A stretch of DNA of 56,698 nucleotides from positions 1 to 56,698 of IMG/VR virus record IMGVR_UViG_3300044646_000655. One strand, written 5' to 3'. The notes beneath the pieces are model-generated. The model was given only the letters and a program-made list of their open reading frames with translations. It did not search any database and had not been told where the DNA came from. A program made the position numbers and the translations under genes. The DNA is from a virus. The number at the start of each line of letters is the position of its first letter. The stretch's first letter is position 1. This document shows positions 1 to 56,698 of the stretch, piece by piece.

Positions 1-1
1 A

Positions 2-3000
2 TACGAACAACTAAGTTCTAATCCAGAATTTTCCGCAATGTTTGGAAGTAAGACTGAATTTGAAAACTTCATGACTGAAAATCCAGACGCTAATGATATA
101 TTGAAAGAAGCATTCGATGTCAATCCGATAGAGATGGACTTAAAAAAAAAAGAAGAAACAGAAAGTTTTACTTCTCCATCTCCTTCGGTTGGTCAAACGA
201 TTGAAAATGTCGATGTTGCACCTCAGCCAGTTGCCCAAACGCCCCAATTGGGAGTTCAAGATAACAATATCAATAGGCAGCCGGACCCATACTTAAATAA
301 TTTAAGAAATAGTCTACAGACTCAGATAGAAAAAATTTCTAAAAACCAAAGCCCATTCGGTGCTTTTATGGAGATTCAGAAACTTTCTAAAAGTGCTGAG
401 TACCAAAAGTATAAAAATGCTGGTAAATTAGATGACCTTTTGGGTTCTTTGAATACATCATTCAACGATGTATTCTTACAGAATCCTTCGTATTCAAGTA
501 GTTTTAATACTCCTAACGCCAAAAAGGATTTGGAGAATATTGGTATCACATCAAAGGTATCGGTTGGTAAAGGTCCTGTAAAGACTCCTTTGCAAATGGC
601 CTCAGAACAAACTCAAGCAGATTTAGATTACAAAAGAAAACAAGAAATCGAAGCTAGATTATATAGTGGTGGAGACATTGCTCAAAGAGGTAAACCTGGT
701 TACAGAGTAGAGCAAGAAGCAAAACAAAAAGAAAATGCTGAGAATATTCAAGCACAGATAAAAGCACCCAAAGAGACGTTGTCTCAAGCGTATGCTACTG
801 ACTTTATGGGAAGAAGAGTTGAGAAGTCAGAGAGTAGAATGGAAGAGGCTGATGAGCAAATTCAACCATTGGTAAATGACTTGCGTGACTATGTTTACTT
901 GAATCAACAAAGAGCAACATCTCAAGGTGATCAAGAGTCTGATGAATTCGCTAGGCAAAATTTGGCAAACAAAATTTACGATAAAGTAAAAGATAATATC
1001 GTTCCAGAAATCCTATCTGATTTTAAAGATAACTACGATGATTTAAACAAAGAAGGTGTTTTCTTTAGAAGAGATATCGATGGGTTTGTTGATGTTGATA
1101 ATGGTTATATTGCCGATAAAATAGATAAGTACTTCTTGGGTAAAGAACCAGGAGAAAAAGGATATATTCCAAATACTCCAGAGGGTAATGAGTACAGATA
1201 TCAATTAAGAGGTATTATCGAGGGTCGATTGAGGGCTGAGTATCGGGCTCAGATAGACAAAAGAGTAATAGAAAAAGAGTTAGGTAAATTTAGTGCTTCT
1301 ACAGATGAAAAAGAAGTAGAGAACTCTATACTATTAATTAAAAATGATATTGAATCATCTTTAGAAAATAAACAGATGGAGTTCCAAAAGAACTTAGAGT
1401 CTGAAATAAAAGAAAGAACGAAGTATTTTGCAGAGCAAAAAAGTTTAATTGTTCCAGAAAACTTTGACACACCTGAGCAATATAATTTGGCAGCTCAGAA
1501 CTATAACGATGAACTTGCTGCTTACAATACTGAGGTAACTAATAAAATTGCACAATTTGGCGAAGAGTTTTCCAAGTTTCAAAAACTTAAAAAAGATGAG
1601 TATTCTCAGCGTTTAGATGAATTAGGAACTATTTTTCAAAATAGAACTTCTGAGGAATTTAAAGAATACAATAAAAAAGCATTAGAGGTTCTAAATAAGT
1701 ACAAGCAAAGTCAAGTAGATAAGAATGCATTTGATTTTACTGATGGCAGTAAAATTATGATGCTTGGAGACTTTGTTCAGTCTTCTCTAGCTAACTTTAT
1801 GAGATCATCTCTTGAGATGTCTGGTGTCAAAGATTTAGATATCGGATTCGTCAATAGAACAATTAATGATATGGCCACTTTTGCTAGTGGTAATGCTTAT
1901 GCTGGTAATAGTTTATCAAATGCTCGTTCTTTCTCAGAAGGCTTTGGTGCTTTTGCCCAACAGATGATTGACCAATTACCGACAATTGGTGGTGGTGCAC
2001 TCGCTACTTATTTAACTGGTAATCCTTACTTGGCTAGTACGTTTCTTATGTACACAGATATGGCAAGGGAAAGCGTGTCTGTTAGAGACGAGATTTTAAA
2101 TGGTGGAGGTAGTGTTGCTGATGCTGATCGTGCATCTAAAAGAATAGCACAAGCACATTTAGGTATGATGCCATTCTACTTTGCACAAGGTTCACTCTTG
2201 TTTGGTAATAAGGTTGGTTCTACTGCCTTTTGGAAGAATTACTTAAAAGCAACTCCTCTTGAGTATGGAGTAGAATTAACCCAAGAGATTATACAGCAAT
2301 ATACTAGTGACAAAGAGACAGGTAAATTAACTATACAATCGGTAAATCCAACAACAGGTGAAGTAGAGACAAGGGATAAGACTATGTTGGAGTATTTGGC
2401 TACAACAGGAAAAGATTTAGCAATAGATGTTTTACCTACTGTGGCAACCTTCGGTGGCGTTCAAGCAAGAGGTGAAACTACAAGGGCACTAAAGGTAGAA
2501 AGTGATTATGCAGACGTAAGTAAATTCCTAGGAGACTCTCATCAATTGGATTACTTCAATGATTTGTATTCAGTTATGGGTGAAAATGCTGCGTATGCAC
2601 TTCCTGATATGTTACGTTTTAGAGGTGAAATAACTCAGCAGCAATACGATGACTTAAAGAATAAACTTCCGAACTATATTCAGAAAATCCAAGAGGTACA
2701 AGATGCTGGTATTTTGAATTTAGATGATTCTAGATATTATTTGAATCGTCTACAAGAGAAAGAAATGTTAGAGCAGAAATTAAAAACTGCTCGGACTCAG
2801 ACATCTAAAAACGCAACACAAATCAAACTAGATGAGGTAAATCAAAATATAGATGATGTTATAAAGGGTAAGGAGTTATCTTATACTAAGATTTCATTTG
2901 CCAATGGAATGTCTGTAGTTTTAGACAATAAGCAAGTAGATGGTTATCTCAATAACTTAGAAAACCCTATTGCTAGAGTATTGACTAATGAATTTAGAGA

Positions 3001-6000
3001 TGGTAATGGTAAAGCAAAACCAATTGCTACTTTGCAGACCGATGATGCGAAGTTGAATAAGAAATTAAATAAGTTGTTTGATCTCAAGAAAGAAAGAGAA
3101 GGAGAGCAAACTGTTGAAGGTGTGGACTTAAAAGTAGAAAATAAGATTGACTTTAACAACGATGATAATATTCAAGATATTGCTAAAGAAAACAATTTAG
3201 ATGAGGCTGTTGTTCAGTCTCGATTTAACCAGGCAAAGAATGCTCAAGCTGTTCTAAATGAGAAAATGAGTGGTGTTGAGATAGTTTTGTTAGCAGATAA
3301 AGACTTTAAGGCATTGATGCCTAAGGTTGGAGGAAATGTTAATTCTAATGGAAACTTTGCATACACTTATGATAAAAAGACTAAGAGGTATAAAGCACAG
3401 ATACAAATTAATTTAGATAAATCAAACTCTAGAACTATAAATCACGAGTTAACACACGCCTTGCTTTTACAGAAGTTTGGTGAAGATGTATTGGCATTCC
3501 AAGATTTTCGCCAAGGGTTAACTAAGGTGATGAAGAATAGCGACATAAAAAACTTAGAGGAGTTTACTAGTCAGTATAATGAGTTAGATAAGTTTGAAGA
3601 GTTTATGGCTGAGGCTGCTGGTTTGTTGTCTCAAGAGTACGAGGGTTCGGTCTCAGATCTTAAGAAGAGCAAATTACAAAATATAGCATCTTACATCTCA
3701 AAGTATGTATCTAACTTAACCGGAGGTACTGTTAATCTATTTAGAGATTTAAATAATACCGATGCTGCAATAGAGTTCTTTAATACTTTGTCTCAGAAGA
3801 CAAATGCTACTCAAGAGACTCCTGTAGTAACGCCTGAGACCCAAGAAACCACAGTTACTCCAATGGAGAGTAAGTCTCAGCAAACACCCGAAGTCACTAC
3901 TCAACAAGAACAAATAACACAATCAATATATGAAAACAAACCAAGAAGAGAAATTTCCGACTTTGGAGGAATTTCAGAAGAACAATCCCTTTTACCAACG
4001 AGCGGCAGCAAGATTGGCATTTCGGGAGAAAAGGCGGCTTATGCGGCAAGAAGAGTTAGCACAGGAGAACGAAAAACAGGAAGCGTCCAAGAAGAAATAA
4101 AGGCTTTTAGGGCAATCCAAAGAGGAGAAAAACCCGATGCTGAGTATCTAAGAGAATGGGCCAAGAACAACAACTTTTTTATTGAAAGAAAGGAGTTGGA
4201 CAAAATGATTACCAAAAATAAACTCAAAGAACTTCCAGAAGGTACAGAATCTAGAGTTTTCCTTGGGTCTCAGAAAAACTTTGTTTACAAAATATCGAAT
4301 GGTAGTAAAATGGCTGCTACTTGGAATGATGTTTTCAAGAGAATAGCAGCTCATAATTTCTTGTTTCCTGATACCTCTTATGAGATTATGGGTTTTACCG
4401 ATATAGGTGATAATCTAGGTATGGTATTGAAGCAAGAATATATTCCTCACGAAACAGGATTAAATCAAGATGAGGTTTATGATTTAATGACCGCAAATGG
4501 CTTCGATACCAACCCTAAAGAAAAATGGAGAATGGAGGGTAGGAATAAGACATTAGGAGTTGTAATTGATGATTTACATTCTGGAAACGTAGTTAGGGAC
4601 TTGGATAGAAATCAAGAACCTGCTTTTATTGATCCATATATAACATTTTTACCCGATAGTTATTTAGAAAAACTAATCGAAAAGAATATCGATGAGGAAT
4701 TTTCAAAAGATACTGAATTAGAAAGTATCGCAATAAAGACAACAACACCACAAGAAGAAATAACTCCTACAGAAACGATTGAAGAAGCAGGAGAAATGAA
4801 TGAAGGGACAAAACCTTTTATTGAACAACCTATCGAAATAGATGTTGACATCTTAAGCAAATCTCAGTTGGGCCAAGAAATTAATATACCTTCAGAACAA
4901 TTATTAGGAGGTAAACAAGTAGATGTAATTGCCGAACTAAGAAAATTTAAAGAAGACAATGGTAGAAATCCAAAAGTTTGGTTTTGGATGGCTGATCAAT
5001 TAAAAAGAGGGATGTATGAAAACCCAAAAACTGGTGTTACACATTTCTTAGAGGGTGGTTATAATTTTGCTAATGACCCTAAAAATGTTGAAAATGAAGA
5101 AATTTGGGCAACTGGTTTAGATGAGAAATTATTAAATACAAGACTTCCTGCTACAGATTTTATTTGGTTAATGGCTGGGTCTCCGAATACATCTTTTAAC
5201 TTTTCTAAAGGTACAAGTAAAGCATTAGTCAAAGAAATTGAAGCAGGTCTTAAAAACAATATAGGGAAGACAATAGAAGGTGTATCGATAAATAATGGAA
5301 CATTTGATGAGTTTGTAAAAATTGCTGAAAAAATGCTACCATCAAATGTTAAGAAATGGGATAGTTTTTTAAGTGCAATCAAAAATCCTAATATGATTGA
5401 AACTTCTGCAAGAAAAACATTCGCAGAAACATTACTTCACGAGGGTGGCGATAAAAAAATTACATTACCATTTCAGCAATTTGTACATCAAGAGTTAGGT
5501 GTCCCCACTTTAAAAGAATTTTTACCACTAGTTAGAGAACCATTTCTGATTGAAAATGATTTCAAAAATGGAGATATGGGTATTTTACTTAAACCTAATG
5601 GTAAAGTAAAATTCAATAGTGGCTCACACGATACTTATCAAAATGCTATTTTAGGGGAGGTTGTTGGTTTCCCAAATAGAAAAATAAATGTAAAAGAAGT
5701 TTTACCTAAAAAAGCATTAGAGGTTATTTCGAAAGAAACTAATCTGCCTTTGGAAAAACCAAGTGAGCCAGCAATTATCAAAACTGCTGTTGGTGATTTG
5801 GGTAAGGTTTATGCGGCAGAGGATTTGAATACTTTTTTAAGTAAATCTCAGAAAGTTCGTTCGGAAAAATCTAGTGGTACAACTCAAGTCGCTACTACTA
5901 CTGGCTCTTATATAAAAGCTGCTAATTTAATTAAGGACATCCAAGGGGACGTTTTGGACTATGGGGCAGGATTGGGTCTCGGAACAGACGCAATGTCAAA

Positions 6001-9000
6001 TACTCTAGGACGTAAGGTAGATTCATTTGAACCTAATCCTGAAAGATGGCAAGGTAAAGAAGAAGCAACATTTACTAGTTCTGAAGATATAAATAAAAAA
6101 TACGATGGTATTGTTTCTTTAAATGTATTAAATGTTGTACCTAAAGATATCAGAGACGCAATCGTTACAGACATCTATGAGAAGTTAAATGTTGGCGGTA
6201 AGGCAGTAATTAGCACAAGAGGGTGGAATGGTGATGTCAAAGCGGCTAAGAATGCTGTTCTTGGTCCAGAAGAAAAAAGTCTTATTATAACTAGAAAACA
6301 AGGCGGTAAAGATGTAGAAGTATTTCAAAAAGGTTTCGATGGTAATGAATTAGTTGATTATGTTAAAGAGTTATTGGGTGATAAAGTAAATGTCGTTAAA
6401 AATAATACTTTTGGAAAAAGTGGTGTTATTATTACTAAGCAGCAAGAGTTCACTTCTAAATCACAACTAGATGCCAATCAGATTAATGCTGAGTTCAATC
6501 AAATAACTAATCAAGGTGGTTCGGTCTCAGATGCATTAGATAATCTTATTGACATGGGCTATGGTAAGAAAGACATCCAAGAACAACTTGGTAAGAATAC
6601 AATAAGTGATGACTTTTATAACCAAAGAATAACTCAAAAAGGATTCGAAGCATTTGAGAAAATCAGAGATACTTTTGCAGATAGAAAAACCAATCTAATA
6701 ACAGAGATTGAAAATATGTCCGGGATGGACATTGCAGATATTAGAGCAGACCTAAAGCAGAACGGATACAATGACGTAGAAATATTCAATGCGATGGTTA
6801 GTGGTGACTTTGCACTTAATGAAGATTTAGAAAATGTTTTCGGTGCTGAGTTTAGAAAGACTATCGCCAATCTTTTCGAAAGAGAGGGTGAAGTTGCTAA
6901 TTTAGAGTTCTTAGAAGACTTGACTGAAGAAGGTAGAGCATTAAAATCTACTCATAAATTAGGAGATATTGCAGGAATGTTCCAAGAGTCTGGTTTGGTG
7001 TTCGCAGATGCCTCTGTGATGATTGAGTATCTGATGAGTCAAATGGCATTGCCAACAGAAGTAGCGGCCAAAGAAATGCGTAGACAACTAGGTGAATTAC
7101 TTGATAAGTTAAAACAAGCACCTGGAATGTTCGAAAAAGAGGTCGAACTGAAAGAAGACTTGTTGAGATATTCTAATCTTTTGAGTTTCGCAGGTAGAAT
7201 ATTGGCTACAGGTCGTAACCTATTCCCTAAGTCTATGGCTTCTCTAATAGAGCAAAGTTTGGCTAAAGAGGGAATTGTCTTGACTCAGAAACAAAAAGAA
7301 ACACTTGCAGGTCTTGTTGCTGATTTTAATACTGCTACGGCTACAGAAAAGCAAGCACAAACTGAACTAAACAATGGAGACTTGTCTGACCAGGCTTTTC
7401 AAGCGTATCAAGCAGCACAGAAAAACTTAGGTTTGGCAAATGTTCGCCTTATGCAGTTCTTGAATAATAGAAAGCCAACATATTGGAATGAGGTATTAAC
7501 CTCTGGTGGTAGTAGAGGTTTGTTAAATTTAAGTACTGTTGTGTTGAGTATAACTTCGAACATAGAAAACTTATTGTATAGTTCATACGACCCAAATGGT
7601 ATTGCGATCAGAAAACTCAGAGATAGTTTTAAGGATGGAATAGCAGGAAATACTCTTAGCTTTAACAATTGGCGTTTGGCTTATTCTTTATCTAGAAGAA
7701 ATTCATTGAATGAAATGAATTTAATGGCTAAGTATGGTGCATTGGGTTCGGTTTCAGATAAAAACTTCGATAGTTTTGGTACTGTAAACTTCTTCCGTGA
7801 GCCTCAAATTGTTTACAAATGGGTTATTACTCAGATGGAAAAATTGTCAGGAAAACAAGCAGCAAATATGACTGACGAAGAGTTTGTAGATGCTATGGAC
7901 TTAACCTTACAAAGAATGAACAATCAAGCAGATCCGAAAGTAAGAAGTGGTAAAACTTATAATATTGCTAAAGCAATGTTTATGAGCACTTTGGGTATTG
8001 GCTCGCAAGTTACAGAAGGTGTCGGACGTACTATGGCATATGGTGGTGATATACTTTTTGGAAAGTTGGCTGCAACAAGAGCAATGCTTGACTACTTTAG
8101 CAATATAAACAATGAGAAATTCTCTCAAGGTTTATTTGAAAACTTTTTAGACGGTAAAAAAGACTTAAGTAAAGAGTCAATGCGTTCTATGATATCTATT
8201 ATGTCTACTTATGCAGAATTAAATTCTAAATTCGAACAAGCTGGTTTGAAGAGAGTATTTATGAATGACAATGGAGTAAGTAAGATGATTGGTAAGGGTA
8301 GAATGGGACTGAAGCAGAAAGTTCGTCAACTTGGGGCTCAGATTAACAAAGGCGAGGAGAAGAAATTATCACTTGCCGCTGTTAAAAAACAAGCATACCA
8401 AGTTGGTGATGTTGCATTTTGGACTCTTATGCCATTTATAAAAGTTCCTACTAACTTCTTGGGTTCTGCAATAAGTAAAACTGTTCCTTTTGTATCGATG
8501 CCTAAATATGTATTTAAGGAGTTTTCATATAGAAGAGAACTAGCTGAATTCAATAAAAAATATCCAGAAGGTAAAAAAATATCTGATAATAAGAAAAAAG
8601 CCTATGAGACAGCAAAAGTAGATTTATTCTTGAAGAAAAGGGATTTGAATAATAGTGCTGCTGAGGTTATAACTAGTATTGAGTTGAGCGTTATATCAAT
8701 GATGGCTTATGCTTCTGGTGCTTTATTGACCGGAGGTTCTCCAGAAAAAGAAAAAGAACTCAAGAAAAACGGATTAAAGGGTAACTCAATAAATTGGAGT
8801 TTGTTCTCTGAATTTATTGCTGCCGCCTTGAGGAATGAAGACTTGAAGAATTTCGCAGTTAAGAGAGGCGGTGTAGTTAAAAAAGGTGATAAAGTAATGT
8901 CTCTTGGTAACGCTGGTTTTATGGGGTATTCTATGGGGCTTTGGGGTTCTGTTTTAGACTCTGTAAAAGAAGGTAAAAATTCTAATATAGTAGAGGTAAT

Positions 9001-10039
9001 GAATCCAGAGAGTGGTATCATAGGTGTTATGATGTATCAGATGTTTGGAAATGGTGTACAAAACCTACCGATGTTACAAGGTGTTGCTCGTGTTGGACAG
9101 TTACTCAAGGAAGATAAATCTGAAAACAAATTTGAAGAATTTACTAGTGGTACATTGAGTACTTCTTTGGCTACTTTTTTCCCTTCGTTTGGTTCATTTA
9201 AAAGCAAAGCAGAGGCAGAGAATATTCAAACCATAAGTGATATAAATACACAATCAGAAGAGTTTAATTTACCTACTTCACTTGGTAGAGTTTCATTGGG
9301 TGTAGTTCAAAAGTTAAGTCGAAATGTTCCTTTTGATGCTGGCTATAATCCATATTACAAGGCCGCAATAGGTATCATGGGAGAGGACTTAAGCAATAGA
9401 GTTACTTTTTCAGAACCTGGCAGTTGGGAGTCTTATGTAGAGGCCATGTTTAACCCATTCCAATTTAGAAGGTGGTCTCCGGGTCTCAGAGAAAATGAAG
9501 ATTCTAGATTATACGAACACTCTACATTCATACAGAGTAATTTAATCAAGTATGCTGAAATGTATAAACTAATAACAGGTAGAACCTATGATTATACATA
9601 CGAAGGTAAAACTTCAGATTTCTACACTATGATGACTATGCCTGTTAAGAATGAATTAGAGTACGATGGAACAGGTATTGTCACAAAGTATTCTGATGTC
9701 AACACACCAAATAAGTTTAAATACTCTTTGCCTAATGATTTGTATCGTGAAGAACTAAGAAAAAGAGGTGAGATTATGTTCTCGAATACTCAGAATCTAA
9801 GAAATGTATTTGAAAATTTAAACGCAAGTATAAAGTTCAATGCATTCTTAGATAATACGGAACTAGTCAAAGATGATATAGTCAAGGCTTTTGAAGCCTA
9901 CAGAGCTAATATTCAAGCGGCAAATGATGGGTGGAAGAGTGACTATACAACCAATAGAGAGAAGAAATATCTCAAGATTATGTATGACAGAGGTGTTATA
10001 GATGCTGAACCTTTAAAGAGAGTCGGAATTTTGGAATAA
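2..10039 (+). CDS. Giant polyvalent virion protein (5' end outside window)
   Basis: The frame is open to the left edge and the codons before the first ATG (38) read as normal protein, so the N-terminus is missing. Residues are counted from 38. The first 560 or so residues are charged and helical. Hydrophobic stretches lie near 635-680 and 706-728. A zinc-protease motif HELTH is at 1136-1140 with a possible third ligand in EEFMAEAAG (E1192). A degenerate protein-kinase-like region near 1410-1530 has VYKI, IDDLHSGNVV and FIDPY, as in kinase domains of polyvalent proteins. A Rossmann methyltransferase-like domain near 1965-2140 has LDYGAGLGLG and NVLNVVP. The remaining 1,200 residues are helical with a hydrophobic segment near 2886. 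Fused enzyme domains in one long phage protein are typical of polyvalent proteins thought to be injected with the DNA; the injection role here is inference. It leads the plus-strand structural block. Domain calls are from motifs only. Confidence 0.8.
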   Translation, partial: YEQLSSNPEFSAMFGSKTEFENFMTENPDANDILKEAFDVNPIEMDLKKKEETESFTSPSPSVGQTIENVDVAPQPVAQTPQLGVQDNNINRQPDPYLNNLRNSLQTQIEKISKNQSPFGAFMEIQKLSKSAEYQKYKNAGKLDDLLGSLNTSFNDVFLQNPSYSSSFNTPNAKKDLENIGITSKVSVGKGPVKTPLQMASEQTQADLDYKRKQEIEARLYSGGDIAQRGKPGYRVEQEAKQKENAENIQAQIKAPKETLSQAYATDFMGRRVEKSESRMEEADEQIQPLVNDLRDYVYLNQQRATSQGDQESDEFARQNLANKIYDKVKDNIVPEILSDFKDNYDDLNKEGVFFRRDIDGFVDVDNGYIADKIDKYFLGKEPGEKGYIPNTPEGNEYRYQLRGIIEGRLRAEYRAQIDKRVIEKELGKFSASTDEKEVENSILLIKNDIESSLENKQMEFQKNLESEIKERTKYFAEQKSLIVPENFDTPEQYNLAAQNYNDELAAYNTEVTNKIAQFGEEFSKFQKLKKDEYSQRLDELGTIFQNRTSEEFKEYNKKALEVLNKYKQSQVDKNAFDFTDGSKIMMLGDFVQSSLANFMRSSLEMSGVKDLDIGFVNRTINDMATFASGNAYAGNSLSNARSFSEGFGAFAQQMIDQLPTIGGGALATYLTGNPYLASTFLMYTDMARESVSVRDEILNGGGSVADADRASKRIAQAHLGMMPFYFAQGSLLFGNKVGSTAFWKNYLKATPLEYGVELTQEIIQQYTSDKETGKLTIQSVNPTTGEVETRDKTMLEYLATTGKDLAIDVLPTVATFGGVQARGETTRALKVESDYADVSKFLGDSHQLDYFNDLYSVMGENAAYALPDMLRFRGEITQQQYDDLKNKLPNYIQKIQEVQDAGILNLDDSRYYLNRLQEKEMLEQKLKTARTQTSKNATQIKLDEVNQNIDDVIKGKELSYTKISFANGMSVVLDNKQVDGYLNNLENPIARVLTNEFRDGNGKAKPIATLQTDDAKLNKKLNKLFDLKKEREGEQTVEGVDLKVENKIDFNNDDNIQDIAKENNLDEAVVQSRFNQAKNAQAVLNEKMSGVEIVLLADKDFKALMPKVGGNVNSNGNFAYTYDKKTKRYKAQIQINLDKSNSRTINHELTHALLLQKFGEDVLAFQDFRQGLTKVMKNSDIKNLEEFTSQYNELDKFEEFMAEAAGLLSQEYEGSVSDLKKSKLQNIASYISKYVSNLTGGTVNLFRDLNNTDAAIEFFNTLSQKTNATQETPVVTPETQETTVTPMESKSQQTPEVTTQQEQITQSIYENKPRREISDFGGISEEQSLLPTSGSKIGISGEKAAYAARRVSTGERKTGSVQEEIKAFRAIQRGEKPDAEYLREWAKNNNFFIERKELDKMITKNKLKELPEGTESRVFLGSQKNFVYKISNGSKMAATWNDVFKRIAAHNFLFPDTSYEIMGFTDIGDNLGMVLKQEYIPHETGLNQDEVYDLMTANGFDTNPKEKWRMEGRNKTLGVVIDDLHSGNVVRDLDRNQEPAFIDPYITFLPDSYLEKLIEKNIDEEFSKDTELESIAIKTTTPQEEITPTETIEEAGEMNEGTKPFIEQPIEIDVDILSKSQLGQEINIPSEQLLGGKQVDVIAELRKFKEDNGRNPKVWFWMADQLKRGMYENPKTGVTHFLEGGYNFANDPKNVENEEIWATGLDEKLLNTRLPATDFIWLMAGSPNTSFNFSKGTSKALVKEIEAGLKNNIGKTIEGVSINNGTFDEFVKIAEKMLPSNVKKWDSFLSAIKNPNMIETSARKTFAETLLHEGGDKKITLPFQQFVHQELGVPTLKEFLPLVREPFLIENDFKNGDMGILLKPNGKVKFNSGSHDTYQNAILGEVVGFPNRKINVKEVLPKKALEVISKETNLPLEKPSEPAIIKTAVGDLGKVYAAEDLNTFLSKSQKVRSEKSSGTTQVATTTGSYIKAANLIKDIQGDVLDYGAGLGLGTDAMSNTLGRKVDSFEPNPERWQGKEEATFTSSEDINKKYDGIVSLNVLNVVPKDIRDAIVTDIYEKLNVGGKAVISTRGWNGDVKAAKNAVLGPEEKSLIITRKQGGKDVEVFQKGFDGNELVDYVKELLGDKVNVVKNNTFGKSGVIITKQQEFTSKSQLDANQINAEFNQITNQGGSVSDALDNLIDMGYGKKDIQEQLGKNTISDDFYNQRITQKGFEAFEKIRDTFADRKTNLITEIENMSGMDIADIRADLKQNGYNDVEIFNAMVSGDFALNEDLENVFGAEFRKTIANLFEREGEVANLEFLEDLTEEGRALKSTHKLGDIAGMFQESGLVFADASVMIEYLMSQMALPTEVAAKEMRRQLGELLDKLKQAPGMFEKEVELKEDLLRYSNLLSFAGRILATGRNLFPKSMASLIEQSLAKEGIVLTQKQKETLAGLVADFNTATATEKQAQTELNNGDLSDQAFQAYQAAQKNLGLANVRLMQFLNNRKPTYWNEVLTSGGSRGLLNLSTVVLSITSNIENLLYSSYDPNGIAIRKLRDSFKDGIAGNTLSFNNWRLAYSLSRRNSLNEMNLMAKYGALGSVSDKNFDSFGTVNFFREPQIVYKWVITQMEKLSGKQAANMTDEEFVDAMDLTLQRMNNQADPKVRSGKTYNIAKAMFMSTLGIGSQVTEGVGRTMAYGGDILFGKLAATRAMLDYFSNINNEKFSQGLFENFLDGKKDLSKESMRSMISIMSTYAELNSKFEQAGLKRVFMNDNGVSKMIGKGRMGLKQKVRQLGAQINKGEEKKLSLAAVKKQAYQVGDVAFWTLMPFIKVPTNFLGSAISKTVPFVSMPKYVFKEFSYRRELAEFNKKYPEGKKISDNKKKAYETAKVDLFLKKRDLNNSAAEVITSIELSVISMMAYASGALLTGGSPEKEKELKKNGLKGNSINWSLFSEFIAAALRNEDLKNFAVKRGGVVKKGDKVMSLGNAGFMGYSMGLWGSVLDSVKEGKNSNIVEVMNPESGIIGVMMYQMFGNGVQNLPMLQGVARVGQLLKEDKSENKFEEFTSGTLSTSLATFFPSFGSFKSKAEAENIQTISDINTQSEEFNLPTSLGRVSLGVVQKLSRNVPFDAGYNPYYKAAIGIMGEDLSNRVTFSEPGSWESYVEAMFNPFQFRRWSPGLRENEDSRLYEHSTFIQSNLIKYAEMYKLITGRTYDYTYEGKTSDFYTMMTMPVKNELEYDGTGIVTKYSDVNTPNKFKYSLPNDLYREELRKRGEIMFSNTQNLRNVFENLNASIKFNAFLDNTELVKDDIVKAFEAYRANIQAANDGWKSDYTTNREKKYLKIMYDRGVIDAEPLKRVGILE

Positions 10040-10045
10040 TTTTCG

Positions 10046-10053
10046 TAAATTTG
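10046..10053 (+). promoter_or_regulatory. Bacteroidetes-type -7 promoter element
   Basis: TAAATTTG matches the TAnnTTTG -7 consensus of Bacteroidetes housekeeping promoters. It ends four bases before the ATG at 10058, so the transcript would start about two bases before the codon. I see no TTTG at the right -33 distance, so it is a weaker candidate than the one at 17479. Confidence 0.45.
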
Positions 10054-10057
10054 AGAT

Positions 10058-10627
10058 ATGCCACTAGAATTAAAAATAGGTATTATAAATAACTCAGACA
10101 ATATCATTATAACTGATGATACTGGGGATTATAATGCCATTACTAATCCAGGAGGTTGGGGCTCACTAAATCCAGCCCATACTACACCATCTCCGGTTTC
10201 TGCTTTATCATTAGACATATATTTACCTGGAAGTACTACTTCTATAGGTGCTTCTAATCTTTTGGGAACAACCTTTTTCACTAGTACAGATCGAGCATAC
10301 AATTTGTTTACTGACCCATCAACTGTTGTTCCGACATTTATATTGCAAGATGGAGTATGGAAGTTCGTTACTACTTTTACAATTAGTAGCATACAATATG
10401 TAATTACAAAGTATGCACTTCGTACAAATGAAATTCGTTGTCAAATTGCAAAATTGGCATTGGGTGACATGGATACCAATAACTACGAAGAGGCAAAAAC
10501 TTTGTATGACAAAATGATTCAAGCATTTGAGTGTGAAGAATACATTCTTGCCCAAGATTTATATGAGGAAATCAATGATTTCTTTACTGATTGCTCTCCA
10601 TACTCAATTAATTCTTGTGGCTGCTAA
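10058..10627 (+). CDS. Structural protein of unknown function (189 aa)
   Basis: The N-terminal part is rich in Thr, Ser, Gly and Pro with short beta-like stretches (residues 1-110), as in small tail or baseplate proteins. The C-terminal third is helical and acidic (NNYEEAKTLYDKMIQAFECE) and ends in a cysteine-rich tip, CSPYSINSCGC. It starts 18 bp after the giant gene stops and is followed by a gene whose ATG overlaps its stop (TAATG at 10625), so the genes run as one operon. I do not recognise a named family. The helical end resembles a segment common in fibre-region proteins of Bacteroidetes phages, from memory only. Confidence 0.7.
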   Translation: MPLELKIGIINNSDNIIITDDTGDYNAITNPGGWGSLNPAHTTPSPVSALSLDIYLPGSTTSIGASNLLGTTFFTSTDRAYNLFTDPSTVVPTFILQDGVWKFVTTFTISSIQYVITKYALRTNEIRCQIAKLALGDMDTNNYEEAKTLYDKMIQAFECEEYILAQDLYEEINDFFTDCSPYSINSCGC

Positions 10628-11013
10628 TGACTTTTGCTACTCTATATAGTTACATTGGAACTTACTTAGCGGTTCGTAAGGCTATCGTAGAAACTGAGGC
10701 CAAAATAGAAAATGCTAAGAAGTATGACAAGCCTTGTTGTGACCTAGAAAAAAGTCAGAAGAAAGGTTTGTTTTTATTGTGGTGCTTAGAAAATATCAAT
10801 TGCTACGAGGATCAAACAGATAGATTCCTTTCTGTAGCAAACAGATGGAGTAGAAATTGTGGGGATTGCAGCGTTTCACAAGCAGAAATAGATGCATTCT
10901 TATTGACAGAAAAAGGTGATGAACTAACTTACATTTCGGGTCTCAGCGGATATCTTTTGACTCAAAATGGAACTTGGTTATTACAACAAAACGGATATCA
11001 AATTATATTATAA
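10627..11013 (+). CDS. Hypothetical structural-region protein (128 aa)
   Basis: I chose the ATG at 10627 because it overlaps the previous stop in a TAATG junction; an upstream TTG at 10615 would also be in frame. The protein is helical in its first half with several cysteines (CCDLEKSQ, NINCYEDQ, CGDCSVSQ). It ends in a repeat-like stretch, with LTYISGLSGYLLTQNG followed by TWLLQQNGYQIIL. That end resembles short beta-repeats of fibre proteins. Function unknown; position suggests a virion or fibre-assembly role. Confidence 0.65.
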   Translation: MTFATLYSYIGTYLAVRKAIVETEAKIENAKKYDKPCCDLEKSQKKGLFLLWCLENINCYEDQTDRFLSVANRWSRNCGDCSVSQAEIDAFLLTEKGDELTYISGLSGYLLTQNGTWLLQQNGYQIIL

Positions 11014-11714
11014 TGGCATTTAAACCAGAAAGAACAAGTGAACTTGACGAACTATTATTAGCGGATTTATCGCCCGATGATGAATATATTATTGTCGATA
11101 AATCAGATACTGCACAGGGAAAAACTAAAAAGATTAAGCATTCTACGTTACTTGCTGCTTTTGGTGGTGTCCCTACAACAGACGCTGGGGATTTGGTTAC
11201 TGGTACTTTGTCTGATGCTCGTTTGAGTGTCAATGTGACTAGACAAGGAAATACATTTAATGGTGCTAACCAATTAGTTAGATTAAGTGCACTTGCTAAA
11301 TATCCATCTAATGATGGTTCTGAAATCACCAACTTAAATGCTTCAAACATCGCAAGTGGAGAGATAAACGACAATAGAATACCATCAACAGTAGCAAGAA
11401 CAAGAAGGATTATTACTCCTCTTAATACGGCTACCGGTGTTTCCCTTACTGACGCACAGACAAATCATATTTTCAGAGTTGCTCATGTAACAGGAACTGT
11501 TGTATTTAATTTAGAACCAACAATAACTCCAGGTGCATTCTTTACAATTTGTACAATGAGCGTAGGTGATGTTCAGATAAGTAGTGCTAGTGGTTTGATT
11601 ATTCAACCATCTGCTACAGGTAACGTGTCTCTTCCTGGAAGAATTACTGGAGGAAGAAGGATTGAGATTGTATGCTTAGAACCTAACGTGTTTATTGTAT
11701 CAGGAGACATATGA
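11013..11714 (+). CDS. Tail/fibre-like protein (233 aa)
   Basis: The ATG at 11013 sits in a TAATG overlap with the previous stop and gives MAFKPERTSELDEL; an upstream in-frame codon at 10974 would lie inside the previous gene. Residues 1-50 (LLADLSPDDEYIIVDKSDT) resemble the N-terminal module of phage fibre proteins that attach to the baseplate. The rest is Thr/Asn/Gly-rich and beta-like, with a terminal segment (ASGLIIQPSATGNVSLPG) like a small C-terminal beta domain. Stop and next start overlap at 11711 (ATGA). Function inferred from composition and location. Confidence 0.65.
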   Translation: MAFKPERTSELDELLLADLSPDDEYIIVDKSDTAQGKTKKIKHSTLLAAFGGVPTTDAGDLVTGTLSDARLSVNVTRQGNTFNGANQLVRLSALAKYPSNDGSEITNLNASNIASGEINDNRIPSTVARTRRIITPLNTATGVSLTDAQTNHIFRVAHVTGTVVFNLEPTITPGAFFTICTMSVGDVQISSASGLIIQPSATGNVSLPGRITGGRRIEIVCLEPNVFIVSGDI

Positions 11715-12361
11715 TAAAACTAGAAGACTTAAATATCCAAATGCATCTTTTGCCTGACAATCAATATGTTAAGCAAGAGACAACCAAGAAGCAAATTTAT
11801 TTGCATCATACTGTCGGAGGCCCAAGTGGTGAAAACACTATTGATATTTGGGAGAGAGACGCTGTTAAGATTGGAACATCTGTTTGTATTTCTAGAGATG
11901 GAACAATCGTTCAGGCTTTTTCATCCAAGTATTGGGCATTCCATTTAGGTTTGAAAGAGGGTGTGTTTGAAAAACATGGTCTTCCTTACATTTCATTAGA
12001 TAAGATTTCTTTGGGTATCGAGTTGTGTTCCTATGGTCCATTAAAATTTGAAGGAGGTAGATATAAAACTGTCTATGGTCAATTCATTAAGGATGAGGAA
12101 GTTACACAATTAGATAAAGAATTTAGAGGATCTAAATATTGGCATAAGTATACAGATGCTCAGATTGAAAGTACTCGTAAGTTACTTTTATTCTGGGGTC
12201 AGAAATTTAACATCCCTTTGGCTTACGATGAGAAGATTTGGGATGTGTACACTAAGGCTTTGATGGGAGAACCAGGAGTTTACTCTCACGTTAGTGTTCG
12301 CTACGACAAGAGTGATGTGTTTCCTCAACCAGAGCTAATTGCAATGCTTAAGACTTTATAA
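11711..12361 (+). CDS. N-acetylmuramoyl-L-alanine amidase (endolysin candidate)
   Basis: Amidase_2/PGRP-fold enzymes cut the amide bond between the glycan strand and the peptide stem of peptidoglycan. Expected zinc-ligand patterns are visible: LHHTVGG (H32/H33), AFHLG (H78, after the usual VCISRDGTIVQAF strand) and YSHVSVRYDKSDVFPQP (H193, with D202 before a Pro). At 216 residues it is a single catalytic domain with no cell-wall-binding module. No signal peptide or membrane segment is visible, so it would need the holin candidate at 16205 to reach the wall. It lies among fibre genes with ATGA and TAATG-type overlaps, so it is a late gene. A virion-associated lysin is the alternative. Confidence 0.85.
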   Translation: MIKLEDLNIQMHLLPDNQYVKQETTKKQIYLHHTVGGPSGENTIDIWERDAVKIGTSVCISRDGTIVQAFSSKYWAFHLGLKEGVFEKHGLPYISLDKISLGIELCSYGPLKFEGGRYKTVYGQFIKDEEVTQLDKEFRGSKYWHKYTDAQIESTRKLLLFWGQKFNIPLAYDEKIWDVYTKALMGEPGVYSHVSVRYDKSDVFPQPELIAMLKTL

Positions 12362-13647
12362 TGGCGTTTGATGTTACGAGACAAGAACTATTAAAACAAG
12401 CCAACGACCTATTAAGGTTGTTTCAGCAGACTCGTGACAAAAAATATAAAGACGAAGAAATAAGACTCAGACGAATTGTTACTGAGTTAGAGGCTACAGA
12501 TATAAGTGGGTCTCAGAGCCTTGATGACTTAACTGATGTTGCTATAAGTGCTCCTGCCAATGCTCAAGTACTAACCTACAACTCAACCACATCACAATGG
12601 GAAAACCAAACTCCTGGAGGAGGTGGTGGTGGAGGTGATATGTACAAAAGTACATACGATGTTGACAATAGCGGTATTGTAGATAAGGCTGAGGCCTTAA
12701 TGACCATAGGAAGAAACTCTACAGGAGCTACACTTTATAAAGGTACGATTGTACGAATTCAAGGTTCTACAGGAAATAGACCAAACTTTGTAAAAGCACA
12801 AGGAAACAACGATGCTAATTCTGCACAGACTTTTGGGGTAGTCGTGACAAATATGCCTAACAATACAGATGGCTATGTTTTGGTTCAAGGGACTATTCAC
12901 GACTTAGATACTAGATCAGGAGCAACACATCCCTTTACAGACGTTACTCTAGCAGATGGAGACTTGCTTTATCTTCACCCTACAATTGCAGGCTATGTAA
13001 CCAATATTAAACCTTTAGCTCCTCAGCACTTGGTTTATGTAGGAGTGGTAACTCGAACCTCTCCTACCAACGGAACTATAGTTTATAGAGTTCAAAATGG
13101 TTATGAGTTGTATGAATTACACGATGTGTCCATAAATTCTCCTACGGATGGACAAGTATTAAAATTCAACGCAGCTCTTAACCTTTGGCAAAATGCAAGC
13201 GGTGCAAATTTTTTATATACAAAGACTATAGTTGCTTACAGAACAACTAACCAACCAAGCGGTACTACTATGAATTTAAGTACAAATGGTACTGGAGTTA
13301 GTGGATTGATTGGACCAACAACAGCTAATGCTACCTGGAACGTAACTATAGATACAATAGCAACTGTTATTGGTATTACAGGAGACGTTACAGGCGTTGT
13401 TATTGGTGATACATATTCTGAAACAACAAGATTGGTGTTCAAAAAGGTAAGTGGTATTTCAACTCTTGTTGCTATTGTTTCATCAGAGGCAGGTTTTGAT
13501 AGTTCTATGACAACAGCATTGATGAACTACTCTGTCGGGGGGACTCAGAACTTGAACTTGCAATTCCAATTCCCTACCTTTGTAGGAACAGGATTAATTC
13601 AAATAAACGCAATAAGTAAACTAGAAATAGTGGAGGTAACATACTAA
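12361..13647 (+). CDS. Tail fibre protein with coiled-coil start and repeat module (428 aa)
   Basis: The first 45 residues form a charged helix (QTRDKKYKDEEIRLRRIV), then a Gly-rich linker follows SQWENQTPGGGGGGG. A module of the form LTDVAISAPANAQVLTYN is echoed later as LHDVSINSPTDGQVLKFN, a repeat typical of fibre proteins. The central region (about 110-250) is beta-rich. The C-terminal 130 residues are Thr/Val-rich. The layout of helical base, linker and beta shaft or tip fits a trimeric tail fibre. It starts at the last base of the amidase stop and shares one base with the next gene. Confidence 0.7.
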   Translation: MAFDVTRQELLKQANDLLRLFQQTRDKKYKDEEIRLRRIVTELEATDISGSQSLDDLTDVAISAPANAQVLTYNSTTSQWENQTPGGGGGGGDMYKSTYDVDNSGIVDKAEALMTIGRNSTGATLYKGTIVRIQGSTGNRPNFVKAQGNNDANSAQTFGVVVTNMPNNTDGYVLVQGTIHDLDTRSGATHPFTDVTLADGDLLYLHPTIAGYVTNIKPLAPQHLVYVGVVTRTSPTNGTIVYRVQNGYELYELHDVSINSPTDGQVLKFNAALNLWQNASGANFLYTKTIVAYRTTNQPSGTTMNLSTNGTGVSGLIGPTTANATWNVTIDTIATVIGITGDVTGVVIGDTYSETTRLVFKKVSGISTLVAIVSSEAGFDSSMTTALMNYSVGGTQNLNLQFQFPTFVGTGLIQINAISKLEIVEVTY

Positions 13648-14048
13648 TGGGACAGAGACATAAACTATATGGACAGCTAGAAGTTGAAGGCCAAATGCAA
13701 GTTGGTGGTGAGATGGACGTTGCTGGTCAGATGAATGTCGGTGGTGCATTGGTTGTTACTGATGACACTACTACGAATCTACCTAGTGGTACAACAGGAA
13801 GTCTTGTTTACTACAACCTTGCTACTGGTCAACTTACTTATGGTGGCCCACCACCTGCTCTAGAAAAGGAATTGAGACAAGATTTTGTGTCTCCTTACTC
13901 TTATTGTGGTAAGGCAGATGCTGGGGCCTCAGAATCATCAAATGTATGGCTTGTAACAAGAATACAGATACTAGATGACGGAACAACAACTGTTACAACA
14001 GCAAATAACGTAAACTGGACAAATAGATACACACATATATACTCATGA
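13647..14048 (+). CDS. Short fibre-associated protein with beta-helix-like repeats (133 aa)
   Basis: Residues 8-35 are a regular repeat of about six residues (QLEVEGQ, QVGGEMDVAG, QMNVGGALVV), as in short left-handed beta-helix or fibre shafts. The middle (GSLVYYNLATGQLTYGG) resembles the module found in other Bacteroidetes phage fibre proteins. The C-terminus (about 75-133) is a compact domain with one cysteine. Start overlaps the preceding stop by one base and the stop overlaps the next ATG (ATGA at 14045). Likely a fibre subunit or adaptor; I do not recognise a named family. Confidence 0.65.
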   Translation: MGQRHKLYGQLEVEGQMQVGGEMDVAGQMNVGGALVVTDDTTTNLPSGTTGSLVYYNLATGQLTYGGPPPALEKELRQDFVSPYSYCGKADAGASESSNVWLVTRIQILDDGTTTVTTANNVNWTNRYTHIYS

Positions 14049-14338
14049 AATTAATATCTAAAAAACCAACAATAAAAGATGGCGTAGAATATCCTTACTT
14101 GGCAGTTAGTCTTTCTATGTCACCTCTTTGGAAGCCAAACTTAGGTGCTTCTGTAGCAATTCGCTTTACTCCATTTAGAGAGTTACAAGACGGAACTTAT
14201 GAGTCTTTACCTGATGAACCTAAAGCAATTTCTCTTTTAGACATATTTGAAACTGCACAAGGAGATCCTGCTTTTGAAGATGCTATTCAAGGTATGTTAA
14301 AGACTTTGCAAGATTTAGTAGATAAGAAGGAGTTGTAA
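14045..14338 (+). CDS. Hypothetical small protein of the fibre cluster (97 aa)
   Basis: A compact acidic protein with no membrane segment; the C-terminal half is helical (LLDIFETAQGDPAFEDAIQ and a Lys-Asp-rich end). It overlaps its neighbours on both sides (ATGA at 14045, shared base at 14338), so it is made together with the fibre proteins. Candidates are fibre chaperone or minor structural protein; the sequence does not decide. Confidence 0.6.
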   Translation: MKLISKKPTIKDGVEYPYLAVSLSMSPLWKPNLGASVAIRFTPFRELQDGTYESLPDEPKAISLLDIFETAQGDPAFEDAIQGMLKTLQDLVDKKEL

Positions 14339-16203
14339 TGCCACTACCAAGACTTAGAGCAGCAGTAGCAAATGGGGATTGGAATAATCCTTCAACATGG
14401 AATGATGGAGTAGTTCCTAATTCTTTAAACGATGTAGTAGCTTTAAATAACTTTAACGTAACTGTAAATCAAGATATTAATATATATCAATTAACAAATT
14501 TTCAGTTATTTTATACTAGTTATAACTCGTTTGCTCTAATGACATCTAATACGGATCCAGCAGGAAAAGCCGAAAGTTCTTTTAACGATTTTAGAAGTTT
14601 TTATCCTTTTTCTTTAAGTGGAACTACTGTTGACGTAGATACAACTCTTGCGAATCCTTTGTGGTATTCTTATGAATATCCAAATCAAGAACTTGTAGTA
14701 ATTAATAGATATTCTTTTGGTACTGTAGGCAACCATGTTTTAGATCCTAAAGACTGGAAATTACAGGGATGGAATGCTACTACTCAGTTATGGCAAGATT
14801 TAGATTCACAAGTAAATCAAACTACTTATGGAAGTACTTATTTAAGTGGTATTTTAACAAATACTGTAGCTTATTCTAAATATCGAATTATTATATTTCA
14901 AGTAAGAAATGGATATGGATCTTGCAGAATGCAAAACATTCGTTTTTATGAAAAAAATACTTATTACGGAACAGCTACTTCACCAAGAGGTACAGCAGAT
15001 GTAAATGCTTCTAGAAATATTACTATAGGAGCAGGTAATTTACGATGTGCAAATTTTCATACTTTAATGAGATTTAGTTCGCCTTTAGGAAGTGTAATTA
15101 ATTTTAATGGTAAAATAGAACCTCCTTCTGCAAGTTCAGCTACAATTCATACAGTAGAAATAACAGGATCGGGTACATATAATTTTACAGGTGAGTTAGT
15201 AGTGGGTTTAAATTATTCTGGCCAAGGTGCAAATACAATCAGAATTAGTCAAGCGTGTACTTTAAATTTTTATGGTAATGTTTATGGAAATGGAACACAA
15301 GGTAATACTACAGGAGCTATTCTTATTGCAGCATCGGGATCAACTGTAAATATATTTGGAGATGTAGAAGGAGGTAATGGTCTTAATGATGGGGCAATTG
15401 TTGTAAATAGTGCTAGTAATTTAAATGTTTATGGTAATGTCTACGGAACAAGACCAAGCAGTATTCAATATGGAACCGTAGGAATAATCTGTTATAACAG
15501 TGGAGCAAATATACTTATAGTTGGTAATGTAGTGGCTTCATCAGTTATAGGTACTGGGGGACAAGGAGTTCGTTCTGGTATGATAGTAAATAATGCAAAT
15601 CGTGTTGAAATAACAGGAAATATAATTGCTGGTACATTTTACATAACTAATCCAAGTCAAAGATTTTATGGATTATTTATAGGGTCTGTTACAACACTAA
15701 GTATAATTGGAACTATACAAGCTTCTCAAAGAGAATCTGGATTAATTAGCTCTGCTACTCCAATAAATTTTGAACAGTTTTCATATAATTATCAATTATC
15801 TGGTCCTTTTATTTCTGGTCCTACAGGAATACTTCCTTTTAGGGCATCTAGTTTTAAACTAATTTCAAATATTGGTAATTACTATCAGTTTAGAGATTTA
15901 AATCTTAATTCTACGTCTATGGTCTCTCCTAATACTATGGTTGACGTACCTTCTCCTCAAAATGTTAGACAAGGAACTTCTTATGGAAGTGGAAACTATG
16001 TAGGTTCTTTAGCTGTTCCTCCTACGAATAGAGTATCATTAGGCATTCCAGTAGATAACACCGTAGGTACAGCAGTACTAACAGCAGATGATGTATGGAA
16101 TGCACAAACAAGTGCAATGAATACAGCTGGATCCATAGGAAAGCGTTTAAAGAATGCTGCTACTGTAGATAGTACCGGAGATCAATTATCGGCATTATTA
16201 TAA
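14338..16203 (+). CDS. Receptor-binding/tail spike-like beta-solenoid protein (621 aa)
   Basis: The N-terminus (WNNPSTWNDGVVPNSLNDVV) is a motif seen in fibre and surface proteins with repeated strands. Residues about 60-215 contain a discoidin-like segment (KDWKLQGWNATTQLWQDLDS) expected to bind sugars. Residues about 225-480 form a long series of Ile/Val/Asn/Gly strands (LNFYGNVYGNG, VNIFGDVEGGNG, LNVYGNVYGTR), the spacing of a parallel beta-solenoid. A small C-terminal domain follows (DDVWNAQTSAMNTAGSIGKR), of a type often ending such proteins. Best guess is the adhesin that recognises a host glycan. Its A/T-rich third positions look slightly different from the genes on either side, which would suit an exchangeable specificity gene. 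Confidence 0.7.
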   Translation: MPLPRLRAAVANGDWNNPSTWNDGVVPNSLNDVVALNNFNVTVNQDINIYQLTNFQLFYTSYNSFALMTSNTDPAGKAESSFNDFRSFYPFSLSGTTVDVDTTLANPLWYSYEYPNQELVVINRYSFGTVGNHVLDPKDWKLQGWNATTQLWQDLDSQVNQTTYGSTYLSGILTNTVAYSKYRIIIFQVRNGYGSCRMQNIRFYEKNTYYGTATSPRGTADVNASRNITIGAGNLRCANFHTLMRFSSPLGSVINFNGKIEPPSASSATIHTVEITGSGTYNFTGELVVGLNYSGQGANTIRISQACTLNFYGNVYGNGTQGNTTGAILIAASGSTVNIFGDVEGGNGLNDGAIVVNSASNLNVYGNVYGTRPSSIQYGTVGIICYNSGANILIVGNVVASSVIGTGGQGVRSGMIVNNANRVEITGNIIAGTFYITNPSQRFYGLFIGSVTTLSIIGTIQASQRESGLISSATPINFEQFSYNYQLSGPFISGPTGILPFRASSFKLISNIGNYYQFRDLNLNSTSMVSPNTMVDVPSPQNVRQGTSYGSGNYVGSLAVPPTNRVSLGIPVDNTVGTAVLTADDVWNAQTSAMNTAGSIGKRLKNAATVDSTGDQLSALL

Positions 16204-16204
16204 T

Positions 16205-16414
16205 ATGAAACAATTTATAAAAGAAATGTTCTCTGGGAGTGACGGTGTGTCACATAAGAGAGTTTTAGGGACTATTGGGTTTCTATGCATCATTGTTTTT
16301 ATGTTTAAAACAGAAAAGAATGAAGCTGTAGAGGCTGTTGAGTTTGTGACCATGACAATGGTTGCTGGTTCTGTTGCAGAAAAATTTGTAAGAAGATATG
16401 AAAAAGGATCCTAG
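16205..16414 (+). CDS. Holin-like small membrane protein (69 aa)
   Basis: It starts MKQFIKEMFSGSDGVSHKR, then one clear hydrophobic helix (VLGTIGFLCIIVFMF, about 20-34), a short acidic turn, a second weaker hydrophobic stretch (VEFVTMTMVAGSVAEKF, about 45-61) and a basic tail. Two short helices with charged ends suit a small holin that lets the amidase at 11711 through the inner membrane. FSGSDG followed by KRVLG is an arrangement I associate with putative holins of Bacteroidetes phages. The role is inferred; no lysis gene pair sits next to it. Confidence 0.6.
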   Translation: MKQFIKEMFSGSDGVSHKRVLGTIGFLCIIVFMFKTEKNEAVEAVEFVTMTMVAGSVAEKFVRRYEKGS

Positions 16415-16703
16415 ATTAGCAAGGGCTGGGGTCTCAGGTTATAATAAACCCAAGGCCACTCCTAGTCATCCCAAGAAAAGCCACATAGTAGTGGCAAAAG
16501 AAGGTGACAAAGTGAAGACTCTTCGCTTTGGACAACAAGGCGTTAAAACAAATCAAACTGCTGGTCAGCGTGAGGCGTTTAAATCTCGTCATGCCAAGAA
16601 CATCTCTAAGGGAAAGATGTCTGCTGCCTATTGGGCTGACAAAGTAAAATGGAGTCCAAGCAAGACTGCTTCTCCAAGCAAAAAATGGAAGAAAGGAAGT
16701 TAA
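16398..16703 (+). CDS. DUF6321-like basic phage protein (101 aa)
   Basis: The sequence around ARAGVSGYNKPKATPSHP, SHIVVAKEGDKVKT, RFGQQGVKTNQTAG and MSAAYWADKVKWSPS is a pattern I recognise from a conserved phage family (DUF6321). Function is unknown. It is very basic (Lys/Arg/His-rich) with a Ser/Pro/Lys tail, suggesting DNA or RNA contact inside the virion. It overlaps the holin-like gene by 17 bp in another frame and begins a run of six basic proteins. Confidence 0.75.
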   Translation: MKKDPRLARAGVSGYNKPKATPSHPKKSHIVVAKEGDKVKTLRFGQQGVKTNQTAGQREAFKSRHAKNISKGKMSAAYWADKVKWSPSKTASPSKKWKKGS

Positions 16704-16704
16704 T

Positions 16705-16896
16705 ATGAAAAAATCTATAAAGAAATCCGCAAGTAGATCGATTAGCGTACCCAAGGGTATGAAAATCGAGATCGAGAAAGAAGAAAGTGCTGCCTACAAG
16801 AAGAAAGAAAAGGCAGAAAAAGCAGCTAAGATGAAGAAGATGGAAAAAATGATTTCCTCTGCTGTGTCAAAAGGTTTATCCAAAAGGAAAAAATAA
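16705..16896 (+). CDS. Lysine-rich small protein (63 aa)
   Basis: More than a third of the residues are Lys, arranged in a single predicted charged helix (YKKKEKAEKAAKMKKMEKM). There is no hydrophobic core, so it is probably disordered or a lone helix unless bound to nucleic acid. It starts one base after the preceding stop. No family recognised. Confidence 0.65.
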   Translation: MKKSIKKSASRSISVPKGMKIEIEKEESAAYKKKEKAEKAAKMKKMEKMISSAVSKGLSKRKK

Positions 16897-16897
16897 T

Positions 16898-17044
16898 ATG
16901 CCACTAGGAAAAAACATATCCAAGAACATTAGCGAACTCACTAAGAAAAACAAAGAGTACGCCAAGCCAGGTGGAAGAACTCCTCGTAGTAAGAAGCAGA
17001 TTCTTGCTATTGCTATTAGTGCTTCCAAAAGAAAGAAAAAATAA
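16898..17044 (+). CDS. Small basic protein (48 aa)
   Basis: ATG at 16898 directly follows the previous stop. The protein has KNISELTKKNKEYAKPGGR followed by a Gln-Ile-Leu-Ala-Ile-Ala helix and a polylysine end. The combination of a GGR turn and KKQILAIAIS resembles short proteins found beside head or lysis genes in other phages; function unknown. Confidence 0.6.
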   Translation: MPLGKNISKNISELTKKNKEYAKPGGRTPRSKKQILAIAISASKRKKK

Positions 17045-17045
17045 T

Positions 17046-17053
17046 TATATTTG
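17046..17053 (+). promoter_or_regulatory. Bacteroidetes-type -7 promoter element
   Basis: TATATTTG fits TAnnTTTG and ends three bases before the ATG at 17057. This repeats the close element-to-start spacing seen at 10046, 17501 and 25022. Confidence 0.4.
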
Positions 17054-17056
17054 TAT

Positions 17057-17182
17057 ATGATGTACGGAAAGAAAGCTAGTGGTAAGGCGATGCCTAAAGC
17101 TGGTAAAATGATGGAAAAGCCTATGGCTAAGGCTATGGTTGCCAAGAAAATGATAGCTAAGAAGTCAGCTAAGAAAAAGTAA
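17057..17182 (+). CDS. Lys/Met/Ala-rich tiny protein (41 aa)
   Basis: Composed almost only of Lys, Ala, Met and Gly in a repeating pattern (KAMPKAGKMMEKPMAKAM) that recalls histone H1-like tails. An ATG one codon further in could be used instead. The stop overlaps the next start (TAATG at 17180). Coding status rests on tight packing between similar genes. Confidence 0.5.
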   Translation: MMYGKKASGKAMPKAGKMMEKPMAKAMVAKKMIAKKSAKKK

Positions 17183-17325
17183 TGGCGAAAAAAGAGAAAC
17201 CCTCTTCTAGCTCTTGGTCTCCTAAACCTAGTATTAAGAGACCAGGAGTTCACGCTAAGACAAAAACTAGCGGAACGAAAGGTAGTAAAAACTACAAAAA
17301 ACCCTATAGAGGTCAAGGAAAATGA
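17182..17325 (+). CDS. Small basic Ser/Lys-rich protein (47 aa)
   Basis: Contains WSPKPSIKRPGVHAKTK and SKNYKKPYRGQGK; the RPGVHAKTK and KPYRGQG blocks are ones I have seen in short conserved phage proteins of unknown function. Overlaps both neighbours (TAATG and ATGA). Confidence 0.6.
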   Translation: MAKKEKPSSSSWSPKPSIKRPGVHAKTKTSGTKGSKNYKKPYRGQGK

Positions 17326-17471
17326 AACAAGGATTGTATGCAAACATTCACGCCAAACGTAAGCGTATTGCTGAGGGAAGCGGAGAGAAGATGAGAAAGC
17401 CTGGCTCAAAAGGTTCTCCCACAACAAAAGCATTTAAACAGTCTGCAAAGACGGCAAAGAAGCGAGGTTAG
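17322..17471 (+). CDS. Small basic protein with conserved YANIHAKRKRI motif (49 aa)
   Basis: The blocks GLYANIHAKRKRI, GSGEKMRKPGSKGSPT and AFKQSAKTAKK recur in small phage proteins that I recognise but cannot assign a function. It is the last of the basic cluster and is followed at once by a strong terminator (17460-17488) whose stem begins inside its last codons. Confidence 0.65.
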   Translation: MKQGLYANIHAKRKRIAEGSGEKMRKPGSKGSPTTKAFKQSAKTAKKRG

Positions 17472-17488
17472 TCTCGCTTTTGTTTTTT
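17460..17488 (+). terminator. Rho-independent terminator
   Basis: Perfect 7-bp stem AAGCGAG/CTCGCTT with a 6-base loop (GTTAGT), followed by TT-G-TTTTTT. It closes the holin and basic-protein transcript and sits just before the promoter at 17479-17508. Confidence 0.8.
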
Positions 17489-17508
17489 ACCAAAATTTAG
17501 TATCTTTG
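17479..17508 (+). promoter_or_regulatory. Bacteroidetes-type promoter (-33 TTTG, -7 TATCTTTG)
   Basis: TTTG at 17479-17482 and TATCTTTG at 17501-17508 are 18 bases apart, close to the published Bacteroidetes spacing. The -7 element ends four bases before the ATG at 17513, so the message should be leaderless or nearly so. The -33 box lies within the T-run of the preceding terminator. Confidence 0.65.
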
Positions 17509-17512
17509 TTAT

Positions 17513-17788
17513 ATGCAAGAAGTATTTTCAAGGACCTTAGATTATTCAGCAGGATTAACAGGTTCTACTATGATACATGGTACATCTCCGATTACTGGAG
17601 CATTTCAGAGTTTTATTGTAAATGACGATGCCGTTATTGCTGCCGCCTTAGATAAAAATGGTGTTAATATTGTATCTAGATTTGGGGCTCAGACCCTAAA
17701 CAGAGGTGCATATTGGGTAATGCCTAAAGGTGACTACATAACTTCAATAACACTTACAAGCGGTTCTGTGATTGCCTACGGTATATGA
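17513..17788 (+). CDS. Small structural protein (91 aa)
   Basis: A beta-rich protein with no charged clusters: an N-terminal LDYSAGLTGSTMIHG, then strands (FQSFIVNDDAVIAAALDKNG) and a C-terminal pair (GAYWVMPKGDYITSITLTSG). Small beta-sandwich proteins of this kind occur as tail or baseplate decorations. It is the first gene after the 17460 terminator and overlaps the next start by four bases (ATGA at 17785). Confidence 0.65.
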   Translation: MQEVFSRTLDYSAGLTGSTMIHGTSPITGAFQSFIVNDDAVIAAALDKNGVNIVSRFGAQTLNRGAYWVMPKGDYITSITLTSGSVIAYGI

Positions 17789-19947
17789 TAGGACCAAACC
17801 TAAATATACCCAATCCCATAAGAGCAGCAGCAACGTCAACTGTTACTGTAACTCTATTACCTGCAACTAATGTCGGAGCAACTTTCTTTACAGCCAATTG
17901 GGGACCTCTTCCGAAGGCTTATTATTATCTTATAGATCTTAGTACTTCTCCCACATTTGCTACGTTTGTTTATGAAAACCTTGAAGTAACAGGAGACTCC
18001 TATCAGTTTATAAATTTAACTAATGGAGTAACTTATTACTACAGAGTTTCTGCTGTCATAGACACACAATTTTTAAATTTCCACGACCAATTTAATAACT
18101 CTACTGGCTATATTGAAGTAAACACTAGTTCAGACAATAGATCTGACTTGTTTGCTGACTTTTCTTTGTTAAACTATCCTGCTGTATATCAAGAGGATAA
18201 AGTATTTACACAGTTCCCTATTGGGGGCGGTGGTGACTTGGAGTTCCTTAGAAGCACGGCTAAGACAGCCTATGATAAAGATGGTTTTGTTGTTGATGCT
18301 CCTTGGAATAATGGTGCTCGGACAAATGACTTTAACGATACTTCTGTTTGGAATACTAATAATAACATTACTAAAACTCCTAATGTTATAGCAAATCCTT
18401 TAGACGGACAAGTAAATGCTTGGAAAGTTGAAGCTACTGCTAATGGGCTTTTCTCGTTTTTCGGTAGTCCAGGGGGATCACTTTATTATGGCTATGCACA
18501 AACCGAAAGTCTTTTTGTAAAGGCCGGAAGTTGTTATGTTTTGGGTCTCAGAGACGGATCTGTAACAGGACAAGAAGTTAAATTCAATATTGCTACTGGT
18601 GCTGTTATTTCTTCAAACGTAGGAAATAGATGGACTATAGAAGAATACGGTGGAGGTTGGTACAGAATAAGTAAGACAGTTATATCTGGGAATGGGTCAG
18701 CTGGTATTAGAATAGAATTTACTGGCAACGAGTCTGGTGGTGCAGCGGTAGCAGGTCAGTTTTGCTATATATATGGATACCAATGGGAGCAGACAAATAA
18801 AACTGCTGCACCTTGGTCTCCTCGTCCATATTTCCAATTAACCGATAGATTAAATGTTCCTGCTATGGACCATTACTATGGTAATGAGCAAGGAATAACT
18901 ATAGAGCCAACTAGAACAAACCTCGTAAGATACAGTGAAAACATGACTGTAACTGGAGGAATTTGGAGCCCTAATGCTAGTGGCACATTGGTTCAAGCTG
19001 GGGTTCGTTGTCCTGATGGGAGCAATAATTCTTTTAGAATGACTACATCGGGTAGTAATTTTAGTGGTTGGTATCAGTCTATTTCTAATTCAATACAATG
19101 TCAGAGCGTCTATGCTAAATATGAGAATACTCGTTATTTAACTGTTGTTGATGTCTTGGGTAATTTTCCGGGTGCTTCTTTTGATTTGTTAAACGGAGTG
19201 GTATCGGGAACTAGAGCTGGGCATTTTGCTTATATGGAAAATGTTGGTAATGGTTGGTTTAGATGTGTGTGGTGGAATCCAACAACAGATTACTTCTTAG
19301 TTCAATTCTGGCTGAGTAATTCCTCTTTAACTGATATTACTCCAGCAGGAGGAACTGTTTTACTATGGGGCCCACAAGCTGAAACAATGGTCCCAAGATC
19401 TTCAAACACAAGAGCAACTAGTTACATTAGAACTTGGGCCACAACAGTTACAAGAGGTGCTGATCAATTAATTAAAACCGGAATATCTAGTCTTATTGGT
19501 GCTACAGCAGGAACTGCGTTTATAGAATACATTCACAACCCATATAACGAGGGAACAGTATTTGGTTGGAGATCAGCGAATACTCCTTATTGGGCACATT
19601 CTTCTGGTGTATTTAACAATGGAGGTGGATTCTTATGGTGGCAGACTTATTCTGGAGGTACTTATCAAGGCAACCTGGCTATAGATATGTCTCCGTATGC
19701 TTTTGGAAGTAGAATAAAAATAGCTTTAGTATATACTACAACAACTCAAAAGTTATTCATAAATGGCGTACTCAAAGGTAGTCATACAATAGGAGCAATG
19801 TCTTTGAATATGGATGCAATTAGAGTATTGAGTTACGAGGGTTCCACTTCAGAGGTAGAGCCATACAACAACACAACCAAACTTTTTGCGGTTGGAATTG
19901 CTAAGAGAGCATTTACAGACGCAGAAGCAATAGCAATAACATCATAA
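17785..19947 (+). CDS. Tail fibre/adhesin with fibronectin III and lectin-like domains (720 aa)
   Basis: Residues about 20-95 are a fibronectin type III domain (FFTANWGPLPKAYYYLIDLS and later LTNGVTYYYRVSAV). Then come beta-rich sections with paired blocks (YGYQWEQTNKTAAPWSPRPY, WGPQAETMVPRSSNTRATSY) that look like two related carbohydrate-binding modules. The C-terminal 150 residues resemble a concanavalin-like fold (AFIEYIHNPYNEGTVFGWRS, LFINGVLKGSH). A multidomain adhesin carried on the tail is the most likely role. Start is the ATGA overlap at 17785; the last base is shared with the next gene. Confidence 0.75.
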   Translation: MIGPNLNIPNPIRAAATSTVTVTLLPATNVGATFFTANWGPLPKAYYYLIDLSTSPTFATFVYENLEVTGDSYQFINLTNGVTYYYRVSAVIDTQFLNFHDQFNNSTGYIEVNTSSDNRSDLFADFSLLNYPAVYQEDKVFTQFPIGGGGDLEFLRSTAKTAYDKDGFVVDAPWNNGARTNDFNDTSVWNTNNNITKTPNVIANPLDGQVNAWKVEATANGLFSFFGSPGGSLYYGYAQTESLFVKAGSCYVLGLRDGSVTGQEVKFNIATGAVISSNVGNRWTIEEYGGGWYRISKTVISGNGSAGIRIEFTGNESGGAAVAGQFCYIYGYQWEQTNKTAAPWSPRPYFQLTDRLNVPAMDHYYGNEQGITIEPTRTNLVRYSENMTVTGGIWSPNASGTLVQAGVRCPDGSNNSFRMTTSGSNFSGWYQSISNSIQCQSVYAKYENTRYLTVVDVLGNFPGASFDLLNGVVSGTRAGHFAYMENVGNGWFRCVWWNPTTDYFLVQFWLSNSSLTDITPAGGTVLLWGPQAETMVPRSSNTRATSYIRTWATTVTRGADQLIKTGISSLIGATAGTAFIEYIHNPYNEGTVFGWRSANTPYWAHSSGVFNNGGGFLWWQTYSGGTYQGNLAIDMSPYAFGSRIKIALVYTTTTQKLFINGVLKGSHTIGAMSLNMDAIRVLSYEGSTSEVEPYNNTTKLFAVGIAKRAFTDAEAIAITS

Positions 19948-20297
19948 TGATATTTTGTAAATATGAATTTGAGCCTTCTATTTGGGAATCGTTGAAACCA
20001 ACGATACAGCAAGAAGTGCGTGAGAATGTATACGGATTTAAAGACTGCATGGTCGTAGAGATAGGACATTTGTGCACAAAGTATGGCCCGGATAAGATGG
20101 GTAGAAATGTATGCGTTGAAACTAGCCCTAAGTATTCAGTCGATATACTTTGGTACTCAGATATTCCTGAAGACTTTAACCAATACGAAGTGTTTCCAGA
20201 ACCCACAGGAATTCATACATTCGATGGCTTAGATTATCTTTATAAACAAAGATTCTGTCAGTTCAACCCCAATAGTCCTCATTGCGATGTTAACTAA
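19947..20297 (+). CDS. Conserved phage protein of unknown function (116 aa)
   Basis: A compact mixed alpha/beta protein with Cys-containing blocks (CMVVEIGHLCTKYG) and an aromatic C-terminus ending CQFNPNSPHCD. I associate similar short proteins with fibre clusters of Bacteroidetes phages. It shares its first base with the fibre gene stop and overlaps the next gene by 11 bp. Confidence 0.6.
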   Translation: MIFCKYEFEPSIWESLKPTIQQEVRENVYGFKDCMVVEIGHLCTKYGPDKMGRNVCVETSPKYSVDILWYSDIPEDFNQYEVFPEPTGIHTFDGLDYLYKQRFCQFNPNSPHCDVN

Positions 20298-21393
20298 AGT
20301 AATACCAGACTCCAAAACTAGAACAACAAGAACTCCTGGGGACTTATTAATAAGTGGAACATTCAGTAGTCCTGCAAACAGATTGTATGCGATATCCAAT
20401 TTAGATAATAATCCAGATACAACTATAAACACAAACATAGGAAGTGGTTTAAATAACTATGTTTGGGATGGTATATTATACAATGATAAGGTTTTACTTT
20501 ATGGTTTTTTTACCACATATGGTACAGAGACTGCTCCTTATTTTGCAGAAATAAATAGAAATGGTACTTTCTCTAGAACAGGCTTAGGTAGTGGTTTTAA
20601 CGGTAGTGTAAGAGCAGTAATAGTTCAACCCGATGGTAAATTAATCTGTGCTGGTACATTTACTTCATACAACACACTAGGTGTAAATAGAATAGTGCGT
20701 TTAAATCCAGACTTTACTGTTGACGCAACATTCAATGTTGGATCAGGAATTCCTAGTGGTGAGGTAAACAGCATGGTTACAGATGGAACAAATATCTATC
20801 TAGTTGGTATTTTTAATAACTATAAAGGTACAACGAGAAACAATTTTGTTAAAATTAGAATGAGTGACGGTGCTGACGTTACTGGTACAAATAGTGGTTT
20901 TAACAATAGCACATTTGGAATTGCTATTTATGGTGACCACTTGTATGTTGGAGGAGATGGGTTCAATGGTTTCAATGGTACTACTGTTCCTCAAAACTTT
21001 TGTAAAATACATAAAGACACATTAGTTCCAGACAGTACTTTTTCTACAAATTTCTCTGGGGGAACAAATGGTAGAGTTTTGAGTACAATTAGCGTAGATA
21101 GTCAATACGTTTATTTTAATGGTAACTTTACTTCTCCTAAAGGTTTTTTCGCTAGAGTTTCTCACAATGGTACACTAGATGCATCCTTTCCAAAAGTTGC
21201 TCCTCCTAATAATGTTTTGTATCATCGCTTTATAAGAAACTCTACAAAAATAGCTATCGCAGGTACATTTATTTCTTTCAATGGCAATGCCAATGGGAAT
21301 AGATTTGGGGTTTATGACACAACTGTTGGTAGCGTGGATACTAACTTCTATGTAAACTTAAATAATATCGGAACCTTTGTAATTGAATTTTAA
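20287..21393 (+). CDS. Delta-60 repeat beta-propeller protein (368 aa)
   Basis: The protein is built of repeats of roughly 45-50 residues with the delta-60 signature: VQPDGKLICAGTFTSYNT, then VNRIVRLNPDFTVDATFNVG, echoed by NIYLVGIFNNYKGT and HLYVGGDGFNGFNG. About seven blades can be traced from residue 12 to 365, enough for one full propeller. Such propellers are common in secreted adhesins and phage fibres; here a tail-tip or spike-associated role is likely. ATG at 20287 lies within the last codons of the previous gene. No signal peptide. Confidence 0.75.
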   Translation: MLTKVIPDSKTRTTRTPGDLLISGTFSSPANRLYAISNLDNNPDTTINTNIGSGLNNYVWDGILYNDKVLLYGFFTTYGTETAPYFAEINRNGTFSRTGLGSGFNGSVRAVIVQPDGKLICAGTFTSYNTLGVNRIVRLNPDFTVDATFNVGSGIPSGEVNSMVTDGTNIYLVGIFNNYKGTTRNNFVKIRMSDGADVTGTNSGFNNSTFGIAIYGDHLYVGGDGFNGFNGTTVPQNFCKIHKDTLVPDSTFSTNFSGGTNGRVLSTISVDSQYVYFNGNFTSPKGFFARVSHNGTLDASFPKVAPPNNVLYHRFIRNSTKIAIAGTFISFNGNANGNRFGVYDTTVGSVDTNFYVNLNNIGTFVIEF

Positions 21394-21394
21394 T

Positions 21395-21847
21395 ATGAAG
21401 ATTATAGTTAGAAAATCAGACGCAACAATTATATGGGGAACCGATAATAACAACACAGAAGTCGTTGTTTCAAACAAAGATTTAGTGATTGATGGTGTTG
21501 TGGTAGCAACAAATGTAAACTCTGAAGAATACGAATTAGTAAGTGATACCCAGAGTACTCTACCTTCCTATTTCTTTGTAGGTTATTCTGTCTATGTTAA
21601 CGAAGTGGTTTCTCCATCAGATGAGTATATACTTTGGAATAATAAAATTCACGATTGCATCAGTACCGTACAGCAAGAATATATTGCTAAATCTCTAGAT
21701 GAAAAATACACCAAAGAAGAAAGAGATGCTTTCTTTGATTACAATTTGAGTTTGCAGGAAATATTGGAAATAGAATACATTGAGCCAAGCTTTACATTTC
21801 CTTGTCCTCCAGATGAATTGTTTCCTTACTATCCCCCTTGTTTATAA
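21395..21847 (+). CDS. Hypothetical protein of the fibre cluster (150 aa)
   Basis: I use the ATG at 21395 just after the propeller stop; an in-frame codon at 21383 would overlap it. Residues 1-60 are beta-rich (SDATIIWGTDNNNTEVVVSN). The C-terminus is Pro/Tyr-rich (EPSFTFPCPPDELFPYYPPC). A conserved position beside fibre genes suggests a fibre chaperone or attachment protein; no family recognised. Confidence 0.6.
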   Translation: MKIIVRKSDATIIWGTDNNNTEVVVSNKDLVIDGVVVATNVNSEEYELVSDTQSTLPSYFFVGYSVYVNEVVSPSDEYILWNNKIHDCISTVQQEYIAKSLDEKYTKEERDAFFDYNLSLQEILEIEYIEPSFTFPCPPDELFPYYPPCL

Positions 21848-21855
21848 TTACTTAA

Positions 21856-22113
21856 ATGAAATTACCTATAGACTTCGAACAATTTAAATCTGACCCAACC
21901 AAAGCCATTACGTTTTTAATGTTGGTTGTTGTCAGCGTGTTGTATTATCGTGCAGAAAGTCAGAGCAAACATATTAATGAACGATGCGAACAACGATTGG
22001 CACTTTGTGAGGCAAAACTCGATAGAATGTCTAAAATGTTAAAAACTCAAGATAGTTTATGTTCTGCACTAATAACAGAAATAAGCATCTATAAAAACCT
22101 CGGTAAGATATGA
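21856..22113 (+). CDS. Membrane-anchored coiled-coil protein, possible i-spanin (85 aa)
   Basis: One transmembrane helix near residues 18-33 (AITFLMLVVVSVLYY) is followed by a charged, heptad-patterned helix (ERCEQRLALCEAKLDRMSKM). This is the shape of inner-membrane spanin subunits, and an overlapping downstream gene (ATGA at 22110) is also typical. The partner at 22110 lacks a clear lipobox, so the assignment is tentative. Confidence 0.5.
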   Translation: MKLPIDFEQFKSDPTKAITFLMLVVVSVLYYRAESQSKHINERCEQRLALCEAKLDRMSKMLKTQDSLCSALITEISIYKNLGKI

Positions 22114-22310
22114 AACTTCTTTATGCACTAGCAATTGTTGCCTTGATTATGGCGGTTGCTGTTCGCCCCAATGTTGAAGAGCAAGCAGAAGAGCAGATAC
22201 ATCACTCAGAGCTAATGTGTGATTCTGCGGCAATGGTGTTGGAAGATATAAGAAAAGTTAATGACAGCCTTTTGATTGATAAATATTTTTATAACGATGC
22301 CCAAAAATAA
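22110..22310 (+). CDS. Small protein with signal-anchor helix (66 aa)
   Basis: An N-terminal hydrophobic helix (LLYALAIVALIMAVAV, residues 3-18) is followed by an acidic helical domain (EEQAEEQIHHSELMCDSA). It could be an exported partner of the 21856 protein. No lipobox cysteine follows the helix, so it is not a classical o-spanin. Confidence 0.55.
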   Translation: MKLLYALAIVALIMAVAVRPNVEEQAEEQIHHSELMCDSAAMVLEDIRKVNDSLLIDKYFYNDAQK

Positions 22311-22572
22311 GATTGTCGGTAAGAATAAGAGAGCTAGTTCAAACAAAGCTACAGGTAGAGACTATTCTACTCAGAAAGAATATAACAACCGACCCGACCA
22401 AATTGCTAAACGAGTTGAGTTAAATCGTGAGGCTCGCAAAAGAAAAATTTATGGTAAGCGTCATTCTAATGGAGTTGACCTAAGTCACACAAAGTCAGGC
22501 AAAATGGTGCTTGAAAAGAGTTCTGCTAATCGTGCTCGTAACGGCAGAAACGGAAAATCAACTAAAAAATAA
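22297..22572 (+). CDS. Conserved basic phage protein (91 aa)
   Basis: ATG at 22297 gives MPKNKIVGKNKR; an in-frame codon at 22276 would lie deeper inside the previous gene. The region DQIAKRVELNREARKRKIYG followed by GVDLSHTKSGKMVLEKSSANR is a pattern I recognise from many phages near head or packaging genes, without known function. Strongly basic, so nucleic-acid contact is plausible. Confidence 0.65.
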   Translation: MPKNKIVGKNKRASSNKATGRDYSTQKEYNNRPDQIAKRVELNREARKRKIYGKRHSNGVDLSHTKSGKMVLEKSSANRARNGRNGKSTKK

Positions 22573-22605
22573 TTTGTTTTTGTGCTGGGGCTCAGATTAT
22601 ATTTG
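22573..22605 (+). promoter_or_regulatory. Bacteroidetes-type promoter before the MazG-like gene
   Basis: TTTG at 22573-22576 and TATATTTG at 22598-22605 are 21 bases apart; the ATG follows at 22614. A copy of the dispersed GGNCTCAG motif (22588-22595) lies between the two boxes. Confidence 0.6.
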
Positions 22606-22613
22606 TAGCCCTT

Positions 22614-23012
22614 ATGAAAAATTTAATAGCACAAGCACACCTAACAGCCAAAGAAAAAGGCTTTTGGGACACAGAGAGAAATGTGTCAGAAATGTTGATG
22701 TTAATCGTATCCGAATTAGCAGAAGCACAAGAAGCATTACGCAAAGATTATCGTTGCGATTCAATTGCAGCAAATGAATTACGCAGAGATTTAGCATTGG
22801 ATTCTAGTGATGAAGAATTTTTACTTCATACGTTAGAATGGAAGCACAAATTTGAAGAGGCTGTGAAATCTTCTTTTGAAGACGAAGTAGCAGACGTTGC
22901 TATTCGTCTATTTGATTTGTGCGGAGGTTTAGATATTGACCTTGAGAAGCACATCGAGTTGAAAATGAAGTACAATTCATTGCGTGGGTACAAACACGGA
23001 AAGAAATTTTAA
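22614..23012 (+). CDS. MazG-like nucleotide pyrophosphohydrolase (132 aa)
   Basis: All-alpha NTP pyrophosphohydrolases hydrolyse (d)NTPs to (d)NMPs and use acidic residues for magnesium. The pattern is visible: MLIVSELAEAQEAL (EE/E motif near residues 30-41) and FEDEVADVAIRLFDLCGGL (ExxD motif near 90-105). In phages this family adjusts nucleotide pools or damps stringent signals. It is the first gene after its own promoter and lies two bases upstream of the ribonucleotide reductase, so both act on nucleotides from one transcript. Confidence 0.8.
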   Translation: MKNLIAQAHLTAKEKGFWDTERNVSEMLMLIVSELAEAQEALRKDYRCDSIAANELRRDLALDSSDEEFLLHTLEWKHKFEEAVKSSFEDEVADVAIRLFDLCGGLDIDLEKHIELKMKYNSLRGYKHGKKF

Positions 23013-23014
23013 TT

Positions 23015-24871
23015 ATGGAAGTAAATCACGAAATTCTATCGGACATCGTTGTATGGAGCAAGTATGCCAAGTACGATGAGAAAAAATTCAGAAGAGAGAC
23101 TTGGGAAGAATTAGTGACTCGCAACATGGAGATGCACATTCGTAAGTTTCCAAATTTAGAAACATTAATCAGAACAAACTATGAAATGGTGTTTGAAAAG
23201 AAAGTTCTTCCGTCAATGCGGTCTCTGCAATTTAGTGGTAAGCCCATTGAAGTTAATAATGCTCGTCTTTTTAACTGTAGTTATCTTCACATTGATGATT
23301 ATAGGGCCTTTAATGAGACTATGTTCCTCTTGCTTTCAGGAACTGGAGTTGGTTATAGCGTCAGCCGTAACCACATTAACAAACTTCCTGCAATATCTAA
23401 ACCTACGAAACAAAGGAGGTTCTTAATTCCCGATAATATCGAGGGATGGGCCGATGCTGTAAAGGTATTGATGAAGTCTTACTTCGGCCTCAGTTCTTGG
23501 AAACCCAACTTTGATTTCCGTTCTATCCGTGCAAAGGGAGAGAGACTAATCACAAGTGGTGGTGTTGCTCCAGGTCCTGAACCATTGAAGATTTGCTTAA
23601 CGCACATCGAAGCAATCCTTGATCGTAAGAAAGACGGAGAACAACTATCATCATTGGAGTGCCACGATATTCTATGTCACATTGCAAATGCAGTTTTGGC
23701 TGGTGGTATTCGCAGATCAGCAATGATTGCTTTGTTTGATTACGATGACGAAGAGATGCTTACTTGCAAATCTGGAAAATGGTACGAAACAAACCCACAG
23801 CGAGGTAGAGCAAATAACTCTGTAAAGATTTTACGCAATGGTGCTGTATCCAAAAATATGTTCTTGAACCTATGGAAAAAAGTTGAAGCAAGTAACGCAG
23901 GAGAGCCTGGGTTCTTGTTTACAAATGACCTAGAACTTGGAACAAATCCTTGTGCAGAAATCAGTTTGAACTCATTCCAATTCTGTAACTTAGTGGAAAT
24001 TAATGCGTCTGATATCATAGACCAATTTGATTTAGAACAGAGAGCAGAGAGTGCAGCATTCATTGGAACACTTCAAGCATCGTACACAGACTTCCATTAT
24101 CTGAGACCCGAATGGAAAGAAGTAACTGAACGTGAGGCTTTGTTGGGTGTTGGTATGACCGGAATAGCGTCCGGAGTTGTTCTTAACCTTGATTTGTCAG
24201 AAGCAGCAGAGGCGGCCGTTCGCACGAATAAATTCGTAGCAAATACCATCGGAATTAATGAGTCAGCAAGAGTCACAACAATCAAGCCATCGGGAACTGC
24301 ATCAATCGTTCTTGGATGTTCTTCTGGAGTACACGCTTGGCATTCTGAGTACTACATTCGTAGAATGCGTGTGGGTAAATCTGAGGCGTTGTACACTTAC
24401 TTGTATATTAATCATCCAGACTTATTGGAGGATAGCGTCTATGATTCTAGAGAGGCTTATGTTTCTGTTCCCATTGCTGCTCCTAAACGTGCTTTGACAA
24501 GGGGCTCAGAATCAGCAATTTCATTTTTGGAGAGAGTAAAGTTACTCCACGAAAAATGGATTAAGCCTGGTCACATCTATGGTGAGAATACACACAACGT
24601 ATCAGCTACTGTTACCATGAAACAGAACGAGTGGGGAATGGTGGGCGAATGGTTGTGGGAAAACCAAAACCATTACAACGGTCTGTCATTTATGCCTGAG
24701 GATTTAGGATCTTATGAGCAGACTCCTTTTGAGGAAATCGATGAGGCTAAGTATTTAGAATTGTCAAAGTCTCTAAAGGGAATCAATGTCGCAAATATTG
24801 TCGAAACTAGCGACAACACAAACTTGGCAGGTGAAGCAGCGTGTGCTGGTGGAGCTTGCGAGATTTCATAA
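23015..24871 (+). CDS. nrdJ: Class II (adenosylcobalamin-dependent) ribonucleotide reductase
   Basis: RNR reduces ribonucleotides to deoxyribonucleotides. Conserved blocks: FNCSYLHID (a redox cysteine near residue 88), LLLSGTGVGYS, GGIRRSAM, NPCAEISLNSFQFCN (N311, C313, E315, the radical-site loop), GVGMTGIASG and TTIKPSGTASIVLGCSSG. The C-terminal tail ends with C610 and C615, the swinging cysteine pair that re-reduces the active site. One chain without a small subunit or glycyl-radical motif points to the monomeric B12-dependent class. At 618 residues it is shorter than the Lactobacillus type (about 739), as common in phages. It would need host cobalamin. Confidence 0.88.
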   Translation: MEVNHEILSDIVVWSKYAKYDEKKFRRETWEELVTRNMEMHIRKFPNLETLIRTNYEMVFEKKVLPSMRSLQFSGKPIEVNNARLFNCSYLHIDDYRAFNETMFLLLSGTGVGYSVSRNHINKLPAISKPTKQRRFLIPDNIEGWADAVKVLMKSYFGLSSWKPNFDFRSIRAKGERLITSGGVAPGPEPLKICLTHIEAILDRKKDGEQLSSLECHDILCHIANAVLAGGIRRSAMIALFDYDDEEMLTCKSGKWYETNPQRGRANNSVKILRNGAVSKNMFLNLWKKVEASNAGEPGFLFTNDLELGTNPCAEISLNSFQFCNLVEINASDIIDQFDLEQRAESAAFIGTLQASYTDFHYLRPEWKEVTEREALLGVGMTGIASGVVLNLDLSEAAEAAVRTNKFVANTIGINESARVTTIKPSGTASIVLGCSSGVHAWHSEYYIRRMRVGKSEALYTYLYINHPDLLEDSVYDSREAYVSVPIAAPKRALTRGSESAISFLERVKLLHEKWIKPGHIYGENTHNVSATVTMKQNEWGMVGEWLWENQNHYNGLSFMPEDLGSYEQTPFEEIDEAKYLELSKSLKGINVANIVETSDNTNLAGEAACAGGACEIS

Positions 24872-24897
24872 GGCGATTCGGAAAAAATCCAAAATTT

Positions 24898-24924
24898 GTA
24901 ACAAAATTAACATATATTTGTTAC
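24898..24924. repeat. Perfect 8-bp inverted repeat
   Basis: GTAACAAA and TTTGTTAC flank an 11-base loop; T-rich sequence (TTTTTTGG) follows. The loop edge also contains TATATTTG. It could be a weak first terminator behind the reductase or an operator. Confidence 0.4.
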
Positions 24925-24964
24925 GTTGTTTTTTGGTTTTCCATTCTGAATTGTTTAGGTAAAG

Positions 24965-24997
24965 TTGAGGTCGCATTTTGTGGCCTCAATTTTTTTG
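24965..24997 (+). terminator. Rho-independent terminator behind the reductase
   Basis: TTGAGGTC pairs with GGCCTCAA (one wobble) around a 9-base loop and is followed by eight T. It ends the MazG-RNR transcript 94 bp after the stop codon. Confidence 0.8.
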
Positions 24998-25021
24998 TAA
25001 CAATATTGCAAGGTTAAACAT

Positions 25022-25029
25022 TATATTTG
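25022..25029 (+). promoter_or_regulatory. Bacteroidetes-type -7 promoter element
   Basis: TATATTTG ends exactly four bases before the ATG at 25034. No well-spaced TTTG box; the nearest are within the terminator T-run. Confidence 0.5.
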
Positions 25030-25033
25030 CACT

Positions 25034-25468
25034 ATGAATAAAACAAAAAAAACAGCATTGATACTTTTGTTCTTCTATGTATTGATACTTGTTCTTGCAG
25101 CCTCTTGCAGAAGCCCACAGAGAAGACACGCTTGTTTAGTTAATCACTATGGTGTAGAACTTTGCAGCACAGATACCGTAGTCATAAGAGATACGATTAT
25201 CAAGCAGATAAAAGTTCCAGTTCCTGAGTATAGGGATTCATTTATTTTCAAACACGATACTACTTACGAAACAAAAAGAGTTGTTGTGTATAAAAAAGGA
25301 GATCGTATTTTCTTACGAGTAAAACCAGATACAATACAACTCAGAGATACAATACCTTTTGAAGTAAAAGTCCCAAGCCCAGTCATTACCAAAGAACATT
25401 TTAATTGGTGGTATCTAGTAGTGTCTTGCCTTATAGGAATGATTCTCGCCTATAGGTTTAGAAATTGA
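25034..25468 (+). CDS. Lipoprotein with C-terminal membrane helix, u-spanin-like (144 aa)
   Basis: The N-terminus is a lipoprotein signal peptide: basic start, hydrophobic helix (LILLFFYVLILVLAAS) and lipobox LAAS-C with the lipidated cysteine at 25. The middle (about 40-120) is beta-like with repeated Arg-Asp-Thr strands (VVIRDTIIKQIKVPVPEYRD, IQLRDTIPFEVKVP). The C-terminus has a transmembrane helix (YLVVSCLIGMILAY) and a basic end. Outer-membrane anchor plus inner-membrane helix in one chain is the layout of unimolecular spanins, which fuse the two membranes in the last lysis step. Fusion activity is inferred from topology alone. It overlaps the next gene by four bases. Confidence 0.65.
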   Translation: MNKTKKTALILLFFYVLILVLAASCRSPQRRHACLVNHYGVELCSTDTVVIRDTIIKQIKVPVPEYRDSFIFKHDTTYETKRVVVYKKGDRIFLRVKPDTIQLRDTIPFEVKVPSPVITKEHFNWWYLVVSCLIGMILAYRFRN

Positions 25469-25908
25469 GATTCAATCAAAAATCGTTTGATGATAATGAT
25501 GCCGTAGGTAAGGAATTACTTATGGCATTTTTGCGTTCTGTAGGTCACGATATTTCGGAGAATTGTGACATCTATGGTATTGATTTCTTTTCGGAACGCA
25601 ACGGTATTAAATACTATTGGGAAGTAGAAATGAAGTCTAGGAGACAATGGACTACTCGTGAAGACTTCCCTTTTGAATCGGTCTCATTCCTACAACGCAA
25701 AGAGAAGTGGAAAGAAACTCCTTTTTGGTATGTGATTATCTGCAAGGAAACTAATGCTGCAATCTTTTGCAAATCAAGTATTATATTCAACGAAAAATAT
25801 AAGGAAAAGGTTAGAATTTTCACTCAAGATCGTAAAGGATTTGATAATTTCTATCGAGTACCCAAAGAATTATGTATATTTGTGCCACCTAATGAATTTA
25901 AAAAATGA
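25465..25908 (+). CDS. PD-(D/E)XK nuclease-like protein (147 aa)
   Basis: The motif YWEVEMKSRRQW (ExK core near residue 52) follows a strand with an acidic residue (DIYGIDFF), and WYVIICKET is a later core strand; this suits the restriction-endonuclease-like fold. The only nearby start is TTG at 25465, overlapping the previous stop. The family includes resolvases and repair nucleases. Position between lysis and packaging genes does not decide the role. Confidence 0.5.
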   Translation: MRFNQKSFDDNDAVGKELLMAFLRSVGHDISENCDIYGIDFFSERNGIKYYWEVEMKSRRQWTTREDFPFESVSFLQRKEKWKETPFWYVIICKETNAAIFCKSSIIFNEKYKEKVRIFTQDRKGFDNFYRVPKELCIFVPPNEFKK

Positions 25909-26126
25909 GTTTTGACGTAGTAAATAAACCAAAGCATTACAATCAAGGAAGTGTAGAATGTCTAGAAGCCATTGAGGCATCTATGACCAAAGAGCAATTT
26001 GTAGGATACCTCAAAGGAAACATTCAAAAATACTTGTGGAGATTTGAACACAAGAATGGGATAGAAGATCTGAAGAAAGCAGAGTTCTATTTGAGCAGAT
26101 TAATCGTATCATACCAAAGAGAATGA
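25905..26126 (+). CDS. DUF3310 protein (73 aa)
   Basis: The start VNKPKHYNQGSVECLEAIEA and the end KYLWRFEHKNGIEDLKKAEFYL are the two hallmark blocks of DUF3310, a short phage family often called a nucleotide kinase-like protein without proof. It overlaps genes on both sides by four bases (ATGA). Confidence 0.85.
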   Translation: MSFDVVNKPKHYNQGSVECLEAIEASMTKEQFVGYLKGNIQKYLWRFEHKNGIEDLKKAEFYLSRLIVSYQRE

Positions 26127-26494
26127 AACTCTATTGGACATACAGCAAGAAAAATTTAAGAGTAGGTGATGTTCACTCCCACGAAAAAGGTAAAGTAAAA
26201 TTTACCTCTGAAAAATATCATATTGGTGGGCTCGAAAGAACTCCTCTTTTTACGCATTGTATTTGTCCAAATGGAAATCTTTACGTTCTAGATTATTGTC
26301 CCGGAAATGAAATACATTTGGCTCTTATTGGAGGGCTTGATGATGACGATAGATTCAAGAATACTGCTACTAGAGAGCAGTTATTTACTCTAGGGAATAT
26401 TTGCAGATTTTACTTATCTTTGGGAGAACCAATCACAGAAGGTGATTTGTCAAATTTTGATTTAGAATTATGGCTAAAAGCAATAAACAAATAA
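26123..26494 (+). CDS. Amidase-fold-like protein lacking normal zinc ligands (123 aa)
   Basis: The C-terminal half (NEIHLALIGGLDDDDRFKNT followed by REQLFTLGNICRFYL) resembles the central part of T7-lysozyme-type amidases, where a GGLD turn precedes a helix. The N-terminus has only one plausible zinc histidine (PLFTHCICPNG), and the final Cys/His pair of active amidases is replaced by an acidic stretch (ITEGDLSNFDLELW). If the match holds, it is an inactive paralogue with a binding role. The match is distant. Confidence 0.4.
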   Translation: MKLYWTYSKKNLRVGDVHSHEKGKVKFTSEKYHIGGLERTPLFTHCICPNGNLYVLDYCPGNEIHLALIGGLDDDDRFKNTATREQLFTLGNICRFYLSLGEPITEGDLSNFDLELWLKAINK

Positions 26495-26658
26495 TTGAAA
26501 AAGAAGTTATTGAACTTCAGAAATTAATTTCTTGGTGTGAGTATTACTCAGCAGTAGGAAACCCAATCGAAGCAAACAAAACACAAAAAGAAATTGAAGA
26601 CCAAAAGCGAAAAATCAGCGAACTTAGAGATACTCTCGGAGTACCTAAAGGCAAATAA
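26470..26658 (+). CDS. Small coiled-coil protein (62 aa)
   Basis: ATG at 26470 lies inside the end of the previous gene (25-bp overlap). The protein is almost one charged helix (KQIIEKEVIELQKLISWCEY, QKEIEDQKRKISELRDTLG). It overlaps the next gene by 65 bp in another frame. Perhaps a packaging accessory; no family recognised. Confidence 0.5.
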   Translation: MAKSNKQIIEKEVIELQKLISWCEYYSAVGNPIEANKTQKEIEDQKRKISELRDTLGVPKGK

Positions 26659-26941
26659 TATTTCTGAGGCCGAAGCCATTGAGAAACTCCAGGTTCAAGG
26701 TTTTGATCCTGCGAAAGACTTTTATGCTACTCTAGTCTCAGCATCTAAACAGTTGATGCAAAAGGTCCGGGATGAAATGCTCGACCTTGATGACCCATAT
26801 CAGAAGGGTTTATTTCAATTACTCCAAGCAGGAGATAAAATTAATAAGAGTTTGAAATTAGCGAAACTAGAAGCCTACCCCGAAGATGATAATCTAGAGG
26901 ATGAAGGTGGTTTCTTGGATCGTGTATCACAAAGGAAATGA
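26594..26941 (+). CDS. Putative terminase small subunit (115 aa)
   Basis: It ends four bases inside the large-subunit gene (ATGA at 26938), the usual place for the small subunit, which recognises phage DNA and regulates the large subunit. The sequence is helical (EAEAIEKLQVQGFDPAKDFY, ASKQLMQKVRDEMLDLDDPY). There is no ATG in the expected region: TTG at 26594 or another non-ATG codon must serve, unless the first ATG (26755) is used and the protein is very short. Assigned by position and helical content. Confidence 0.5.
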   Translation: MKTKSEKSANLEILSEYLKANNISEAEAIEKLQVQGFDPAKDFYATLVSASKQLMQKVRDEMLDLDDPYQKGLFQLLQAGDKINKSLKLAKLEAYPEDDNLEDEGGFLDRVSQRK

Positions 26942-28755
26942 AGGCATCCAAATTTGAATACGAAAAATGGTTTTCGAAACATGGTCTAAACCCGAACGCA
27001 ACACAAAAGGAAAAAGAACTTTGGTGGGGCAAAGAGAAAGAGTATTGGGTAGAGGGTCGTTTTGGTTTGGTTGGGCCTCACTATTACTCATTGACTCAAG
27101 GCTTCGTGAAAGACGCCAGAGGTTTCAAAAAGAGACCGATTTGGCGAGATATAGATGATTTAATCTATAACGGATATCTAGAAGCAAGACGAACCAATCA
27201 CGATTTATTTATAACAAAGAGGCGTGAGGTAGGTTTGTCGTTTATATTTGGGGGAATTATTCCGATGTGGATTGCAATGACTAATCCAGGATCAACATCC
27301 TTGATAACATCGGCAGACAAGAAACGTCTTGAAGCATTATTTAAAGATAAACTTCGTGTAGTATATGATGAATTTGATGATTACGCTCGGCCTGGTATTG
27401 TATCAACTAGACAAGAAGGTTACTTACACCTTGGGCGAAGAGATACAAAGACAGGTCGTGTTACTGGTTTGGACTCTCAAATCATTACTAAGGAGACCGT
27501 AGATACTCCAACAGCATTTGAGGCGTATCGTGCAATGCACGTTTTTATAGACGAGTGTATGCTCCATCCTAAGGCAGATAAGGTTTATAAATCTGCTCAA
27601 GCAAGTACCAAGTCGGGTTTCGTAAAGGTTGCTCCAATTGTCATTGGAGGAAGTGCCGGAGAGGCTACTTCAATTGGCCAGAAATTAGCCAAAACTTTGT
27701 GGGAAAATGCCGAAGAATTGAAGATACTCACCCTCTTTCTCCCTGGTAATCAAGGGATTATGGAAGCACCCGAATTAGACATAAATGGGAAAGAAACTGG
27801 CAAAATTCTGAACTTCTGCCCTAATGGTCACAGCGATGAGAAAGCTGCAACTGAGTGGATTATGAAGACAAGGGAGACGCTAGATAAACTAGAAGATAAG
27901 TCTTACCTCAATTCATTTATCAAGCAGTACCCATTGGAAATCAATGAGGTATTTTCTGTTGCTGGTCATGGTGCTTTTCCGAAACATATCATGACTAAGT
28001 TGGATAACCAAGAAAGAATTATCCTAAGCACTCGGCCTCCGATTGATCGTTCTTATTTAATCTATGACTACGATGGAACAATCAAAAAGAAAGCAGAGAT
28101 AACAAGTGCTATGCATTTCTTGGAAGAACCAAGAGATGGACATACTTACATTGCAGGTATTGACCCTATTCCATTCAACTCTAAAAATATGGGAGATGGT
28201 TCTAACCAAGCAATTGTAATTAAGGATATTGATACCAATAGATATGTAGCTCACTATTCGGAAAGGGACTCAGACCCTGATATGATTGTAAAGAATATGA
28301 TACTTATGCAAGAGTATTATAACAACGCAATCGCAATGATTGAGATTAACCGTGGTGGTGTTGTAAAGCAAAAGTATAAAGACGCTGGTAAACTGCATCT
28401 ATTGGCCAAGAAACCAATCTTCCTAGGTAAGGGATTTTTTAAGGACGATGACTCCGTAGGATATTATAAAAACGATATCACCGCAGAACGAGGTAACTCT
28501 TATTTGATTGATTACCTGAACACTTACTGCGATGATATTTGGTTTCTTTCAATGATTACCGATTTAAAAAACTATTTGATTGATAATACAGACTTAGCAG
28601 ATGCTATGGTAGCTTGTGAGATAATGCATAAAAACATTGTCAAGAAGTCGGAGAAATCAAAACCACAAGAAATCTTAGTAAAAGAAATACCCATCCTCAA
28701 GTTTATCAATGGTAGATACACAAGAGAATGGGTTAAGGTAAATATCAGTAAGTAA
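26938..28755 (+). CDS. terL: Terminase large subunit
   Basis: The packaging motor joins an ATPase to a nuclease. ATPase region: FITKRREVGLSFIFGG (residues about 91-106) takes the place of the Walker A loop, with the classic GKS replaced as in many phage terminases; HVFIDECMLH (about 201-210) is Walker B. Nuclease region (RNase H-like): YIAGIDPIPF (first catalytic Asp near 404), AMIEINRGGV and a late DLADAMVACE block. The length of 605 residues is typical. It converges with the polymerase gene, whose end overlaps by 11 bp. Portal and capsid genes are about 23 kb downstream, behind the minus-strand block. Confidence 0.9.
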   Translation: MKASKFEYEKWFSKHGLNPNATQKEKELWWGKEKEYWVEGRFGLVGPHYYSLTQGFVKDARGFKKRPIWRDIDDLIYNGYLEARRTNHDLFITKRREVGLSFIFGGIIPMWIAMTNPGSTSLITSADKKRLEALFKDKLRVVYDEFDDYARPGIVSTRQEGYLHLGRRDTKTGRVTGLDSQIITKETVDTPTAFEAYRAMHVFIDECMLHPKADKVYKSAQASTKSGFVKVAPIVIGGSAGEATSIGQKLAKTLWENAEELKILTLFLPGNQGIMEAPELDINGKETGKILNFCPNGHSDEKAATEWIMKTRETLDKLEDKSYLNSFIKQYPLEINEVFSVAGHGAFPKHIMTKLDNQERIILSTRPPIDRSYLIYDYDGTIKKKAEITSAMHFLEEPRDGHTYIAGIDPIPFNSKNMGDGSNQAIVIKDIDTNRYVAHYSERDSDPDMIVKNMILMQEYYNNAIAMIEINRGGVVKQKYKDAGKLHLLAKKPIFLGKGFFKDDDSVGYYKNDITAERGNSYLIDYLNTYCDDIWFLSMITDLKNYLIDNTDLADAMVACEIMHKNIVKKSEKSKPQEILVKEIPILKFINGRYTREWVKVNISK

Positions 28756-30685
28756 ACAAACTCAATTGGTTGGGTTTTATCAACTCAATTAGTTTCCTAC
28801 ATTCGTTTTCAAAGAATCCGTAATTCAAATTAGCCATATTAAAGGCATCCTTTTTGTTGAATGGGTATGTCTGATACCCTTCGCATAATTGGTGCTCTCT
28901 GCCGTCCTTATTTATCTTCAGAGATACACCTCCCTTAATGACAGGTATGAAGCGATATATCTTTCCGAAGTTCAATCGTTTCTCACGATCTCCATCAAGA
29001 TAAACAAACTCGGAGTGCCATCCTTTGGTTGCCTTATATCGACCACAGAAGTCTAGAATGTTTTCGTGTTTGCGTAGGGTCTCAGATACCGGAGTCCCAT
29101 TCACAAAGTATTCACGAACTGCTAGGGGAACAACCATATAAGAGTTATCCTTATGCCAATCCTTTTTGGTTTCAAACGCTCCCTTCTCTTTAATCTTACC
29201 ATTCTCACCAACTGCAATGTAATTGTTTACGTCTCGGATAATCATCTTTGCATAATCTGCATATTCCAAAGTCAATTTGGTCTCAGCCTCCCATCTCTTA
29301 CAGATTTCAAGTATCTCAGCCTCTTGCTTACGAGGTACACTTACAGTAACACCATCAGTATTTACTTGGAGCAACTCAGCACCAGCCAATACCAATCGTT
29401 CTACAAGCATAGAGATGAACAATTGTCCATTCACGGTAATGGCATAGAACACGAACGGATCGTAGAAACAAGACACATCAGAACCAGTCTTACCAAACAT
29501 TCCATTCAACGCTAACTTCAATGCATCGCTCGTCAACTTATCCCCTTCTTGCTGTGCCTTGACCCTCTCTTGGAAAATATCAGAGTATACCTTGACAAAT
29601 ACATCTTGCTTCATTTGGCGAGGGTGTAAACGATTTTGAATAAATAGATTTGGATAGTATGATTTTACATCAATGTCTAAAATTTTATATGTTTTACTAG
29701 AAGTATATACTCCAGGGGGTACACATCCGTGTATACCACCAACACCATAATCTAATCTCATCCCTCCAAAGTTCGCAGAGAAACTAAAACTCTTCTTTTG
29801 TTGGGCGATTCTCTGAACCCTAATGTTGTTGTCCCGGAACTTATCCAACAATTCGTTAGTGCTTATTCCTGTGTTAAGTCCTTCGACAAACTTTTTCAGA
29901 AACGTAGAAGACGATGTTGTATCCTTCATTAAAGTCAACAACTTATTGAATTGAGGTGTCTCAAACTTTACGTTGGAAAGAATAATCTGCTTCAAAGGTA
30001 CATCTGCTCGTTTACCTCTGATTTCTGTTAATTGTCTTACTGGTATTCGCATTGCTTCAGATAAATATTTTAAAAAGATAGACTCACCGATAACCACATC
30101 ACTCTTGTTTAACACTTTAAGGTTGTATTTCTTGCCAATTCTCTTGCGTAATTCAACTTTATCGTTGCATAACTCATAAAAGTATGCAGTAAATTCCACA
30201 TCATTTTTGTTGTAGGCAATCACATTTTCTAGACTAATCTTATCAATCTTTGAGGTGTGATCCAAAGGCATATCCATTACGTTATCCCATCCGCAAGAAA
30301 CCTCCAAGGCCTTCAAAGAAGTACTGCGAGATTTGTTATCGTAGTGATTCAGTAAATACAAATCCAACTGAGGTATCTCTTGTGGTAGATAGGATCGCTT
30401 CTCTTGAGAAATAATCTGTTGAGCCAACGCATAAATCTGTTGGGCAGTATGAACCTCATCTTCCATAATTGCACGGACAATGGGCCAGTCAAAGAATACG
30501 TTATTAAAGCCAACCATACCAGCTTTCTTGTCTTTCAAATCTCTCAGATAAATTTGGAAAGCATCCAAATCTGAGCCCAAACTATCATCACCAATTACAA
30601 AGATATCCATCTCCTTGGTGTCAACATTCATACCTATGTAGGTAAAACAATTACTAAATGTTTCAATATCGTATACTATTATCAT
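28745..30685 (-). CDS. Family B DNA polymerase with 3'-5' exonuclease
   Basis: The exonuclease motifs are complete: YDIETF (D6, E8), GFNNVFFDW (N62, D66) and YNKNDVEF (Y158, D162). Polymerase motif A is DVKSYYPN (D339), motif B is KLALNGMFG (K390, N394, G398) and motif C is VNTDGV (D444), where the usual DTD is NTD, so one acidic residue is replaced. At 646 residues it is compact and lacks a large N-terminal domain. It is the last gene of the replication transcript, below the primase-helicase. It should copy the phage genome. Confidence 0.88.
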   Translation of the reverse strand: MIIVYDIETFSNCFTYIGMNVDTKEMDIFVIGDDSLGSDLDAFQIYLRDLKDKKAGMVGFNNVFFDWPIVRAIMEDEVHTAQQIYALAQQIISQEKRSYLPQEIPQLDLYLLNHYDNKSRSTSLKALEVSCGWDNVMDMPLDHTSKIDKISLENVIAYNKNDVEFTAYFYELCNDKVELRKRIGKKYNLKVLNKSDVVIGESIFLKYLSEAMRIPVRQLTEIRGKRADVPLKQIILSNVKFETPQFNKLLTLMKDTTSSSTFLKKFVEGLNTGISTNELLDKFRDNNIRVQRIAQQKKSFSFSANFGGMRLDYGVGGIHGCVPPGVYTSSKTYKILDIDVKSYYPNLFIQNRLHPRQMKQDVFVKVYSDIFQERVKAQQEGDKLTSDALKLALNGMFGKTGSDVSCFYDPFVFYAITVNGQLFISMLVERLVLAGAELLQVNTDGVTVSVPRKQEAEILEICKRWEAETKLTLEYADYAKMIIRDVNNYIAVGENGKIKEKGAFETKKDWHKDNSYMVVPLAVREYFVNGTPVSETLRKHENILDFCGRYKATKGWHSEFVYLDGDREKRLNFGKIYRFIPVIKGGVSLKINKDGREHQLCEGYQTYPFNKKDAFNMANLNYGFFENECRKLIELIKPNQLSLFTY

Positions 30686-30926
30686 TTCTTAGTTTATAAA
30701 TATAGTTTGTTGTATAAATTATTCCTTGTGCTGTCTTCAGTTCTATGTAAAAATACTTTTCTATTTTTAACCAACCTTCGCATACTAAATCTATTTGCTT
30801 GTCATTGTAAATCAATACCTTCTTGACCATCTTTTCATAGAAGTGTGGACTGAGGTTGAATTCCTGCACCTCTTCCCCACGCTTCTTGTGAAGAGAACAA
30901 ATCATTCTCATCTGATTGTATATCAT
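30663..30926 (-). CDS. Hypothetical protein between primase and polymerase (87 aa)
   Basis: ATG at 30926 lies within the C-terminal codons of the primase-helicase (92-bp overlap) and its end overlaps the polymerase start by 23 bp. The C-terminal half has alternating strand-like blocks (KVLIYNDKQIDLVCEGW, KYFYIELKTAQGIIYTTNYI) that read as a small beta domain. The heavy overlap lowers confidence; a start further in, at one of the internal ATGs, is possible. Confidence 0.5.
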   Translation of the reverse strand: MIYNQMRMICSLHKKRGEEVQEFNLSPHFYEKMVKKVLIYNDKQIDLVCEGWLKIEKYFYIELKTAQGIIYTTNYIYKLRNDNSIRY

Positions 30927-32574
30927 GTTTTAAATTTATTAATGAATTAAATTTACCGTCCTCTGAATATTGACCACTACCTCGGTCAAATTCGTAATCT
31001 ACTCGCCCAAGTTTTCCTCGGAAGTGCCACTTGATTTTTTGGATGTGAACCTCGACCGGATCTTTCTGACCATTTTGGAATGAACGATGGACTGCCAAAC
31101 CCCAATCAGGCACATTAAAAAAATGATGAGATCCACTAATATCGTAAAGCCTAGGAACATTATACCCAGCGGATGTTCTATCCATTTTTCTAGGATGGGC
31201 AACCAAAACGACCAATACATTATTCTTTACTGCAAATTTCTTCAAAGTTCGTAATAAAATACCAATCTTTTCATTCGAACTATCCTCAGTTGAGTCATTT
31301 TCGATGTAGTTAAAAGGGTCTAGCAGTAGACAATCAATACCGTGGCGTTTGATTAGGGTCTCACCCAATCTCAATAGGTTACCCAAGGTATAGTCCTCCA
31401 AGGTTTCTACGTTATAAAACCAAAAATGATTACTGATTATTTGTACTGAATGCTCAATCTCAACGGAGTTCATCGCACTTAATGGCTTACCCAATAACTG
31501 CTCAGACATACGAGTAATCTTCAATGGTGCTATGTTCTCTGGAGAGAATACACCGAACTTCCAATTCTTCAGATAGGCAAGGCGTATAAACATATAGTCT
31601 AACCACGTTGACTTACCCGAACCAGGAATACCTGTGACTACACCTAACTCCCCACGATTCCAAGAGATATGCTCATCGGTCTCAGACATTCCTACAAGCG
31701 ATCCTACCGGATAGCCATCCTTGTGATACGATTGTATAGTAGAGAGATAATCTAATGCAGAAGAGATTTCTGATATAGGTAGAGGCTTGGCATTTTCAAA
31801 TAGGCGAGTGATAAAGTCTTGGCCGTATCTCTTAAGACAATCGTTAGCATCCTTCTCATTCTCAGGGAACTCGATGATACGAATATCGGCAGATGTAAAC
31901 CTACGAGCTAAGTCTTCCTTTAGTTTTCTTCCAGGCTCATCGTTATCTGTAGCAAGGTAGATTACCTTCTCGTCAAATAATTCATAAGTAGAATCCAACC
32001 AATCAAGGTTATTGTTGTTTTTACTAGCACCATTCGGAACAGAAACTGCTCTGAGACCCGATTGATGCCAGACCATAGTTTCTTCTTCGCCTTCGCATAT
32101 AATAACATAATGACTATCCTTGATTGCATCGATATTATATGGAATCTTTCTTGCGTCCTTGACCATCTTGAACTTCTTGTCAGCGGTCTTGAATTTGATA
32201 TTGATGAGTTCTCCATCTAAAAAATAATTGAAACAAATTACACGATGTTCCTTCTGATCCTGAGGCATCCATTCCTTGGACTCTGCAATACCAAAGTATT
32301 CAACAGTTTCCTTGGAGATTTTTCTTTTCTCAAAGTATTCATAGATGCCATCGGTTTGAATTGGTTGCTTAGGTTCGGGCCTCACATACTGATTAACCGA
32401 ACCACTCCAACCACAATGGTGACACTTCCAAACTCCGGTATCTATATTAACACCAAGAGATGGGTCACTCTTTTTCTTACGTTGATGCGAACACTTAGGA
32501 CATAGTGTTTTAACTTCCCCACTCCATCTGTCCCGGAGATCAATTCCTAATTTAACTAGCTTGTCTGCGTTCAT
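30835..32574 (-). CDS. Bifunctional primase-helicase (T7 gp4-like)
   Basis: Layout: zinc ribbon at 25-54 (CPKC and CHHCGW); TOPRIM-type primase domain with VIICEGEEE (E161) and YLATDNDEPG (D210, D212); then a RecA-like helicase with GELGVVTGIPGSGKST (Walker A, K321), FSPENIAP and CLLLDPFNYI (Walker B). Length 579 fits T7-like enzymes that unwind DNA and lay primers at the fork. It acts with the polymerase just downstream and the SSB-like protein at 49809. Start ATG at 32574 overlaps the previous gene by 23 bp. Confidence 0.88.
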   Translation of the reverse strand: MNADKLVKLGIDLRDRWSGEVKTLCPKCSHQRKKKSDPSLGVNIDTGVWKCHHCGWSGSVNQYVRPEPKQPIQTDGIYEYFEKRKISKETVEYFGIAESKEWMPQDQKEHRVICFNYFLDGELINIKFKTADKKFKMVKDARKIPYNIDAIKDSHYVIICEGEEETMVWHQSGLRAVSVPNGASKNNNNLDWLDSTYELFDEKVIYLATDNDEPGRKLKEDLARRFTSADIRIIEFPENEKDANDCLKRYGQDFITRLFENAKPLPISEISSALDYLSTIQSYHKDGYPVGSLVGMSETDEHISWNRGELGVVTGIPGSGKSTWLDYMFIRLAYLKNWKFGVFSPENIAPLKITRMSEQLLGKPLSAMNSVEIEHSVQIISNHFWFYNVETLEDYTLGNLLRLGETLIKRHGIDCLLLDPFNYIENDSTEDSSNEKIGILLRTLKKFAVKNNVLVVLVAHPRKMDRTSAGYNVPRLYDISGSHHFFNVPDWGLAVHRSFQNGQKDPVEVHIQKIKWHFRGKLGRVDYEFDRGSGQYSEDGKFNSLINLKHDIQSDENDLFSSQEAWGRGAGIQPQSTLL

Positions 32575-32974
32575 ACTTATCCTCTATCCATTTAACTGCC
32601 TCGTTAAAACTTTGTTCAGTAGTGATAATATTACCCTCTGCTGAATATATTCTGAACTCATCTTTGTTATTTACCATTGCCTTAACAATTCGCTCAGGGT
32701 AGGTGATAATAATTTTGTTTCCACTTTCTTCGTCAACAGTTATGTAATTAACAATCTTACCTATCCAACTTTGGTGAATGTAACCCATCGTCATACCTTG
32801 TGAGATATACGGCCCTCCGCTTGGGTCAACAAAAGAATATCGTTTGGCTTGTATATCTTCTTCTGAGTCCCATCCGTAGCGACAATATTTACCGCCTTGC
32901 ATAAGAAACTTATTTTCTTCAAGTTGGGTAAATGTAATTGCATCGTTGTAACGATTATTAATTGTTATCTGCAT
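32552..32974 (-). CDS. Hypothetical protein of the replication operon (140 aa)
   Basis: Beta-rich N-terminal part (NNRYNDAITFTQLEENKFLM, WDSEEDIQAKRYSFVDPSGG) and a final helix (EQSFNEAVKWIEDKYERRQ). Overlaps the primase-helicase and the gene above by 17-23 bp. No family recognised. Confidence 0.6.
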   Translation of the reverse strand: MQITINNRYNDAITFTQLEENKFLMQGGKYCRYGWDSEEDIQAKRYSFVDPSGGPYISQGMTMGYIHQSWIGKIVNYITVDEESGNKIIITYPERIVKAMVNNKDEFRIYSAEGNIITTEQSFNEAVKWIEDKYERRQAS

Positions 32975-33230
32975 CCCACTCGCCAGTTTTGATTGCCAAC
33001 AATACAGTTACAAATGAATCTATCGTATAGAACTTAACTTGATAATCGAATATAGTACCATACCATTCGTCTCCGTTATCAGAGTCATCATTAGATAACA
33101 TAAATTGTATATCACCAATTTGAAAAACAAAGTAGTGGTACACATGGTCGCATCCAGATGCCTCAGTTGTTACGGTTTTTCTTGCGAATCCGAATTCCTT
33201 CGTGATTCTCAACGCTTCTTTTAGTGTCAT
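32958..33230 (-). CDS. Hypothetical protein (90 aa)
   Basis: A basic helix (LKEALRITKEFGFARKT) is followed by strands with aromatic residues (HVYHYFVFQIGDIQFML) and an Asp-rich loop (SNDDSDNGDEWYG). Likely a small folded domain of unknown role; overlaps both neighbours. Confidence 0.55.
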   Translation of the reverse strand: MTLKEALRITKEFGFARKTVTTEASGCDHVYHYFVFQIGDIQFMLSNDDSDNGDEWYGTIFDYQVKFYTIDSFVTVLLAIKTGEWDADNN

Positions 33231-33366
33231 AGTTATTTAGTTGTTTTAAAATGTTCTCTTGGAATTCATTAAAGTCTACCATAGTGTCTGGATAACAAAC
33301 ACTCTGTGCTTTAGGGTTATGCTCACAAATACTTTCTTTGATTACTCTTAATTCTATAATTGCCAT
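33163..33366 (-). CDS. Hypothetical protein (67 aa)
   Basis: ATG at 33366 (MAIIELRVIKE) is preferred to one six codons earlier because it leaves a small gap to the gene above. The protein has two cysteines and a helical segment (DFNEFQENILKQLNNY). The last 68 bp overlap the next gene in another frame, so it may be shorter or not expressed. Confidence 0.45.
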   Translation of the reverse strand: MAIIELRVIKESICEHNPKAQSVCYPDTMVDFNEFQENILKQLNNYDTKRSVENHEGIRIRKKNRNN

Positions 33367-33383
33367 ATGTTTCTTTTTACACA

Positions 33384-33881
33384 TTAACGCATTGATTTAA
33401 TCTTGCTAATATACTCAGAATCTGATGCATATACGCCATTGATTCGGGTCAAATAATGATCTTGAATATGTATATAGCACTTAATATTATCCTCATACTT
33501 ATCATACTTAGCATACACTCCGTGCTTACCTATTACATATTTACATTTATGATGCACAATGCCAAACATATTCTTGGCATTCTTTCCCACACTACTCTTA
33601 CCAAGATTCGATTCCAATCTTGCTTGAGCCAACGCTACGTTGGGTAAAACGCAACCATTCTCGTGCAGACATTTAACAATACCTTCTTCCGTTAGTTCGA
33701 CATCTTGTACAGATTGTTGTACTTCAGGATGTACAATCTGATATATAATCTTTACCGATTCTTTTCTGAGAAAATATAATACCGACCCACCAATCAATAA
33801 GGTGACTAGTAAATAAGATAACCATTTGTAGTTGTTCCGAACTGGAACAAGTTGAAGTTGTTCGTTTAATTTGTAAGTCAT
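33384..33881 (-). CDS. Membrane-anchored glucosaminidase-type lysozyme (165 aa)
   Basis: A transmembrane helix at about 20-37 (WLSYLLVTLLIGGSVLYFL) is followed by a FlgJ-like glucosaminidase domain: ALAQARLESNLGKS with catalytic Glu at 90, then KNAKNMFGIVHHK. These enzymes cut the glycan backbone of peptidoglycan. The N-in topology would place the domain in the periplasm. It sits in the early minus-strand block, away from the amidase at 11711 and the holin at 16205, so it could act early (for example in entry, exclusion or wall remodelling) rather than in final lysis. It has its own promoter candidate. Confidence 0.75.
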   Translation of the reverse strand: MTYKLNEQLQLVPVRNNYKWLSYLLVTLLIGGSVLYFLRKESVKIIYQIVHPEVQQSVQDVELTEEGIVKCLHENGCVLPNVALAQARLESNLGKSSVGKNAKNMFGIVHHKCKYVIGKHGVYAKYDKYEDNIKCYIHIQDHYLTRINGVYASDSEYISKIKSMR

Positions 33882-33913
33882 ATCTTTGATAATTTATTTA
33901 AAACGATATAGAA

Positions 33914-33942
33914 CAAGTATACCGAATACGTTAAAAAGCAAA
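33914..33942 (-). promoter_or_regulatory. Bacteroidetes-type promoter before the glucosaminidase
   Basis: On the minus strand TTTG (33942-33939) and TATACTTG (33921-33914) are 17 bases apart; the second box has one mismatch to TAnnTTTG. The ATG is at 33881, giving a leader of about 30 bases. Confidence 0.45.
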
Positions 33943-33984
33943 TATATGCGATATATATAATATTTTGTAAAGTTTTTTTCAGAA

Positions 33985-34296
33985 TCATACTAAAAGATTG
34001 TCTTTGTCAAAGTTCCATGTTTTAATTGCTGCCTTCCAGGACTTCATCTTATTCTTTCCAATCATCCAATTCTTGGCCTCATAAAAGTTCCAGAACTTGT
34101 CTGCTTGTTGCTGATAATTACGAACCCTCTGACTCTTCAACTCTTCAGTTACTTCTTGTAATGATGGAGGTGTAAATCGTTTACTCTGAGTCCCTTTAAT
34201 TTTCTCAAGAGTTTCCACGACTGCCTCATTGGTTTTCCATCTTGGTTCTATCTGATCCAAAATGTACTCGAACAATTCAACTATTTCTTTGCTCAT
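33985..34296 (-). CDS. Replication-initiation/loader-like protein (103 aa)
   Basis: The segment QQADKFWNFYEAKNWMIGKN followed by MKSWKAAIKTW matches the C-terminal signature of small phage replisome organisers and helicase loaders that I know (F..FYE..GW.VGKN.MK.WKAA...W). The N-terminal half is an acidic helix. It would help place the primase-helicase. It overlaps the DnaA-like gene by 20 bp. Confidence 0.55.
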   Translation of the reverse strand: MSKEIVELFEYILDQIEPRWKTNEAVVETLEKIKGTQSKRFTPPSLQEVTEELKSQRVRNYQQQADKFWNFYEAKNWMIGKNKMKSWKAAIKTWNFDKDNLLV

Positions 34297-34609
34297 ATTT
34301 TTCGAATGCTTTGGTTATAATTAAATTTTGATACGGATAATTTTCTTTTTGTTTTTTCCATACATCAACTATGCGATGTGTTCTTATTACTGATGTATGA
34401 TACTTCAATCGACAGATGTCTGCGATTTCTTGTCTTGTTTTTTCTGTCAGTTCACACAGCATATAGATGTATATCTGTCGAACAATAACTTCTTCTTTTT
34501 TCTTAGTTCTTTTTTGTTCCCAATACTCTCTTGGGATACCAACAACATCTTCAAGACATTCAAGTATGGTCTCTCTGATTTCTCTATCTATTTTACTTTC
34601 TTGCCTCAT
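34277..34609 (-). CDS. DnaA domain IV-like DNA-binding protein (110 aa)
   Basis: The core (VIVRQIYIYMLCELTEKTRQ, then EIADICRLKYHTSVIRTHR) resembles the DNA-binding helices of DnaA domain IV, including the helix-turn-helix followed by a His-Thr-Ser/Val segment where DnaA has D-H-S/T-T-V. There is no AAA+ ATPase part, so it could bind an origin without firing it. It lies between the recombinase and the loader-like gene with overlaps of 17-20 bp. Binding target might be repeats in the 44-kb gene desert, an inference. Confidence 0.6.
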   Translation of the reverse strand: MRQESKIDREIRETILECLEDVVGIPREYWEQKRTKKKEEVIVRQIYIYMLCELTEKTRQEIADICRLKYHTSVIRTHRIVDVWKKQKENYPYQNLIITKAFEKYEQRNS

Positions 34610-35276
34610 AAATTGGATTGTTTAAAACTTTTTGAATTGTACTAGCATAGAACTTACCGCCCTTGTTACCATTGATACCACTTGCATTTAATGTCTCAGC
34701 AATTGTTCGCATTGACATACCTTGCTGACGATAAGAGAATATCTGATCAACAATTTGGAAAGCCTTTGGGTCTCGGATTAATTTACCATCCTCAACTACA
34801 AAACCAAGGGGAGCATAAGGACAATACACTTGCTTATTCTTTTTGAGATTCGCCTTAACCGAACGAGTATGCTCTCCTGTTACATCTGACTGATACTCGG
34901 CAAACACAGCCATAAGATTTCGCATAGCCTTACCGGATGAACCGCTCATCTCCGGTTCCTCTAATGAATAGAACTTAACCTTCTTCTTCTCAAGGTCAGC
35001 CATATGATTTATAAAGTCACGGAGATTACGAGCAAAACGAGTAGAGTGCCATACAATTAACACACCGATACCGCCTTGGTTTATTCTATTAAGCATTGCC
35101 TGGAAGCCAGGACGATTCGTATTTTTTCCACTAAAACCTGCATCTTGGAAAATATTTTCCAACATAAGCCCTTTGGCTTTTGCAAACTCTTGGATACGAG
35201 CAATCTGATTATCAAGGGATGTACCCTTATCAGCTTGCATATCGGTTGATACACGGATATAACCTATTGCTTTCAT
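34593..35276 (-). CDS. Serine recombinase (resolvase/invertase family, 227 aa)
   Basis: The catalytic domain begins MKAIGYIRVST with the nucleophile Ser10, then the conserved VLIVWHSTRFARN block and EPEMSGSSGKAMRNLMAVFA. After about residue 145 comes a recombinase-domain segment (APLGFVVEDGKLIRDP) and it ends IYEARK. This is too short for a large serine integrase (usually over 400 residues) and has no zinc ribbon. It could be a resolvase, an inversion enzyme or a shortened integrase. I found no obvious inverted crossover sites next to it. Overlaps neighbours on both sides. Confidence 0.8.
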   Translation of the reverse strand: MKAIGYIRVSTDMQADKGTSLDNQIARIQEFAKAKGLMLENIFQDAGFSGKNTNRPGFQAMLNRINQGGIGVLIVWHSTRFARNLRDFINHMADLEKKKVKFYSLEEPEMSGSSGKAMRNLMAVFAEYQSDVTGEHTRSVKANLKKNKQVYCPYAPLGFVVEDGKLIRDPKAFQIVDQIFSYRQQGMSMRTIAETLNASGINGNKGGKFYASTIQKVLNNPIYEARK

Positions 35277-35551
35277 TCTAATAAACGACTTAATTTTTTT
35301 CTTATGTAATCTTTTTTGCTTATGCTTCTCTTAACACATATATCATTGAGATACTGATAGATTTCATCTCGCAAGAATATGTTGATCTCTTCTCTTGGAA
35401 CATATTCTTTAGCCTTCTGATTCATCAAAGCATTTTTAATACTGCTTTCTATTCTTAATGAGATGATGTCCTCTACTCTTTTCTGAGACCCAAATCTATC
35501 TATCAGAGCATCGTACATTTTCTTGGTGACTTCTATCTTAATGTATTTCAT
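35273..35551 (-). CDS. Small basic helical protein (92 aa)
   Basis: An opening strand (MKYIKIEVTKKMYDALI) and following helices resemble ribbon-helix-helix regulators, with a positively charged end (SISKKDYIRKKLSRLLE). It is translated just before the recombinase (overlap of four bases), so a partner or repressor role is possible. Confidence 0.55.
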   Translation of the reverse strand: MKYIKIEVTKKMYDALIDRFGSQKRVEDIISLRIESSIKNALMNQKAKEYVPREEINIFLRDEIYQYLNDICVKRSISKKDYIRKKLSRLLE

Positions 35552-35915
35552 CTTCTAAATCTTCTTGCTCATCATATACTTCTACAGATATTTCTTCCAA
35601 TTCAGGATAGTATTCATCCGTAATAAAAACCAATCTCAGTTCATAAAAAGATTCAGTTGCTAAAACCTCGTAGGCAAAAATGTGCTTAAAACTCTCATCA
35701 GTCATAATGTCATTGTAAAGGGTTTCAGCCTTCTGATTAATATGTTCTATGTAATCACCCAATGACATAGAATCTACCGGAATCTCATCGTAGTAATCCA
35801 GGATAAATGAATACCTACCCTTGAGTTCTTGTTGAGTGAATGGATTGTAGTCTACGAACCCTATGGTCAGTATCGCATCGACTATAGGGCTATTGAAGTT
35901 ATTATCTCTTTGCAT
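35538..35915 (-). CDS. Acidic hypothetical protein (125 aa)
   Basis: The ATG at 35915 (MQRDNNFNSPIVDAI) is chosen because the longer frame would overlap the methyltransferase by 120 bp; this start overlaps by 34. Mixed strands and helices, and a strongly acidic C-terminus (EEISVEVYDEQEDLEDE). DNA mimicry is conceivable but unsupported. Confidence 0.55.
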   Translation of the reverse strand: MQRDNNFNSPIVDAILTIGFVDYNPFTQQELKGRYSFILDYYDEIPVDSMSLGDYIEHINQKAETLYNDIMTDESFKHIFAYEVLATESFYELRLVFITDEYYPELEEISVEVYDEQEDLEDEIH

Positions 35916-36508
35916 AATTGATAGGGGATTTGTGATCTTAAATACGAACCTTTGAGTCCTTGAGTTCCGGTACGACTGCCACGAGGTGCAGAGATATGGC
36001 AAGTATCACCATTCTTACAAGCAGGGCGTGGTGTCCAATCATAGTTATTGGTCCAGATGTCTGTAGGTTTCATACGAGAATCTCCGTACTGACAATAGGT
36101 AACTGTGTGGCGAGTGTGCAATATGTTATTCCATAAATCTAGTTTACGCATCATACCACGAGGGTTTTCGATGTGCCATATTAGATTGGGATTCAACTGC
36201 TTGAAGTGTTCAACAATGTCAATTGTTTTCTTGAGGATTTGCAAACCCATAATGGCTGCTATAGTTTTGGGTCTCCGATTCATATCCCAATGCTTACCTA
36301 TAGAGGCAACAGAGAATGTAGTACATGGAGGAGATGCCCATATCACATCCGGGACAAAGGGAACTTTATCAGCATCAAACTTAAGGATATCTACAGCATA
36401 GTCAATGCCGTCAAATTCTTGCCAATCTGAGGAGAACACCTCGTGTCCTAACTCATCGCATACCTTACCGATTGAACGGCTACCTGCGAATAATTCTAAT
36501 ACCTTCAT
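35882..36508 (-). CDS. Compact C5-type DNA cytosine methyltransferase (208 aa)
   Basis: SAM-binding motif I is LELFAGSRSIGK (residues 4-15), the catalytic motif IV is ASPPCTTFS with Cys62, and motif VI is HIENPRGM (E114; the usual ENV is ENP). Motifs VIII and X are not evident, so the target-recognition half is reduced. Such short enzymes occur in phages and may methylate DNA to avoid restriction. A Shine-Dalgarno-like CCTCCT complement lies just upstream of its start. The region DTCHISAPRGSRTGTQGL near the end is a conserved tail of this subfamily, from memory. Confidence 0.8.
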   Translation of the reverse strand: MKVLELFAGSRSIGKVCDELGHEVFSSDWQEFDGIDYAVDILKFDADKVPFVPDVIWASPPCTTFSVASIGKHWDMNRRPKTIAAIMGLQILKKTIDIVEHFKQLNPNLIWHIENPRGMMRKLDLWNNILHTRHTVTYCQYGDSRMKPTDIWTNNYDWTPRPACKNGDTCHISAPRGSRTGTQGLKGSYLRSQIPYQLCKEIITSIAL

Positions 36509-36750
36509 TTGTTGCCTCCTTCTATTTCGTTGTACACTCGTTCATATGCAGCATCTAACGATAAACCCATAAGGGCTACATTTAAACCTTGGTTAAACCA
36601 TTCTTCTTTAACCCAGTTATCGTGATGATAATAATCTGTCCATCCGTTTTGCCTCAAGAAATATGCTTTTGGGTTGGTAGTTTTACCAATACCAAATTTT
36701 TCCTGTAATTCTTCAATTGTGGGTGTTTGTTTTTGTTGTTTGTTGCTCAT
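36505..36750 (-). CDS. Hypothetical protein (81 aa)
   Basis: An aromatic C-terminal half (GWTDYYHHDNWVKEEWFNQG) and final helix (SLDAAYERVYNEI). It has a strong Shine-Dalgarno-like leader and is translated together with the methyltransferase (ATGA overlap). Function unknown. Confidence 0.6.
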   Translation of the reverse strand: MSNKQQKQTPTIEELQEKFGIGKTTNPKAYFLRQNGWTDYYHHDNWVKEEWFNQGLNVALMGLSLDAAYERVYNEIEGGNK

Positions 36751-36756
36751 TTGTTA

Positions 36757-36761
36757 CCTCC
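36757..36761 (-). promoter_or_regulatory. Strong Shine-Dalgarno cassette
   Basis: Minus strand reads GGAGGTAACAAATG into the start at 36750. The same 14 bases recur exactly at 45624-45611, and close variants precede starts at 36508, 37608, 45741 and 45455. Most other genes here have no such site. Confidence 0.6.
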
Positions 36762-37043
36762 TTAATTTTTATATATTGCTAATACGCCTGGGTTAACCCA
36801 TTGAGGATTCCATCCAGCAGAATCTAATAAGTCTACCAATTCATTATGTACACCGAACTCCCAATGTTCATAGTTCTGAGTCCAATAGTTTAGGAGATCG
36901 TATCCATTGGATGCAGTAATGCCATCCTCTGCACCGATAACGAATGAGTCTTCTGATTCCTCTATCCATCCGTTACCATCTTCCATGATGGACATCTTAG
37001 GATACTTCTTCTGTAGTGTTCTTATTAATTGATTCTTGTTCAT
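36762..37043 (-). CDS. Hypothetical acidic protein (93 aa)
   Basis: N-terminal helix (LIRTLQKKYPKMSIMEDGNG), then strands (DSFVIGAEDGITASNGYDLL) and a long acidic helix ending with DLLDSAGWNPQWV. The stop leaves a 11-bp gap to the next gene. No family recognised. Confidence 0.6.
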   Translation of the reverse strand: MNKNQLIRTLQKKYPKMSIMEDGNGWIEESEDSFVIGAEDGITASNGYDLLNYWTQNYEHWEFGVHNELVDLLDSAGWNPQWVNPGVLAIYKN

Positions 37044-37045
37044 AA

Positions 37046-37315
37046 TTAAAATGGTAATTGTGATATGTTAAAATGGGTCAAAGATTCTAAATAGTCTTCT
37101 AACTTCTGATTGATAAACTCACAAATCTCATCCTCGTGTACATCAAAGAAGTCTTCAAGTAGCATTACCTTATCGGTCTTATCCATCAAAGGTATCTCGT
37201 TAGCATTACCAACAGCTCGTAGTCTTGCGTCAATATCATCTGCTGTCCATTGGAGAGCAGTAGGGAATACATATCCCTTTTCTTTTAACTTAGCGATTAA
37301 TGTTTCTGTTTTCAT
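37046..37315 (-). CDS. Hypothetical acidic protein (89 aa)
   Basis: All-helical composition with a long acidic stretch (KVMLLEDFFDVHEDEICEFI). ATGA-like overlap with the gene above. Function unknown. Confidence 0.6.
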   Translation of the reverse strand: MKTETLIAKLKEKGYVFPTALQWTADDIDARLRAVGNANEIPLMDKTDKVMLLEDFFDVHEDEICEFINQKLEDYLESLTHFNISQLPF

Positions 37316-37608
37316 TGTTTTAAATATAATGTTTGTACTCTTGTTCTACCGGAGTCAAAGGTTTCCAATTCAATCTCAAAGATGTGGTTATCAATAGATG
37401 TAACTTTGTAAAAACCAGATGCCATACGCTCAAGAGCATTCTTAATCTTGCGTATGTTTTTGTCGGGATAGTAATAATTACCACCACAACCACAACGGCA
37501 ACAATCTCCTCTACCCTCGTATAATTGTTCCACCATATCAATATCAATTTTCTTGGTGTTGTCCTTTATAAAAAGTTCAAGTGGTGTATGCTCAATGTTA
37601 TAAATCAT
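37312..37608 (-). CDS. Cysteine-containing hypothetical protein (98 aa)
   Basis: A Cys-rich loop (GDCCRCGCGGNYYYPD, residues about 30-45) could bind a metal, followed by a helix (RKIKNALERMASGFYKV) and strands. It has a good ribosome-binding sequence (GGAGGTACGTTATG). No family recognised. Confidence 0.6.
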   Translation of the reverse strand: MIYNIEHTPLELFIKDNTKKIDIDMVEQLYEGRGDCCRCGCGGNYYYPDKNIRKIKNALERMASGFYKVTSIDNHIFEIELETFDSGRTRVQTLYLKQ

Positions 37609-37859
37609 AACGTACCTCCGTATATTTTCTTTTGAAGAATAACTCGTTCGTATACATCGTATCTGCTGACAACCATTTCGGGATCAGATTCTAACTTTGC
37701 CTTTTCTAATTCTTTTTCTACTCTATCTTGCCACTGGTCCATCGTATCATAAAGATAGTCAGACGTTTCTTCCAATTCATAATCGGGTGGTAGGTTTAGT
37801 TCGATTGTTGCAGTTTTAGTGAATGTTCTTGTTACTTGTACTTTAATGATTTTTTCCAT
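37605..37859 (-). CDS. Hypothetical protein (84 aa)
   Basis: The ATG at 37859 (MEKIIKVQVTRTFTKTATIE) is preferred; an earlier ATG at 37889 would sit inside the preceding gene. Starts with beta strands, then a helical acidic part (LYDTMDQWQDRVEKELEKA). Overlaps the next gene by four bases. Confidence 0.55.
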   Translation of the reverse strand: MEKIIKVQVTRTFTKTATIELNLPPDYELEETSDYLYDTMDQWQDRVEKELEKAKLESDPEMVVSRYDVYERVILQKKIYGGTL

Positions 37860-37861
37860 GA

Positions 37862-38113
37862 TTACTTTTCGTTTAAGATTGTTTTCCATTTGTTGTTAGT
37901 GGTGATGTAAGACATCATCTTGTCTGCCCAATAGGGAGTTGATACTTCTTCCAAGTAGGATTCTAATTCATCCAAGCCATATACGAATCTCCAGGCTACA
38001 ACTTGTTTTGTATAATAGTCAATACACTTAACTTGGTATACTCCACGAGGGCGTGAGTTAACTTGAATCACACCCCCGATGGCTTGTTCTCCTATCTTGA
38101 AAGATTTCATCAT
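37862..38113 (-). CDS. Hypothetical protein (83 aa)
   Basis: The ATG pair at 38113/38110 overlaps the stop of the gene above (AATGATG), so it is preferred over a longer frame from 38191. The protein opens with strands (FKIGEQAIGGVIQVNSRPRG) and has an acidic helix (GLDELESYLEEV) before a basic end. Confidence 0.55.
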   Translation of the reverse strand: MMKSFKIGEQAIGGVIQVNSRPRGVYQVKCIDYYTKQVVAWRFVYGLDELESYLEEVSTPYWADKMMSYITTNNKWKTILNEK

Positions 38114-38367
38114 TTGCTTATACCCTTTCCGTTTAAAGTTACAATGGTCTGAGTATTCAATAGGCGATACTCTTTCTTTCTCAAATCCCATATGGTAAGG
38201 TAACCACGCTCGGCTGGTTTATACACTTGAGGTTTAGCATTGGGCTTAAGATGTTTCTTCACACCATATTGTCCGGTGATTTGACGAGTCGATCCGTCTT
38301 TCTTGATGAATTCAGCAGAGAAAAATCTCTTGCTCTTGATGATTTCGATTGCTTGTTTAGTGTTCAT
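38110..38367 (-). CDS. Small basic hypothetical protein (85 aa)
   Basis: ATG at 38367 (MNTKQAIEIIKSKRFFSAEF) is used; a TTG upstream lies within a promoter box. Rich in Lys and Tyr (KKHLKPNAKPQVYKPAERGY), with strand-like segments near the end (LTIWDLRKKEYRLLNTQTI), as in small DNA- or RNA-binding phage proteins. It heads a short run of genes behind the promoter at 38386. Confidence 0.6.
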   Translation of the reverse strand: MNTKQAIEIIKSKRFFSAEFIKKDGSTRQITGQYGVKKHLKPNAKPQVYKPAERGYLTIWDLRKKEYRLLNTQTIVTLNGKGISK

Positions 38368-38385
38368 AATTGTGTTTTGTTTGTG

Positions 38386-38393
38386 CAAATATA
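38386..38393 (-). promoter_or_regulatory. Bacteroidetes-type -7 promoter element
   Basis: Minus strand TATATTTG (38393-38386) in an AT-rich gap, about 18 bases before the ATG at 38367. No clear -33 TTTG box. Confidence 0.4.
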
Positions 38394-38403
38394 ATATTAT
38401 TTT

Positions 38404-39168
38404 TTATAATTTGTTATAATGTGATAAAACTATTTCTTTCTCTTCTTCAGATAACTTGCTGAAGATATCATCGGGTATTGTGTTCCCAAGGTATCCATCC
38501 TCATTAAAGTTCTGATCTACATAGAATCCGGGGAGAACTTCTTCAGTTGACAAAGAGGATGGTCTACCTAAGGTAAAGCAGATATCTGTTCCAAATTTAT
38601 CCTCCTCATCTTGTTTGTAGTTAGCAACTGTTTCGCACTCAATGTAATCATATTCATCTGAATCTACAATCTTACCATTCTCTACAATAAAGGTAGCACC
38701 GAATCCTTGCTCCTCTTCCCAATGCCAAATAAAGTCAGGGAAATCCAAGGCAAACAATTCTACGATTTCGGGACGCATTGGTGACCAGGCGGTGGTGCAA
38801 GTGTAGGTTTCACCATCGATATCGTTATCATAGCATCCCCATTTTGTACCCCATCTATCGTTCGACCAATCGTACCAATTGTCGTGACCATACAATTGAA
38901 TGAGGCGAGACTGCATCTTCTTGGTGATGGGCTTGGGTTCATAGAAGTATGGCTTGGTACGATCAATCTTTTCATTCTCTTTCATTATCCGTTTGTATTC
39001 GGACTCAGATACTACATTGGCTGGAGATTGCGTGTCAACCAAGTCAGTAGGTATAGGGATGTAGTATCCACATAAGCCGTGGTGATTAGACTCGATTTTC
39101 TTTAAGATTTCTTTTTGCTTGTCTGTCAAGTTAGACATTGCGAAGTGGTGTGAAACGTGATTTGGCAT
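38404..39168 (-). CDS. Api92/YubB ferredoxin-like family protein (254 aa)
   Basis: Starts MPNHVSHHFAMSN and has WSNDRWGTKWGCYD, TCTTAWSPMRPE and FIWHWEEEQGFGATF, the hallmark blocks of the DUF1281/YubB family (MPN start, NWGTKWD, T.WSPP). The family is common on phages and plasmids; function is unknown. The C-terminal 90 residues are acidic (YIECETVANYKQDEEDKFG) and less conserved. It is one of the larger non-enzymatic genes of the block. Confidence 0.75.
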   Translation of the reverse strand: MPNHVSHHFAMSNLTDKQKEILKKIESNHHGLCGYYIPIPTDLVDTQSPANVVSESEYKRIMKENEKIDRTKPYFYEPKPITKKMQSRLIQLYGHDNWYDWSNDRWGTKWGCYDNDIDGETYTCTTAWSPMRPEIVELFALDFPDFIWHWEEEQGFGATFIVENGKIVDSDEYDYIECETVANYKQDEEDKFGTDICFTLGRPSSLSTEEVLPGFYVDQNFNEDGYLGNTIPDDIFSKLSEEEKEIVLSHYNKL

Positions 39169-39178
39169 AGTATTATTT

Positions 39179-39424
39179 TTAGTTTTTTATTGAAAATTTA
39201 ATTGAATCATCGGATATACATTTACATCCACCATAGACGGTACCATTGGTTGCTTCCTCTACCATCTCTATTAATTTCCAAGATGATAAGCCATTGGCTT
39301 TGTGTTTAGTGTGGTAAAAGTATTCTTTACCTTGATTAGCTACTGATTGAGCATAGTCTAAAACTGATTGTAATTCTTGCTGATGCAATTTTTCTTGTGC
39401 GTCTTTGTTTACTCTGATTTCCAT
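39179..39424 (-). CDS. Hypothetical protein (81 aa)
   Basis: Helical first half (KDAQEKLHQQELQSVLDYAQ) and a small Cys-containing end (NGTVYGGCKCISDDS). Gaps of 5-10 bp to neighbours. No family recognised. Confidence 0.6.
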   Translation of the reverse strand: MEIRVNKDAQEKLHQQELQSVLDYAQSVANQGKEYFYHTKHKANGLSSWKLIEMVEEATNGTVYGGCKCISDDSIKFSIKN

Positions 39425-39428
39425 AATT

Positions 39429-40088
39429 TTATTTGTTTAAGATGTAATTTGAATATTGAACTGCGATTGCCTCGGCAATACCTTTGAATGTACGATTGCG
39501 TATCTTCTGACGCTCTTCGGGACTCTTACCCTTAAATGCATCCATATACCATTGTGCTTGGCGTTTAGTCTTACCGGTCTTTGGATCTACCCATTCAAAG
39601 AATTGACCTTTGTCAACTACATTGGTGTGCTTGAGTAGTGGTAAGTCTTTAAGCCATAAGCAAGTTGACTTTTGGAATGGGTCTCCGAACTGCCACGGCT
39701 GAATAATCTGATCAGGCTTACGAAATACGGATGACATAATACCGATTGGATTCTCAACGGCAATGTGAGGGATGGGAGCATCGATGAGAGTTTTGAAAAA
39801 CTCTATGGCATCAGCTCGTTGTTGCTGACGATTGGGATAGAGATGTTTGTACTCATCTTTGTACCATCTATTCCCGGAAACAGTAAGGTAGGTACAAGGT
39901 GGATGGGCAATCATTAAGTCCCACTCATATGCATTGATGACATTACGCACATCGCATTGGTAATGGTAAGGACTATTGTCTTCTGATGGTACAATGTCAC
40001 AAGAGTATGCATTGTGACCTAATTTACGGAATTCGTTACGGATCGCACCGCTGAATTCACAAGCGATTAATACATTTAGTTTTCTCAT
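39429..40088 (-). CDS. Phage-type DNA cytosine methyltransferase (219 aa)
   Basis: Motif I region is VLIACEFSGAIRNEF, the catalytic loop is AHPPCTYLTVSG (Cys65) and the ENP motif is VENPIGIMSS (E112). The middle block WQFGDPFQKSTCLWLKDLP is typical of this phage family, distinct from the enzyme at 35882. It lacks motifs VIII-X of classical Dcm enzymes. It should methylate, or otherwise act on, cytosine in phage DNA; target unknown. Its ATG overlaps the stop of a 43-residue gene (ATGA). Confidence 0.8.
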   Translation of the reverse strand: MRKLNVLIACEFSGAIRNEFRKLGHNAYSCDIVPSEDNSPYHYQCDVRNVINAYEWDLMIAHPPCTYLTVSGNRWYKDEYKHLYPNRQQQRADAIEFFKTLIDAPIPHIAVENPIGIMSSVFRKPDQIIQPWQFGDPFQKSTCLWLKDLPLLKHTNVVDKGQFFEWVDPKTGKTKRQAQWYMDAFKGKSPEERQKIRNRTFKGIAEAIAVQYSNYILNK

Positions 40089-40216
40089 TTCTTTTTAAAA
40101 ATAATCCACCAATGGTGATTTAGTACGACAAAGGATATTTGAATATAGTCATCGTTATTGATGAGATTGATGTATGGGGTACTATAAGTACCCCATTTTG
40201 TGTGATTGATTTTCAT
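40085..40216 (-). CDS. Tiny protein before the methyltransferase (43 aa)
   Basis: Reads MKINHTKWGTYSTPY and ends VVLNHHWWIIFKKK, with a hydrophobic C-terminal stretch. Overlaps both neighbours by four bases, as real genes in this operon do. Two other short genes (45452, 45610) share the MKI start. Function unknown. Confidence 0.5.
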   Translation of the reverse strand: MKINHTKWGTYSTPYINLINNDDYIQISFVVLNHHWWIIFKKK

Positions 40217-40587
40217 AATTGTTCTTTTAATTTTTTGATTTCTGATTCTAATTCTTCGATACGCATTGCTACGTTTATATAGTCCGTTATCCGATCGTCA
40301 ATCCACTCAAGGATATTCCAATAGTCTGGTGAGTTATGTAGAAATTGGAACTCTTCGTAACTATCCCACCAATCGGTGTGAATGAACCTCTGATACAAGT
40401 AGTTGTATAGATTTCCATTTAAATCGAGATAATCGATTAGTAATTCGGTAGTCATTTCACCTTGCCAAAAGTTAATACCTACTAACTGATTGTTGTCAAA
40501 ATGCATTACGATATTTCTATCTGATGCACCGATTGTTTCCACGACTAATGTTCTGTCGGGCATATTGTTTTTCTTTAAGTTTATCAT
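40213..40587 (-). CDS. Acidic hypothetical protein (124 aa)
   Basis: ATG at 40587 (MINLKKNNMPDRTLV) follows a purine-rich leader; a longer frame would run into the gene above. Strands (RNIVMHFDNNQLVGINFWQG), an aromatic middle (IHTDWWDSYEEFQFL) and a final coiled coil (RIEELESEIKKLKEQL). No family recognised. Confidence 0.55.
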   Translation of the reverse strand: MINLKKNNMPDRTLVVETIGASDRNIVMHFDNNQLVGINFWQGEMTTELLIDYLDLNGNLYNYLYQRFIHTDWWDSYEEFQFLHNSPDYWNILEWIDDRITDYINVAMRIEELESEIKKLKEQL

Positions 40588-40600
40588 TTGTTTTCTTCTA

Positions 40601-40774
40601 TTAATTTTGACAAGCATCCCAACATTCACTCAAATTCTCGTAGAGTAAATGTTGCTTATAATATTTGTAAGTTCCATCCATAGTGATTTGATCATCACTT
40701 AATTCAATCTTGGTATAACTACCGGTCCTTTGACCATACGAATCACGATTGCAATAATAATAAGTCTTTCTCAT
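40601..40774 (-). CDS. Tyr-rich small protein (57 aa)
   Basis: Starts MRKTYYYCNRDSYGQRTG and ends YENLSECWDACQN, with three Cys. Its ATG overlaps the stop of the gene above (ATGA), and a 16-base leader in front of the gene below (40591-40606) is repeated at 40778-40793. Function unknown. Confidence 0.55.
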   Translation of the reverse strand: MRKTYYYCNRDSYGQRTGSYTKIELSDDQITMDGTYKYYKQHLLYENLSECWDACQN

Positions 40775-40953
40775 TGGTTTTCTTCTATTAATTGGTTGAT
40801 TGATTCGATGGCTAAACCTACCTCTTGGAATGTTGACCCACCCTCGTGAATTTCATCTTGGGCAAGGTAGTAAAGGTCTACGATTTGTTCTTTTAATTCT
40901 GGATGCTCTGCGATTTTCTCGTGGCAGAATTCTTTTAGATAATCTAAATTCAT
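40771..40953 (-). CDS. Hypothetical acidic protein (60 aa)
   Basis: An all-helical acidic protein (AEHPELKEQIVDLYYLAQDE) with overlaps of four bases on both sides. No family recognised. Confidence 0.55.
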   Translation of the reverse strand: MNLDYLKEFCHEKIAEHPELKEQIVDLYYLAQDEIHEGGSTFQEVGLAIESINQLIEENQ

Positions 40954-41192
40954 TTGAATAATTGTTTAAGTTCTTGTTTAATTTGTTTGGCTTTATCACC
41001 TCGCCAGGCGGTTGCATTGGATAAGAAATAGGTTACGATTGTTTTGGCTGAGTCCGAACCATAGGTATCGTTAGGTTTGTCTAACCACATCATTGCTGAT
41101 AGGTATGGCATAGCACCATAGTTAACTTTCTTCCAATCGGCTTTGATATCCGATGCGATTTCGTGAATTGGTCTGTTAGTCGTTGTATTCAT
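40950..41192 (-). CDS. Conserved phage protein of unknown function (80 aa)
   Basis: The segment IKADWKKVNYGAMPYLSAMM, then YFLSNATAWRGDKAKQIKQE, is a pattern I know from many Bacteroidetes phage and prophage genes annotated as hypothetical. I prefer the ATG at 41192; the longer frame from 41417 overlaps the next gene by over 200 bp and its extra residues look non-coding. Helical, no metal site seen. Confidence 0.65.
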   Translation of the reverse strand: MNTTTNRPIHEIASDIKADWKKVNYGAMPYLSAMMWLDKPNDTYGSDSAKTIVTYFLSNATAWRGDKAKQIKQELKQLFK

Positions 41193-41463
41193 GGCATTGT
41201 TCTGAATTAAGTCTACCCCAATAGTCGTTGTACATTTCAAGGAAGTCATCTTCATTACGGCAGTCCCATACTTTGAATTGCCAATACTCTTTCTCGTTCT
41301 CTGATGCATAGTAGATAAGCATATCGAGACGCATTTCTTTTTCTGAATCATACTCGTTATGCATACCATCGAATGAAGATGTCCATACTCTGTCTTCGGA
41401 ATGGTAGGTACTAACATAACTGAAAGTACCTACCTCGTTTTTGAATTCTTGTTCTTTAATCAT
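41176..41463 (-). CDS. Hypothetical acidic protein (95 aa)
   Basis: ATG at 41463 (MIKEQEFKNEVGTFSYV) overlaps the stop of a tiny upstream gene (ATGA). Aromatic and acidic throughout (EKEYWQFKVWDCRNEDDFLE). No family recognised. Confidence 0.55.
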   Translation of the reverse strand: MIKEQEFKNEVGTFSYVSTYHSEDRVWTSSFDGMHNEYDSEKEMRLDMLIYYASENEKEYWQFKVWDCRNEDDFLEMYNDYWGRLNSEQCHEYND

Positions 41464-41543
41464 TTCTTTTCTATAAAATAAGTTATTACTGACATTACAC
41501 ATAGTGCAACCATACCCCATACAAATACTACTACTCCGCACAT
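41460..41543 (-). CDS. Single-helix membrane micropeptide (27 aa)
   Basis: Reads MCGVVVFVWGMVALC and ends VITYFIEKK: one transmembrane helix with a basic end. Start lies within the last codons of the 41531 gene and the stop overlaps the next ATG (ATGA), the same packing as its neighbours. Too short for most gene finders. Confidence 0.45.
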   Translation of the reverse strand: MCGVVVFVWGMVALCVMSVITYFIEKK

Positions 41544-41791
41544 ACTTTCTTGATTGTTGGTTTTGTTGGATCAATGGGTGCGATACTTACATAATGCTTT
41601 AGCTCTTCAATCTCTTCAGTAAATTCATCAGAGGGAAAATTTGCATAAGTCTCAAGTATTTTGAGTGCTTGTTCTTTTTGGTCTTCCGTTAAGAATGAAC
41701 TAAAGTGAGCGAAATGATGTAAGGCATCACCGATGTTTTGCCACCATTTGAATGCAATGTGCATTACTCTAAAAGGAATTGTCTTGTTCAT
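41531..41791 (-). CDS. Hypothetical helical protein (86 aa)
   Basis: Opens with a basic aromatic helix (RVMHIAFKWWQNIGDALHHF) and continues helical and acidic. Single-base gap to the gene above. No family recognised. Confidence 0.6.
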   Translation of the reverse strand: MNKTIPFRVMHIAFKWWQNIGDALHHFAHFSSFLTEDQKEQALKILETYANFPSDEFTEEIEELKHYVSIAPIDPTKPTIKKVCAE

Positions 41792-41792
41792 A

Positions 41793-42506
41793 TTAATGTT
41801 CTAAAATTATTACTGATTTTTTACCTTTACCTTTTGTACCACTACATAGTCCACACTTGGAGCAGTTAGATTTGAATCCCATTTCTTCTGATGCTGGGCA
41901 ACTGATGAATTGTGATTGGGTCTCAGATGCTACAACGAATGACCTATACCCGATGAGGGTTGCAATTTCCTCCTCCATTGCTGAATGAACACTTGCCATA
42001 AAGTACGGAGCATACTCGTCACGTTTACGCCATTGGTGGGTGTACCCCGTCCAAGACTTGGCAACATTACACATACGTTCTACCAAATCCAGGGGAAGTA
42101 AGGACGGCTCACCATATGTACCAAAGCGGATATACCTACCGACAGACATACTGATGATTTGGATATTGTGAAGATCGTGATATGTAGGTATGTCATCAAA
42201 GCTTTTGTATTGCTTACCTACACTACGCAATTGAGATAGGAATCCACTATACTGCATCATCTTGTGAGTATAACACGCTGACAACTTTGCACCATTGGAT
42301 ACTGCGAATGGGCAGTCCATACATACCTTGCCGTCCCCGGAGAAGAAGTCACGCATGGTTGTCTTGCCTTGTGCCTCATCGAATTGTTCACGGCTAAAGT
42401 GATATGTCTGAACAATCTTTTCTTTAGGGGATGCAATCTTCTTGTTGCTTGTGGTGGAGGCACTAACGATATGTAGCACCTCCCCGATTCTGAATACTAA
42501 TTTCAT
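41793..42506 (-). CDS. GP88-like cysteine-rich phage protein (237 aa)
   Basis: CMDCPFAVSNG and the late CSKCGLCSG suggest a metal site; the block SVGRYIRFGTYGEPSLLPLD and KSWTGYTHQWRK match a phage family I know as gene product 88. Its biochemical role is not established. Length and order of motifs are consistent with a full-length member. It overlaps the gene above by four bases. Confidence 0.65.
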   Translation of the reverse strand: MKLVFRIGEVLHIVSASTTSNKKIASPKEKIVQTYHFSREQFDEAQGKTTMRDFFSGDGKVCMDCPFAVSNGAKLSACYTHKMMQYSGFLSQLRSVGKQYKSFDDIPTYHDLHNIQIISMSVGRYIRFGTYGEPSLLPLDLVERMCNVAKSWTGYTHQWRKRDEYAPYFMASVHSAMEEEIATLIGYRSFVVASETQSQFISCPASEEMGFKSNCSKCGLCSGTKGKGKKSVIILEH

Positions 42507-42832
42507 TTCAATAGGTCTTTATGTGAATTTCTAACAAGGTCAGTAATGAATTCGCCAATGGTATTGTACAACTTGTATCCTTTCTCACAAAATCCAAGAT
42601 CGTCAGAATACATTAGCATATAAGTTGCAGTTTCTTCTTCTTCATTACGCCATGAATTGGGTAAGAACAAGGTATAGGTTTGGGTCTCAGTCTCAATTTC
42701 CAGTGAGGGACTGATATCATTAAGGGAAGTAACATCAGTAATACCAATGTACAACTCTTCATGCTTAACTAAATTCTCTAATAGAGAATGCACATAGTTC
42801 AGATTCTCGTTCCAATAAAAATTATGTCTCAT
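42503..42832 (-). CDS. Hypothetical protein (109 aa)
   Basis: ATG at 42832 (MRHNFYWNENLNYVHSL) leaves a four-base gap to the gene above; a longer frame from 42922 lies inside it. Mixed helices and strands (PSLEIETETQTYTLFLPNSW). No family recognised. Confidence 0.55.
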   Translation of the reverse strand: MRHNFYWNENLNYVHSLLENLVKHEELYIGITDVTSLNDISPSLEIETETQTYTLFLPNSWRNEEEETATYMLMYSDDLGFCEKGYKLYNTIGEFITDLVRNSHKDLLK

Positions 42833-42836
42833 GATA

Positions 42837-43064
42837 TTATTTATTTTTCTTTTCTTCAATGTGAAATACTGACATGATAACACCAACAAAGTAACCCAAT
42901 ACACTAAAGACAAGCATTGCATTTGAACTAACGATACCGAAGAAATACGATTGGGTTAGGACGGCTAATAGTCCGCTAATAGTGAAGTTGATTAGAATAA
43001 TGGCGATTGCATTGATAACAAATACGCCAATTACTTTTGCGATTGTTTTAATTAAGTTTCGCAT
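42837..43064 (-). CDS. Two-helix membrane protein (75 aa)
   Basis: Two transmembrane helices are plain: VIGVFVINAIAIILINFTIS and MLVFSVLGYFVGVIMSVF, with a basic start and end (HIEEKKNK). Small membrane proteins in early phage blocks can be superinfection-exclusion factors or holins. Here no lysis partner is adjacent. It lies directly below the tRNA-like region. Confidence 0.6.
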   Translation of the reverse strand: MRNLIKTIAKVIGVFVINAIAIILINFTISGLLAVLTQSYFFGIVSSNAMLVFSVLGYFVGVIMSVFHIEEKKNK

Positions 43065-43084
43065 ATATTTTTTATTTAAGTTTG

Positions 43085-43153
43085 AGATGTCAGTAGAATC
43101 GAACTACTAATAGTTTTAGTCAAATTATTGTCTATCGTAACCATACGACATCT
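43085..43153 (-). tRNA. tRNA-like element, anticodon not assignable (69 nt)
   Basis: Acceptor halves AGATGTC and GACATCT pair perfectly (7 bp). The T arm is canonical: stem AGTAG/CTACT around TTCGATT. The 38 bases between (43146-43109) do not form a normal D arm or anticodon arm: the best fit is a 7-bp hairpin with one mismatch and loop TGACTAA, which lacks U33. No CCA follows. Either a decayed tRNA or a tRNA-like structure with another use. Confidence 0.5.
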
Positions 43154-43349
43154 ATGAATCTAATACGTCAATGAACGAGTTAATTAGTCAAATAAGGCTT
43201 GGATATCTCTATCCACATTCAATTATAATCCCTCCGCAAACATTCACCCATTTATGTACAACAAATTACATGGACTACCTTTTACATTGGCAACTATAAA
43301 CCAAGACTAATAAACCAAAGAACGGATGTCCAGTAAATTGGACATTGGA
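43154..43349. other. Non-coding gap with a perfect hairpin
   Basis: No gene-like frame was found. The one clear structure is ATGTCCA/TGGACAT at 43326-43345 around GTAAAT. A related but weaker hairpin (GTGTC/GACAC) lies at 44269-44288. The gap separates two tRNA-like elements. Confidence 0.5.
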
Positions 43350-43396
43350 TGCCGTTAGTAGAATCGAACTACTATAAACCCACCAAGGACGGCATT
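43350..43396 (-). ncRNA. tRNA minihelix-like element (about 46 nt)
   Basis: TGCCGT pairs with ACGGCA, followed by a T arm identical to that at 43085 (AGTAG, TTCGATT, CTACT). The two halves are joined by only 14 bases, so D and anticodon arms are absent. After the acceptor come a discriminator T and an encoded CCA. Extending by one pair (A/T) gives a 7-bp acceptor. This is a minimal substrate shape for tRNA processing enzymes; function unknown. Confidence 0.45.
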
Positions 43397-43409
43397 GGGA
43401 CTCAGACTA

Positions 43410-43883
43410 TTAGTCTAAGAAATCAACTACTTGTGTATCCAAGAATTCACGAATTTCTGATTCACTATTTTTTGAAGTATAGCATACATCGTAAATATCA
43501 CCAAAGTTAGATGCTTTATATGTATCGTCTAATGATGCATATAGCATAGCACAAAGCAATTTCACAAATCTTTGTTGACCATCTTTGGTGTTTGACATTC
43601 TTGCCTTGGATTTAATTTCTTCAGTAACATCCATGTCTTTGTGCATTGGATTCGCAATTGTATCGCATAAACGATTGCCCTCTACTTCAAGAATGAAATC
43701 AAATGATTTGTTAAATGAGAATCCTTTGTTCCCACATTTACGAATCAAAATTGCTGACCTAAAAAACTTGAATACGATTTGACCTACTAACTGACCAAAT
43801 GTACAAGTGAATGAAGGATTCAATTCTACTGCAATAGTGTGTGAGAATTCGCTGCCTTGTGTTAATGTGAATGTTGTTTTCAT
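43410..43883 (-). CDS. Hypothetical protein at the head of the central early operon (157 aa)
   Basis: Mixed strands and helices with no membrane segment: SFTCTFGQLVGQIVFKFF, FILEVEGNRLCD and LLCAMLYASLDDTY. It is the first gene below the gene desert and stands behind the strong promoter at 43945-43974, so it is probably expressed early and well. No family recognised. An SSB-like or recombination role is not excluded but unsupported. Confidence 0.6.
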   Translation of the reverse strand: MKTTFTLTQGSEFSHTIAVELNPSFTCTFGQLVGQIVFKFFRSAILIRKCGNKGFSFNKSFDFILEVEGNRLCDTIANPMHKDMDVTEEIKSKARMSNTKDGQQRFVKLLCAMLYASLDDTYKASNFGDIYDVCYTSKNSESEIREFLDTQVVDFLD

Positions 43884-43944
43884 GGTGTGTGTGTTTTTTA
43901 ATTAGTGTTTAAAATGTGTTTTGATTTCGTGATTCGATGTTGCA

Positions 43945-43974
43945 ATTATACAATCATATCGTTTCGTTTGTCAA
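43945..43974 (-). promoter_or_regulatory. Perfect sigma70-type promoter (TTGACA-N18-TATAAT)
   Basis: On the minus strand TTGACA (43974-43969) and TATAAT (43950-43945) both match the E. coli consensus exactly with an 18-base spacer. Transcription would begin near 43937 and enter the gene at 43883. Unlike the TAnnTTTG promoters elsewhere in the window. Confidence 0.6.
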
Positions 43975-44036
43975 GTATTTTTTTTTTGAATAAGAAAATA
44001 TACCAAAGCTTTTTTCAAATTGGTTAATTGAAAATG

Positions 44037-44475
44037 AATGAGTTAAGTATGTTATTTAGAATCATTATGAGTTTGAAAATATTTTTTCTGATAGTCAAAA
44101 TTGGATAAAAAAAGTAGCAAATGAACGAATGAGATGAATCAGAAATTTGGTCAAAATTATTTTGCCCGAAATCAAAACAAGATAAAAAATTGAGATTGGA
44201 AATTGAAGTTGGGAATTAACCTATAGAATGTGGAGCAATCGAATTTTGAAAATAGGCAAAAACAGTTAGTGTCCAGTTTATTAGACACAAGCTTAACGAT
44301 CCAAGTATAGATCCCTATTTTATTTCATTGATATGCAATGAGTTAGCATTGATTTAAATGTATATGTTTGTTCGAATGTGTATAGATAAAGATGGGTTTA
44401 TGTTTTTGATTTTCAATGAGTTAGGTTGATGTTGCGTATAAAAAATGATTTAAATTGCTGAAAATCAAGGAGTTA
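44037..44475. repeat. Iteron-like direct repeats of AATGAGTTA
   Basis: Copies at about 44037 (AATGAGTTAAG), 44336 (CAATGAGTTAGCATTG), 44414 (CAATGAGTTAGGTTGATG) and 44466 (CAAGGAGTTAGGGCGG), all on the plus strand. The last three share CAANGAGTTAG; distances are about 300, 78 and 52 bases. Possibly binding sites for an initiator such as the DnaA-like protein at 34277. Confidence 0.45.
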
Positions 44476-44641
44476 GGGCGGGGATGTTTTTTTTCGCCAC
44501 CCTACCGACTAAAGCAACGTAATTACCTTCACCACTCGCACAAACTTTATTTTGCACTAGGTATCACTTTCCACTACTTTTTGCAAATTTATTCTCTTCA
44601 AACAATCGCCACTAAATTATATCTGCTGTCAAATATTAGCC

Positions 44642-44692
44642 GGGGGGTATTTTTCAGACATGGGGGGTAAACTTGGGGGGTGACTTGGGGGG
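44642..44692 (+). repeat. Four G6 tracts (G-quadruplex-forming pattern)
   Basis: GGGGGG at 44642, 44662, 44675 and 44687, each followed by T. The separations are 14, 7 and 6 bases. Such runs are exceptional in this AT-rich sequence, and the unit GGGGGGTA recurs at 51652 in the other control region. Confidence 0.6.
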
Positions 44693-44972
44693 TACTTTTT
44701 TTCAACCCCATATTGTTTTACCAAATTATACCGATACTAAAAATTTTTTGGTCTAAACACGGGAATTTTCGAGACCGACTAAAGTAAAACTAAAGAAATT
44801 CATCATTGCAACAGCATTTTACCGATAGGGCATATTTATGCATAAAGGCGAATTCTCTAGGAATTTATTACCGATAGGGTATAAAAGATAATATACTAGC
44901 TGGTATTATACCACAAGGGGTATAATGTCGCATATATTAACCATTAGCATATGTCTTTGCATATAATGAATG

Positions 44973-44998
44973 AAAAAGCCGACATATTATATCGGCTT
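44973..44998 (-). terminator. Rho-independent terminator (minus strand)
   Basis: On the minus strand AAGCCGA/TCGGCTT (7 bp, 9-base loop) is followed by TTTTTC. It would end the transcript that enters from the 50426-45120 genes before the gene desert. Confidence 0.65.
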
Positions 44999-45119
44999 GC
45001 ATATAGTTCCTTAAGATGTGGCGAAAAGTTCCTTAAGTTGCACTTTTGGTAATAAGTGGTAACAAAAGGACCTGAAATGTGGGGTTTTGTGCTTTTTAAT
45101 ACACGTTATTGTGATTTTT

Positions 45120-45455
45120 TCACAATTCCTTATGATTAGACAAATCTTCCTTAAGTCTACGGAGGAATGATTCTTCTCCATCGTCTCCTGATAATAACCA
45201 ATCTATACGATGGGCATATATCTGAGCCCTATGCAAAAGGTTAACTGCTTCCTTGAACTTCTCTATTACCTCTGGAGGATATTCATAGTGGTTTATGTGA
45301 CCTGGGTTTCTTTCTAGCCATTCTTTATTTACCCAGGGTTCTTGTCTGAGTTCTTCCTCTGTCTTTCTTCTACCGTTCTTTTCTATTTGGGTTTCTATGC
45401 TTTCTGCTATATACCCTATCTTGTATTGATCGTAATCAAAGTGTCCTCCGCTCAT
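45120..45455 (-). CDS. Conserved MSGGHFDY-family phage protein (111 aa)
   Basis: It begins MSGGHFDYDQYKIGYIAESI and ends with RIDWLLSGDDGEESFLRRL, two blocks of a small protein found in many phages and prophages of several phyla. Function is unknown. Helical and acidic. Its ribosome-binding sequence GGAGGAAACAACAATG is strong. It is the last gene before the terminator at 44973. Confidence 0.75.
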   Translation of the reverse strand: MSGGHFDYDQYKIGYIAESIETQIEKNGRRKTEEELRQEPWVNKEWLERNPGHINHYEYPPEVIEKFKEAVNLLHRAQIYAHRIDWLLSGDDGEESFLRRLKEDLSNHKEL

Positions 45456-45613
45456 TGTTGTTTCCTCCAGCTTATGTAAACAGAATGGAATCCGAGACCC
45501 AAAGTAAACAGGTACTTATGCTTGTCCCACTCCCTAGTCTGTACGGTGATTCCTAATTCAAACCACCAAGGGTCATTCTCTATCAATTGGTGCTTAACTA
45601 ATTTTATCTTCAT
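45452..45613 (-). CDS. Small aromatic protein (53 aa)
   Basis: Reads MKIKLVKHQLIENDPWWFEL and ends LGFHSVYISWRKQQ; starts like the genes at 45610 and 40085. Strong Shine-Dalgarno leader and four-base overlaps on both sides support expression. Function unknown. Confidence 0.55.
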   Translation of the reverse strand: MKIKLVKHQLIENDPWWFELGITVQTREWDKHKYLFTLGLGFHSVYISWRKQQ

Positions 45614-45741
45614 TTGTTACCTCCGTGAATTACTACTTTATCAAATTTTAATTTACCCCAATATCTTATCATAACACATTTGTTATTGTAGCAAAATTCC
45701 ACACTAGGGAATTTACATTTTAAATCAAAGTTTATTTTCAT
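45610..45741 (-). CDS. Small protein with two Cys (43 aa)
   Basis: Reads MKINFDLKCKFPSVEFCYNN and ends VVIHGGNK. It has a strong leader (GGAGGTGACAAATG), and its last codons contain the leader of the gene below (GGAGGTAACAAATG). Function unknown. Confidence 0.5.
   Translation of the reverse strand: MKINFDLKCKFPSVEFCYNNKCVMIRYWGKLKFDKVVIHGGNK
45619..45624 (-). promoter_or_regulatory. Strong Shine-Dalgarno cassette, repeated
   Basis: Minus strand GGAGGTAACAAATG into the start at 45613, identical to the cassette before 36750 nine kilobases away. It lies inside the end of the upstream gene. Confidence 0.6.
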
Positions 45742-45965
45742 TTGTCACCTCCCATCTTTGGAGCATCAACTTCAAACTTGTAGATTTCACACTCGTGTCC
45801 GTGATTACGCATTCCATAGGCGTAATTCTCTATCGATTGCTTATCTCTACTAGGACCATTGGAGAACATCATTCCGTTACTCCAATAAATGCAGCAGTAT
45901 ACTGTAACCTTACTTGGTATTGCTACTTCTACTGCTTCAACTGATTTTATTTCTATGTCTTTCAT
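45738..45965 (-). CDS. Hypothetical protein (75 aa)
   Basis: A beta strand with Cys pair (KVTVYCCIYWSNGMMFSNGP) and a final charged end (DAPKMGGDK). Overlaps the gene below by four bases. No family recognised. Confidence 0.55.
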   Translation of the reverse strand: MKDIEIKSVEAVEVAIPSKVTVYCCIYWSNGMMFSNGPSRDKQSIENYAYGMRNHGHECEIYKFEVDAPKMGGDK

Positions 45966-45966
45966 A

Positions 45967-46188
45967 TTAGTCTAAACTTAATCCGTCTTCATTCATCTTT
46001 TGATATAGCATATCTCTTATCTCTTCATATACCTTATATTGCTCTTCTGATAACTTATCGTTGTACTTAAGCTGAGACCGAAGATGTTGGTCGAAGTCCC
46101 AAACCATAAGTCTCCACTTCTGTCCATTGACAGCATCCTGGAAATCCTCTTGATCATCCGGGAGATTGAATTCTATTGTTGCTTTCAT
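45967..46188 (-). CDS. Conserved hypothetical acidic protein (73 aa)
   Basis: ATIEFNLPDDQEDFQDAVNG, then WRLMVWDFDQHLRSQLKY and a helical end. I recognise this pattern (KATIEFNLPDD...) from phages of varied hosts where it is annotated hypothetical. It follows directly below the tRNA-like element, and no Shine-Dalgarno is seen; its leader would include that element's 3' end. Confidence 0.65.
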   Translation of the reverse strand: MKATIEFNLPDDQEDFQDAVNGQKWRLMVWDFDQHLRSQLKYNDKLSEEQYKVYEEIRDMLYQKMNEDGLSLD

Positions 46189-46194
46189 AGTTGT

Positions 46195-46336
46195 AGTCAG
46201 GACAGGATTTGAACCTGTAATTATGTTTCAAAGTCCGAGTCCAAAACATAAATATTGTGTTGAGGTATTGATCTTCATCGGTCATTCTACCAACCCTCTC
46301 TACCACACTTGCGTCTACCAATTTCGCCACCTGACT
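46195..46336 (-). tRNA. tRNA-Leu-like element with enlarged anticodon region (142 nt)
   Basis: Acceptor AGTCAGG/CCTGACT pairs perfectly, the D arm GCG-AAATTGGTAGA-CGC is Leu-like and the T arm ACAGG-TTCAAAT-CCTGT is canonical. The part between is about 55 bases longer than in a normal tRNA-Leu: a GTGT/ACAC stem holds a 44-base insert instead of a 7-base loop, and a long arm (ATGTTT/AAACAT) takes the variable-arm place. No usable anticodon. Intron-bearing tRNA, pseudogene or dedicated tRNA-like RNA are all possible. Confidence 0.6.
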
Positions 46337-46453
46337 ATGTTCAGGTTTTTGCATTAAGCATCCATAGAACCTGATAACTATGCCGACTCACGATTCGGAA
46401 GGTCTGCTGTTCTTATGGGAAGCTTCCTTGTTTTCGATCCCCTGGCCTAGAGG
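46337..46453. other. Short gap without assignable feature
   Basis: The sequence has GC-richer tRNA-like words (CCGACTC, TTCGATCCC) but no fold that I could complete on either strand. A small hairpin CCGA/TCGG lies near 46383-46398. No gene. Confidence 0.4.
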
Positions 46454-46747
46454 CTAATATCTTTTCCAGACGATGGTGATGTCGGGATAACGAATTACAA
46501 CTTTGTCTTCGCCTTCTATGTTTACTCTCTCTGCATTGCGGATGAATAATGGGTTGACAGTTACGCTGTCCCCTACTTCAACTCCGGTTACTTCTGTACC
46601 AATGGCGAATACTTCTAGTTTATTAAACTTCTGCATTTCCTTTTCCATCCATTGTCTTTCTAACTCCTCTGACAATTGGAGAGTTGGCTTGTTAATTTGG
46701 GGTAGGGTCAAAAGAATCCGAGGCCCAAGCAGTTTAAATTCTGACAT
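46454..46747 (-). CDS. GroES-like co-chaperonin (97 aa)
   Basis: GroES proteins cap the GroEL cage. The C-terminal part fits the fold: EVFAIGTEVTGVEVGDSVTV corresponds to the strand-turn VVAVG...VKVGD.V, and VVIRYPDITIVW to the terminal DILAI strand. The start FKLLGPRILLTLPQ matches the first strand (P..DRVLV). A mobile loop could lie around residues 17-38, but it has no classical GGI motif. Phage T4 gp31 shows that phages use their own co-chaperonin for capsid folding. Length is right for the family; similarity is weak. Confidence 0.5.
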   Translation of the reverse strand: MSEFKLLGPRILLTLPQINKPTLQLSEELERQWMEKEMQKFNKLEVFAIGTEVTGVEVGDSVTVNPLFIRNAERVNIEGEDKVVIRYPDITIVWKRY

Positions 46748-46760
46748 ATTAGTGTATATA

Positions 46761-46991
46761 TTATTTGTATTTTCTGATAATTCTAAAGATTTCTGACAGA
46801 TCAGTCAACTCTACACTCCAATTGTAATAAGCTATGGTGAATCCGTGATTGGCTGTCCAATCCTCCTTTTCAACCCATTTACCATTTACACTATACAAGT
46901 ATATCCAAGGCAAATTGGCTGCTAGTTCAATTTCAATCCCTATCTTCTTAAGCCTTTTGCGTAGTTTGTTTAAGTTGTCTGTATTTGTCAT
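46761..46991 (-). CDS. Conserved phage hypothetical protein (76 aa)
   Basis: LRKRLKKIGIEIELAANLPW, YLYSVNGKWV and GFTIAYYNWS are blocks I recognise from hypothetical proteins of Bacteroidetes phages, probably a small beta protein with a helical start. The first codons overlap the preceding gene's end by 44 bp. Confidence 0.6.
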   Translation of the reverse strand: MTNTDNLNKLRKRLKKIGIEIELAANLPWIYLYSVNGKWVEKEDWTANHGFTIAYYNWSVELTDLSEIFRIIRKYK

Positions 46992-47160
46992 TTTGTTTTT
47001 TTTGTCTTGCTCTAGCTTCTGGAGTGCACTTGAATTCCAAGTAATATTTCTTCTGTTCCTTTAGAGTACACTCTATACACTTTTTACTGAGGCCGTCCTT
47101 GTTCCACTTGTGCTTGTAGTACTTGTCCGTTATCTTCTTGCACGTTTTGCATTCCTTCAT
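46948..47160 (-). CDS. Zinc-finger-like basic protein (70 aa)
   Basis: Cys pairs CKTCK (4-7 region) and CIEC (about 28-31) separated by a basic loop suggest a Cys4 zinc site, followed by a positively charged helix (EARARQKKQNDKYRQLKQ). DNA or RNA binding is likely. Overlaps the neighbouring genes by 77 and 44 bp. Confidence 0.55.
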   Translation of the reverse strand: MKECKTCKKITDKYYKHKWNKDGLSKKCIECTLKEQKKYYLEFKCTPEARARQKKQNDKYRQLKQTTQKA

Positions 47161-47404
47161 TTTCTTTGTGTTTCATTACTTCCATTATGGCGTATACGTC
47201 TGTCATTGATACATTGGTTGTTCTGAGGCCGTCCCCAGTCTCAACAAAATTAATAGCATCCTCAACCGTAGTTGCATCTACAGGATAATTTTCCAAGACT
47301 CCCTTTTTATTTATCTGGAGTAGTTCTTCCATACTCTTCTTGCTCGCCCATACGAAAGTCTTCATATAGCGGAGGTATTGTTTTTTATCTATTTTCGAGT
47401 TCAT
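47084..47404 (-). CDS. Hypothetical protein (106 aa)
   Basis: Basic N-terminus (KIDKKQYLRYMKTFVWASKK) and helical, Gln-rich C-terminus (GMQNVQEDNGQVLQAQVEQG). The last 25 residues overlap the zinc-finger-like gene in another frame; its start overlaps the methyltransferase end by 20 bp. No family recognised. Confidence 0.5.
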   Translation of the reverse strand: MNSKIDKKQYLRYMKTFVWASKKSMEELLQINKKGVLENYPVDATTVEDAINFVETGDGLRTTNVSMTDVYAIMEVMKHKENEGMQNVQEDNGQVLQAQVEQGRPQ

Positions 47405-48320
47405 TTATAGTTGCAAATATACGGTAAGCGATTTGTGGAACAATGGCGTTACCATATCCCATTAAGGATTCTTTTCTCCACTTTGAAAAGGTAAGTCCGT
47501 CCAATTCAGAGGGAAGCCCATCATCTCCGCTACAAAGTGGGGATTTAACTGGGAACCAGGTCCAAGCCTCGGATGGTCCACCTTGTTGGGAATAAACATT
47601 GTCATCTGACGGAGAGTCATTTGTAGATTTACGTTGTTCTCTTTGTGTCTCTGACTCCTGGCGATATATGTCTCCGGCCTTGTTGCTGTGTTCCAATCTT
47701 GAGCGTTCGGAGTCGGAAGTATTCCCCTCTTGAAGATGAATCCTGTCGCTACCTCTTGTGCTAGTGTCCCGGAGTTCCCGAACTTCTGTTCCTTCTTGCT
47801 CAGATTCTCGCTGTATCCGTCCATCGCTGCTGGTGTCTTTAGCAACAATGTAAACCCTGTCCCTTTTGTGTGGGGCATTGATGCTGACAGCTGGAAGTAA
47901 AAACGTTTGGATTTCGTATCCTTCACTTTCCAAATCAGCGTACACCTCTTCGAGAACCAATCCGTCCGACCAACTAAGCAGTCCACGAACATTTTCCCCC
48001 ACGACATAGCGTGGTCTGATTTCTCTGATTGCTCTGTGGAACTCTGGCCAAAGATGGCGTTCGTCTTCTTTTCCCATCCTTTTTCCAGCGATGCTGAAGG
48101 GCTGGCAAGGAAATCCACCGGAGAGGACATCGATTTTTCCTCTCCAAATTTTAAAGTCAGTTGTTTTGATGTTGTCATAACTTTGGGCCTCAGGCCAATA
48201 AAAACTACATAATTGTCTACTAAAAGGATTGATATCGCAATGGAACTTATTGGTCCAACCCATCCATTCCGCTGCGAGATCAAATCCTCCTATGCCACTA
48301 AATAAACTACCGTGATTCAT
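47385..48320 (-). CDS. C5 cytosine methyltransferase (Dcm type, 311 aa)
   Basis: The motif set is complete: FSGIGGFD (I), GGFPCQPFSIAG (IV, catalytic Cys72), GENVRGLLS (VI, E109), HKRDRVYIV (VIII) and GYGNAIVPQIA (X). It should transfer a methyl group to C5 of cytosine in a specific sequence. The target-recognition part between VIII and X is hydrophilic and irregular (ESEQEGTEVRELRD, SNKAGDIYRQESETQ), as in relatives. For about 717 bp the same DNA carries a second conserved reading frame (47462-48178). Neighbours are an HNH protein (14-bp overlap) and small genes. No restriction enzyme is obvious, so it is probably protective. Confidence 0.88.
   Translation of the reverse strand: MNHGSLFSGIGGFDLAAEWMGWTNKFHCDINPFSRQLCSFYWPEAQSYDNIKTTDFKIWRGKIDVLSGGFPCQPFSIAGKRMGKEDERHLWPEFHRAIREIRPRYVVGENVRGLLSWSDGLVLEEVYADLESEGYEIQTFLLPAVSINAPHKRDRVYIVAKDTSSDGRIQRESEQEGTEVRELRDTSTRGSDRIHLQEGNTSDSERSRLEHSNKAGDIYRQESETQREQRKSTNDSPSDDNVYSQQGGPSEAWTWFPVKSPLCSGDDGLPSELDGLTFSKWRKESLMGYGNAIVPQIAYRIFATINELENR
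47462..48178 (-). CDS. Overlapping +1-frame gene: methyltransferase-associated conserved protein (238 aa)
   Basis: Lies wholly inside the methyltransferase gene in another frame. The ATG at 48178 gives MTTSKQLTLKFGEEKSMSSP. Several blocks look like a real protein and not a chance frame: VDFLASPSASLEKGWEKK, CTLIWKVKDTKSKRFYFQL, LLLKTPAAMDGYSE, LPTPNAQDWNTATRPETY and SQLNPHFVAEMMGFPLNW. I recognise this order (SSPxDFLAS, TWK, LLPTPxAxDW, LNPxFVxxMMGFP) from proteins encoded beside or over Dcm-like genes in Bacteroidetes phages and prophages, where it is annotated as methyltransferase-related although it has no catalytic motif. Role unknown; perhaps a specificity or partner subunit. An earlier ATG at 48283 is less likely. 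Confidence 0.7.
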   Translation of the reverse strand: MTTSKQLTLKFGEEKSMSSPVDFLASPSASLEKGWEKKTNAIFGQSSTEQSEKSDHAMSWGKMFVDCLVGRTDWFSKRCTLIWKVKDTKSKRFYFQLSASMPHTKGTGFTLLLKTPAAMDGYSENLSKKEQKFGNSGTLAQEVATGFIFKRGILPTPNAQDWNTATRPETYIARSQRHKENNVNLQMTLRQMTMFIPNKVDHPRLGPGSQLNPHFVAEMMGFPLNWTDLPFQSGEKNP

Positions 48321-48591
48321 GATACTCTCTTTTTAATTTTTCAGCAATCTCCATTGCTCTCGAATATGTCTTCATCTCCTTCCTCTTCCCAAATTCCCAT
48401 TTCTGATGACATTGCATACAATATAGCATCCAATTTTCGGGATGTGTCCTCAAACTCGGATACGCTCCTTTGGTAATGATATGCGATACAAACATCGGAC
48501 TGAAGTGTAGTAGTCGCAACCCACACTCCTCGCACTGGTGATTCTGCCGTGTTGACCACATATCTTTGTACCATTGGATATCTCCTTTCAT
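48307..48591 (-). CDS. HNH endonuclease-like protein (94 aa)
   Basis: Zinc-type HNH arrangement: CEECGLRLLHFSPMFVSHII (CxxC and first His) , HPENWMLYCMQCHQKWEFG (Asn, CxxC-H). Small HNH proteins of phages nick DNA in packaging or recombination or act as homing enzymes. It sits between the exonuclease and methyltransferase (overlaps 1 and 14 bp). Confidence 0.7.
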   Translation of the reverse strand: MKGDIQWYKDMWSTRQNHQCEECGLRLLHFSPMFVSHIITKGAYPSLRTHPENWMLYCMQCHQKWEFGKRKEMKTYSRAMEIAEKLKREYHESR

Positions 48592-49571
48592 TAACTTATT
48601 CTGAAAACTCTCGATCCGTTCTTATTGGGTCTCCAAGTTACCTTAGCCACTTCACTATTTATCATCGAGTAATTACCCATATGAGTTTTAATCATATTGG
48701 CGTGCTCTCTCTTACCATCTTCCATTGCTGAAATTTCAGAGTTGAGTTCTAAATAACGAGTGATGTGATGGTCAATCTCTGGACTACTTGCGATAGTCTT
48801 ATCTTCAGGATTGGAGAAACGCTCTGACAAATATTCAGAGTATGCTTCTGTCCCATCTGGCGGTGGAGCAAACTGATCGTAGTCTGTACCATTGGCAACG
48901 GCCTCACGACCTAACTTAACTCTTTCCCAAAAGTCCTCGGTGATATTGATAATGGAACTGATAATCTCCTCATCTACATCATACTCGTGTACCTTGAAGT
49001 TTCTTCCGTCCTCTAGTACAACCAGGTAACCCTTTTCAACTCCGAGGCCCATCATATAGGTTTGAAGCTGCAAGTAATAAGACGGAGGAATACCACCATC
49101 CCATTGCTTACTACTCCAACCACTAATGGTCTTAATCTCAGCGATTGCATCTACGTTATCTAGATTGATTGTGTTATTACGAACACGAATGTCCTTACTG
49201 ATAATCAATCGGTCTGGAGAAAAGAACAAGTGAGGAAAACTTGGGTTAACAATATAACCACTAGGCTCATACAAATGACGAACTTTTTTAGCCTCACGAA
49301 AGTTTTTAATCATTGTGGGCTCATCAGTCTCCCAAAACTCAAAGATATCTGCCACCGTCTGCTCAAGGATAGTACCCATAAACATAGGCATATTCTCAAC
49401 TTGCTTTTGTGGGATGATACCAATCTTTTGGTAGTATAACTCGGCCGGAGATTTCCAAGAGTTCACACCCATAAGTGTTCCAATCTCAGAAGCACCCAAA
49501 CCGTTATCTCTAAAGTTTAACCACTCTTGGTATTGCTTATCTTTACTGATTTGAATTATCTCTAGTTTCAT
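48591..49571 (-). CDS. YqaJ-type recombination exonuclease (326 aa)
   Basis: The lambda-exonuclease/YqaJ fold degrades one DNA strand for strand annealing. Motifs: WLNFRDNGLGASEIGTLMGV (residues 17-36), MGTILEQTVADIF (E70), FFSPDRLI (D120) and AIAEIKTISGWS (E145, K147), then WDGGIPPSYYLQLQTYMMG. After about 230 a helical extension continues to 326. Partners are the SSB-like protein just upstream and the RusA-like resolvase at 51098. No annealing protein of Bet/Erf type is recognised nearby, which may mean that the SSB-like gene or an unknown protein does that job. Confidence 0.82.
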   Translation of the reverse strand: MKLEIIQISKDKQYQEWLNFRDNGLGASEIGTLMGVNSWKSPAELYYQKIGIIPQKQVENMPMFMGTILEQTVADIFEFWETDEPTMIKNFREAKKVRHLYEPSGYIVNPSFPHLFFSPDRLIISKDIRVRNNTINLDNVDAIAEIKTISGWSSKQWDGGIPPSYYLQLQTYMMGLGVEKGYLVVLEDGRNFKVHEYDVDEEIISSIINITEDFWERVKLGREAVANGTDYDQFAPPPDGTEAYSEYLSERFSNPEDKTIASSPEIDHHITRYLELNSEISAMEDGKREHANMIKTHMGNYSMINSEVAKVTWRPNKNGSRVFRIS

Positions 49572-49809
49572 CTCTTGTTACCCACTTTTCAAAAGTTTCA
49601 GCGGTTTCTAATGTGAAATTCTTAAACTCTTCTACTGTGAAATTACCATCTAAACGTGGCATAATTGACTCTACAAACTGCACCGCAGCTTTGAGGCTTG
49701 ACTGCCTGATAATAGACAGTTGTTCCTGCCCATAGTGTTTCATATGGACAGGTTCAACTTTCTTACCGATTTTTGCAGCCAAGTTTGAATTACTTACTCC
49801 TCTTGGCAT
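49543..49809 (-). CDS. Hypothetical protein between SSB-like and exonuclease genes (88 aa)
   Basis: Begins MPRGVSNSNLAAKIGKKVEP and continues as helices (SLKAAVQFVESIMPRLDGNF, LETAETFEKWVT). Start overlaps the SSB-like stop (TAATG) and the end overlaps the exonuclease by 29 bp. Possibly a recombination accessory. Confidence 0.6.
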   Translation of the reverse strand: MPRGVSNSNLAAKIGKKVEPVHMKHYGQEQLSIIRQSSLKAAVQFVESIMPRLDGNFTVEEFKNFTLETAETFEKWVTRDETRDNSNQ

Positions 49810-50426
49810 TAGAATGGCAAATCATCATCTTCTTGTTCAACCTCTGCTTGTTTTTCTTCAAGCACGTCTGGTTCAGCAATCAAATTGTTAACGTGAGCAA
49901 CTTCTTTAATTTTAGCGTGAAACTCGTTTACTTTATCCATACGGAATGCTTCAACTTCGCTCCAATCAATTGAAACTAGTTCACCCTTTTTGTTAAATAC
50001 TTCTTCGGGGTCAGGCATACCTTCACCTTTTTTAAAAGCCCATTTAATTGTCTCACCATTCTGATTTAAGAACAAAGCAGAACGCTTCTTACCATCAATT
50101 TCTTTCAAAGACGGAACGAATTCAACTTTCTTTGATGGATCAATGTTTGGAGAACAATGTGCAAATGCAATGAAGTAAGATGTTTGCTTGGCCAACTGAC
50201 CAGGCTGATCTTCTCCTTTGATTCTGATTTGTAGTTGGTAAACTACATCGTCTTTCAAATCAATACATAACACTGGTCCATACTGAGTGTCACGAGTACT
50301 CATTCCTACGATGTAACCTTCTACTGAATCGTAAAGTTCATACTTCTTGTCACCTAAATACTTGGCAATTTTGCCTTCTCTAATTGTAAGATACTCACGA
50401 GTACCTAATCCTTTGTTTAATCCCAT
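49809..50426 (-). CDS. Single-stranded DNA-binding-like protein (205 aa)
   Basis: The C-terminal tip is EQEDDDLPF, the acidic DDDIPF-type tail by which SSB proteins contact partners. The body is beta-rich with OB-like strands (YGPVLCIDLKDDVVYQLQIR, TSYFIAFAHCSPN) and a basic middle (LKEIDGKKRSALFLNQNG). First gene of the minus block behind its own promoter, so it is made early. Together with the exonuclease it suits replication and strand-annealing recombination. It is longer than E. coli SSB (178) and not clearly alignable, so the call rests on tail, composition and context. Confidence 0.65.
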   Translation of the reverse strand: MGLNKGLGTREYLTIREGKIAKYLGDKKYELYDSVEGYIVGMSTRDTQYGPVLCIDLKDDVVYQLQIRIKGEDQPGQLAKQTSYFIAFAHCSPNIDPSKKVEFVPSLKEIDGKKRSALFLNQNGETIKWAFKKGEGMPDPEEVFNKKGELVSIDWSEVEAFRMDKVNEFHAKIKEVAHVNNLIAEPDVLEEKQAEVEQEDDDLPF

Positions 50427-50446
50427 AATTTTTCTATTGAGTAGTG

Positions 50447-50477
50447 CGAATATACTAGAATATTTTGTAATTTCAAG
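50447..50477 (-). promoter_or_regulatory. Early promoter of the minus block
   Basis: Minus strand TTG (within TTCTTG, about 50474-50479) and TATATTCG (50454-50447), spacing about 19; one mismatch to TAnnTTTG. It drives the SSB-like gene (ATG 50426). The gap up to 50503 also serves the divergent regulator genes. Confidence 0.5.
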
Positions 50478-50503
50478 AATTTTTTGTAAAATTGTATGAA
50501 ATT

Positions 50504-50749
50504 ATGAACAACGAATTAAAATCTAGAGTTTTAGAACTCAAGGAAAAATTAAAAAGAGGGGACATGGCAAGAATTGTAGAAAGAACTGAAAAGTTTGGAG
50601 TTCAGAAATATGATGTTTACAATATCTTGAACGGCAAGTCTCTGGTAGATCATCAAAAATTAATAATTGTGATGCGTGAGGTGAAGAAGTGCATTGAAGA
50701 GAATGAACGCTACATCCAAGAATTTGAGATGAAAATTTCTGAACTATGA
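50504..50749 (+). CDS. Small HTH-like regulator (81 aa)
   Basis: ATG at 50504 (MNNELKSRVLELKEKL) chosen; an earlier TTG at 50492 is in frame. The segment GDMARIVERTEKFGVQKYDV, then YNILNGKSLVDH, looks like the recognition-helix region of Cro/CI-type proteins, followed by a C-terminal helix. It is divergent from the early block, the classical place for a phage switch protein. Confidence 0.5.
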   Translation: MNNELKSRVLELKEKLKRGDMARIVERTEKFGVQKYDVYNILNGKSLVDHQKLIIVMREVKKCIEENERYIQEFEMKISEL

Positions 50750-51159
50750 CTCTAGATGAGCTAGAAGAGAAAATAATATCCATACGCAAAAGAGGACTTA
50801 ATATTTTATTAGAAAACGAACTCATCGCATTAGTCAGAAAAGACTACTACGATATCCAAATCGAAAAGCAGATTGAACATATGGGCAATCGTTTTCGAAA
50901 CAATGTATTATTTCTAAACTCTTTGCATAAGGAGAATTGTTCGGCCCAAAAAATCAAAGAGTTTATGGGTGTTGACATTGATGTGTCTGTCAATAAAATT
51001 TTCTATGGAGATAGAAATATCTACTCTTTAAAACAAGCTATAATCATTTCTGAGTTCTTCGGTTTGCCGGTAGAACTACTTTTATTTCAAGACTTAAGTG
51101 CTATCCGTGAAACAATCCAAAAAGAATACCCTACTCTTTTCAGACAGAGTAGAAATTAA
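50746..51159 (+). CDS. XRE-like regulator (137 aa)
   Basis: Helical. The C-terminal half (KIFYGDRNIYSLKQAIIISE, then FFGLPVELLLFQDLSAI) resembles the end of lambda-repressor-like DNA-binding domains, where a hydrophobic F-L-P-V-E-x-L-L block closes the domain. Translation is coupled to the gene above (ATGA). Could regulate the switch between the two transcription directions. Confidence 0.5.
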   Translation: MTLDELEEKIISIRKRGLNILLENELIALVRKDYYDIQIEKQIEHMGNRFRNNVLFLNSLHKENCSAQKIKEFMGVDIDVSVNKIFYGDRNIYSLKQAIIISEFFGLPVELLLFQDLSAIRETIQKEYPTLFRQSRN

Positions 51160-51502
51160 ACCATTGTCTGTTAATCAAGCCTGGCAAGGTAAAAGATTCA
51201 AAACCAAAAATTATCAAAACTACGAAAAGGAGGTTCTCCTAAAATTACATCCCTACACGCTTGTTATCAAAGAGCCAGTCGAACTAATTATCATTGTTGG
51301 TTTTAGCAATGCGGCCTCAGATGCAGACAACGCTGTAAAACCTTTTCTTGACATCCTTCAGAAAAAATATGACTTCAACGATAAGTATATCTATCGCCTT
51401 GTTGTTGAGAAAGTTATAGTCAAAAAAGGAGAGGAGTTTATAGAATTTTTCATAAAAAATTATGAGCCTCTTGAATACAATGTTGCAAATTCTGAAAATT
51501 GA
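51098..51502 (+). CDS. rusA: RusA-like Holliday junction resolvase (134 aa)
   Basis: RusA enzymes cut four-way junctions. The signature is present: LSVNQAWQGKRFKTKNYQNY near the start, and GFSNAASDADNAVKPFLDIL (three aspartates for magnesium, DxDN..K..LD) in the middle. No ATG is available in the right place; GTG at 51098 or 51107 is the probable start, overlapping the regulator by about 60 bp. It completes the recombination set (exonuclease, SSB-like) and could debranch DNA before packaging. Confidence 0.8.
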   Translation: MLSVKQSKKNTLLFSDRVEIKPLSVNQAWQGKRFKTKNYQNYEKEVLLKLHPYTLVIKEPVELIIIVGFSNAASDADNAVKPFLDILQKKYDFNDKYIYRLVVEKVIVKKGEEFIEFFIKNYEPLEYNVANSEN

Positions 51503-51798
51503 TATTAATATTGCAGCACGGTGGACTTTGTAATGGGGGTATGTTAGAAACCGTCTGGTGAGTAAAGCAGGTGAGACTTGCGGAATCAACCAGCCCGACC
51601 TGAACCAATTTTCTTAAAAGTCAAAAACGGCTTTTTTGGAAAGGGGGGAAAGGGGGGTATGGTTTATTTCTGGTTCCGTAAGCAGATGCATTGTTGTTAC
51701 TAGTACCAGGTTCTACGAAGAATATATCTAAATGACCTAAGTGTGTCTAAACTAAAAAAAGGTCATAATTTCAACTTTTTTTTATATTTTTGTAATAA
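51503..51798 (+). other. Structured intergenic region before the portal gene
   Basis: No gene. Nested pairings suggest a folded RNA: ACGGT/ACCGT (51518/51550), CTGGT/ACCAG (51555/51589) enclosing GCAGGT-GAG-ACTTGC (51567-51581), and GAACC/GGTTC (51602/51672). Two G6 tracts (51643, 51652) and one G5 (51535) are followed by TAT or A runs, as in the gene desert. The region also holds the late promoter element at 51785. Leader RNA, packaging site or attenuator are possible. Confidence 0.45.
51785..51792 (+). promoter_or_regulatory. Bacteroidetes-type -7 element of the head genes
   Basis: TATTTTTG matches TAnnTTTG and ends six bases before the ATG at 51799. Upstream is a run of T; no clear -33 box. 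Confidence 0.45.
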
Positions 51799-53979
51799 AT
51801 GGCGTTTACTATTACAAATCAACCAAAACAATTCTTAACGGAAAGCGAAAAGAATAAAATTTGGTACAAGGAGAACATCCAGTTCATAATGTCCCATTTC
51901 AACAAGAGACACGATAGGATTTCAAGAATTAGAAAAAAAGATGACTTAATGAATCCCATTGACGAGGTAGTTAGAATGTTTACTTACTACTTGGGGAGAC
52001 AAGACAACAAAGATTATTACTACACTACTCAAGACCAAAACAATTGTGATTTACCTACGGTATGGATCAATGGTCAAAAAGTTACATCTCTAGTTGACTA
52101 CATGGTAGGTAATGCTATCAAAATGGTGGAGAATATTGAACCAGTAGTAAAGGCTCAGAGTAAAAACGCAATCAATAAAAAAACGGACATTTTAGAAAAG
52201 GCATTGATGAAGTTTGATATGCCGGAACTATTTGAGATGCTTATGGAGTTTGGTTTGGAATACAAACCACTTGGGCCTCAGACTCCTCAGATGGAAATAC
52301 CCGAAGATGTTTATAGATACATGGAGTATGACTATCAAGAATACTCTGAAGTACTAGCTACTAAAATCTGTGAAGATATATTAAACAGAAATTCTTATAA
52401 GCACAAACTAAAGCAAGCTTTCTTATATACCTTGCTAGGAGGATATGTAGGAATAGAAAATAGAATTGAAAATGGTAAACAATACTTTGATCCTGTATTA
52501 CCTCATAACTTGATTGTAGACAGAGCAAAGGATGATGACTTTAATTCTGAGGCCCGATTCGTAGGAAAAGTAGATTGGTTAAACATCACCGACATAGTGG
52601 AGCGTTATCAAGATTACTTGACCACAGAAGAACTTGAGGAGATTAAGCAAATCAATATGAACAACTTGTATCAGTTGCTTGATTTGACTACTCACCCATA
52701 CGCTACAAACTGGGCGTTCAATGTAAATAATCTTCCAACCTTGGCGTGTGTTACTGGCTATTGGATTGGTATGAAAGATTTGGGTTATGAGAAGTCTAAA
52801 GACAAATTTGGAAATACTCACTACCAAAGAATCCGTAACGGAAGAAAAGGTCAGTATTGGACAAAGACTGTATACAAAGCTACTCTCATAGGCAACAAGT
52901 ATGTTGTAGAACATGGAGAGACTACGAACATTGTTCGTAAGCATGATAATCCTGGAGATGTAGAATTACCATTGAAAGTATTTATTCCGAATATGGTAAT
53001 GGGTGAGAATCGTTCTGTTGTTGCTCGTTTGCATCAGCACCAAGATCGTATTGATTACATCACCAATGAAATCACTAAGATGATGACTCGTGCCAAAGGT
53101 AAGGTGTATATCATCAACCGACAAAAACTTGGTACTTCATCTGCAAAAGATGTTATTACAGATTTCGAAAGAATGGGTATCCACATCACAGATGGTTCTG
53201 CTACCGGAGAAGATTTTGTAAGTGGGCAAGAGGCTCGTATGGTTGAAGTAGTTGATATGACACTAGATCCAAATGTGCAGCAACTTGTTGCACTAAGAAG
53301 AGAAGAAGAGCGTTTGATGGAAGAGATTGTAAACATTCCAAAGATTGCTCTCGGACAACAAAGCGGATATGTTGGTGCTAAAACTCAAGCAGGTACTATT
53401 GCACAATCTAACTTGGGAACAACTTATTTGTACCAAGGCTTTATTGAGTTCTTTGAAAAACAATTAGCATTTGCTTTGAACCAATATAAAATTTCATTGA
53501 TGGATGAGTCTGAAGATGAAATACCAATTGTAGGTACAAGAGGTAAAGAGTGGTTGAAGATTACCAAAGACTTCCAGTTTGAAGAACTAGGTGTTTACAT
53601 CCGTGTTAAAGACTTTATTGATGACCAATCTAAGGAGAGGTTGTTAATGTTGGCACAAGCTGCAATGCAGAACCAACAGATTGATATGTTAGACTACATC
53701 AGAATAGAAAAGTCTAAGACATATACTGAAATCTTGAATGAGTTGGAATACTCTTTGAATAAGAGAAGAAGAGACCAGGAAAAGCAGCAAGCCATAATGC
53801 AAATGATGCAAGAGGCACAAATGCAACAACAGATGGCTCAACAACAAGACTTAGCGTCAATGAAGGAAGAGGGAGCAAATTACAGAAAAGAATTAGACGT
53901 TCAAGGTAAGGTTGTAGATACTGCAATGAAGCAAGCATTATCTGAAGGTGGTGAACCACCCCAAGAAATGATGATGTAA
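51799..53979 (+). CDS. Portal protein (726 aa)
   Basis: The portal forms the ring through which DNA enters the head. Length, order (before scaffold and capsid) and features fit: a helical crown and stem, the typical block ALRREEERLMEEIVNIPKIA and the stretch GAKTQAGTIAQSNLGTTYLY before an amphipathic helix (FFEKQLAFALNQYKISLM). The C-terminal 60 residues are Gln/Met-rich (QMMQEAQMQQQMAQQQ), as in portals of large podo- and siphophages. Residues 1-110 include a polar arm (QDNKDYYYTTQDQNNCD). No known protease site seen. Confidence 0.85.
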   Translation: MAFTITNQPKQFLTESEKNKIWYKENIQFIMSHFNKRHDRISRIRKKDDLMNPIDEVVRMFTYYLGRQDNKDYYYTTQDQNNCDLPTVWINGQKVTSLVDYMVGNAIKMVENIEPVVKAQSKNAINKKTDILEKALMKFDMPELFEMLMEFGLEYKPLGPQTPQMEIPEDVYRYMEYDYQEYSEVLATKICEDILNRNSYKHKLKQAFLYTLLGGYVGIENRIENGKQYFDPVLPHNLIVDRAKDDDFNSEARFVGKVDWLNITDIVERYQDYLTTEELEEIKQINMNNLYQLLDLTTHPYATNWAFNVNNLPTLACVTGYWIGMKDLGYEKSKDKFGNTHYQRIRNGRKGQYWTKTVYKATLIGNKYVVEHGETTNIVRKHDNPGDVELPLKVFIPNMVMGENRSVVARLHQHQDRIDYITNEITKMMTRAKGKVYIINRQKLGTSSAKDVITDFERMGIHITDGSATGEDFVSGQEARMVEVVDMTLDPNVQQLVALRREEERLMEEIVNIPKIALGQQSGYVGAKTQAGTIAQSNLGTTYLYQGFIEFFEKQLAFALNQYKISLMDESEDEIPIVGTRGKEWLKITKDFQFEELGVYIRVKDFIDDQSKERLLMLAQAAMQNQQIDMLDYIRIEKSKTYTEILNELEYSLNKRRRDQEKQQAIMQMMQEAQMQQQMAQQQDLASMKEEGANYRKELDVQGKVVDTAMKQALSEGGEPPQEMMM

Positions 53980-53984
53980 TAAAA

Positions 53985-54016
53985 TTTGTAAATTTGTTAA
54001 AAATATACTAAATTCG
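53985..54016 (+). promoter_or_regulatory. Promoter-like sequence before the scaffold gene
   Basis: TTTG (53985-53988) and TAAATTCG (54009-54016), 20 bases apart, lie between portal and scaffold; ATG at 54026. One mismatch to TAnnTTTG. Confidence 0.45.
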
Positions 54017-54025
54017 TATAAAACT

Positions 54026-54982
54026 ATGTCGGAAACATTCTTACAAGAAATTGCTGATCAGTTAAGAGGTCAGACTTCCCTTGCAGAGCCTACGCCTGTA
54101 GAACCTGCTGCTGTAGAACCTACACCAGTAAATCCTACACCTGTAGAACCTGCCCCTGTCGCAACTGCTACACTAGCAGTTAATGACCAAATTACAGATA
54201 GTGTAACTGTTAAAAAAGAATGGTGGGAAGATGATCAACCAAATCCACCAGCAGACCCAAAACCTGTTGATGATAAAAAAACAGAAACAACTGAACCTTC
54301 GTTTGACTTAGACGAAGATTTAAAGTTGTTACTCGAATACAAAAAGAGTGGTAAAACTCTAAAGGATTTTGTAAATGAATACAAAATCCAAGATTATTCT
54401 ACCTGGGATGATTCTAAAATCATAGCAGAAGGACTGAAAGAATTTATGAGTCTTTCAGACGAAGAGATGGAGCAGGCAAAATATGAATTTGATTCTGCAT
54501 CTATTTTCCAAAAGAAGCAAATGGTCGATTCGTTTAAACAGAAGTTTGAGCAAAAAAATGAAGGTTTACTGAAACAGTTAACCTCATCTAATGTTCAAAT
54601 TGATGAAAGACAAAAGGCCGTTAGTGATATATTCAATAGTCAGTTGGATACATTCTCAAAAGAAATTGTAGACAAAGAAGTTTATGGAATGAAAATTACA
54701 GATGAAATGTCCAAGGATTTGAAAAATTTCATAGAAAAAGAGTTTACACTTCAGAGACAAGATGGAACATTTGACATTGAAAAAATGTACTCAATCGGTT
54801 TATGGTTGAAGTATGGTAAAGATCTAGTTAAGGCTAACATCACAAAGGCAAAAAACGAAGGAAAGGAACAAGTAATTAGAGAAGTTTCTAACCCTTCTAA
54901 AAATAACACCGGTGGTGGTAGAGTTGTTGGATCTGGTCTTGAGGCTGCACAAGAAGCCTTTAATACCCTGTTCCCAGGTTAA
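54026..54982 (+). CDS. Scaffold protein (318 aa)
   Basis: An N-terminal Pro/Val/Glu repeat (PVEPAAVEPTPVNPTPVEP, residues about 22-45) is followed by an acidic helical body (DLDEDLKLLLEYKKSGKTLK, SLSDEEMEQAKYEFDSASIF) and a coiled-coil region. The C-terminus (GLEAAQEAFNTLFPG) looks like the capsid-binding helix-turn-helix typical of scaffolds. Lying between portal and capsid genes, it should template the procapsid and then leave or be cut. Confidence 0.8.
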   Translation: MSETFLQEIADQLRGQTSLAEPTPVEPAAVEPTPVNPTPVEPAPVATATLAVNDQITDSVTVKKEWWEDDQPNPPADPKPVDDKKTETTEPSFDLDEDLKLLLEYKKSGKTLKDFVNEYKIQDYSTWDDSKIIAEGLKEFMSLSDEEMEQAKYEFDSASIFQKKQMVDSFKQKFEQKNEGLLKQLTSSNVQIDERQKAVSDIFNSQLDTFSKEIVDKEVYGMKITDEMSKDLKNFIEKEFTLQRQDGTFDIEKMYSIGLWLKYGKDLVKANITKAKNEGKEQVIREVSNPSKNNTGGGRVVGSGLEAAQEAFNTLFPG

Positions 54983-55009
54983 AGGGAAAACAAAAAAAAT
55001 AAAAAATAA
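54983..55009 (+). promoter_or_regulatory. A-rich translation-initiation region of the capsid gene
   Basis: The bases before the ATG are almost only A and T with no Shine-Dalgarno sequence. Bacteroidetes favour A-rich leaders, and this is the best-expressed gene class of a phage. Confidence 0.55.
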
Positions 55010-56353
55010 ATGTCTACTATCTCAAACTTGCCTTTAAGTCAATCACTTTTGCTTAAAGGTCTTTCATTGCCAAATAAAATGGCGATGGTTTATAGCCAAG
55101 ACTTCGGCTATAACGTCTTGACCCAGTTGACTTCTAAACTAGCTTCTTCTATTTCTACTCCACAAGCTAAAGTAGAGATTAGCTCTTTAGGAAACTTGGG
55201 TGTTTACTCTAAAATTACTACTAACGGTACTGCTGTAGGAAGCGGACTTTTGGTTACTATTCTTGATGCTTCTAAATTCCGTATCGGTGACATCGTTGCT
55301 GATGGAAACTTGGTTCAAGCAATTGTAACTGGTGTTGATTATACTGCTAATCAAATCACTATTGCTCCTCATAGCACAGCGTCTTTGACTGCTGGTACTC
55401 ACTTCTTGGCTAACCAACAAGCAAAGCGTTTCTTCGATGCTTCTGCTAACCGTTCTTCTACTGGTAAGAGCACTTTGAACTACACTCCTGATACCGATTA
55501 TGCTTTGACTGCGGTAACTCGTGAAAGTTCACACCAATCTCGTAGAGATCGTATTGCTTCTTTCGTAAAGTGGAATGGCGATTTTTGGTGGAGATCATAT
55601 GACGATTTGACTCTTAAAGCTTTTGCAAAGCAAATGGAGTACAAATATGCGTTCTCTGAGCGTGCTATTCGTACCGGACCTTACGGTGAGTATTACACTA
55701 CTGGTGGTTTGCGTTGGTCAATCATCAACAATGGTGGTTCTTACTTGTCTTTGACTTCTGAGTTAAGTCAGTCTGTGTTCAATGACTTCTTGGAGCAAAT
55801 GGTTCGTGTATCTGCTGAAGGTGGACGTAAACTTGTTGCTTTGATGGGTTCTGCTGCTTTGGCTCGTTTGCAAACTATCTTAGGAGATTACATCAAATAT
55901 GCTGGTACTGCTAACACCTTTGGTGGAACTTCAGTTACAGGTTTGAACGTAATGAAGTATGCTTACGCTGGTATCGAGATTGAATTCGTTCGTTGGGCTT
56001 TATTGGATGACGAGATGTTCCGTGGTGAACTTTCTACCATCAATGGTAAACCTAAGATGAGTAACTCTATCTACTTTATCGACTTGACTCCTATCCCTGC
56101 TGCTGATGGTTCTGGAACTATCGCTGCTCTTCAAAAGTACCACTTCAATAGTGACGAGTTAATCGCTAACTACGTTCCTGGTATGATTGGTCTTGAGACT
56201 AGCGATCCTTCAACTATTAAAGCTGCTTTGAGCGGTGGTACTGTGGCTTCTCTTGGTACTTCTGACGTTGACGGAGTTGACTTCCACATTCTTTCTGACT
56301 GTGGTTTGTATTGTGTTGCAGACAAAATGGGTCTGATTGAATTCGCTATCTAA
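55010..56353 (+). CDS. Major capsid protein (447 aa)
   Basis: Order (portal, scaffold, then this gene) and composition point to the HK97-fold shell protein: an N-arm region, an insertion with NRSSTGKSTLNYTPD, a segment YTTGGLRWSIINNGGSY and the axial-domain-like LAGMGSAAL-type stretch (KLVALMGSAALARLQTILGD). A C-terminal strand set ends DCGLYCVADKMGLIEF. Codon choice is more regular and C-richer at third positions (for example GGTTCT, AACTTG) than in the fibre genes, as in highly expressed genes. No protease gene lies before it, so maturation might use the giant protein's HELTH domain or none. Confidence 0.85.
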   Translation: MSTISNLPLSQSLLLKGLSLPNKMAMVYSQDFGYNVLTQLTSKLASSISTPQAKVEISSLGNLGVYSKITTNGTAVGSGLLVTILDASKFRIGDIVADGNLVQAIVTGVDYTANQITIAPHSTASLTAGTHFLANQQAKRFFDASANRSSTGKSTLNYTPDTDYALTAVTRESSHQSRRDRIASFVKWNGDFWWRSYDDLTLKAFAKQMEYKYAFSERAIRTGPYGEYYTTGGLRWSIINNGGSYLSLTSELSQSVFNDFLEQMVRVSAEGGRKLVALMGSAALARLQTILGDYIKYAGTANTFGGTSVTGLNVMKYAYAGIEIEFVRWALLDDEMFRGELSTINGKPKMSNSIYFIDLTPIPAADGSGTIAALQKYHFNSDELIANYVPGMIGLETSDPSTIKAALSGGTVASLGTSDVDGVDFHILSDCGLYCVADKMGLIEFAI

Positions 56354-56364
56354 TTTATACTGAA

Positions 56365-56698
56365 ATGTCACAAAAACTTTCATATTTCGTTTTACCTAAT
56401 GGTGGTGCTGCCTCCGTTGCTGGTGATGCCGTTTTCAAAGGCGGTTACTTGAAGATCGGTGGTACTACTGCTGCTTGGTTGGCTTCTCAGCCTGCTGCTA
56501 TTCGTAACCTTTCTATTTCCGTTAACGGATTGAAGAATGGTTTCTTTAAAGCATATGCTGCCGAAGTAGCTCGTGTTATCACTATTACTCCTACTGCTGC
56601 TAACTCAACTGATTATCGTATCACTTTGAGTGCAGAAAAAGGACAAGAGTTTAGCAATAACTTACCTAATGAAGTACAGACTGTGTTCACACACACAA
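56365..56698 (+). CDS. Head decoration-like protein (cut by window end)
   Basis: ATG at 56365 opens MSQKLSYFVLPNGGAASV and 111 residues are visible, all beta-rich (GYLKIGGTTAAWLASQPAAI, ITITPTAANSTDYRITLSAE). A small beta protein directly after the major capsid gene is often a decoration or cement protein. The C-terminus is outside the window. Confidence 0.6.
   Translation, partial: MSQKLSYFVLPNGGAASVAGDAVFKGGYLKIGGTTAAWLASQPAAIRNLSISVNGLKNGFFKAYAAEVARVITITPTAANSTDYRITLSAEKGQEFSNNLPNEVQTVFTHT

Follow-up and report, generated by a model that had tools for sequence, protein, structure and literature searches.

The window, the whole stretch of 56,698 nucleotides of viral DNA that was analysed, carries genes for several DNA-handling proteins. 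The terminase large subunit (26938–28755, plus strand), a DNA polymerase of the family B type (28745–30685, minus strand) and a TOPRIM primase-helicase (30835–32574, minus strand) are common to the phage family, and a serine recombinase (34593–35276, minus strand) is encoded in nearly all relatives. A YqaJ-type recombination exonuclease (48591–49571, minus strand) and a presumed SSB-like protein with an acidic DDDLPF tail (49809–50426, minus strand) were found in 17/17 relatives tabulated. A putative small terminase (26594–26941, plus strand), assigned from its position upstream of terL, is present in every relative with a contig that includes this region. Calling a protein shared rests here on sequence similarity and on near-complete metagenomic contigs.

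A dispersed word in the window

The word GGNCTCAG occurs in the window in 46 exact copies (29 on the plus and 17 on the minus strand), the first starting at position 598 and the last ending at 52554, and its wildcard base is T in 18 copies, C in 12, A in 9 and G in 7. Apart from the copies in the RNR, terminase and primase-helicase genes described below, GGCCTCAG is located on the plus strand at 598–605 (in a polyvalent gene of 3333 aa), 13925–13932, 48186–48193, 51313–51320 and 52274–52281, and on the minus strand at 10694–10701, 12689–12696, 47087–47094, 47223–47230 and 52547–52554. GGGCTCAG is found on the plus strand at 1245–1252, 8334–8341, 17685–17692, 22588–22595 (non-coding) and 24502–24509, and on the minus strand at 30571–30578 and 45222–45229. 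The plus-strand copies of GGACTCAG lie at 2793–2800, 13541–13548, 39001–39008 and 43398–43405 (non-coding), and those on the minus strand at 32863–32870, 34186–34193, 36876–36883 and 41048–41055. Finally, GGTCTCAG occupies 3649–3656, 4266–4273, 6523–6530, 9482–9489, 10939–10946, 12509–12516, 16430–16437, 18544–18551, 29078–29085, 29279–29286, 41919–41926 and 42683–42690 on the plus strand, and 3834–3841, 32051–32058, 35483–35490 and 46072–46079 (non-coding) on the minus strand.

When all one-wildcard 8-mers were compared with a Markov model of order 3, GGNCTCAG ranked first in over-representation, with 2.7 copies expected against 46 observed, an enrichment of ~17-fold. Dinucleotide shuffling of the window (100 shuffles) gave 3.5 ± 2.0 copies with a maximum of 9, and 300 synonymous-codon shuffles gave a mean of 3.3 and a maximum of 9, compared with 43 actual copies inside genes. 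These three controls rule out chance or composition as the source of the count. The first-pass annotation, which had reported the same number of copies as far above chance together with the same wildcard tally, is therefore borne out by the recount (~3 expected), and the codon-preserving shuffle that it had proposed as a way to overturn the motif left it standing.

The copies have no fixed coding frame, and the contexts GSVSD, GSQ and GLR follow directly from the sequence; since the word lies in several frames and on both strands, a shared protein motif is ruled out, as the annotation had argued. We also obtained its strand counts, namely 21 plus and 6 minus copies in the plus block, and 8 plus and 11 minus copies in the minus block. 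The copy-free stretches that it had pointed out (18.55–22.59 kb and beyond 52.55 kb) do exist, but 4 kb without a copy is unremarkable, as by our own estimate the longest chance gap for 46 sites in 57 kb is ~4.7 kb.

Conservation, extended motif and orientation

Nearly all of the ~80 related IMG/VR contigs are enriched in GGNCTCAG, including sister clades with a 65% identical capsid protein; absence from close relatives, the other ground on which the motif was to be abandoned, was thus not what we found. Near-complete clade-A genomes carry 28–46 copies each, and G697 and G701, two near-complete relatives with a strong motif, contain 32 (2.7 expected) and 37 (3.0 expected), respectively. The strength of the motif differs between sister phages, and a comparison of gene presence and absence between strong and weak sister genomes brought out no single gene. 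The sister genome G694 is near background (6 copies, 2.4 expected) despite its shared genes, which would be easier to reconcile with a host factor than with one from the phage.

At some sites, the synonymous positions have stayed fixed in dozens of genomes even as the wildcard base continues to drift. In terL, the GGACTCAG copy at 28266–28273 (plus strand) covers R443-D444-S445-D446 and is found in 55/74 relatives, and in the RNR gene, GGCCTCAG at 23486–23493 (plus strand, codon 158) is found in 31/38; at both TerL 443 and RNR 158, the synonymous codons are fixed at the motif and the wildcard is free. The site is also present in 20/38 relatives for GGTCTCAG at 24101–24108 (minus strand, RNR codon 363), and in 38/63 for GGTCTCAG at 31678–31685 (plus strand, antisense to the primase-helicase gene near codon 297). 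Overall, retention of GGNCTCAG among relatives is 1.3–3.2 times that of GC-matched control words, most clearly against G002–G004, where 24/45 sites are kept compared with about 18% for controls. Synonymous third positions at its fixed bases lie 0.07–0.20 above the baseline of 0.522. The motif is under purifying selection at the DNA level.

Alignment of 345 non-redundant sites revealed an extended motif of ~20 bp, WW..g.TTS-GGNCTCAG-A...W, with a strong core and AT-rich flanks. The sites are dispersed rather than clustered; they are either retained or replaced by copies at other places, and in the late block they are polar. A search for fixed spacing or clustering of GGNCTCAG found neither, and close pairs are instead depleted, with 7 observed within 50 bp compared with ~39 expected. 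Spacing more even than random is a weak effect (P 0.04–0.09 in three genomes, absent in others).

In the late blocks of eight genomes, copies on the late-gene strand outnumber those on the opposite strand by 147:38, while the early blocks are neutral at 57:52. This early-block ratio is not predicted by a simple Chi-type rule, and we counted it against a tag owned by the phage. The late-gene sense excess, with observed/expected ratios of 15.4 sense and 6.9 antisense, is what an RNA-level signal in phage transcripts, one of the roles proposed at first, would call for. However, sense-only enrichment was not seen, as the antisense ratio is still 6.9 in late genes and the early genes show 11.5 sense and 10.1 antisense. 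Moreover, the primase-gene copies are mostly antisense, and all reading frames and both orientations are enriched, by 8.5 to 14.5 fold. Because the antisense copies are also 7–10 fold enriched, GGNCTCAG acts mainly as DNA rather than as RNA, and we regard the transcript signal as very improbable.

The late-block polarity matches the direction of transcription strongly enough to raise another explanation, in which a late-acting DNA-binding protein would slow transcription down or shut it off in one orientation. More than 20 asymmetric dispersed sites are compatible with such a stoperator-like element, and the stoperators of cluster A mycobacteriophages function in one orientation only (PMC9283540). 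Those sites, however, lie in promoters and short intergenic spaces, whereas ~90% of the GGNCTCAG sites are inside genes, as coding density predicts (non-coding sites amount to 3/46 in the window and 69/765 in relatives). No promoter association was found either, as the 15.2 kb of upstream sequence contained 7 motifs, which is no excess. In addition, orientation follows transcription in late but not in early genes, and the primase-gene orientation speaks against it as well. No repressor-like gene common to the strong-motif genomes was detected, although fast-diverged repressors could be missed. A search of 84,980 bacterial and archaeal genomes with polymerase patterns returned no relative, so that there is no sign of lysogeny among them. 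Combined, these observations make a transcription element rather unlikely.

A packaging tag had also been suggested. Here, the small terminase would recognise many equivalent sites, giving many start points and packaging of family DNA only. Few DNA-handling proteins are as conserved as the putative terS (56–96%), which was found wherever its region is covered, and at 28.5 sites per 10 kb its gene ranks among the densest in GGNCTCAG of those that are widely shared, including GGCCTCAG at 26664–26671 (minus strand, codon 24). Against this, a single pac site usually suffices in the headful phages that are known, far from the 28–46 copies of the near-complete clade-A genomes, and the early block has sites in both orientations. 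The structure model of the putative small terminase is all-helical and of low confidence, and a fold search with it gave no useful match and no known terminase. A pure packaging role thus seems decidedly improbable, while a phage packaging tag also falls within the best-fitting reading set out below.

Restriction to one phage family and candidate readers

GGNCTCAG is specific to a single uncultured phage family, whose hosts are probably Bacteroidota. When IMG/VR was scanned with the extended motif, enrichment appeared in family members only; the outgroup has 0 copies, six other phage records are not enriched, and unrelated contigs with one copy of the motif are at background level. No near relative of the window phage was found in the GenBank phage collection, nor the string GGNCTCAG in the literature searched.

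A host-encoded reader would make the motif the Chi site of the host AddAB/RecBCD, or the site of another host protein, which the phage would have accumulated so that its DNA is spared or repaired. The Chi octamer is likewise asymmetric and dispersed, and over-representation of the host's Chi is seen in many lambdoid phages, with medians of ~2–5 fold (PMC3784561); the variable strength of GGNCTCAG among sister phages is also what a change of host would cause. On the other hand, the enrichment here is ~17-fold, and other phage records and unrelated copy-bearing contigs remain at background. The proposed search of the host genome was run on sampled Bacteroidota in place of the actual host and showed no enrichment. 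None of the 44 Bacteroidota and 395 same-class genomes sampled reached phage-like densities, nor was there enrichment of the extended motif across 296 genomes of the phylum. The outlier genomes that were inspected are mostly explained by their own composition (G391 is at most 2–3 fold up), and in genomes with several extended motifs, the copies are scattered and not in prophage. Thus, of the Chi-like and uptake-type sites first put forward, host Chi appears unlikely and uptake finds no enrichment in the sampled Bacteroidota.

Three methyltransferase genes in the window could suggest that a phage enzyme methylates or restricts DNA at GGNCTCAG, and methylation had also been considered. The homolog search covered all three, and this role is not supported because G697 and G701, both with a strong motif, lack homologs of every one of them; G005, whose contig runs across the early block, also has neither mt36 nor mt48. 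Furthermore, the targets of C5 methylases are usually short and symmetric, unlike the 20-bp asymmetric footprint, which leaves this explanation scarcely credible.

Among further proteins in the window, the PD-(D/E)XK-like nuclease (25465–25908), the DnaA C-terminal-domain protein (34277–34609), the RusA-like resolvase (51098–51502), the XRE-like protein (50746–51159), the HNH protein (48307–48591) and each of the methyltransferases were rejected as sole reader, having no detectable homolog in strong-motif relatives.

The best fit, which we hold tentatively, is that GGNCTCAG forms the core of a ~20-bp asymmetric protein-recognition element, read as a self tag by a shared phage DNA-handling protein. 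The reader is probably a conserved replication, recombination or packaging protein of the phage, and the candidates are the YqaJ exonuclease, the SSB-like protein, the primase-helicase, the polymerase, the terminase and the serine recombinase. Such a protein might recognise the tag as RecBCD reads Chi: a machine travelling along the DNA would encounter a tag every ~1.2–1.7 kb and could there switch its behaviour, to stop degrading, load a partner, or start recombination or packaging. The phage's own DNA would then be handled differently from host or competitor DNA. It may also be, though we advance this with some reserve, that the family owns a Chi-like code, namely a dispersed polar self-recognition word with a phage-encoded reader, independent of the self-recognition motif of its host. 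The presence of the phage's own recombination exonuclease and SSB-like protein throughout the tabulated relatives was counted in favour of a phage-owned tag.

Dispersed words such as Chi and the uptake sequences are known as self tags of cells, and Chi-carrying phages borrow the word of their host. If the phage-owned reading is true, a word that selection keeps at synonymous sites in divergent genomes of one phage family would mean that self/non-self recognition on DNA can also be run by viruses for themselves. With the motif and its footprint defined and the candidate readers few, this can be tested directly, and GGNCTCAG offers a cheap marker for recruiting further members of this uncultured family.

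Comparison with known systems

Like the Chi site of RecBCD/AddAB (E. coli GCTGGTGG; PMC3784561), GGNCTCAG has an asymmetric octamer-sized core, is dispersed, tolerated in genes and, in the late block, polar, and is selected in number and place. In contrast to Chi, it is not enriched in any sampled potential host, exceeds the 2–5 fold range, shows flank preferences over ~20 bp and is confined to a phage family encoding its own exonuclease. The stoperators of cluster A mycobacteriophages (PMC9283540) likewise comprise tens of asymmetric sites genome-wide with an orientation bias, whereas GGNCTCAG lies inside genes, lacks early-gene polarity and has no shared repressor that we could find. A short strong core with weak AT-rich flanks in many dispersed copies is also typical of the Haemophilus DNA uptake sequences (USS; PMC7811141), but GGNCTCAG is a phage motif, not enriched in sampled bacterial genomes and without an uptake context. 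Finally, lambda exonuclease is reported to pause in a sequence-dependent manner at GGCGA in a single place, the left cos site (PMC7496540), an example of a short DNA word influencing a phage recombination exonuclease; here, by contrast, the word is spread through the genome and the candidate exonuclease is of the YqaJ type.

Abundance, footprint and orientation of the motif

The one-wildcard 8-mer GGNCTCAG occurs 46 times in the window, a virus record of 56,698 bases, with 29 copies on the plus and 17 on the minus strand, and ranks first among one-wildcard 8-mers. All simple null models yield about three copies (2.7 with an order-3 Markov model; 3.5, maximum 9, in 100 dinucleotide shuffles), which bears out the first-pass annotation's claim of a frequency far above chance. 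The excess also survives the codon-preserving check, as 43 copies are found within genes against 3.3 expected (maximum 9) in 300 synonymous-codon shuffles. The near variant GGNCTCCG is over-represented as well (7 vs about 1.2 expected). Separately, the palindrome AGTATATACT is present three times (19728–19737, 21624–21633 and 29702–29711) against 0.07 expected.

Since copies of GGNCTCAG fall in different reading frames and in both orientations, 8.5–14.5-fold enriched in each class, amino acids cannot explain it; an explanation at this level was thus ruled out, in agreement with the earlier view that it is not a shared protein motif. Aligned sites are retained above GC-matched control words (24 of 45 vs about 18% in the comparison with genomes G002–G004), and roughly half turn over at 73% nucleotide identity. 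Terminase codons 443–446 read (A/C)GG GAC TCA GA(T/C) in 55 of 74 genomes, the adjacent codons being variable. At the RNR site, the third base of glycine codon 158, corresponding to the wildcard, varies, while leucine is encoded by CTC in all genomes retaining the site. Third codon positions at fixed bases are conserved by 0.07–0.20 over the baseline of 0.522. The major capsid gene (55010–56353), unlike most of the genome, is nearly motif-free, with a site in 3 of 18 genomes.

Analysis of 345 non-redundant sites revealed footprint preferences for WW at -9/-8, g at -5, TT at -3/-2, S at -1 (almost never A), A at +8 and W at +12. Pairs less than 50 bp apart are avoided (7 vs about 39 expected). 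In eight genomes, for which sense and antisense in relatives derive from simple ORF calling rather than curated annotation, late-block sites lie on the late strand in 147 cases and on the opposite one in 38, compared with the ratio of about 1.25:1 expected in late genes from codon constraints by themselves, and the early block carries 57 sense and 52 antisense sites. The suggestion of an RNA-level signal is argued against by the enrichment of antisense copies and by the primase gene, in which antisense sites outnumber sense ones by 66 to 20 when relatives are pooled. Counts pooled over relatives reflect common ancestry and are not independent.

Distribution within and outside the phage family

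Searching IMG/VR with the polymerase gave 54 loci (57–99% identity), nearly all with over-represented GGNCTCAG, at 3–13 copies per 10 kb. Terminase, capsid and portal searches added further members and two sister clades (capsid protein about 65–69% identical). The enrichment in relatives, proposed earlier as a check, extends to the sister genomes G701 (37 vs 3.0 expected), G697 (32 vs 2.7), G702 (30 vs 3.5) and G703 (18 vs 1.3); the signal is weaker in the remaining ones, and G694 is near background (6 vs 2.4). Distant portal homologs contain zero copies.

Other words are over-represented in sister phages. Palindromic ones are in excess in G693, G694, G696, G698, G700 and G695 (loci L443–L458, L463–L466 and L469–L471); they include CCCGGG-containing words, shared by several of these phages, and, in G695, TGGATCC (24 vs 3.4 expected). 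In G696 (L455–L458), CCTTNGGT/CCNAAGGT reach 28 vs 6 and GGNCTCAG is weaker.

An IMG/VR scan with the exact extended motif gave 26 stretches; among the loci analysed, the enriched ones are family members and the others lie at background. Along the lines of the host-genome search proposed in the first-pass annotation, a survey of potential hosts found no sampled Bacteroidota genome with phage-like density, outliers mostly following their own composition, and no enrichment of the extended motif across genomes of the phylum. Six other phage records, most with Bacteroidota hosts or from gut samples, hold 0 or 1 copy. Because the sampled Bacteroidota genomes, other phages and non-family loci are at background, GGNCTCAG is, judged from these sequence comparisons, the property of the window's phage family.

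Host and candidate readers

The strongest upstream motif is TANNTTTG (53 vs 11), which fits the known -7 element of Bacteroidota and lies immediately ahead of genes, and Shine-Dalgarno motifs are almost lacking; the host is therefore probably a Bacteroidota. The family is sizeable and probably Bacteroidota-infecting; the GenBank phage collection yielded neither a close relative of the window phage nor a match to the portal. The related genome G003 (L070–L073) looks complete, with repeated ends, and its source, IMG dataset 2814122945, has a genome-like rather than metagenome-like number, which might point to the host.

The window encodes a terminase, a portal, a weakly SU10-like capsid protein, a family-B-type polymerase, a TOPRIM primase-helicase, a YqaJ exonuclease, an SSB-like protein, a serine recombinase and three methyltransferase-like genes. 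It further encodes a polyvalent protein of 3333 aa that contains a kinase domain (Kinase-PolyVal; 38–10039) and is poorly conserved even between close relatives, a putative replication protein (33985–34296) and a small protein carrying the DnaA C-terminal DNA-binding domain (PF08299; 34277–34609). Cellulophaga phage phi10:1 and a Flavobacterium phage have annotated small DnaA-type genes that resemble the last of these. The protein at 25465–25908 is conserved in clade A, the window phage's own clade, and its D...ExK pattern is suggestive of a PD-(D/E)XK nuclease; a family match was sought and none was found.

Relatives are mostly fragments, so that the near-complete G697 and G701 are the safest guides to gene absence, even if homolog searches may overlook fast-evolving proteins. 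Both strong-motif genomes lack all three methyltransferases, contrary to the proposal that one of these targets GGNCTCAG, as well as the PD-(D/E)XK-like nuclease, the DnaA-type protein, a RusA-like resolvase and an HNH protein. Still common to strong-motif genomes are the primase-helicase, polymerase, YqaJ exonuclease, SSB-like protein, serine recombinase, putative small terminase, large terminase, putative replication protein and virion proteins. We infer that one common DNA-handling phage protein reads GGNCTCAG as a self tag; alternatively, a host protein may read it. The self-tag reading leaves unexplained the lack of polarity in the early block and the weak sister genome G694.

Comparison with known systems

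GGNCTCAG is a real, selected, dispersed, partly polar and family-specific recognition element acting at the DNA level. Its design resembles that of Chi. Phages retaining Chi are known, with a median enrichment of about 2–5-fold (PMC3784561); however, these use the host's word. Lambda exonuclease provides an example of a phage exonuclease responsive to a short DNA word (PMC7496540). The closest phage precedent is the stoperators, which are likewise dispersed asymmetric sites (PMC9283540), but GGNCTCAG differs from them in location and in early-gene polarity.
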